This document shows positions 1 through 25,518 of a DNA stretch of 25,518 bases, piece after piece. Made by a program: the position numbers and the translations under genes. Source of the DNA: a virus; the IMG/VR virus record IMGVR_UViG_3300032291_004140, positions 1 to 25,518 of that record; one strand, written 5' to 3'. Each line of letters opens with the position of its first letter. Position 1 is the first letter of the stretch. The notes under the pieces were generated by a model. That model was not told the origin of the DNA, searched no databases, and saw nothing but the letters and a program-made list of their open reading frames with translations.

Positions 1-573
1 ACTAAAGATGAACGCGCTGCTACATCAAAGAAAAAAGCAGCATCTGATAAACAATTTGTACCTAATACTGAAAAAGCAAAAGTAAAACTTAGTGAAGATA
101 AAGATAAAGAAATAAAATGCTCTGAGTGTGGTCATACGTGGAATGTATCTAATGGTGGAAAAGATACATATATTTGCCACATATGTGGTCATGATAATAG
201 TGATCAAATAGATGAATATGATGTTGAAAATAAACAAGATCTAAAAGAATTTATTACATTCATGAGCAAATACAACCAAATGCTAAATGAAGCAGATTGT
301 GGATGTATAAATGAAGCTGAGTATAGAGGTCGTAAAGTAACATTGGGTAAACCAATGCAGGGTGATATTAAGAAATTTAAAGTATACGTTAAAAACGACA
401 AAGGTAAAGTTGTAAAAGTTAATTTTGGATTTGGCGGATCATCAGCCAAAGGTAAACGAATGAATATTAAGGTCAACAACCCAAAAAGACGAGCAGCATA
501 TCGAGCAAGACACCATTGTGATAAACCAGGACCACGTTGGAAAGCTAATTATTGGTCTTGTAAAAAATGGTAA
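1..573 (+). CDS. 5'-truncated zinc-ribbon protein with basic C-terminal domain
   Basis: The frame is open from the first base, so the start lies outside the window; the ATG at 262 is internal. About residues 40-62 of the visible part hold a zinc ribbon, CSEC followed by CHIC, preceded by a Lys/Glu-rich linker. The C-terminal ~90 residues are a separate basic domain starting at a Cys-rich segment (DCGCINEAEYRGRKVTLGKP) and ending in a pattern of Arg, His, Cys and Trp (RARHHCDKPGP, then YWSCKKW). From memory, this C-terminal module recurs at the ends of virion-associated proteins of marine T4-like phages; I cannot name its function. The next gene follows after 38 bases with its own promoter-like motif. 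Role unknown; a head, neck or core protein is only a guess from context. Confidence 0.85.
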   Translation, partial: TKDERAATSKKKAASDKQFVPNTEKAKVKLSEDKDKEIKCSECGHTWNVSNGGKDTYICHICGHDNSDQIDEYDVENKQDLKEFITFMSKYNQMLNEADCGCINEAEYRGRKVTLGKPMQGDIKKFKVYVKNDKGKVVKVNFGFGGSSAKGKRMNIKVNNPKRRAAYRARHHCDKPGPRWKANYWSCKKW

Positions 574-600
574 ATATGACCAACCCAATATAATAAGTAA

Positions 601-608
601 TATTTATA
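601..608 (+). promoter_or_regulatory. TATTTATA promoter-like motif (class A)
   Basis: TATTTATA ends three bases before the ATG at 612. The same spacing occurs at 2911 and 10866. It is a candidate phage late promoter -7/-10 box; if so, transcription would begin at about the start codon. Confidence 0.5.
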
Positions 609-611
609 GCC

Positions 612-1592
612 ATGAAACCATCAGAACTAAAAGAAATGATACGCCGTGTAGTACAAGAAAAAAAACTTACGGCTGCTGAAAAACGCAAAAAAGAAGATAT
701 TGTTAAAGGAATGAAAAAATCCTTTAAAGGCGATAAATCGGATATGTACGCTATTGCTACCGCTAAGGCTAAAAAATTAGCAGAAGCTTCATCTAAAATA
801 GATTTAACAGCTAAAAATCAAGATGAAATAAGCGCATTATCTCCTGAACAGAAGAAAAAATTATATAATGAATTAACAGATGCTACTACTGAAGTGAATG
901 ATAATGATTTCAAAACTAAAGAAGATTATGCTAGAGCAATGAAAGATGCTAAAACAAAAGTTTATAAAAAATATATTAAATTAACAGAAGCTCAAGGCGA
1001 AGATATACATAATACTATATTTGAAATAGGTGCAACGCTTAAAAAAATTGAAAATTCATTAGATCGTGGTATTGAACATGATCCCGAAATAACAGCAAGT
1101 TTAGAACGTGCATATGGTGAATTAGTACATATTTTATCTATATTAGAACGTGAAAGAAGTGAAGTATTACCAAGTGGTCAATTCAATGAAGATTTAGATG
1201 TAGGACATCAAGATGATGAACCTGGAATGCTTAAAAATGAATTAATGAGAGCAGCTAAAATGGCTGTTATGTTATATAAAAAAGTAGACGCATATGGAGA
1301 TCAAGCTGAAGAAGTAGATTTTCCACAATGGTGGCAGTCTAAAATCATTAAAGCTAAAGATTATTTACAAGGTGCTTATGATTATTTAGATGGTGAAGAA
1401 ATGGTTGCTCAAGCAGATAATACTGGTGCTATTCAAATAGAAGAAAAAGATCCATTAAATGTTGTTGTAGCTGAAAAAAAAGCTAAAGACTTAACAGGCC
1501 CTAAAGGAAAACCAGATGGTAAAATTGATAGTGCGGATTATTTAAAAGCAAGAGATATTGCTATTCAAAAAGCAAAAGCTAAAAAGAAATAA
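612..1592 (+). CDS. Tagged virion-like protein of unknown function with degenerate EF-hand-like C-terminus
   Basis: 326 residues, Lys/Glu-rich, predicted largely helical. The N-terminus ([18 protein letters not shown]) is a short basic amphipathic helix like those at the start of the proteins at 2922, 7402 and 13622. A Lys-rich segment follows (residues ~20-60, ending LAEASS, an L-x-E site). A middle helical domain lies at about 130-270 with a conserved-looking [10 protein letters not shown] segment. The C-terminus contains [11 protein letters not shown], resembling the second half of an EF-hand or dockerin calcium loop, but the positions that would be Asp 1 and 3 are Lys. The gene at 1595 starts two bases after the stop, so they probably form one unit. 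I do not recognise a function; a structural or core protein is inferred from the promoter class and tag. Confidence 0.85.
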
Positions 1593-1594
1593 TT

Positions 1595-2077
1595 ATGGAA
1601 TTTAATTCAAAAGAAGATTTAATAGCCCATATTAGGGGTAGAGTTCGCCAAATAATGGGTAAAACAGCAGAATCTGCATACCAAGGTGATCCTAATTCTC
1701 CTATGAATATAATGTTAGCTAAATTCCCTGAATTACGCCAAACATTAGAGAAATTATTAACAATGGATTTTAGAATATTTGTTAATGATATACAGTGGGT
1801 TGCTCCTAAACCAACTACTTTTAGAATTATTCTCCCTAATGGACAGGCTTTTAATTTAATATGGAATACTCAAGATTTTATTGCTAAAGTAGCGGGTGCA
1901 AAATATGATATGTTAACACTTAAAGATCGTGAAAGAGCAACTAAAAACATAGCTGATTTACTTCAAATTGGACCTATAAACGCCAATTTATCTGCTGAAG
2001 AATTAGCTCAACAAGATCTAACTCCGGCAAAGGGAGAAGCATCAGCTCCTCCTCCTAATCCTACACAACAAGCATAA
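1595..2077 (+). CDS. Conserved phage protein of unknown function, probably virion-associated
   Basis: 160 residues, starting two bases after the previous stop and probably co-transcribed with it. The N-terminus (MEFNSKEDLIAHIRGRVRQI) is again a charged helix. The core, at about residues 35-125, has alternating hydrophobic strands (DFRIFVNDIQWVAPKPTTFR, then ILPNGQAFNLIW) that look like a small alpha/beta domain. The tail is low complexity, rich in Ala, Pro and Gln (SAPPPNPTQQA). No catalytic motif, signal peptide or membrane segment is visible. I do not recognise the family with confidence. Confidence 0.82.
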   Translation: MEFNSKEDLIAHIRGRVRQIMGKTAESAYQGDPNSPMNIMLAKFPELRQTLEKLLTMDFRIFVNDIQWVAPKPTTFRIILPNGQAFNLIWNTQDFIAKVAGAKYDMLTLKDRERATKNIADLLQIGPINANLSAEELAQQDLTPAKGEASAPPPNPTQQA

Positions 2078-2082
2078 TATAG

Positions 2083-2118
2083 TATATTTGGAAACCCAGT
2101 ATATTATACATACTTTCA
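2083..2118 (+). promoter_or_regulatory. Candidate host-type promoter (class B) for the exonuclease gene
   Basis: TTTGGAAACCCAGTA at 2087-2101 is followed by TACTTTCA at 2111-2118, 24 bases from element start to element start. The same arrangement precedes 3860 and 6315. It resembles the Bacteroidota TTTG / TAnnTTTG promoter. An overlapping exact TATATTTG box lies at 2083-2090, but without an obvious -33 TTTG partner. Confidence 0.45.
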
Positions 2119-2139
2119 CACCCAACTAACATATTCGTT

Positions 2140-2898
2140 ATGAATGAATTAAAAAAGAAAAGATTATTTTTTGACATTGAAACTAGTCCAAACATTGGTT
2201 TCTTTTGGCAATCCGGTTACAAACTAAACATATCCTATAATAACATCATTACTGAAAGAGCTATTATATGTATTTGTTACAAATGGGAAGGTGATGAAAA
2301 GTTATATTCTTTAAATTGGGATGATAGTCAAGACGACAAATCAATGCTAGAAAAATTTATAGAAATTGCCAATGAAGCTCATGAATTAGTGGGTCACAAT
2401 GGTGATAAATTTGATCTACCATGGATTAGAACACGTTGCCTATTCCATAGAATACCAGCATTCCCTAATTATACTACAATCGACACACTAAAACATGCTC
2501 GCTCCAGATTTAAGTTTAATAGTAATCGTTTAGATTATATTGCTAATTATTTGGGTGTAGGTGGCAAAACAGAAACCGGATTTGATTTATGGAAGGATAT
2601 CGTATTAAAAAACGATAAAGTTGCATTAAATAAAATGGTTGAATATTGTAAGAATGATGTATCTATACTTGAAAAAGTATATAATCACCTTGCAAATTAT
2701 GTTCCTCATAAAACACATTATGGTGCTTTATTAACAGGTGAAAAATGTTCATGCCCAGAGTGTGGATCTATTGATTTAAGATTTTCACAAAAGCGATATA
2801 CTGCGGCAGGAATGGCGCGTATTCAATTACAATGTAACGTTTGTTACAAATATCATACTGTTTCTACTAGAGCATATGAATCCTTAGTTAAGGAATAA
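2140..2898 (+). CDS. DnaQ-like (DEDDy) 3'-5' exonuclease with C-terminal zinc ribbon
   Basis: 252 residues. The N-terminal ~185 residues carry the exonuclease signature of the RNase H-like DEDD superfamily: FFDIETS (Asp12, Glu14), GHNGDKFDLPWI (Asp92), a DTLKHARSRF segment, and YCKNDV (Tyr169...Asp173), which marks the DEDDy subclass. These residues coordinate two metal ions for removal of 3'-terminal nucleotides. A C-terminal zinc ribbon follows, with cysteine pairs at 205/208 and 232/235. The ribbon could help hold nucleic acid or a partner; that is inference. The gene has a 62-base upstream gap with a host-like promoter rather than the late-type motif, so it may be an early or middle gene for DNA processing, repair or degradation. 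There is no polymerase domain, so this is a stand-alone nuclease. DNA versus RNA preference cannot be read from sequence. Confidence 0.88.
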   Translation: MNELKKKRLFFDIETSPNIGFFWQSGYKLNISYNNIITERAIICICYKWEGDEKLYSLNWDDSQDDKSMLEKFIEIANEAHELVGHNGDKFDLPWIRTRCLFHRIPAFPNYTTIDTLKHARSRFKFNSNRLDYIANYLGVGGKTETGFDLWKDIVLKNDKVALNKMVEYCKNDVSILEKVYNHLANYVPHKTHYGALLTGEKCSCPECGSIDLRFSQKRYTAAGMARIQLQCNVCYKYHTVSTRAYESLVKE

Positions 2899-2910
2899 CG
2901 AATAGTAATA

Positions 2911-2918
2911 TATTTATA
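2911..2918 (+). promoter_or_regulatory. TATTTATA promoter-like motif (class A)
   Basis: TATTTATA, preceded by TA (TATATTTATA overall), ends three bases before the ATG at 2922. This is the same spacing as at 601 and 10866. Confidence 0.5.
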
Positions 2919-2921
2919 TTC

Positions 2922-3281
2922 ATGAAACTAAGTCAATTTAGACGAAACCTGATTACCGAAGTGAAAAGGCTTATTAAAGAACAAGCTATTCCCATTAGTC
3001 GTCAAGATCTAATTGATAAAATTAAAGCCACCGATCCTAGAAATACAGGTAAAGGTGAATTTTTTACAGTAACATTTGTTAAAAGAACAGATGGCACTAC
3101 AAGAACAATGAACGCTCGCTTAGGTGTTAGAAAATATTTAAGAGGGGGTGAGTTACCTTATGATGCAGCTGAAAAAGAATTACTACCTGTTTTTGATGTA
3201 CCTAAAAACGCATATCGTATGATCGATTTACGTAGTATTATATCAGCTAAGTTAGGTGGTCAAGAATATATTGTAAAATAA
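2922..3281 (+). CDS. Small tagged protein with possible SH3-like beta-barrel domain
   Basis: 119 residues in two parts. Residues 1-21 (MKLSQFRRNLITEVKRLIKE) form a basic amphipathic helix resembling the N-terminal tags at 612, 7402 and 13622. Residues ~45-119 are beta-rich: FFTVTFVKRTDG, MNARLGVRKYL, then LLPVFDVPKNAYRMIDLRSI. This layout (K-x-DG-x-x-R near the start, then VFD...YR-x-I-D-L-R) resembles the small SH3-like beta-barrel proteins common in phages of Bacteroidota, but that is recall, not a search. It has the late-type motif directly upstream, and the gene at 3301 follows after 19 bases. It may be packaged or bound in the head; function unknown. Confidence 0.8.
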   Translation: MKLSQFRRNLITEVKRLIKEQAIPISRQDLIDKIKATDPRNTGKGEFFTVTFVKRTDGTTRTMNARLGVRKYLRGGELPYDAAEKELLPVFDVPKNAYRMIDLRSIISAKLGGQEYIVK

Positions 3282-3300
3282 AACTAAAAAGTAAAACAAA

Positions 3301-3738
3301 ATGTCAAAGCAATTTATCTCAGAAGCACAAAGAATGCAAAAATTAGCTGGTATGCCGATCAGCGAAATGTCTCTTCCCGAAATGGCACGTACTGCCGATA
3401 CAGGTGGTGCTTACACAATCACTGATAAAGGTGAAGAAATCTTAAAACAAGCTAAAGCTTCTGGAGCTGTTCCTGAAGGTATTAAAGCAAGTGAACTTGC
3501 TGCTTTAGTATTTTTGTTTAAAGCTAAAAAAGAGGGTAAAAGAGTACAAAAAATTGACTATGCTAAAGAAAGAAATGTAGCTCAACCAGCTGTAAATCCT
3601 ATCTTTAATAGCTTAGCAGTAAAAGAATTAATATCTAAAGAAGGATATACTTCAAAACAACAAGAACCAGCAACATCTAGACCAAGACCAGATGTTAGTG
3701 CTATGTTGGGTGATTTAGATATCGAAGAAGGAGTATAA
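3301..3738 (+). CDS. RMQKLAG-tagged protein with winged-helix-like domain
   Basis: 145 residues. The N-terminus contains EAQRMQKLAGM (residues 8-18), a motif repeated at the C-terminus of the scaffold protein encoded at 18194 (ARMQKLANIK). It is followed by PISE (residues 19-22) and LPE (25-27), both (I/L)-x-E sites of the sort cut by gp21-type prohead proteases. Residues ~28-115 form a helical domain: MARTADTGGAYTITDKG, ELAALVFLFKAKKEGKR and NPIFNSLAVKELISKEGY. It reads as a winged-helix fold and aligns by eye with parts of the proteins at 7402 and 13622. The tail (115-145) is Pro/Arg-rich, then acidic. It ends the unit begun at 2922 and precedes a strong terminator. Likely a core or internal head protein, possibly nucleic-acid binding; this is inference. 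Confidence 0.82.
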   Translation: MSKQFISEAQRMQKLAGMPISEMSLPEMARTADTGGAYTITDKGEEILKQAKASGAVPEGIKASELAALVFLFKAKKEGKRVQKIDYAKERNVAQPAVNPIFNSLAVKELISKEGYTSKQQEPATSRPRPDVSAMLGDLDIEEGV

Positions 3739-3745
3739 ACATACA

Positions 3746-3780
3746 GACTAGATTCATAGCCTAGTCGCCTCATTAGAGGT
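3746..3780 (+). other. Structured 3' untranslated element before the terminator
   Basis: Two adjacent stem-loops lie between the 3301 gene and its terminator: GACTAG (3746-3751) pairs with CTAGTC (3761-3766), and CCTC (3768-3771) pairs with GAGG (3776-3779). It is not a tRNA, because no acceptor or T-loop pattern fits. It could be a 3' stability element or a small RNA released with the terminator. Confidence 0.4.
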
Positions 3781-3796
3781 TCTATATATAGCATCT

Positions 3797-3828
3797 GTGG
3801 CGCACGAAAGTGCGCCACCTTTTTTTTT
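3797..3828 (+). terminator. Rho-independent terminator after the 2922-3738 unit
   Basis: A perfect 9-bp stem GTGGCGCAC / GTGCGCCAC closes a GAAA tetraloop (3806-3809) and is followed by a run of ten T residues interrupted by none after 3820. Confidence 0.9.
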
Positions 3829-3855
3829 GGAAACCAAGTAAAGATATTAACTTTA
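3826..3855 (+). promoter_or_regulatory. Candidate host-type promoter (class B) for the 3860 gene
   Basis: TTTGGAAACCAAGTA (3826-3840) starts in the terminator T-tract, and TAACTTTA (3848-3855) follows 22 bases downstream, start to start. The ATG is five bases further on. This matches the TTTG / TAnnTTTR layout seen before 2140 and 6315. Confidence 0.5.
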
Positions 3856-3859
3856 CAAT

Positions 3860-4330
3860 ATGAATATATTTTACATAAATACAGATCCAACTGTTGCTGC
3901 TCAAGAGCTTTGTGATGACCATGTTCGTAAAATGCAAATTGAGTCTGCTCAAATGTTATGTACTGCTCATTGGGCTAATGGTGGTGAAGCGCCATATAAA
4001 AAAGCACATCTTAATCATCCATCAACTAAATGGACACGTGAATCAATTCAACATTATAGATGGGTTGTAAAACATGGTTTAGAAGTTTGTAATGAATTTA
4101 CTAAGCGTTATGGTAAACATCACAAAACACAAGATGTACTTGAATGGTGTCGTGATAATGAGCCTAATATTCCCAATAATGAATTTACTCCTCCACCTCA
4201 ATGCATGCCTGAGGAATACAAGAAAGAAGATACAATAGAGGCCTATAAAACTTATTATATTCAAGATAAAGTAAAAATTAAAGGTCTAAAATGGAATAAA
4301 CTAAATAATAAACCAATATGGATAAAATAG
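3860..4330 (+). CDS. Conserved phage protein of unknown function (His/Trp/Lys-rich core)
   Basis: 156 residues, a full-length match to a protein I recall from many T4-like phages, including those of cyanobacteria, where it is annotated as hypothetical. The recognisable conserved positions are NTDPTVAAQELCDDHVRKM (an Asp/His/Lys helix), ESAQMLCTAHW, LNHPSTKWTRESIQHYRWVV, RYGKHHKTQDV and the C-terminal YYIQDK. The dense conserved His, Trp, Arg and Asp residues suggest an enzyme or nucleic-acid-binding site, but no named catalytic motif can be assigned. The gene stands alone behind its own host-like promoter and a strong upstream terminator, so it is expressed separately from virion genes. There is no signal peptide or membrane segment, so it is probably cytoplasmic. 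Confidence 0.85.
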   Translation: MNIFYINTDPTVAAQELCDDHVRKMQIESAQMLCTAHWANGGEAPYKKAHLNHPSTKWTRESIQHYRWVVKHGLEVCNEFTKRYGKHHKTQDVLEWCRDNEPNIPNNEFTPPPQCMPEEYKKEDTIEAYKTYYIQDKVKIKGLKWNKLNNKPIWIK

Positions 4331-4356
4331 GGTGTTGGTCTGATGGGATTTTAGTA

Positions 4357-4364
4357 TATTTATT
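4357..4364 (+). promoter_or_regulatory. TATTTATT promoter-like motif (class A variant)
   Basis: TATATTTATT lies 12 bases upstream of the ATG at 4377; the last base differs from TATTTATA. It is a candidate promoter for the homing endonuclease and possibly the FAD enzyme behind it. Confidence 0.4.
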
Positions 4365-4376
4365 GTAAATAATGAT

Positions 4377-4994
4377 ATGACTAAAATATATGTTTTAGAA
4401 AGAAATGGAATACCTTTTTATGTAGGTAAGGCAAATGACGTAGTAAGACGAAAATATAAACATCATCAAACTTATGGTCCCAATATAACATTAACTATTA
4501 TTGATAAAGTTAAAAATTGGAAATTTTGGGAAGAATATTGGATTGAACAATTTAAAGTATGGGGTTTTAATTTATTAAATCAAAATAAAGGTGGAGGTGG
4601 TCCTGAGCAATATACCGAAGAACAAAAACAAAAAATGAGAAAACCTCGTATATTAGGAACAGGAGATAAAATAAGTAAAACATTGAAACAAAGAAACCAT
4701 TCAAAATATTATACTGAAAGTGTAAAACAAAAAATAAGTAAAGGAAACAAAATACCCAAACCATTTTCAGATCAACATAAACAAAATATGGGTATTGCTA
4801 AACGCAAGCAAGCAAAATCTGTATTACAATACGATTTAAATGATAATTTAATTAAAGAATGGGAAAGTAAAGGACAAGCAGCTGAGTGGATTAAAGAACA
4901 AACAGGTAAAACAAGTAATATAACATCACAGATAAAAGATTGTTGCTTGGGGAGACAAAAAACAGTTTTTAAATTTAAATGGAAATATAAATAA
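4377..4994 (+). CDS. GIY-YIG homing endonuclease with NUMOD-type DNA-binding repeats
   Basis: 205 residues, Lys/Gln-rich. The N-terminal ~75 residues fit a GIY-YIG nuclease: KIYVLERNG, then FYVGKANDVVRRKYKHH, and a WEEYWIEQF helix that supplies the likely catalytic Glu. GGGGPEQYTEEQKQKM leads into tandem NUMOD3-like units (near residues 80-90, 110-125 and 130-142, pattern S/T-E/D-x-x-K-Q-K). A NUMOD1-like segment at the end includes VLQYDLNDNLIKEWESKGQA. Such enzymes cut a specific site and spread by recombination. This one is free-standing and interrupts no recognisable gene, though it lies next to the 3860 and FAD enzyme genes, either of which could flank its target. The downstream ATG follows the stop by two bases. 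The initial Gly of the GIY motif is replaced by Lys, so activity is uncertain. Confidence 0.87.
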   Translation: MTKIYVLERNGIPFYVGKANDVVRRKYKHHQTYGPNITLTIIDKVKNWKFWEEYWIEQFKVWGFNLLNQNKGGGGPEQYTEEQKQKMRKPRILGTGDKISKTLKQRNHSKYYTESVKQKISKGNKIPKPFSDQHKQNMGIAKRKQAKSVLQYDLNDNLIKEWESKGQAAEWIKEQTGKTSNITSQIKDCCLGRQKTVFKFKWKYK

Positions 4995-4996
4995 TT

Positions 4997-6295
4997 ATGA
5001 AACAAAAGAAAATTGTAATTGTAGGAAGCGGTGTCGCAGGCATAAATGCAGCTACTAAACTAGTTGATAATGGGTACCCAGGACATTTAATTACTATTAT
5101 AGATAAAGGCAGAGATCCATATGAACGCCAACCAGAAGAAGTAATGTGTGGTTTTGCAGGTGCAGGAGCGTGGAGTGACGGCAAATTAACTTACCACACA
5201 GCAATTGGCGGACAATTAGCTAAATATTGTGGTGAAGAAAAAGCAATGAATTTAATGGACCAAGTAATATCTAATTTCAGACGCTTTCACCCTAAACCAG
5301 ATGAAATATTTATGTCTGACCCTACTGCTGAACCTGAATTTATTAAACCATATTTTGGATTACGTTTATTTCCTGTATGGCACATTGGAAGTAATTTCTT
5401 ACACGAGATTGCTAAAGCGTGGTATTCATTTTTAGTAGATAAAGGAGTTAAGTTTATATGGAATACTGAAATTACTCATATTGATTTTGAAGTACAAGTT
5501 ATAAATGCTGATAAACAAGATCTTGTAATGGGATATGATGAACTTATTTTTGCTGTAGGTAAATCAGGTATTGATTTTGCTCAAGCATTAGCCGATAGAT
5601 ATCAACTACCCAATGAACCCAAATCAGTACAAATCGGTGTTCGATTTGAAGCACCACAAAAATATTTCCAAAAACTAATAGATATTAGCTATGACTTTAA
5701 ACTCTATCAAAAATTCGATAACGTATCCCTTCGTAGCTTTTGTACTAATAATAACGCTGCTTATGTGGCGGTTGAAGAAACGTATGGTGATGTTTCGTAC
5801 AATGGTCACGCGAAAAAAGGAGAAGAATTCAGAAACAATATGACCAACTTTGGCATATTAATGGAAATTAAAGGTATTGAAGATCCATTTAAATGGTCAC
5901 GTGATGTAGTTAAAAAACTACAAATTGATGATAAAGGAGGAATTTATTTTACTCCTAAAGATCGTGTTCCTTCATTAACATCTGAAGGTGAAACTGTTAA
6001 ATCCTTTAAAGTAACTAATCTAGGATTATTTAAATATGTAATGGGTGAATATGCTGACTATATTATTAACTTTATAGATCAAATGGATAAAGTATTTGAA
6101 TTTGGGGATGATTATGGATTTTATGCTCCTGAAGTAAAATATCTATCACCTGAACCACTAGTTAACTATACAGATCTATCATTAAATGAATACCCCAATA
6201 CTCACTTTGTAGGTGATGCTCTATCCGCTCGTGGAATTACAGTTAGTGGTGCACACGGTATTTATGTTGCAGAAAGTATTTTGGAAACGAAATAA
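4997..6295 (+). CDS. FAD-dependent dehydrogenase/oxidoreductase (COG2509-like)
   Basis: 432 residues. The N-terminus has a Rossmann dinucleotide-binding motif (VIVGSGVAGINAATKL, residues 7-22) and an acidic strand end (TIIDKG). GFAGAGAWSDGKLTYH at about residue 50 is the flavin-contacting segment typical of the uncharacterised FAD-dependent dehydrogenase family related to HI0933 and geranylgeranyl-reductase-like proteins. VSLRSFCTNNNAAYVAVE mid-protein matches that family's R-x-F-C segment. The C-terminus has FVGDALSARGITVSGAHGIYVAES, the second FAD contact. Substrate unknown. It starts two bases after the endonuclease stop, so it may share a transcript. Length and motifs look intact, so it is probably an active cytoplasmic flavoenzyme. 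A full-length flavoprotein is uncommon in T4-like phages and suggests an auxiliary metabolic gene. Confidence 0.85.
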   Translation: MKQKKIVIVGSGVAGINAATKLVDNGYPGHLITIIDKGRDPYERQPEEVMCGFAGAGAWSDGKLTYHTAIGGQLAKYCGEEKAMNLMDQVISNFRRFHPKPDEIFMSDPTAEPEFIKPYFGLRLFPVWHIGSNFLHEIAKAWYSFLVDKGVKFIWNTEITHIDFEVQVINADKQDLVMGYDELIFAVGKSGIDFAQALADRYQLPNEPKSVQIGVRFEAPQKYFQKLIDISYDFKLYQKFDNVSLRSFCTNNNAAYVAVEETYGDVSYNGHAKKGEEFRNNMTNFGILMEIKGIEDPFKWSRDVVKKLQIDDKGGIYFTPKDRVPSLTSEGETVKSFKVTNLGLFKYVMGEYADYIINFIDQMDKVFEFGDDYGFYAPEVKYLSPEPLVNYTDLSLNEYPNTHFVGDALSARGITVSGAHGIYVAESILETK

Positions 6296-6310
6296 TTAAT
6301 TATACCTTTA
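6280..6310 (+). promoter_or_regulatory. Candidate host-type promoter (class B) for the 6315-7382 unit
   Basis: TTTGGAAACGAAATA (6280-6294) lies in the last codons of the FAD enzyme gene, and TACCTTTA (6303-6310) follows 23 bases downstream, start to start. The ATG at 6315 is four bases beyond, so the transcript may be leaderless. Confidence 0.5.
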
Positions 6311-6314
6311 TATT

Positions 6315-6602
6315 ATGGAAGAAAGAAGAGGTAGACCCGCAACAATAATACAAGAACCAACAACACGTAAATTTACTCGTTTATATGAAGATGATGAAAC
6401 TATTGAAACGTGGACATTTGATCTAGATAAATTTGAACGTGGTCCTATTAATGTTGAAATTAAATATAAAGATGGTTTAGATAAACCTAAAAACTGGAAC
6501 GCAAGAGTTAAAGAGGCTAAAGACCAAAGACGTACAGATAGACAAATGAAAAAAATAAACAACATACAAAATGGAAAAAAAGGTAAAAACAACAGACGGT
6601 AG
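6315..6602 (+). CDS. Small basic phage protein of unknown function
   Basis: 95 residues. The N-terminal part is mixed-charge (MEERRGRPATIIQE), the middle beta-like (TIETWTFDLDKFERGPINVE, then IKYKDGL). The C-terminal ~35 residues are strongly basic and helical (ARVKEAKDQRRTDRQMKK, ending GKKGKNNRR). No catalytic motif, cysteines or membrane segment are seen. The last 32 bases overlap the next gene in another frame, suggesting translational coupling. It is first in a three-gene unit with 6571 and a P-loop protein at 6852, behind a host-like promoter, so it is likely an early or middle gene. Possibly nucleic-acid binding from charge only. Confidence 0.75.
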   Translation: MEERRGRPATIIQEPTTRKFTRLYEDDETIETWTFDLDKFERGPINVEIKYKDGLDKPKNWNARVKEAKDQRRTDRQMKKINNIQNGKKGKNNRR

Positions 6603-6852
6603 TACATTACATTTATCTCTAACAACTCGTTTAGGACATGACATTATGGATAAAAAAGATCCTAAAGCAAATGAGAAAATTTGGGTACTTCATAGTACTG
6701 AAGGCCCAGCTTTAATTACACCTGAAGGAAAAAAAGAATATTATTTCTGGGGTATATACCAAGGTAATAATATAGAAATTCTTAAAGATCTTAAGCGTAA
6801 CCATACTGGATTACCACCAGCAAAAAATCCATTATTTAAAACAAGATTATAA
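6571..6852 (+). CDS. Small phage protein of unknown function
   Basis: 93 residues, overlapping the 6315 gene by 32 bases and the 6852 gene by one base (stop and start share an A). The sequence has a Lys/Asp-rich first half and a central WVLHSTEGPALITPEGKKEY followed by YFWGIYQGNN. The EGPAL-x-x-PEGK-x-YYFWG stretch resembles single units of the repeat proteins in which a GPA motif alternates with an aromatic strand, but only one unit is present here. No catalytic residues can be pointed to. Function unknown; the tight overlap argues that it is a real translated gene coupled to its neighbours. Confidence 0.75.
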   Translation: MEKKVKTTDGSTLHLSLTTRLGHDIMDKKDPKANEKIWVLHSTEGPALITPEGKKEYYFWGIYQGNNIEILKDLKRNHTGLPPAKNPLFKTRL

Positions 6853-7382
6853 TGAAGATAGGATTAGTAGGTACAATGAGTGTAGGTAAAACTACATTAG
6901 CAAAAGCATTAGGTGAGTTAGAACAATTTAAGAATTATAGTGTGCAAACTGAACGTAGTAAATATTTATGCGATTTAGGCATTCCATTAAATACTGATTC
7001 TACATTACCTGGTCAATTTGTATTTCTAGCGGAACGTGCTAGTGAATTATTACATGATAATATTATTACTGACAGAACGATATGGGATGTATGTTCATTT
7101 ACATTAGGTGCTAAATCCATCAGCGATTATGAAAAAAGCATATTTGTTGAATCAGCTATGACTCTTAAAGATTACTACGATATAATTATTTACGTATCAC
7201 CTCGTGGAGTTAATATGGAAGATAATGGCGTTCGTGAAACTGATTTAGGATATCGTATAAAAATTGATAATACTATATGTAAGTTACTTGAAGAATATGT
7301 ACCTTATTTTTTAATAAAAGTTGAAGGAACAACAGAGGAACGAATTAAAATGGTGTTAGAAACAATTGATAAATATTTATAG
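6852..7382 (+). CDS. P-loop NTPase, kinase-like (AAA_28/NadR-type)
   Basis: 176 residues. The Walker A motif is GTMSVGKT at residues 7-14, directly after the first strand. A short acidic lid-proximal segment (TERSKYLCDLGIP) and LPGQFVFLAER follow, then IITDRTIWDVCSF, which places the DR-x-x-x-D motif typical of the P-loop kinases related to NMN/ribosylnicotinamide kinase and nucleoside monophosphate kinases. IIIYVSPRGVNMEDNGVRET likely holds the phosphoryl-transfer lid arginines. Expected activity is ATP-dependent phosphorylation of a nucleotide or small molecule, substrate not readable from sequence. The final codons (KYL-stop) contain the late-type motif used by the next gene. It starts on the last base of the preceding stop codon, so translation is probably coupled. 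Confidence 0.83.
   Translation: MKIGLVGTMSVGKTTLAKALGELEQFKNYSVQTERSKYLCDLGIPLNTDSTLPGQFVFLAERASELLHDNIITDRTIWDVCSFTLGAKSISDYEKSIFVESAMTLKDYYDIIIYVSPRGVNMEDNGVRETDLGYRIKIDNTICKLLEEYVPYFLIKVEGTTEERIKMVLETIDKYL
7374..7381 (+). promoter_or_regulatory. TATTTATA promoter-like motif (class A) inside the preceding stop region
   Basis: TATTTATA is embedded in the last codons (Tyr-Leu-stop) of the P-loop gene and lies 20 bases before the ATG at 7402. Confidence 0.4.
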
Positions 7383-7401
7383 CAGACACAAAATACAAAT
7401 A

Positions 7402-8481
7402 ATGAATAAGAACACATTAAAAGAATATATTAAATCACAAATCCGTGAAAAACTATATGCCGGCCCTAGCTCCGTTAACCTAGCCAAAGCAGACCCGGAC
7501 TATGGTAGACTAAAACAACAAGAAAAAGGAGAAATTGAAAGAACACTCAAAACAGGAGGTTCAGTTGAGCTTGAAGAAATGGCACGTAAAGCGGTCGTAT
7601 ATAAAGTAACTGAAGATTTTAAAGAAAAAGCTAAAAATATTAGAACAGGCGGCCCTATCAGCCCGGTTAAATTAGCTAATACGTTAAAGTTTTTGGAAGG
7701 AAAAGATGAAACAACAGGTCCTGAAATTGCTCTTGGTTTAGGTTTTGTAGACGAAAAAGGAAAGGCAAAAATGCCTGCTATATATCCAATATTTGATGCT
7801 TTAATTAAAGCAGATGCTCTTGTAGCTACTGGGGATTCAGAAACAGAAGAAGTTTCTGATACACCAATAAATAAAAATATGGAAGATCTTTACTATAGTG
7901 ACGTATACGATAAATCAAGTGCTGCACCTGAAGAAGAAGAAGAACCAGAAATAAAATCACTTGAAAAAATTACTACTACATCAGATCCAATAACTCAAGT
8001 AGCCGTTAATTTTACCCTGGATAATGACGATATGATCCAATCATTAATTAGAACATATAAAGAATCACGAGTTCGTATTGGTGAAATTCGTGAAGAAGAA
8101 GGTGATTTGAGTGCTTCTGATTATAAAAAAGCAATAAAGCAAAGTAAAGAATCAAGTGTAGAAAGACTAAGTAAAAAAATTGATGACTTAGTGAGTAAAA
8201 TTCAAGAATTGGAACCTAAAGTACAAGATAAAGTACTTAAAATATTAGATTTTAAATTTAAATCAGTAGATGCAACTAATTTATCTAAAATAATTGCTAA
8301 AAAATTAGGTAAAAGTGCTCCCGCTGATGTCCCTATAGAAACAGATATTGAAGATATTGAAGATACTGATGATGAAATTATGGAAGACTCAGGAGTAGAA
8401 GATGTTGATCACGACGATTCTAGTTTTAAAGACTATGACAGTGTATATGAGCGTTTAGTAAAAAAATTAAAGGGAACCTAG
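7402..8481 (+). CDS. Acidic tagged protein with winged-helix-like domain
   Basis: 359 residues from the ATG at 7402. An upstream in-frame ATG at 7366 would add 12 residues but overlaps the previous gene and the promoter motif and would bury the N-terminal tag, so 7402 is preferred. Residues 1-20 (MNKNTLKEYIKSQIREKLYA) are a basic amphipathic helix like those at 612, 2922 and 13622. LEE (57-59) precedes MARKA; residues ~60-150 resemble the domain of the 3301 protein: MAR, a TED/TDK turn, LANTLKFLEGKDE, then YPIFDALIKADALVATG. The rest is strongly acidic with a Lys/Glu coiled-coil-like region (~230-300) and an Asp/Glu-rich C-terminus. Perhaps a prohead core or internal protein; it may also play a scaffolding role. 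Function unproven. Confidence 0.82.
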   Translation: MNKNTLKEYIKSQIREKLYAGPSSVNLAKADPDYGRLKQQEKGEIERTLKTGGSVELEEMARKAVVYKVTEDFKEKAKNIRTGGPISPVKLANTLKFLEGKDETTGPEIALGLGFVDEKGKAKMPAIYPIFDALIKADALVATGDSETEEVSDTPINKNMEDLYYSDVYDKSSAAPEEEEEPEIKSLEKITTTSDPITQVAVNFTLDNDDMIQSLIRTYKESRVRIGEIREEEGDLSASDYKKAIKQSKESSVERLSKKIDDLVSKIQELEPKVQDKVLKILDFKFKSVDATNLSKIIAKKLGKSAPADVPIETDIEDIEDTDDEIMEDSGVEDVDHDDSSFKDYDSVYERLVKKLKGT

Positions 8482-8511
8482 TTATTATTATTATATTAAA
8501 ACAAAAAAAAA

Positions 8512-9183
8512 ATGAAAAAATTAATTTTTCCCTTGGTTGTCGTTGCGTTGTTATTTTGGATATTCATTGATAAATGTAATTATTCTAATTTATCTGATGA
8601 TTTTAAAGCAAAACAAGATAGTTTAGTACAAACTGTAGATTCACTACAAGTGGAAATTGCTAAAAGTGATTCTGTTATTAATGATTTAAACATTCTTGAT
8701 GCTGAATTGAATTATCAAGTAATGCATCAAAAGAATAAAATTAAAACAGTTGTTAAGTACGTTGAAGTAGAAAAGAATAAAATTGATACCTACTCTGAAA
8801 CTGAATTAGTATCATCATTTAATAAGCGTTACCCAACAGACACAACAACTAATCCGCTTCCTATAGCTCAACCGGTATTAATAGCTACCGCTAAAGATTT
8901 AGTAGAATTTGATGGTGCTAAACAAGAATTAGTTATTAAAGACAGTATTATTGTTTTAGATGAACAAAGAATAGCAAATAAAGATAGTATTATTTCTGTT
9001 CAAAATAAAAAAGAACTAAATTATAATAACATAGTAATTAATCAAGATATGCAAATTGAAGGTTTAAGATTTCAATATAATGCACTTAAGGTTAAAAATC
9101 AAAAACTTAAAGTACAAGCCAAAATAGGTAAAATAGGAACGGGGTTAGCAATAGCTGGTCTTACATTTTTACTTATAAAATAG
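8512..9183 (+). CDS. Membrane-anchored coiled-coil protein, possible spanin
   Basis: 223 residues. Residues 3-20 are a hydrophobic segment (LIFPLVVVALLFWIFI) followed by a Cys and an Asn/Ser-rich stretch. Residues ~30-90 and ~130-200 are heptad-like coiled coil, separated by a short Pro/Thr segment (RYPTDTTTNPLPIAQPV). The last ~18 residues (GKIGTGLAIAGLTFLLIK) are a second hydrophobic segment. The topology suggests anchorage at both ends with the coiled coil in the periplasm. An N-anchored coiled coil is the layout of i-spanins, which join inner to outer membrane at lysis; a hydrophobic C-terminus is a u-spanin trait, but here the N-terminal Cys lacks a proper lipobox. No endolysin or holin is visible nearby. 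A structural membrane protein is the alternative. Confidence 0.78.
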   Translation: MKKLIFPLVVVALLFWIFIDKCNYSNLSDDFKAKQDSLVQTVDSLQVEIAKSDSVINDLNILDAELNYQVMHQKNKIKTVVKYVEVEKNKIDTYSETELVSSFNKRYPTDTTTNPLPIAQPVLIATAKDLVEFDGAKQELVIKDSIIVLDEQRIANKDSIISVQNKKELNYNNIVINQDMQIEGLRFQYNALKVKNQKLKVQAKIGKIGTGLAIAGLTFLLIK

Positions 9184-9189
9184 TTCTAC

Positions 9190-9233
9190 CTTAGGAACAC
9201 CCCCCGCTATAGTCTCAGCATTATAGTTCTAAG
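9190..9233 (+). other. Structured 3' untranslated element before the terminator
   Basis: An imperfect long stem: CTTAGGAA (9190-9197) pairs with TTCTAAG (9227-9233) with one bulged G, and CTATA (9207-9211) pairs with TATAG (9222-9226). A C-run (9201-9205) lies in an internal loop. As at 3746, it sits between a gene and a rho-independent terminator. Confidence 0.4.
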
Positions 9234-9260
9234 ACCTAACCCCGTAAGGTTAGGTTTTTT
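9234..9260 (+). terminator. Rho-independent terminator after the 7402-9183 unit
   Basis: The 8-bp stem ACCTAACC (9234-9241) / GGTTAGGT (9248-9255) has a 6-base loop and is followed by a T-run to 9260. It separates the spanin-like gene from the terminase gene. Confidence 0.88.
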
Positions 9261-9263
9261 GTA

Positions 9264-9271
9264 TATTTATA
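9264..9271 (+). promoter_or_regulatory. TATTTATA promoter-like motif (class A) for terminase
   Basis: TATATTTATA immediately follows the terminator T-run and lies 13 bases before the ATG at 9285. The position between a terminator and a head gene is what a promoter would need. Confidence 0.55.
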
Positions 9272-9284
9272 TATAAACGTGTGA

Positions 9285-10862
9285 ATGAGCGATTCAAATA
9301 TTAAAGAAATAATAAGACAGGAATATGTTAAATGCATGACTGATCCTTCTCATTTCATGAAGAAATATTGTATGATTCAACATCCAACCAGGGGTCGTAT
9401 ACAATTCAATTTATATCCTTTTCAAGACAAAGTATTACACCAATTCCAAAAAAATAATTATAACCTTGTTCTTAAATCCCGTCAGTTAGGTATATCAACA
9501 TTGGTAGCTGGTTTTTCATTATGGATGATGGTATTCCATAGAGATAAAAACGTACTATGTATAGCAACTAAACAAGATACAGCTAAAAATATGGTTACTA
9601 AGGTAAGATTCATGTATGATAACTTACCATCGTGGTTAAAAGGAGCTGAGAAGCCTTTGGAGAACAACAAACTTTTACTTAAATTGGCGAATGGTTCTCA
9701 AGTAAAAGCAGTTTCAGCTGCCGGTGATGCTGGTAGATCTGAAGCCGCTTCTTTACTTATTATAGATGAGGCCGCGTTCATTGAAAGTATTGAGGAAATA
9801 TATGCTTCTGCTCAACAAACCTTAGCAACAGGTGGTGGTTGTATTGCATTATCTACTCCAAATGGCACTGGTAATTGGTTTCATCAAACATGGCAGAAAG
9901 CAGAAGTAGGAGACAATTCATTTGTGCCTATTAAATTACCATGGTCTGTACACCCTGAAAGAGATAAAAACTGGAGGGAAAGACAAGATGCAGATTTAGG
10001 AATTAGAATGGCTGCTCAGGAGTGTGATTGTGATTTTTCCACCTCCGGAGATACAGTATTCGAACCAGATACTATTACTTGGTTTGAAGCTAATTTAATG
10101 GAACCTATTGAAAAAAGAGGTGTAGATGGTAACTTATGGATATGGGAACAACCCAATTATAATAAGAGCTATTTAGTAGTAGCAGACGTAGCTAGAGGAG
10201 ATGGCAAAGACTACTCAGCGTGTCATGTGTTTGATGTTGAAACAGCTGCTCAAGTAGCAGAATATAAGGGACAACTAGGCACTAGAGAATATGGCCATAT
10301 GTTAGTAGGTATAGCAGCCGAATATAATGACGCGTTATTATCAATAGAAAATGCTAACGTAGGTTGGGATACAGTACAAACAGCAATTGATAGAGGATAC
10401 AGAAATTTATATTATTCTCCAAAACAAGATGCTTTAACATCTGATCAATGGAGTAGAAGAATGGAAAATATAAATGGTTTAGTAGCCGGATTCACAACAT
10501 CTGTAAAAACTAGACCATTGATGATTGAAAAGTTTAGAGAATATACACATGAAAAAGCATGTATTATTCGTTCAAAACGATTAGTAGAAGAGATGAAGGT
10601 TTTTATTTGGAAAAATAGTAAAGCTCAATCACAAGAAGGATATAATGATGATCTAGTAATATCATTCAGTATGGGATTATATTTAAGAGATACAGCATTA
10701 AGATTTAGAAAAAATAACATGGAACAAGATAAAGCGTCTATAGCAGCTATATCCATAGATAGAGGATATATGAATCACTACAATGCTACAAATAGTACAC
10801 TTAATCCTTGGAAAATGCATACACCTCAAGGTACTGAAGATATTACTTGGTTAATAGGATAA
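9285..10862 (+). CDS. Terminase large subunit (T4 gp17-like packaging ATPase-nuclease)
   Basis: 525 residues, somewhat shorter than T4 gp17 (610). The N-terminal half is the packaging ATPase: a deviant Walker A SRQLGIST at 65-72 (terminase-type), Walker B LLIIDEAAF with Asp161-Glu162, and a coupling motif region at LSTPNGTGNWF. The C-terminal half is the RNase H-fold nuclease, starting with VVADVARGDGKDYS (Asp301 as first metal ligand), LSIENANVGWD as the middle acidic motif, and YNDDLVISFSMG near residue 450 as the last. The protein docks on the portal and drives DNA into the prohead, then cuts it. It precedes the portal gene directly; T4 has tail genes 18 and 19 between them. No small terminase gene is recognisable in this window. 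The stop at 10862 is four bases from the next promoter-like motif. Confidence 0.97.
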   Translation: MSDSNIKEIIRQEYVKCMTDPSHFMKKYCMIQHPTRGRIQFNLYPFQDKVLHQFQKNNYNLVLKSRQLGISTLVAGFSLWMMVFHRDKNVLCIATKQDTAKNMVTKVRFMYDNLPSWLKGAEKPLENNKLLLKLANGSQVKAVSAAGDAGRSEAASLLIIDEAAFIESIEEIYASAQQTLATGGGCIALSTPNGTGNWFHQTWQKAEVGDNSFVPIKLPWSVHPERDKNWRERQDADLGIRMAAQECDCDFSTSGDTVFEPDTITWFEANLMEPIEKRGVDGNLWIWEQPNYNKSYLVVADVARGDGKDYSACHVFDVETAAQVAEYKGQLGTREYGHMLVGIAAEYNDALLSIENANVGWDTVQTAIDRGYRNLYYSPKQDALTSDQWSRRMENINGLVAGFTTSVKTRPLMIEKFREYTHEKACIIRSKRLVEEMKVFIWKNSKAQSQEGYNDDLVISFSMGLYLRDTALRFRKNNMEQDKASIAAISIDRGYMNHYNATNSTLNPWKMHTPQGTEDITWLIG

Positions 10863-10865
10863 AAA

Positions 10866-10873
10866 TATTTATA
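10866..10873 (+). promoter_or_regulatory. TATTTATA promoter-like motif (class A) for the portal gene
   Basis: TATTTATA ends three bases before the preferred portal ATG at 10877, the same spacing as at 612 and 2922. This supports the 10877 start. Confidence 0.5.
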
Positions 10874-10876
10874 CAC

Positions 10877-12739
10877 ATGATAGACACATCTTTATTTGGT
10901 AGATTAAAAAGATTATTTTCGACGGACGTTATTATTAGAAACGTTGGTGGTAATCAAGTATCAGTAATAGACACGGACCATATACAATCGTCTGGGGTAG
11001 TACAAACAAACATGTACCCCGATAGATACCAACGTATCTATACCGGAGGTTTAGGAACTTATATAGGTAATGCTCCGTATTCTAACTTTACAATACTACG
11101 ACCTCAATTATATAATGACTATGAAGTAATGGATGGTGATCCAATTGTAGCATCTGTATTAGATATTGTAGCGGATGAATCTACACTTAAAAACGGAGCA
11201 AGTGAAATACTAGCTATTAAATCATCTGACGAAAATATTCAAAGAATATTATATAACTTATTTTATGATATTTTAAATATTGAATTTAATCTTTGGGGTT
11301 GGATTCGATCAATGTGTAAATACGGTGATTTTTATTTACATCTACACGTATCAGAAAAATATGGTGTGTATAATGTACTTCCTCTTAACGTTTATAACGT
11401 ATTAAGAGAAGAAGGACTTGATCCTAAAAATCCTTCATACGTAAGATTTAGAGTTGAACCGAATGCTTCATATACTGGGGTATTAGGTTCAAATGATAAA
11501 AATAGTACTATATTTGAAAACTATGAAATTGCAAATTTCCGTTTATTAGGAGATTATAATTTCCTTCCTTATGGTCGTTCATATATTGAGCCTGCTCGTA
11601 AAATATTTAAGCAATTAGCATTAATGGAAGATGCGATGTTAATCCATCGTATATTAAGAGCACCTCAACGTCGTGTTTACTATGTTGATACCGGAAATAT
11701 CCCACCAAATGAGATTCCAGCCTACATGGAAAAACTTAAAACTCAAACTCAACGTACTCCATATGTTGATCCAAAGTCAGGTGAATATAACCTTCGTTAT
11801 AACATGATGAATGTGAATGAAGATTTTTATGTACCTGTTAGAGGTGGAAATACAGCAACTAAAATTGATACATTACCGGGTCTTGAATATAATGCTATTG
11901 ATGATGTTATTTACTTAAGAGATAAAATGTTATCGGCAATGAAAGTTCCTAAGGCATTCTTAGGATATGAAGCGGATGTAGAAGGTAAATCAACACTAGC
12001 ACAACAAGATATTCGTTTTGCTCGTACAATTGAACGTATTCAACGTATAGTAGTATCTGAATTAACAAAAATTGCGTTAGTACACCTATATGCTCAAGGG
12101 TATACGGATGAGAATTTAACCAATTTTGAGTTGGAATTAACGACTCCTTCCATTGTTTACGACCAAGAAAGAGTGGCGTTGATGAAAGAAAAAGTTGATT
12201 TAGCTAAAAATATTATGGATACTGGTTTGTTTCCAACAGATTATATCTATGACTATTTATTCCATCTGAGTGAAGATAAATTTGAGGAAATGCGTGATTT
12301 AGTAGTTGAAGATAAAAAACGTTTCTTCCGATTCTCTCAAATTGAAAATGAAGGTAATGATCCCGTATCAAGCGGCCAGTCATATGGTACACCGCATGAT
12401 CTCGCGTCATTATACGGTAAAGGCCGCAATGGAATGGGTATACCACCAGCTTATGATGAAACTAATCCTGTTGGAAGACCACAGACTAAAACGTCAGTAT
12501 ACAATACACAAAAACGTGTATTGGGTAAAGATCCATTAGGCAAATACATGGATATCCATCCTGACTCGAGCAAAGCTCCTGAACCAAAAGGAGGTTCGCC
12601 TTTAGCTCTTGAAAGTACTAAAGCGGTATACGTGCAAAACAAGCAAATGCTTGCGGAAATGTTTAAAAAGTCAAATGTATTCGATAAGGATAATAATAGC
12701 AAATCATTATTAGATGAATCAAATATCAAAGATATATAA
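10877..12739 (+). CDS. Portal protein (T4 gp20-like)
   Basis: 620 residues from the ATG at 10877. An in-frame ATG at 10847 overlaps the terminase gene and would add ten residues, so it was not chosen. The sequence follows gp20: YNDYEVMDGDPIVASVLDIV in the N-terminal wing, LWGWIRSMCKYGDFYLH, LPYGRSYIEPARKIFKQL, RRVYYVDTGNIPPNEIPAYM in the stem/crown region, and AMKVPKAFLGYEAD with GKSTLAQQDIRFARTIERIQ. Twelve copies would form the ring at one capsid vertex through which DNA enters, and which nucleates prohead assembly. It is about 100 residues longer than T4 gp20 (524); the extra part is a Pro/Gly/Lys-rich C-terminal tail from ~500 (GRNGMGIPPAYDETNPVG onward), probably flexible. Confidence 0.96.
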   Translation: MIDTSLFGRLKRLFSTDVIIRNVGGNQVSVIDTDHIQSSGVVQTNMYPDRYQRIYTGGLGTYIGNAPYSNFTILRPQLYNDYEVMDGDPIVASVLDIVADESTLKNGASEILAIKSSDENIQRILYNLFYDILNIEFNLWGWIRSMCKYGDFYLHLHVSEKYGVYNVLPLNVYNVLREEGLDPKNPSYVRFRVEPNASYTGVLGSNDKNSTIFENYEIANFRLLGDYNFLPYGRSYIEPARKIFKQLALMEDAMLIHRILRAPQRRVYYVDTGNIPPNEIPAYMEKLKTQTQRTPYVDPKSGEYNLRYNMMNVNEDFYVPVRGGNTATKIDTLPGLEYNAIDDVIYLRDKMLSAMKVPKAFLGYEADVEGKSTLAQQDIRFARTIERIQRIVVSELTKIALVHLYAQGYTDENLTNFELELTTPSIVYDQERVALMKEKVDLAKNIMDTGLFPTDYIYDYLFHLSEDKFEEMRDLVVEDKKRFFRFSQIENEGNDPVSSGQSYGTPHDLASLYGKGRNGMGIPPAYDETNPVGRPQTKTSVYNTQKRVLGKDPLGKYMDIHPDSSKAPEPKGGSPLALESTKAVYVQNKQMLAEMFKKSNVFDKDNNSKSLLDESNIKDI

Positions 12740-12748
12740 CAAAATATA

Positions 12749-12756
12749 TATTTATA
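12749..12756 (+). promoter_or_regulatory. TATTTATA promoter-like motif (class A) for the head-core unit
   Basis: TATATTTATA lies 17 bases before the GTG at 12774, in the only sizeable gap (34 bases) between the portal and head-core genes. Confidence 0.45.
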
Positions 12757-12773
12757 ACTAGTAAATAAATAGT

Positions 12774-13625
12774 GTGAAATTAAAGCATAACAAATTTAAG
12801 AATACTGGGATTTTATTTGAACTTCTTACAAGACAAATCACAGCTGATATAATGTCTAATAAGGAATCTGCAGCTGTGGATATTGTAAAGACATATTTTG
12901 CACGCGGCGAATTAGCTAAAGAATATAAACTATATCAAGTACTAACTAAAGCGGCTTCTTTAAGTGAATCTAAAGCAGAAAGTATAATTAATTCAACTAT
13001 TAGATTAGCTGAACGTTTAAATCGTACGGCATTACGTAAAGAAAAATATAACTTAATTAGAGAAATTAAGGAAAAATACGACTTAGAAGAATTTTTCAAA
13101 GCAAAAATACATAACTATAAAGCACACGCTGCTATATATAATCTAATTGAAGTTCATCTTTCATCAGATTTTATAGAGCCGGCATTTGTTATTGATAATA
13201 AAGTAACTTTACTTGAATTTTTGACAAAACAAGATATAGATAAAAATAAAGTTGAAGATAAAGTAATGCTTGAGTATGCTAGTCAAGATACGGTTACCCG
13301 TAATTTGATTTCTAAAATCATGATTGAAAAATTCAATGAAAAGTATGCTGACTTATTACCTGAACAACGTGATGTATTAAAAACGTATATTAATAAAATA
13401 TCTAATACTGTTTCTTTACGTGAGTATGTTAATAAAAACTTTGAATCAATTAAAGCTTCTTTAGGTATATTACAAGCTAAAGTAACTGATCAAAGAACTC
13501 AAATTAAACTTAAAGAACTCCAATTAATTATTAAACCACTTGATAAGAGTGAATCAGTAAAAGATGAAGATATATTAAATCTTCTTCAATTCCATGAATT
13601 AATCCATGAAATTCAATCTCTATGA
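12774..13625 (+). CDS. Conserved phage protein of unknown function in the gene 67/68 position
   Basis: 283 residues with a GTG start; no in-frame ATG upstream fits, and the N-terminus (MKLKHNKFKNTGILFELLTR) looks intact. The protein is all-helical by eye, with charged helices throughout (LAERLNRTALRKEKYNLIRE, EFFKAKIHNYKAHAAIYNLI) and no cysteines, signal or membrane segment. Four large genes (12774-16848) lie between portal and protease, where T4 has the small prohead-core genes 67 and 68. From memory, this NKFKNTGILFELL-type protein is common in marine T4-like phages next to the portal. Its stop overlaps the next start (ATGA), so translation is coupled. Head-core function is inferred from position. 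Confidence 0.85.
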   Translation: MKLKHNKFKNTGILFELLTRQITADIMSNKESAAVDIVKTYFARGELAKEYKLYQVLTKAASLSESKAESIINSTIRLAERLNRTALRKEKYNLIREIKEKYDLEEFFKAKIHNYKAHAAIYNLIEVHLSSDFIEPAFVIDNKVTLLEFLTKQDIDKNKVEDKVMLEYASQDTVTRNLISKIMIEKFNEKYADLLPEQRDVLKTYINKISNTVSLREYVNKNFESIKASLGILQAKVTDQRTQIKLKELQLIIKPLDKSESVKDEDILNLLQFHELIHEIQSL

Positions 13626-14908
13626 TACCTGAGGAATTAAAAAAATATATTGATGAATTAATTAGCCAAACATTAAAAGAAATGGACGGGGCTACATCAA
13701 CTACAGCTAGTGCTGGTGGTGAATACACTAGCAAATACTTTCTTAAAAGACCTAGAAAAGATGAAGGAAAAACACCCACATTAGCTGCTGGCCAATCAAA
13801 TATCAGCACATACACTAAGGATGGATTTAAAAAAGTAGAATCAGGTATGCCTTCCGATTCTAAAATATACGATTACAAGCAGTTCCCATCAACTCCAAAG
13901 CCAAAAAGATACAAATTATATAAAGAAGCAAGTAAAAAACCTATGGGACGCAGATTTATCCCATCAGAATTTGAATTTCCTTCATTTTTACTTGAACCTA
14001 TTAAAATAGGGGATACATCTAGAATATATTTTAAAGTAGTTACTAATAGTAAGGGAGAATCAGTATTAATGATTGATCCTTTAGTTAAAGTATCTTTAGA
14101 TAATATAGAGAGAGGTAGAACTTCTTTTGAAAAAGAAGCAGGTTTAGGTGAACTAACTAGATTTATTAAAGATAAAGTTCCTAATAGCGTTAGAGGATTA
14201 ATAAAAAAAGCATCTCAAGGAGCTAAAATAAGGGGTAATGATTTTATAGTATTAAATCTTATGTTAAGTAAAAGTCCATCAAGTGGTGGTTCTGTATCTA
14301 ATAATGAAATTAGTATAACTCCTGAAGGTATACAATTATTAAGAGATGTTAAAGCAGATAGTAGCAAAGGTGAAGGAATTGAAGATGAATTATCATTATT
14401 AATATGGTTATATAGAAATAAAGATAAAAATAATACACCTAAAGATTTTTCAACTGAAACAGGTGAATCTATGCAACTCGCTTCCAGGCTAACAAATAAA
14501 CTATCATCAGGTGGTTATATAGGTATGGAAGAAAAAGCATCTGGTGGAGATGGTAAAACATGGTACGTAAAAAATCCATATAAGTCTGGTGATTATGAAG
14601 ATATCAATGTTAAATTATACGAATCATTAAAAGATATGATCAAAACAGAATTATTAAATGAAATATCATATCGTCGTTTTAATGAAAATGTTTCTAAAGT
14701 ATCTGTTGAGCGTAAAGTTGCTCGTGCATTAAATGAAGTTAGAAAACGTATTAGAGAAATTGAACAAGTGATAGAATATTCAAATAGATTAAAAACCGAA
14801 AATACAATAAAAAAAGAGTCATTCTGGACTTCTAAAACTGAACAATTAGAAGCATTATCTGAAAGACTTAATCAACTATCTAGTAAAATTAGAACTTTAT
14901 CCCAATAA
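13622..14908 (+). CDS. Tagged protein with winged-helix-like domain, head-core cluster
   Basis: 428 residues, starting in the ATGA overlap with the previous gene. Residues 1-21 (MIPEELKKYIDELISQTLKE) are an amphipathic helix comparable to the tags at 612, 2922 and 7402. Residues 25-110 are low-complexity, rich in Ser/Thr/Lys/Pro. Residues ~110-225 form an alpha/beta part (FPSFLLEPIKIGDTSRIYFK, then VVTNSKGESVLMIDPLVKVS). Residues ~229-305 resemble the winged-helix-like domain of the 3301 protein: ITPEGIQLLRDVKA, DELSLLIWLYRNKDKNN, RLTNKLSSGGYIGM. The C-terminal ~70 residues are a long coiled coil (VARALNEVRKRIREIEQVIE onward). There is no catalytic motif. It is likely a prohead core or internal head component; DNA contact through the winged helix is a guess. 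Confidence 0.83.
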   Translation: MIPEELKKYIDELISQTLKEMDGATSTTASAGGEYTSKYFLKRPRKDEGKTPTLAAGQSNISTYTKDGFKKVESGMPSDSKIYDYKQFPSTPKPKRYKLYKEASKKPMGRRFIPSEFEFPSFLLEPIKIGDTSRIYFKVVTNSKGESVLMIDPLVKVSLDNIERGRTSFEKEAGLGELTRFIKDKVPNSVRGLIKKASQGAKIRGNDFIVLNLMLSKSPSSGGSVSNNEISITPEGIQLLRDVKADSSKGEGIEDELSLLIWLYRNKDKNNTPKDFSTETGESMQLASRLTNKLSSGGYIGMEEKASGGDGKTWYVKNPYKSGDYEDINVKLYESLKDMIKTELLNEISYRRFNENVSKVSVERKVARALNEVRKRIREIEQVIEYSNRLKTENTIKKESFWTSKTEQLEALSERLNQLSSKIRTLSQ

Positions 14909-14914
14909 AATCAT

Positions 14915-15412
14915 ATGAAAGACGATAAAAAAAGACTAAGTAAAGAAGAACTTAAAGATAAACTCGACACATTAGGCGAGGAAATTAAATATCGCGTTGC
15001 GGAAGCTAAAAAAGGTGATGGCACCGAAGGTGCTCATAAAGCCGATATTGCTGAATTGATGAAAGGCTATCGCTCGATGAAAGAAGCTTATGGTAGAATG
15101 TTAAGGACTGAAAACGAATCACTACAACTAGAAGATATTCTTGCATCTTTAGCTGAAGAAAAAGAAGAAGATCCTAAAAAAGTTGAAGAAAGAGAAAAAC
15201 TTCATGAAGATAGAATTAAAGCATTTGAAGAATTAACAGAATTAGTTAATCAAATTAAATCTGCTTTACCAAAAGCTAAAAAACAAACTGAACAATATTA
15301 TAAGAAAAATCCAAAATCGTTTGCTGTAGTATTTGCTACTGATGACATTAAGGATAGTTTAACGGATATTTTAGAAAAATTAGTTGGTAAAGAAGAAAAA
15401 ACAGAAGAATAA
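14915..15412 (+). CDS. Coiled-coil protein of unknown function, head-core cluster
   Basis: 165 residues, about 40 percent charged, starting six bases after the previous stop and sharing its last base with the next ATG (TAATG). Helices with heptad character cover nearly the whole length: SKEELKDKLDTLGEEIKYRV, SMKEAYGRMLRTENESLQLE, EEREKLHEDRIKAFEELTEL and LTDILEKLVGKEEKTEE. There are no cysteines or catalytic motifs. Its size and charge recall small core proteins of the T4 prohead (gp67/gp68), and it occupies their place, but I see no sequence similarity that would prove homology. Function by position only. Confidence 0.8.
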   Translation: MKDDKKRLSKEELKDKLDTLGEEIKYRVAEAKKGDGTEGAHKADIAELMKGYRSMKEAYGRMLRTENESLQLEDILASLAEEKEEDPKKVEEREKLHEDRIKAFEELTELVNQIKSALPKAKKQTEQYYKKNPKSFAVVFATDDIKDSLTDILEKLVGKEEKTEE

Positions 15413-16848
15413 TGAAAAATATTAGTACACAATACCAAGACTTAAAAGAAGGTAAAATAGATAGACATCAGTTTTTGCGTAATGCAAGAATGATGTTCCC
15501 TAATTTCGTAACTAACCATAACTCATTTGAAGACTCAGTTAAAATCCTTAAAAATAAAGGATTATTAAACGAAGGAGATGCTGTTAAAGGCACCCCAGAC
15601 AAAGCTCCATCATATGATTATCCAACTCAACCGAATAAGTATAAAAAAGTAATACAGGAACCAGAAGTAGACGAACAAGATGGTATTTATCCTGCTACTA
15701 CTTTAACAGATATTCCTAAAGAAGACGTTAGTAAGCCAATTAAAAGTAAAAATAGACCTGATGGTTTAGAACCAATTAAGAATAATGACAAAAAGAATGA
15801 GATGAAAAAAGTTCGTCTTGTTAGAGAGTCAAAAAAAAAGTTAACTGAAAATCAAGTTACATCAAAGCAAATTCAAGATAAGTATAATGAAATGTTTGGG
15901 AAAAATCCTCAAACTACATTTGATGATGTAGCTAAAGCATTAGGCGTTTCTGAACAAGAAATTGCTATAGCTTTATTTGCTCCTAATTTAAAAGAAAACA
16001 ATAAAGACAAAAAAGATAAACCTAGTTTATCTACTTCTCCCGGTACATCTGTACCAATGGGTGCTAAAACACAAAATAAAATTGATGACTTTTTAAGTCA
16101 ATTTCGTTCACCGGGTGCTAGTGGCCCTGGACAGTCTCTTAATAAATTAAAAGATAAAATTAAAGAAATAGTTCGTGAAATAGTTGATGAAATTGGACCC
16201 GCAATTAAAAAAGAAGCAACAAATAAATACTTCCAGTACGAAATAGAATTAGATGATATTGATTTTAAAATTAACGAAGATGATTATGTTTTAGATCTTA
16301 TAGTTAAATTTGATGCTGATTATAATAAAGATGAATATGAAGATGGATACCGATATTATCAAGGTGGATTTGAAATAACAGACCATAATGTTGACGAAGT
16401 AAAAAGTGCATATAAATATATTCAGGGAAGTGATAATTTAGAAGAAGTAACATCACCTGAAGAACTAGAAATGATAAAAACTAAATTAAACGGGGAACTA
16501 TTAGACAAAGTATACGATAAACTTGAAGATAATATTGACTGGTCTAAATTTGGAGGAGAACGAGATGATTTTGATTTAGATGAAAATGAAGAAATAGAGA
16601 ATAATGAAGAAACAAGTGAAGATACTTTTCCATTAATGAATAGTATTGATTATATTGTTAAATACTTAATTAAAAGTAAAGCATCTAACGATCTTGGTTT
16701 AAAATTTAAACGTGATGATGTAGAAGATGTATTTTATAACTTTCAAGAAAGGGCTAATAGACAATTTTCGGATAAGCAACATCAAAGAATAATAGATAGC
16801 GCTATTGAAAAATTAAAAAAACACGGATTTAATATAGAACTAACATAG
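15412..16848 (+). CDS. Acidic multi-domain protein of unknown function, head-core cluster
   Basis: 478 residues, the largest gene between portal and protease. The N-terminus (residues 1-55) is a compact helical module: KEGKIDRHQFLRNARMMFP, then SFEDSVKILKNKGLLNE. I recall this type of module from the starts of other marine-phage virion proteins. A Pro/Lys/Asp-rich disordered linker runs to ~145. At 150-195 a helix-turn-helix-like stretch (FDDVAKALGVSEQEIAIALF) appears. Residues ~235-260 (KLKDKIKEIVREIVDEIGPA) form a helix, followed by an acidic alpha/beta domain to ~400, an Asp/Glu-rich linker, and a helical C-terminus from ~415. It starts on the last base of the previous stop codon. A core or scaffold-like role is inferred from acidity and place. 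Confidence 0.82.
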   Translation: MKNISTQYQDLKEGKIDRHQFLRNARMMFPNFVTNHNSFEDSVKILKNKGLLNEGDAVKGTPDKAPSYDYPTQPNKYKKVIQEPEVDEQDGIYPATTLTDIPKEDVSKPIKSKNRPDGLEPIKNNDKKNEMKKVRLVRESKKKLTENQVTSKQIQDKYNEMFGKNPQTTFDDVAKALGVSEQEIAIALFAPNLKENNKDKKDKPSLSTSPGTSVPMGAKTQNKIDDFLSQFRSPGASGPGQSLNKLKDKIKEIVREIVDEIGPAIKKEATNKYFQYEIELDDIDFKINEDDYVLDLIVKFDADYNKDEYEDGYRYYQGGFEITDHNVDEVKSAYKYIQGSDNLEEVTSPEELEMIKTKLNGELLDKVYDKLEDNIDWSKFGGERDDFDLDENEEIENNEETSEDTFPLMNSIDYIVKYLIKSKASNDLGLKFKRDDVEDVFYNFQERANRQFSDKQHQRIIDSAIEKLKKHGFNIELT

Positions 16849-16852
16849 AACT

Positions 16853-17494
16853 ATGAAACAACTATTAATAGAACGCATTACCAATTTTTCCTTAACCCCT
16901 CAACTATTACAGGAATCTGTTAAAAATAACGGTGGCCGTCTTATTGTTCAAGGTGTGGTACAACGTGCTGATGCTAAAAATGGTAATAGCCGCGTATATC
17001 CTAAAGATACTCTTGAAAGAGAAATCCAAAAATATAAAGATACATACATTAAAGAAAATAGGGCATTAGGAGAACTAGACCACCCAGAAGCTCCAATTAT
17101 TAATTTAAAAAATGTATGCCATAATGTTAAATCAGTATGGTGGGATGGAGATGATGTAATGGCAAAAATTGAAATTCTCCCAACACCATCGGGGAATATT
17201 TTAAAATCATTATTAACTGCGGGTATTACTGTAGGTATTTCATCTCGTGGTATGGGTAGTGTTAAACAAATTGGTGAAACAGTAGAAGTACAAGACGATT
17301 TTGAACTATTATGTTGGGATTTTGTTTCAACACCATCAACACAAGGTGCATTTATGGAAATCATGAGTGAATCAAAACAGTATAATCAATACAATAAAGA
17401 AGAGCAAAAGAAATTAGGTAAAATTAACGAACTTATAACAGAAATTCTATGCAACCGTGCAGGTTTCTGTACTTGTGAATTACCTGGACAATAA
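16853..17494 (+). CDS. Prohead core protease (T4 gp21-like)
   Basis: 213 residues, essentially the size of T4 gp21. It has the features of the phage prohead serine proteases (MEROPS S78-like): GRLIVQGVVQRADAKNGNSR with YPKDTL at the start of the fold, RALGELDHPE with the catalytic His77, and VGISSRGMGSV with the Ser130/Ser131 pair that holds the nucleophile. ELLCWDFVSTPSTQGAFM follows with the likely third residue. In T4 the enzyme sits in the prohead core, becomes active after assembly, and cuts the capsid protein, scaffold and internal proteins after (I/L)-x-E. The C-terminal tail (ITEILCNRAGFCTCELPG) is Cys-rich and unusual; it follows an ITE site, so it could be removed by self-cleavage. 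The gene follows the 15412 gene by four bases. Confidence 0.95.
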   Translation: MKQLLIERITNFSLTPQLLQESVKNNGGRLIVQGVVQRADAKNGNSRVYPKDTLEREIQKYKDTYIKENRALGELDHPEAPIINLKNVCHNVKSVWWDGDDVMAKIEILPTPSGNILKSLLTAGITVGISSRGMGSVKQIGETVEVQDDFELLCWDFVSTPSTQGAFMEIMSESKQYNQYNKEEQKKLGKINELITEILCNRAGFCTCELPGQ

Positions 17495-17518
17495 AATAAA
17501 ATAATAAACTAATATAAC

Positions 17519-17890
17519 ATGGAAGAATTAGCATCGATTTTATTTCACTCAAGAACTCAAGCCCACGTATTTCATTTAGGTGTTAGTGGTCCTGGAGCAT
17601 ACGCTGCTCATAAGGCTCTTCAAGAATACTATGAAGAAATTGTTGGATTAACTGACGGGTTAGTTGAATCATATCAAGGAAAAAATGGTTTAATTAAATT
17701 TAGACCGGTAATGGGTTTAGATAATAATTGTGATGGTTCAAACATAGTAGCTTATTTTGATAAATTGATTACTATTGTTGAAACATTAAGAAAAGCTCCC
17801 AATCTTGCAAATAGTTGGATTCAAAATGAAATAGACAATATAACAAAGTTATTATATTCAACAAAATATAAATTAGTTAATCTTCAATAA
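17519..17890 (+). CDS. Dps/ferritin-like protein with intact ferroxidase ligand spacing
   Basis: 123 residues. HLGVSGPGAYAAHKALQEYY aligns with the Dps segment around the di-iron site. His19, His31, Asp46 and Glu50 are spaced H-x11-H-x14-D-x3-E, which is the spacing of the E. coli Dps ferroxidase ligands (His51, His63, Asp78, Glu82). Four helices are plausible (residues 3-20, 27-52, 78-93, 98-118), fewer residues than the usual ~160 of Dps. Dps proteins oxidise and store iron in 12-mers and many bind DNA; this protein lacks a long basic tail. It sits between the prohead protease and the scaffold gene, so it may be made with the head. From memory, the phage ferritin-like family (DUF5856-type) fits. 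Activity is unproven. Confidence 0.83.
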   Translation: MEELASILFHSRTQAHVFHLGVSGPGAYAAHKALQEYYEEIVGLTDGLVESYQGKNGLIKFRPVMGLDNNCDGSNIVAYFDKLITIVETLRKAPNLANSWIQNEIDNITKLLYSTKYKLVNLQ

Positions 17891-17898
17891 TAAAAGTC

Positions 17899-18027
17899 AT
17901 GGCTAAAGTTAAAGGCAACACAGCCCAAAAAGTTACATTTGGAAAAAGAAAACCAGGTAAAGCTAAAAGATCATTTAATAAACACGACCGCTCAGAGAGA
18001 AATTATAGAGGTCAAGGAAGAGGATAA
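17899..18027 (+). CDS. 42-residue highly basic protein
   Basis: A complete short reading frame (ATG 17899, TAA 18025) encoding MAKVKGNTAQKVTFGKRK at the start and DRSERNYRGQGRG at the end, with KPGKAKRSFNKH between. It has fourteen Lys/Arg against two Asp/Glu, few hydrophobic residues, and is probably disordered until bound. It lies eight bases after the Dps-like gene and directly before a terminator. Its frame is confirmed by position and the absence of any other use for the 140 bases between 17890 and the terminator. I recall similar tiny basic proteins in T4-like phages of marine bacteria. It could bind DNA, RNA or the very acidic scaffold; this is inference. Confidence 0.75.
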   Translation: MAKVKGNTAQKVTFGKRKPGKAKRSFNKHDRSERNYRGQGRG

Positions 18028-18036
18028 AATTAAAAA

Positions 18037-18062
18037 GAACCGCACCAAAAGTGCGGTTTTAC
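18037..18062 (+). terminator. Rho-independent terminator ending the head-core unit
   Basis: The 8-bp stem AACCGCAC (18038-18045) / GTGCGGTT (18051-18058) with loop CAAAA is followed by a short T-tract. It separates protease, Dps-like and basic protein genes from scaffold and capsid genes. Confidence 0.82.
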
Positions 18063-18082
18063 TATTTATGCGTATATTTATT
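18063..18082 (+). promoter_or_regulatory. Double TATTTAT promoter-like motif upstream of scaffold
   Basis: Two copies of the late-type core lie in tandem, TATTTATG (18063-18070) and TATTTATT (18075-18082, in TATATTTATT). They directly follow the terminator and lie 111-130 bases before the scaffold ATG. Confidence 0.45.
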
Positions 18083-18193
18083 CCTGACTAATGAGCTATC
18101 CTATCTACTCTTTATAGCTCCGTCGCTATCACTAACAACCCATTAAGCTTTTCTACAATAAGCTTATTTCCGTAAACTTAAATTTTTGGAAAA
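18083..18193 (+). promoter_or_regulatory. Structured 5' leader of the scaffold-capsid unit
   Basis: 111 bases with no gene. Two stem-loops are visible: GAGCTAT (18093-18099) / ATAGCTC (18114-18120) with a 14-base loop, and TAAGCTT (18144-18150) / AAGCTTA (18160-18166) with a 9-base loop. Other virion units here have leaders of 0-20 bases, so this one may control the most abundantly needed genes. Confidence 0.45.
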
Positions 18194-19486
18194 ATGAACA
18201 CAAACGACCTTTTAAAGGAGGCCATTGCTGACGCTAAAACTGTCCGCGAAACTGCCCTTGCTCAAGCTAAACTTGCCCTAGAAGAAGCATTCACCCCACG
18301 TTTACAATCTATGTTTACTGCTAAATTGCAGGAAAAAATGGACGACATGGAAGAAAATGAAACAATAGGAATGGCCGCACAGCATGATGGTAGAACAGAT
18401 ACAGGTGTAGACGAGATGGCTGAAAAAACACATGACATGGAATCTTACGATGATGATGACAATCGTCTCGAAGAAATTGACCTTGAAGAAATTCTTGCTG
18501 AATTAAGCGCTGAATTAGAAGAATCTGAAAATCTTAATGAAAATGAAGAAGAAGATGCAATTGACGCTGAAGAAGACGTTGATGATCTAGAAGATGACGC
18601 TAAAGAAGATGCTAGTGAAGAAAAAGAAGTATCCGAGCTCTCTATGGACGAACTTGAATCTATGATCCGCGACATAGTTTCACAAGAAATGGAACCAGAT
18701 GGTGAAGATGAAGACATTGATGTTTCTGCTGAAGAAACTACCGATGACTTACCTGACACCACTGATGATGAAGTTAATATCGATGAGATTTTAGCTGAAT
18801 TATTAGATGATGCTGTTGAGCTTCATGAAGGTAAAAAACGTAGTAAATACGGTGGTAACAAAGGAGACGTTCCTGCTTCTAAACGTGGTGATAAAAAAGA
18901 CACTGCTGAAGAAGAAGGCGTTGAAGACTACAAGAAGAAGAAAAAGAAAGAGTTAAGTGAAATTACTACAGGTATGGAGATGGACATGTTAAAAATGTTC
19001 GGAGACAATGCCGCTATTGTAGGACCACTAATTTCTATATTAGCTGCTGCTGGTATAGCAAAAGGACCAGAAATTGCTAACGCTTTAGCAAAATCTAAAG
19101 ATAAAGTAAAAGCTGCTCTTGCTAAAAAATCTGATAAATCTTCTGAACTTGAAGAAGATCTTATTACTCTTCGTGAAGAACTTCAAGAAGTTAACTTGTT
19201 AAACGCTAAGTTACTTTACGTTAACAAAATCTTCAAAGCTAAGAATCTATCTGAAGCCCAAAAATTAAAGGTTGTAAAAGCATTTGATAAGGCTGAATCA
19301 GCTAAAGAAGCTAAACTTGTTTATGAATCACTTTCAGAAACATTTTCTTCTAGAAATGACAAAAACCAAATCAAAGAATCATTAGGATTTGCTTCTAAAG
19401 CAGCTGGAATTGCCCCACAAAAACAACAAATAGTTGAAGGCAACGACTTCATTGCTAGAATGCAAAAATTAGCAAACATTAAATAA
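18194..19486 (+). CDS. Prohead core scaffold protein (T4 gp22-like)
   Basis: 430 residues, longer than T4 gp22 (269). The N-terminal ~50 residues (MNTNDLLKEAIADAKTVRE, then LALEEAFTPRLQSMFTAKLQ) are the recognisable scaffold start. Residues ~55-215 are extremely rich in Asp and Glu. A Lys-rich linker (~215-255) leads to a hydrophobic Ala/Ile/Leu segment at about 273-291 (AAIVGPLISILAAAGIAKG), unusual in a scaffold. Residues ~310-400 form helices/coiled coil, and the C-terminus ends NDFIARMQKLANIK, sharing RMQKLA with the 3301 protein. Scaffolds fill the prohead, shape it, and are degraded by the gp21 protease; (I/L)-x-E sites are plentiful. It is followed directly by the capsid gene. Identification rests on gene order plus the N-terminus. 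Confidence 0.87.
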   Translation: MNTNDLLKEAIADAKTVRETALAQAKLALEEAFTPRLQSMFTAKLQEKMDDMEENETIGMAAQHDGRTDTGVDEMAEKTHDMESYDDDDNRLEEIDLEEILAELSAELEESENLNENEEEDAIDAEEDVDDLEDDAKEDASEEKEVSELSMDELESMIRDIVSQEMEPDGEDEDIDVSAEETTDDLPDTTDDEVNIDEILAELLDDAVELHEGKKRSKYGGNKGDVPASKRGDKKDTAEEEGVEDYKKKKKKELSEITTGMEMDMLKMFGDNAAIVGPLISILAAAGIAKGPEIANALAKSKDKVKAALAKKSDKSSELEEDLITLREELQEVNLLNAKLLYVNKIFKAKNLSEAQKLKVVKAFDKAESAKEAKLVYESLSETFSSRNDKNQIKESLGFASKAAGIAPQKQQIVEGNDFIARMQKLANIK

Positions 19487-19507
19487 TTAAAAACAAATTT
19501 CTTTAAA

Positions 19508-21196
19508 ATGGAAAATTTAAACATGCTTCTTGAAAGCGCCAATCCATGGAAAAACCAACAAGCAGAATCTGCTAAAGTGGCTAACAAATGGGCAAAAAGT
19601 GGTCTTCTTGAAGGTATTGGCAGCGAAATTGAGAAAAACAATATGGCTGTTATCCTTGAGAACCAAGCTAAACAGTTAGTAACAGAAAATACTAACATTA
19701 CTGCAGGTACAAACTCTATGTTAGGTGGAACTGGTGAAAACTGGGCTGGTATCGCATTACCGCTAGTTCGCCGTGTATTCGCTGAAATCGTAGCTAAAGA
19801 TTTCGTATCTGTACAACCAATGTCTATGCCTTCTGGTCTAGTATTCTATCTAGATTTTCAGTATGGTAATAACAAAACTCCTTTTCAACAAGGTAAATCA
19901 CTTTACGGTTCATTAGCTGATGTTCAGGCAACTGGTTATGACATCACTAACGTAGATCCTACAGGTGGTCTTTATGGACAAGGTCGTTATGGTTATTCAA
20001 TTAACCAATTCTCTGCTTCTGTTACTTATTCTGCATCTGCTTATACAACTGCTCAGTCTGATTCTTTAGCTCCTATTGTGAATTTTGATTCCCGCTATTT
20101 AGGATTAGCTACTACATTATATGTAATTAACGTATCTGATGCTCAATTAACTGCTTTATCTTTACCTGACTTTTTAAGTACTCAAGCTTGGATTCCAAGT
20201 AGTTCATTAGCAAATGGATTGAATGTATTACAACAATTTACTAATTATAGTAGTGGATCTGGTAATACTGCTTTGCAGTTTGTAACTACTGCTGCTTTAT
20301 CAGGAGCTGACTCTTCTGGTTCAATTGCAATATACTACAATAAGCAAACAACTCCTGCTTTACGCGGTGATTTTGAAGCTGATAATACTAACGTCGCTAT
20401 TCCAAATGCTGCTGATTCTATTCAAATCGATATCCCAACTGTTAACATTCAGTTAAAATCTGAAGCTATCGTTGCGAAAACTCGTAAATTGAAAGCTCAG
20501 TGGACTCCAGAATTAGCTCAAGACCTTAACGCTTATCAGAACATTGATGCTGAAGCTGAATTGACAGGTCTTTTATCTCAATACATTGCTATGGAGATTG
20601 ACTTAGAAATCCTTGGTATGTTGACTGAAGAAGCAGCTACTATTGGTTACTGGTCAGCTGAAAATAACAAAATCTGGAACGGTACTTCATTTACTCAAAC
20701 TTCAGCTGCAACTGGTGGTTTCTATAACACACAAGGTGGTTGGTTTGCAACTTTAGGTACTGTACTACAATCAGTAAGTAATAAAATCTTACAGAAGACT
20801 TTACGTGGTCAAGCTAATTTCATGGTGATTTCACCTGCAATTGCAACAATCATGCAGTCTATCCCTGGATATGCTTCTGATGCTGGTGCTGATCTTGAAA
20901 AAGTATTCAACTTCGGTAGCCAGAAAATCGGTACTTTGAACTCTCGTTACAAAGTATATGTTAACCCTTACTTTAGCAACAACGTAATCCTTATGGGTTA
21001 TAAAGGTGCTCAATTCTTGGAATCAGGTGCTGTTTATGCTCCATACGTTCCATTGTTGATGACTCCTCTAGTATACGATCCAAATACCTTCACTCCACGT
21101 AAAGGTATTATGACTCGTTACGCTAAGAAGATGGTACGTCCTGAATTCTATGGTAAAGTATACGTAAATGGCTTAGGTGCTCTTGGTATTTCCTAA
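19508..21196 (+). CDS. Major capsid protein (T4 gp23-like)
   Basis: 562 residues, close to T4 gp23 (521). The N-terminal ~60 residues (MENLNMLLESANPWKNQQ, KSGLLEGIGSEIEKNN, VILENQAKQLVTE) correspond to the gp23 delta domain, which the prohead protease removes in T4 after LTE; here the best candidate is after VTE at Glu60. LPLVRRVFAEIVAKDFVSVQ with PMSMPSGLVFYLDFQYG then matches the gp23 start of the mature protein. The HK97-type body continues with SEAIVAKTRKLKAQWTPELA and QDLNAYQNIDAEAELTGLL. It ends in GAVYAPYVPLLMTP with RKGIMTRYAKKMVRPE, as in gp23. It forms the hexamers of the capsid shell. No separate gp24-type vertex protein is present here. A strong terminator follows. Confidence 0.96.
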   Translation: MENLNMLLESANPWKNQQAESAKVANKWAKSGLLEGIGSEIEKNNMAVILENQAKQLVTENTNITAGTNSMLGGTGENWAGIALPLVRRVFAEIVAKDFVSVQPMSMPSGLVFYLDFQYGNNKTPFQQGKSLYGSLADVQATGYDITNVDPTGGLYGQGRYGYSINQFSASVTYSASAYTTAQSDSLAPIVNFDSRYLGLATTLYVINVSDAQLTALSLPDFLSTQAWIPSSSLANGLNVLQQFTNYSSGSGNTALQFVTTAALSGADSSGSIAIYYNKQTTPALRGDFEADNTNVAIPNAADSIQIDIPTVNIQLKSEAIVAKTRKLKAQWTPELAQDLNAYQNIDAEAELTGLLSQYIAMEIDLEILGMLTEEAATIGYWSAENNKIWNGTSFTQTSAATGGFYNTQGGWFATLGTVLQSVSNKILQKTLRGQANFMVISPAIATIMQSIPGYASDAGADLEKVFNFGSQKIGTLNSRYKVYVNPYFSNNVILMGYKGAQFLESGAVYAPYVPLLMTPLVYDPNTFTPRKGIMTRYAKKMVRPEFYGKVYVNGLGALGIS

Positions 21197-21218
21197 TCAT
21201 TAGAATGATAATAATAAG

Positions 21219-21250
21219 AGAGTCGAGCGCAAGCTCGACTCTTTTTTTTT
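21219..21250 (+). terminator. Rho-independent terminator after the capsid gene
   Basis: A 10-bp perfect stem AGAGTCGAGC (21219-21228) / GCTCGACTCT (21233-21242) closes a GCAA tetraloop and is followed by a run of nine T residues. Confidence 0.93.
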
Positions 21251-21252
21251 CA

Positions 21253-21260
21253 TATTTATA
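21253..21260 (+). promoter_or_regulatory. TATTTATA promoter-like motif (class A) for PhoH
   Basis: TATTTATA immediately follows the capsid terminator and lies 14 bases before the ATG at 21275. Confidence 0.45.
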
Positions 21261-21274
21261 GCAAATGTTATTAC

Positions 21275-21943
21275 ATGCGTGAACCTAATCGTGAAAGAAA
21301 AAACGACATTAAGTCAATTAATTCTCTTCAATTAAATGAAGAGCAAAAAGAAGCAAAAAGGTTAATAATTGAAAATCAAATAGTAGTAGTTACTGGTAGA
21401 GCAGGTAGTGGAAAATCATTAGTATGTGCTCAAGCAGCATTAGATTTTTTAAAGAAAAAACAAATAAGTTGTATATATAATACACGTGCTGCAATTGAAG
21501 TAGGTAAAAGTTTAGGATATCTTCCGGGAGCATTAAGTGAAAAATTTGATCCATATATGGAAGCACTTATTGAAAATCTTAATAAGTGTTGTTCAAATAA
21601 GAATGAAGTATCTAATCTTATCTCTGAAGAAAAAATTAAAGCTCTTCCTGTTCAATTTATTAGGGGTAAAACTGTTGATGATATATTAATAGTAGAAGAA
21701 GCTCAAAATTTAACTAAAGGAGAAATGTTAGCTATATTAACACGTTTAGGAAAAACTGGTAAGATTGTTATTAATGGTGATAATGAACAAACGGATATTA
21801 AATCACCTACTGGTGAAATGAATGGTTTAACATACGCTATAGAATTATCTAAAAAAATTGAAGAAATTAAGTGGATTAAATTAAAAGAAAACCATAGATC
21901 AGATCTAGTTGGAAAAATACTTGAATACGAATATGGTAAATAA
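21275..21943 (+). CDS. phoH: PhoH-like ATPase
   Basis: 222 residues. LNEEQKEAKRLIIENQIVVV leads to the Walker A motif TGRAGSGKS (residues 40-48). GYLPGALSEKFDPYMEALIE is the GxLPG-x-x-x-EK-x-x-P segment characteristic of PhoH. Walker B is ILIVEEAQNLTKGEM, with Glu141-Glu142 where most PhoH proteins have Asp-Glu. KIVINGDNEQTDI (sensor-like GD-x-x-Q) and KLKENHRSDLVGKI (arginine finger region) complete the fold. PhoH-like genes are common in marine phages, where they have been tied to phosphate starvation, but their biochemical role is unclear; the fold is that of superfamily 1-like helicase/ATPases acting on RNA. The phage form lacks extra domains. It lies between the capsid and tail-fibre units with its own promoter-like motif. 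Confidence 0.93.
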   Translation: MREPNRERKNDIKSINSLQLNEEQKEAKRLIIENQIVVVTGRAGSGKSLVCAQAALDFLKKKQISCIYNTRAAIEVGKSLGYLPGALSEKFDPYMEALIENLNKCCSNKNEVSNLISEEKIKALPVQFIRGKTVDDILIVEEAQNLTKGEMLAILTRLGKTGKIVINGDNEQTDIKSPTGEMNGLTYAIELSKKIEEIKWIKLKENHRSDLVGKILEYEYGK

Positions 21944-21957
21944 CCAACAAAAAACAA

Positions 21958-21965
21958 TATTTATG
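21958..21965 (+). promoter_or_regulatory. TATTTATG promoter-like motif (class A variant)
   Basis: ATATTTATG lies 20 bases before the ATG at 21986. It shares the ATATTTAT core but ends in G. Confidence 0.35.
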
Positions 21966-21985
21966 GCCAGTAATTTCTACAATAT

Positions 21986-22363
21986 ATGGCAGCAGGTAAA
22001 TATTCTTTTATAATTGAGCAGGGGTCAACCGTTAATTTCTCAATAAACTATCTAGATTCTAACGGGCAACCCATTGATTTATCACAGTATGGTTCCAAAA
22101 TGCAAATTAGGGAAACATATAGTTCACCCCCTCTTTTAACATTAAGTAGTAGCTTAAATGGGGATGGAACAGGGCTAAATATGAATAACGCCGTTTCGGG
22201 CGCTATAGGTATATATATAGCTTCTTGTACATCTTCAATGCTTACTTTTGCTGAAGCCATATACGATTTAGATATTATTTCGGGTAGTGGCGCTTGTCCT
22301 ACCGTTACTAGAATTTTAGAAGGTAAAGTAAAAATAAGTAAAGAAGTTACTATTGTTAACTAA
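21986..22363 (+). CDS. Small beta-rich virion protein, probably tail or fibre associated
   Basis: 125 residues, predicted all-beta: GKYSFIIEQGSTVNFSINYL, GSKMQIRETYSSPPLLTLSS, GDGTGLNMNNAVSGAIGIYI and VTRILEGKVKISKEVTIVN. This is the pattern of a small structural protein that I recall from many T4-like marine phages (starting with a KY-x-F-x-IEQG segment), where it sits next to fibre or baseplate genes. I cannot assign it to a named tail part. Its stop shares its last A with the ATG of the collagen-like fibre gene, so both products are probably made together, and this one could be an attachment or chaperone-like partner. No signal peptide or membrane segment. Confidence 0.8.
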   Translation: MAAGKYSFIIEQGSTVNFSINYLDSNGQPIDLSQYGSKMQIRETYSSPPLLTLSSSLNGDGTGLNMNNAVSGAIGIYIASCTSSMLTFAEAIYDLDIISGSGACPTVTRILEGKVKISKEVTIVN

Positions 22364-23142
22364 TGAGCCAAGTTCAAGTAAATAACTCAATCAATAACGT
22401 TAATGTAGGTAATACAATTAACACGGTGAACGTTGACCAAAACGGTGAAAACGTTCTTGTAATACCCCAGATAATAACTAATGTATTAGAGGTAGTAACT
22501 CCTGGTCCTCAAGGTCCTCAAGGTCCTCCCGGACAGGTTGATCAACTTACTGGTAGCTTTGTAACAACAAGCTCCTTTAATGCCTTTACATCTTCATACA
22601 ATACAGGATCTTTTACAGGTTCGTTTATAGGAGGTGGTAGTGGATTAATAGGAGTTATTAGTGCATCATACGCTAATTTTTCATCAACATCTTCTTTTGC
22701 TCTTAACTTTAATCCTGACGCTACAGCATCATATGCTATAACAGCATCATATGCTTTAACAGCTAATGGAGGTACAGGTTCATTTACTGGATCTTTTTTT
22801 GGTGATGGAGCTGGATTATTTAATATCCCGGCATCTGGTATAGTAGGGCTTAATCTTTTTAGAATAGCCACAGGATCAGTAACAGCTAGTGTGGATGTAA
22901 ATCCAAATAGTATTTTTTTAATAAAATCAGGAAGCTTTAATTTTATTAACATATCAAGTAGCGGTGATACTACTATTTTTAGTAATCTATTTATAATTAA
23001 AAATCTGGTTTCAAATAATCCTGTTTTAACTGTAAGTGGAAGTATAGTTCGAGTAAGTCCACAAGCATCCGACCCCGTTGGAGCAACTGATGTAGGAAGC
23101 ATTTGGTTTACTTCAACAGCAATGTATGTGGGTTTAGATTAA
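22363..23142 (+). CDS. Collagen-like tail fibre protein with TGSF repeats
   Basis: 259 residues. The N-terminus is Asn/Val-rich, beta-like (VNNSINNVNVGNTINTVNV). It is followed by a short collagen-like stretch TPGPQGPQGPPGQ at about residues 47-59, which would make a triple helix. The main body has two copies of a fibre repeat: GSFTGSFIGGGSGLIGV and GSFTGSFFGDGAGLFNI, separated by ASYA/TASYAIT-type units. The C-terminus (~175-259) is a beta domain ending DPVGATDVGSIWFTSTAMYV. The Gly/Pro triplets and the beta repeats fit a trimeric phage fibre. The host-receptor role is inference. It starts on the last base of the preceding stop codon and is followed by a related fibre gene after 46 bases. 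Confidence 0.85.
   Translation: MSQVQVNNSINNVNVGNTINTVNVDQNGENVLVIPQIITNVLEVVTPGPQGPQGPPGQVDQLTGSFVTTSSFNAFTSSYNTGSFTGSFIGGGSGLIGVISASYANFSSTSSFALNFNPDATASYAITASYALTANGGTGSFTGSFFGDGAGLFNIPASGIVGLNLFRIATGSVTASVDVNPNSIFLIKSGSFNFINISSSGDTTIFSNLFIIKNLVSNNPVLTVSGSIVRVSPQASDPVGATDVGSIWFTSTAMYVGLD
22606..22656 (+). repeat. TGSF fibre repeat, copy 1
   Basis: Encodes GSFTGSFIGGGSGLIGV within the collagen-like fibre gene. Confidence 0.7.
22777..22827 (+). repeat. TGSF fibre repeat, copy 2
   Basis: Encodes GSFTGSFFGDGAGLFNI within the collagen-like fibre gene. Confidence 0.7.
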
Positions 23143-23147
23143 TTACA

Positions 23148-23155
23148 TATTTATA
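23148..23155 (+). promoter_or_regulatory. TATTTATA promoter-like motif (class A)
   Basis: CATATTTATA lies 33 bases before the ATG at 23189, in the 46-base gap between two fibre genes. Confidence 0.4.
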
Positions 23156-23188
23156 TTAAGACAATAACAAATAAAATAATATAATATA

Positions 23189-24229
23189 ATGGCAACTTGG
23201 AAAAAAGTTGTAGTATCTGGTAGTTCCCCCGAATTTGCCGCACTACAAGTAGATAATTTAACATCAGGATCGGTTGTTATCGGTGGTGGTGCTGCCGGTG
23301 ATTTAACACCAAGATCTATTAATGGTACCGGTAATATTTTAGCAACAACGGGTGCTACTGGAGTAGTAATGACTGGTTCCTTTACAGGCTCATTTGCTGG
23401 TGATGGTAGTGGTTTAACTGGTGTTACAGCAGCTGCTGGATTTAGCCTATCTCAAGGTTCAGGTATCGTACCTTTTTCTTACAATGGGGCTTCTGCTCAA
23501 TCAGTAGCTGTTAGTGGTGCTGCTCAATTAAGTAGCGATGCTATTACTAAATGGAATTCTACAGATGGTAAATTTGTAAATTCAAGTTTAACAGACAATG
23601 GGTCTATACTTAGCGGTGCATCATCCATTCAATTAACAGGCGCTTCATCAGTATTAACCGGTTCATTTACGGGTTCATTTGCTGGTGATGGTAGTAATTT
23701 AACCGGTATTGCCACAATATTAGCCGTATCTGGTTCTACAGGAAATGGCGCAATAAATTTAAAAACACAAGCATTAACTATTGCCGGTACTGCTAATGAG
23801 ATTGAAACCTCAATGGCTGGTCAAACTGTAACTGTTGGTTTACCTAATGATGTAACCATTAGTCAAAATTTAACAGTTAATAATAATTTAACCGTATTAG
23901 GTACTGCATCCTTCCAAAATACAGAAAATTTACAAGTAGCTGATAGATTTATTTTATTAGCTTCTGGTTCTAACTCAGCAGGTGATGGTGGTCTTGTAGT
24001 ACAACAAGGTGTTCAAAACGTAGGTGAAGTATTTGCTTTTGATAGTGGAGTTACAAGATGGGCATTTACAGGCTCATTTAATGCTGGAAGCAGCTCATTT
24101 ACCCCAGACGCATTTGTAGCTGCTGCTTTAATAGGTGCAGGTACAGATCCTACAGCTGTTGCTGCAAGATATCAAGCCGGAGGTAATATATTCATTAGTA
24201 CAGATCAAGAAATTTGGATTTATTCATAA
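23189..24229 (+). CDS. Modular tail fibre / receptor-binding protein, WKKV family
   Basis: 346 residues. The N-terminus MATWKKVVVSGSSPEF is shared with the fibre protein starting at 24786 (MPNWKKVIVSGSNASL) and is probably the virion attachment point. The body is Gly/Ser/Thr/Ala-rich beta repeat with two nearly identical units, GSFTGSFAGDGSGLTGV (residues ~63-79) and GSFTGSFAGDGSNLTGI (~158-174), and a run of TVNNNLTVLGTASFQ-type strands near 230-245. The C-terminus changes to a compact domain (GGLVVQQGVQNVGEVFAFDS, then YQAGGNIFISTDQEIWIY). No catalytic residues or chaperone domain are evident. The repeats point to an elongated trimeric fibre. One base separates its stop from the ATG at 24231, so the small proteins behind it are probably co-expressed. 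Confidence 0.85.
   Translation: MATWKKVVVSGSSPEFAALQVDNLTSGSVVIGGGAAGDLTPRSINGTGNILATTGATGVVMTGSFTGSFAGDGSGLTGVTAAAGFSLSQGSGIVPFSYNGASAQSVAVSGAAQLSSDAITKWNSTDGKFVNSSLTDNGSILSGASSIQLTGASSVLTGSFTGSFAGDGSNLTGIATILAVSGSTGNGAINLKTQALTIAGTANEIETSMAGQTVTVGLPNDVTISQNLTVNNNLTVLGTASFQNTENLQVADRFILLASGSNSAGDGGLVVQQGVQNVGEVFAFDSGVTRWAFTGSFNAGSSSFTPDAFVAAALIGAGTDPTAVAARYQAGGNIFISTDQEIWIYS
23375..23425 (+). repeat. TGSF fibre repeat, copy 3
   Basis: Encodes GSFTGSFAGDGSGLTGV in the 23189 fibre gene. Confidence 0.75.
23660..23710 (+). repeat. TGSF fibre repeat, copy 4
   Basis: Encodes GSFTGSFAGDGSNLTGI, 285 bases after copy 3 in the same gene. Confidence 0.75.
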
Positions 24230-24230
24230 T

Positions 24231-24455
24231 ATGTTTTTAAAATTAGTTATGGGATTATTAGATAAAATTAATCAACAAAAAGGTATACAACCTCAAAATA
24301 CAGAAACTCTAGCTCCTGAACAACTAAATGCTCAGGAACTGGAGTTTCTTTTATCATTGATAAAACAAGCTTCTTTTAAAGGTGAAATGATAGAATTAAT
24401 ATTTACTGTAGCGTATAAATTGCAAAGTCAATATAGTAAACAAATAAAAAAATAA
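24231..24455 (+). CDS. Small helical protein following the fibre gene
   Basis: 74 residues from the ATG at 24231, one base after the fibre stop. An in-frame ATG at 24135 lies deep inside the fibre gene and is not credible; a start at 24249 (MGLLDKIN) is also possible. The protein is helical and polar: an N-terminal amphipathic start (MFLKLVMGLLDKINQQKG), a linker, then NAQELEFLLSLIKQASFKGE and MIELIFTVAYKLQSQYSK. No cysteines or catalytic motif. With the 24459 protein it forms a pair of small genes wedged between two fibre genes. They could be fibre chaperones, tape or baseplate accessories; this is inference from position only. Confidence 0.72.
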   Translation: MFLKLVMGLLDKINQQKGIQPQNTETLAPEQLNAQELEFLLSLIKQASFKGEMIELIFTVAYKLQSQYSKQIKK

Positions 24456-24458
24456 GTT

Positions 24459-24683
24459 ATGAACATACTCCCCGTAGATTTTTCTCTTAATGAGTTAATT
24501 TTTCTTCGCCAATCATCAGACATTGTAAGCATCACAGGTAAAGATGCAAAATTTCTAACTAATCTGCAAAATAAATTAGAACAGGGAATTACAGAAATCA
24601 ATAATATGATGGATGCAAAAAATACAGTGGAACTAGAAAAAGTAATTACTCTCGATAAAGAAAGACAACAATCCAAAAAATAA
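24459..24683 (+). CDS. Small coiled-coil-like protein between fibre genes
   Basis: 74 residues, starting three bases after the previous stop. The first part (MNILPVDFSLNELIFLRQSS) leads into a helical segment (DIVSITGKDAKFLTNLQNKL), then a charged tail (TVELEKVITLDKERQQSKK). It looks like a short alpha-helical hairpin or coiled coil. I recall similarly sized proteins with an L-NEL-x-x-LRQS start near fibre genes of marine T4-like phages, but no function is known to me. It ends the fibre unit; a late-type motif follows within ten bases of the stop. Confidence 0.72.
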   Translation: MNILPVDFSLNELIFLRQSSDIVSITGKDAKFLTNLQNKLEQGITEINNMMDAKNTVELEKVITLDKERQQSKK

Positions 24684-24690
24684 TTTAGCA

Positions 24691-24698
24691 TATTTATT
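24691..24698 (+). promoter_or_regulatory. TATTTATT promoter-like motif (class A variant)
   Basis: CATATTTATT lies seven bases after the 24459 stop and 87 bases before the ATG at 24786. The leader (24699-24785) holds a small hairpin, ATACAC (24734-24739) / GTGTAT (24747-24752). Confidence 0.4.
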
Positions 24699-24785
24699 GT
24701 AGAATATTGCTGGCCCTGACGGGAAGTAGGCATATACACGGCATAAGTGTATGTATCTAACCGCAATGCAAATAAACTATTTGAT

Positions 24786-25518
24786 ATGCCCAATTGGAAA
24801 AAAGTCATTGTTTCTGGCTCGAATGCTAGCCTAAACTCTCTTACTATAGCTAATGGTATAACCGGCTCATTATTTGGAACATCCTCATTTGCTGTAACAT
24901 CTTCATTTATAACTGCTTCTAACGTATTTGGTCCTTATGGATCCAATAGTGTTATTAGTGCTTCATTTGCCACTAGTGTATCATTTGCAACAAGTGCATC
25001 GTTTGCATTAAATGGAGGTGTAACACAATTATTAGCAGGAGCAAATGTAATACTAGCACCAACAAACGGACTAGGACAAGTTACAATTTCGTCAACTAGT
25101 GGCGGAGGAGGATTTAATACTGCAACAGGATCATATGGATCATTTTACTCTACCCAAACACAAACTAATGTAGCAGGCACTGCTCGTTCTATGTCATTGA
25201 ATACAACAGACATTACAAATGGAGTAACTATTTCTGGATCTACAGATCCATTTAACACTTATATCAAGACTGAAAATGCAGGGGTATATGACATACAATT
25301 TTCTGCTCAAATAGATAAAACAGACTCAGGAACAGATGAGATATGGATTTGGTTAAGAAAAAACGGAACAAATTTACAAGATACTGCAACATCAATACAA
25401 TTAACTGGTAACGGAGATCATTATGTAGCAGCATGGAATTTCTTTGTTAATTCAGCTGCAAACGATTACTATCAATTAATGTGGTATTCACCCGATGCTA
25501 ATGTACGTTTACATGCAG
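24786..25518 (+). CDS. Tail fibre / receptor-binding protein, WKKV family (3'-truncated by window end)
   Basis: Open from the ATG at 24786 to the last base, 244 complete codons with no stop. The N-terminus MPNWKKVIVSGSNASL matches the attachment end of the 23189 fibre. Residues ~30-80 are SF/AS repeats (TGSLFGTSSFAVTSSFITAS, ASFATSVSFATSASFALNGG) of the same type as the other fibre. Residues ~80-120 are beta (ILAPTNGLGQVTISSTSGGG). From ~150 on there is a jelly-roll-like domain: AGVYDIQFSAQIDKTDSGTD, EIWIWLRKNGTNLQDTATSI, then DHYVAAWNFFVNSAANDYYQ and LMWYSPDANVRLHA. It reads like the C1q/TNF-type knob seen at phage fibre ends. The end of the protein is not visible. Receptor binding is inferred. 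Confidence 0.85.
   Translation, partial: MPNWKKVIVSGSNASLNSLTIANGITGSLFGTSSFAVTSSFITASNVFGPYGSNSVISASFATSVSFATSASFALNGGVTQLLAGANVILAPTNGLGQVTISSTSGGGGFNTATGSYGSFYSTQTQTNVAGTARSMSLNTTDITNGVTISGSTDPFNTYIKTENAGVYDIQFSAQIDKTDSGTDEIWIWLRKNGTNLQDTATSIQLTGNGDHYVAAWNFFVNSAANDYYQLMWYSPDANVRLHA

Follow-up and report, generated by a model that had tools for sequence, protein, structure and literature searches.

Delivery by a capsid targeting sequence (CTS) is known for only a handful of phage T4 proteins, among them IPI, which counters a restriction enzyme of the host. For IPIII the first ten residues suffice, residues 4 and 7 serving mainly targeting and residues 8 and 10 processing, and the protease gp21, which cleaves after Glu in the motif L/I-x-E, itself carries LIE-9 (PMC9026906). 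In phage P1 the N-terminal 30 residues of DarB are sufficient to carry a foreign protein into the capsid; the authors found no consensus among the Dar proteins (PMC9024508). Head propeptides of phiKZ and SPN3US are cut after Glu by a relative of gp21, and two SPN3US paralogues have an identical 15-residue N-terminus (PMC5694885). T4, P1 and the giant phages are the precedents for the tags considered here, of which no description was found in the part of the literature that was covered.

The DNA analyzed (the window, 25,518 bases) is an entire virus record and a fragment of a T4-like phage genome. Its nearest cultured relatives are Flavobacterium phages (immuto, host Flavobacterium sp. LMO8, TerL identity 58%). 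An earlier note on this DNA held that four proteins, beginning at 612, 2922, 7402 and 13622, open with a shared helix ahead of unrelated bodies, and proposed a T4-like targeting logic for it. The shared N-terminal helices are probably capsid (prohead-core) targeting sequences cut by a gp21-family protease. The head genes of the window are as follows.

9285-10862, + strand: large terminase TerL, gp17-like (Terminase_6N), the landmark of the head module
10877-12739, + strand: portal, gp20-like, T4-type (Portal_T4, E 2e-66)
12774-16848, + strand: core-gene interval from portal to protease, with genes 12774-13625, 13622-14908, 14915-15412 and the type D protein 15412-16848 (gene order compared with T4; cargo modules are fused into the type D proteins of relatives)
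16853-17494, + strand: prohead protease, gp21 family, starting MKQLLIER with LIE-7, comparable to the T4 LIE-9 (Peptidase_S77, E 1.6e-28)
18194-19486, + strand: putative scaffold, gp22-like, from its position between protease and capsid protein
19508-19687, + strand: putative propeptide, residues 1-60 of the major capsid protein, ending LVTE-60 (Glu60 invariance; Gp23 family, E 9e-80)

The T4 order of portal, core genes 67/68, protease, scaffold and capsid is the same in the window, where gene 13622 sits between portal and protease as genes 67 and 68 do. A Pfam search gave no match for 18194 or the core-interval proteins, although their gene order agrees with T4; the scaffold role of 18194 is therefore put forward from position. 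Six N-terminal segments are of concern here.

612-659, + strand: type A tag, residues 1-16 of protein 612-1592 (held-out profile score 18.9; 0 of about 26,000 decoys)
2922-2981, + strand: type A-like tag, residues 1-20 of the WYL_2-like protein 2922-3281, with ITE-13 and IKE-20 (p 0.0051 alone; G011 orthologue p 0.00076)
7402-7449, + strand: type A tag, residues 1-16 of protein 7402-8481, MNKNTLKEYIKSQIRE, with LKE-8 and IRE-16 (p 0.00065; kept in orthologues)
13622-13681, + strand: type A tag, residues 1-20 of the putative prohead-core protein 13622-14908, with IDE-12 and LKE-20 (p 0.0013; conserved in the family)
3301-3366, + strand: type B tag, residues 1-22 of protein 3301-3738, MSKQFISEAQRMQKLAGMPISE (type B profile made without the window: score 48.8, best decoy 11.7)
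262-291, + strand: possible short tag, residues 1-10 of protein 262-573, MSKYNQMLNE (regular expression match only)

The likeness to T4, where the CTS of IPI, IPII and IPIII and the propeptide of Alt are known, lies in a short helix-like N-terminal segment on unrelated bodies, the L/I-x-E motif, a gp21-family protease and a T4-type head module (PMC9026906, PMC9958956, PMC3012670). There are also clear differences. Type A tags have about 16-20 residues in contrast to the 10 of T4, several interchangeable classes exist, one genome has 27 carriers against the handful in T4, and most tagged genes lie beside or inside the head module, whereas the T4 ip genes lie elsewhere. No homology of the window tags to T4 MKTYQEFIAE was found, nor did the type A profile match anything in T4; the tags therefore stand outside the T4 CTS sequence family and would only work like it. 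The T4-like logic of the earlier note is supported by the sequence tests, but the tags are unlike MKTYQEFIAE and come in several classes. DarB of P1 has the kind of N-terminal capsid targeting proposed here, but in one protein. The phiKZ and SPN3US propeptides are mostly longer than 100 residues and have the motif A/S-x-E, in contrast to the short L/I-x-E tags found here on unrelated bodies (PMC5694885).

All four open reading frames and N-termini are present as quoted. The 7402 start is an ATG within a longer TTG frame, and orthologues in L085 and L088 begin at the same ATG. By BLAST the four bodies are mutually unrelated, as the earlier note had it. Judged within the window alone, the likeness of the four N-termini is modest: 3/405 body-unrelated N-terminal pairs score at least 28, compared to 0 shuffled, 0 internal and 1 C-terminal pair. 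The type A profile covers 13 positions, about M-K-K-S-E-L-K-Q-I-I-K-E-E-I. Its training left out the window and close relatives as well as the scaffold, TerL, portal, protease and capsid families; scaffold and TerL were removed because the first type A profiles absorbed their homologues, which dominated the fetched loci. Body clustering was also tightened, a loose single-linkage version having merged unrelated acidic proteins. With this held-out profile 612, 7402, 13622 and 2922 rank above every other scored gene of the window. TerL is practically tied with 2922 (p 0.0054 and 0.0051) although no tag is expected on it, so that 2922 is not significant alone; its call is weak, backed by the G011 orthologue and by other tag classes on the same body elsewhere. 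The 612 orthologue, G011 24563, has p 4e-5. A database scan for relatives of 2922 gave one locus, and a similar scan for 7402 found none.

In relatives the type A segment recurs on dozens of body-unrelated proteins. The profile accepts 77 proteins in 36 body clusters, compared to 0-7 for shuffled versions of these N-termini. Within immuto, N-termini of 22 residues score at least 40 in 15 gene pairs with unrelated bodies (shuffled, internal and C-terminal controls 0); some of these are signal peptides or tail-fibre starts, and the remainder fall in a few recurring classes. Some gene starts are uncertain because genes were called by a simple script, and single near-threshold tag calls can be false. 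Few tagged genes occur in G008 and the close relative G001, a point against capsid targeting, though both are fragments. No type A match came from the head region of cyanophage P-SSM4. As a positive control, the same pipeline applied to T4 gave the known tag of ipII/ipIII as the top pair outside homing endonucleases.

An out-of-sample test used LR756508, which comes from an uncultured phage of 484 kb (TerL identity about 43%). The unchanged type A profile is passed by 27/696 predicted genes, with 0.8 expected (p 2e-31); shuffled N-termini give 0-4 and internal segments of the same proteins pass at about 0.1%. None of the 27 tagged bodies is related to another. At 120-170 kb 12/55 genes pass, compared to 15/641 elsewhere, and the tagged genes sit in the gaps that separate the portal (145.8-149.9 kb), the protease (156.5-158.2 kb) and the scaffold (170.2 kb). 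The profile search of the genome and related phages that the earlier note proposed has yielded N-termini that beat both shuffled and internal controls.

Type A is not the only class. The 3301 tag, of type B (consensus about E-A-x-R-M-Q-K-L-A-G-I-I-x-E), differs from type A and is stronger than any of the four named. The earlier list of tagged proteins, whose four entries stand, was incomplete: 3301 was absent from it, as were 262 and the protease 16853, which have short T4-like L-x-E N-termini. Type C, about N-F-D-L-K-K-F-L-V-E-N-K-L-T-x-N-S, opens several immuto proteins. The short T4-like tags are defined by a regular expression (M, one to nine residues, a hydrophobic residue, L/I, any residue, E). 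The homologue of 262 in phage C48C1 starts MKKFKQYIDEG, nearer to the T4 tag. Another T4-like motif, FQEFLAEA, occurs on some core-interval proteins of related contigs; its count (5 N-termini, 0 internal in 722,000 residues) is only suggestive because the five carriers are partly orthologous.

Orthologous bodies carry different classes depending on the phage, and the tags are therefore interchangeable. For example, one body has tag A in immuto (102294), B in L003 (body identity 66%), and a short start in L061, while in L124 and L116 its start is C-like. On the WYL_2-like body of 2922, tag A occurs in the window and also in G011 and L230, whereas G009 has C and L231 a short tag. A DUF5872-like body has the sequence IIKEILSE-KKADRC in immuto and LLEQILQE-KADRC in G010, and an NT5C nucleotidase-like body that carries a short tag in immuto opens in G010 with an A-type start. 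Domains start directly behind the tag (NT5C at residues 24-26, DUF5872 at 22, DUF5661 at 36, Zeta_toxin at 11), where the DUF5872 match and one NT5C match fall under Pfam's own cut-offs. This swapping of classes suggests that the core recognizes a loose helix rather than one exact sequence.

In the AlphaFold model of 3301 the tag lies outside the confident, winged-helix-like body. The fold matches, most of them to winged helices, are weak; DNA binding by this body is therefore only a suggestion. The model of 7402 is poor (mean pLDDT 56). The bodies of 7402 and 3301 may have a winged-helix-like module in common (pairwise E 0.006); a profile comparison of the two was not significant.

Tagged genes are concentrated near head genes. 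Within -8 to +22 kb of TerL, 39/269 genes are of class A, B or C compared to 15/1251 elsewhere (p 3e-19), a count that takes in core-interval genes, near TerL by definition, and genomes that are related and not independent. For short tags the figures are 40/269 near TerL and 55/1251 elsewhere. The putative prohead-core protein (the 13622 family) itself begins with a tag. Cargo modules are found fused into the type D core-interval protein for 13/275 tagged and 13/2305 untagged genes (p 5e-7), several of these matches coming from one module. That search used an HMM from type D members; it replaced a profile from core-interval protein 15412, which was dropped after it drifted to thousands of matches because the ranges scanned differed between decoys and genes.

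Most tags contain L/I-x-E, and all classes tend to end in it. The Glu12 occurrence in type A is inside the profile and for that reason is not independent evidence; Glu20 is outside the profile, and L/I-x-E is found there in 11/36 clusters (p 2e-10). In the window 2922, 7402 and 13622 fit the motif, and 612 fits loosely, with LKE-8 within the helix and a looser VQE-16. In LR756508 the positions of the motif are more scattered. Glu60 of the capsid protein is invariant in 90/90 relatives, with V/I-x before it, a context consistent with a protease specificity that is related though perhaps not identical.

If the tags work in this way, the helix would dock its cargo during head assembly onto the scaffolding core formed on the portal. 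After closure of the shell, the gp21-family protease would cut behind the Glu of L/I-x-E, in or just past the helix, freeing the cargo inside the head and clearing the peptide. For T4 IPIII, a Glu-to-Asp change at the cleavage site is reported to leave packaging intact while preventing the cut. In immuto the predicted cargoes include immuto26A_176, 177, 179, 187, 188, 191, 194, 195 and 199; in immuto26A_187 a cut after ILSE-19 would give the new N-terminus KKADRC. The cargo would be packed with the DNA and presumably then enter the host. Classes A, B, C and the short T4-like tags would all lead to this one destination and be interchangeable among cargoes.

Could the resemblance be chance, four look-alikes having been picked from the many Lys/Glu-rich amphipathic helices of AT-rich phages? 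The window-only pair scores, slightly above controls, and a TerL that scores like 2922 would fit, but composition-preserving shuffles gave 0-7 hits where 77 were seen and, out of sample, 0-4 where 27 were seen, internal segments pass at about 0.1%, and tags are swapped between orthologues. Chance is refuted for the tag class and is a very improbable account of the four helices, although a single protein such as 2922 could be a chance resemblance. Recombining regulatory cassettes that spread a promoter, start codon and first codons, leaving a functionless peptide, are barely credible. Some pairs are near identical in codons (e.g., G010 28595 and 29883, 12/13 codons), but synonymous codons differ in most pairs with near-identical residues. 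The likeness is in protein, not DNA: within one genome tags agree in residues but in many cases not in codons, and the 60 upstream bases resemble each other no more than those of random pairs, which is evidence against a copied promoter cassette.

Two other explanations accept a functional peptide. The helices might be core- or partner-binding segments that are kept uncleaved, with cargo that acts in assembly and not in the next host. The absence of a clean L/I-x-E at the helix end of 612 and the variable motif positions in the 484-kb phage agree with this, but the Glu20 enrichment outside the profile, the tendency of all classes to end in L/I-x-E, the encoded gp21-family protease and the cleavage seen in the same arrangement in T4 (PMC9026906) make it unlikely. 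A tag that sends proteins elsewhere (tail or baseplate, a chaperone, or degradation) is less likely still, and quite improbable. In its favour, several genomes have a type A-like family (immuto 81525 and relatives) beside their baseplate genes, and tagged genes far from the head module also occur. Against this, there is strong enrichment at terminase, portal and protease and within the core-gene interval, modules are shared with core-interval proteins, and L/I-x-E is the motif of the head protease. Capsid targeting is supported by the indirect sequence tests, all of which agree with it: modularity, swapping, protein-level conservation, enrichment at head genes, a tag on the putative core protein, L/I-x-E and Peptidase_S77.

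For the wider group, it is somewhat probable that many aquatic T4-like phages, including the 484-kb one, rely on interchangeable, cleavable N-terminal tags for loading dozens of different proteins into the head (nucleotidase-like, zeta-toxin-like kinase, WYL_2, winged-helix-like and uncharacterized ones), and that this repertoire can be predicted from sequence. If so, the tags would mark a much larger, mostly uncharacterized set of head-packed and possibly injected proteins of aquatic phages. With them, candidates for early proteins directed against the host or its defences could be found in unculturable genomes by a simple sequence-based rule. The helices look like cleavable head-loading labels, and the list of proteins a phage packs could therefore be readable from its genome.

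The body of the type A-tagged protein encoded at 612-1592 of the window is a mosaic. A module of about 80 residues from this body (around 180-270) is found again in many proteins with differing tags, and it also occurs inside a type D core-interval protein of a related locus (L031). The L092 507 protein consists, from N- to C-terminus, of tag C, repeats, tag C once more at an internal position, and a body like that of window 2922-3281 (WYL_2-like). The repeats, numerous and each about 37 residues long (W-T-x-x-x-L-E-Q-E-A-x-K-Y-N-T...), separate the two tag copies; judged by this arrangement, the protein looks like a gene fusion.

The putative prohead-core protein at 13622-14908, encoded between portal and protease, has orthologues of 171-196 residues. 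The window protein is about 230 residues longer, with the extra segment inserted at about 105-331; a weak MarR-like match (residues 256-311) lies within it.

The short tag MIKLTQLLQE of L213 6581-7375 (genome G010) directly precedes a zeta-toxin-family kinase domain (E 2e-12). In the window, 3860-4330, situated in the midst of the tagged genes upstream of the large terminase (TerL) gene, encodes a pyrimidine dimer DNA glycosylase family protein (E 3e-7). In Microcystis phage Mel-JY01, an annotated ribosomal protein S21 gene (L232 22183-22410) is located between the protease and capsid genes, and in the uncultured 484-kb phage LR756508 an S21-looking ORF (169713-169952) is immediately followed by the scaffold.

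Compared with the window proteins, the LR756508 portal (145763-149923, L237) and protease (156480-158204, L238) ORFs contain long in-frame insertions: similarity is split over three blocks in the 1386-residue portal ORF and two in the 574-residue protease ORF. These insertions are possibly inteins. In G004 (C1:6956-9729), TerL is divided between two ORFs with about 1.15 kb between them; an intron or homing element may have caused the split.
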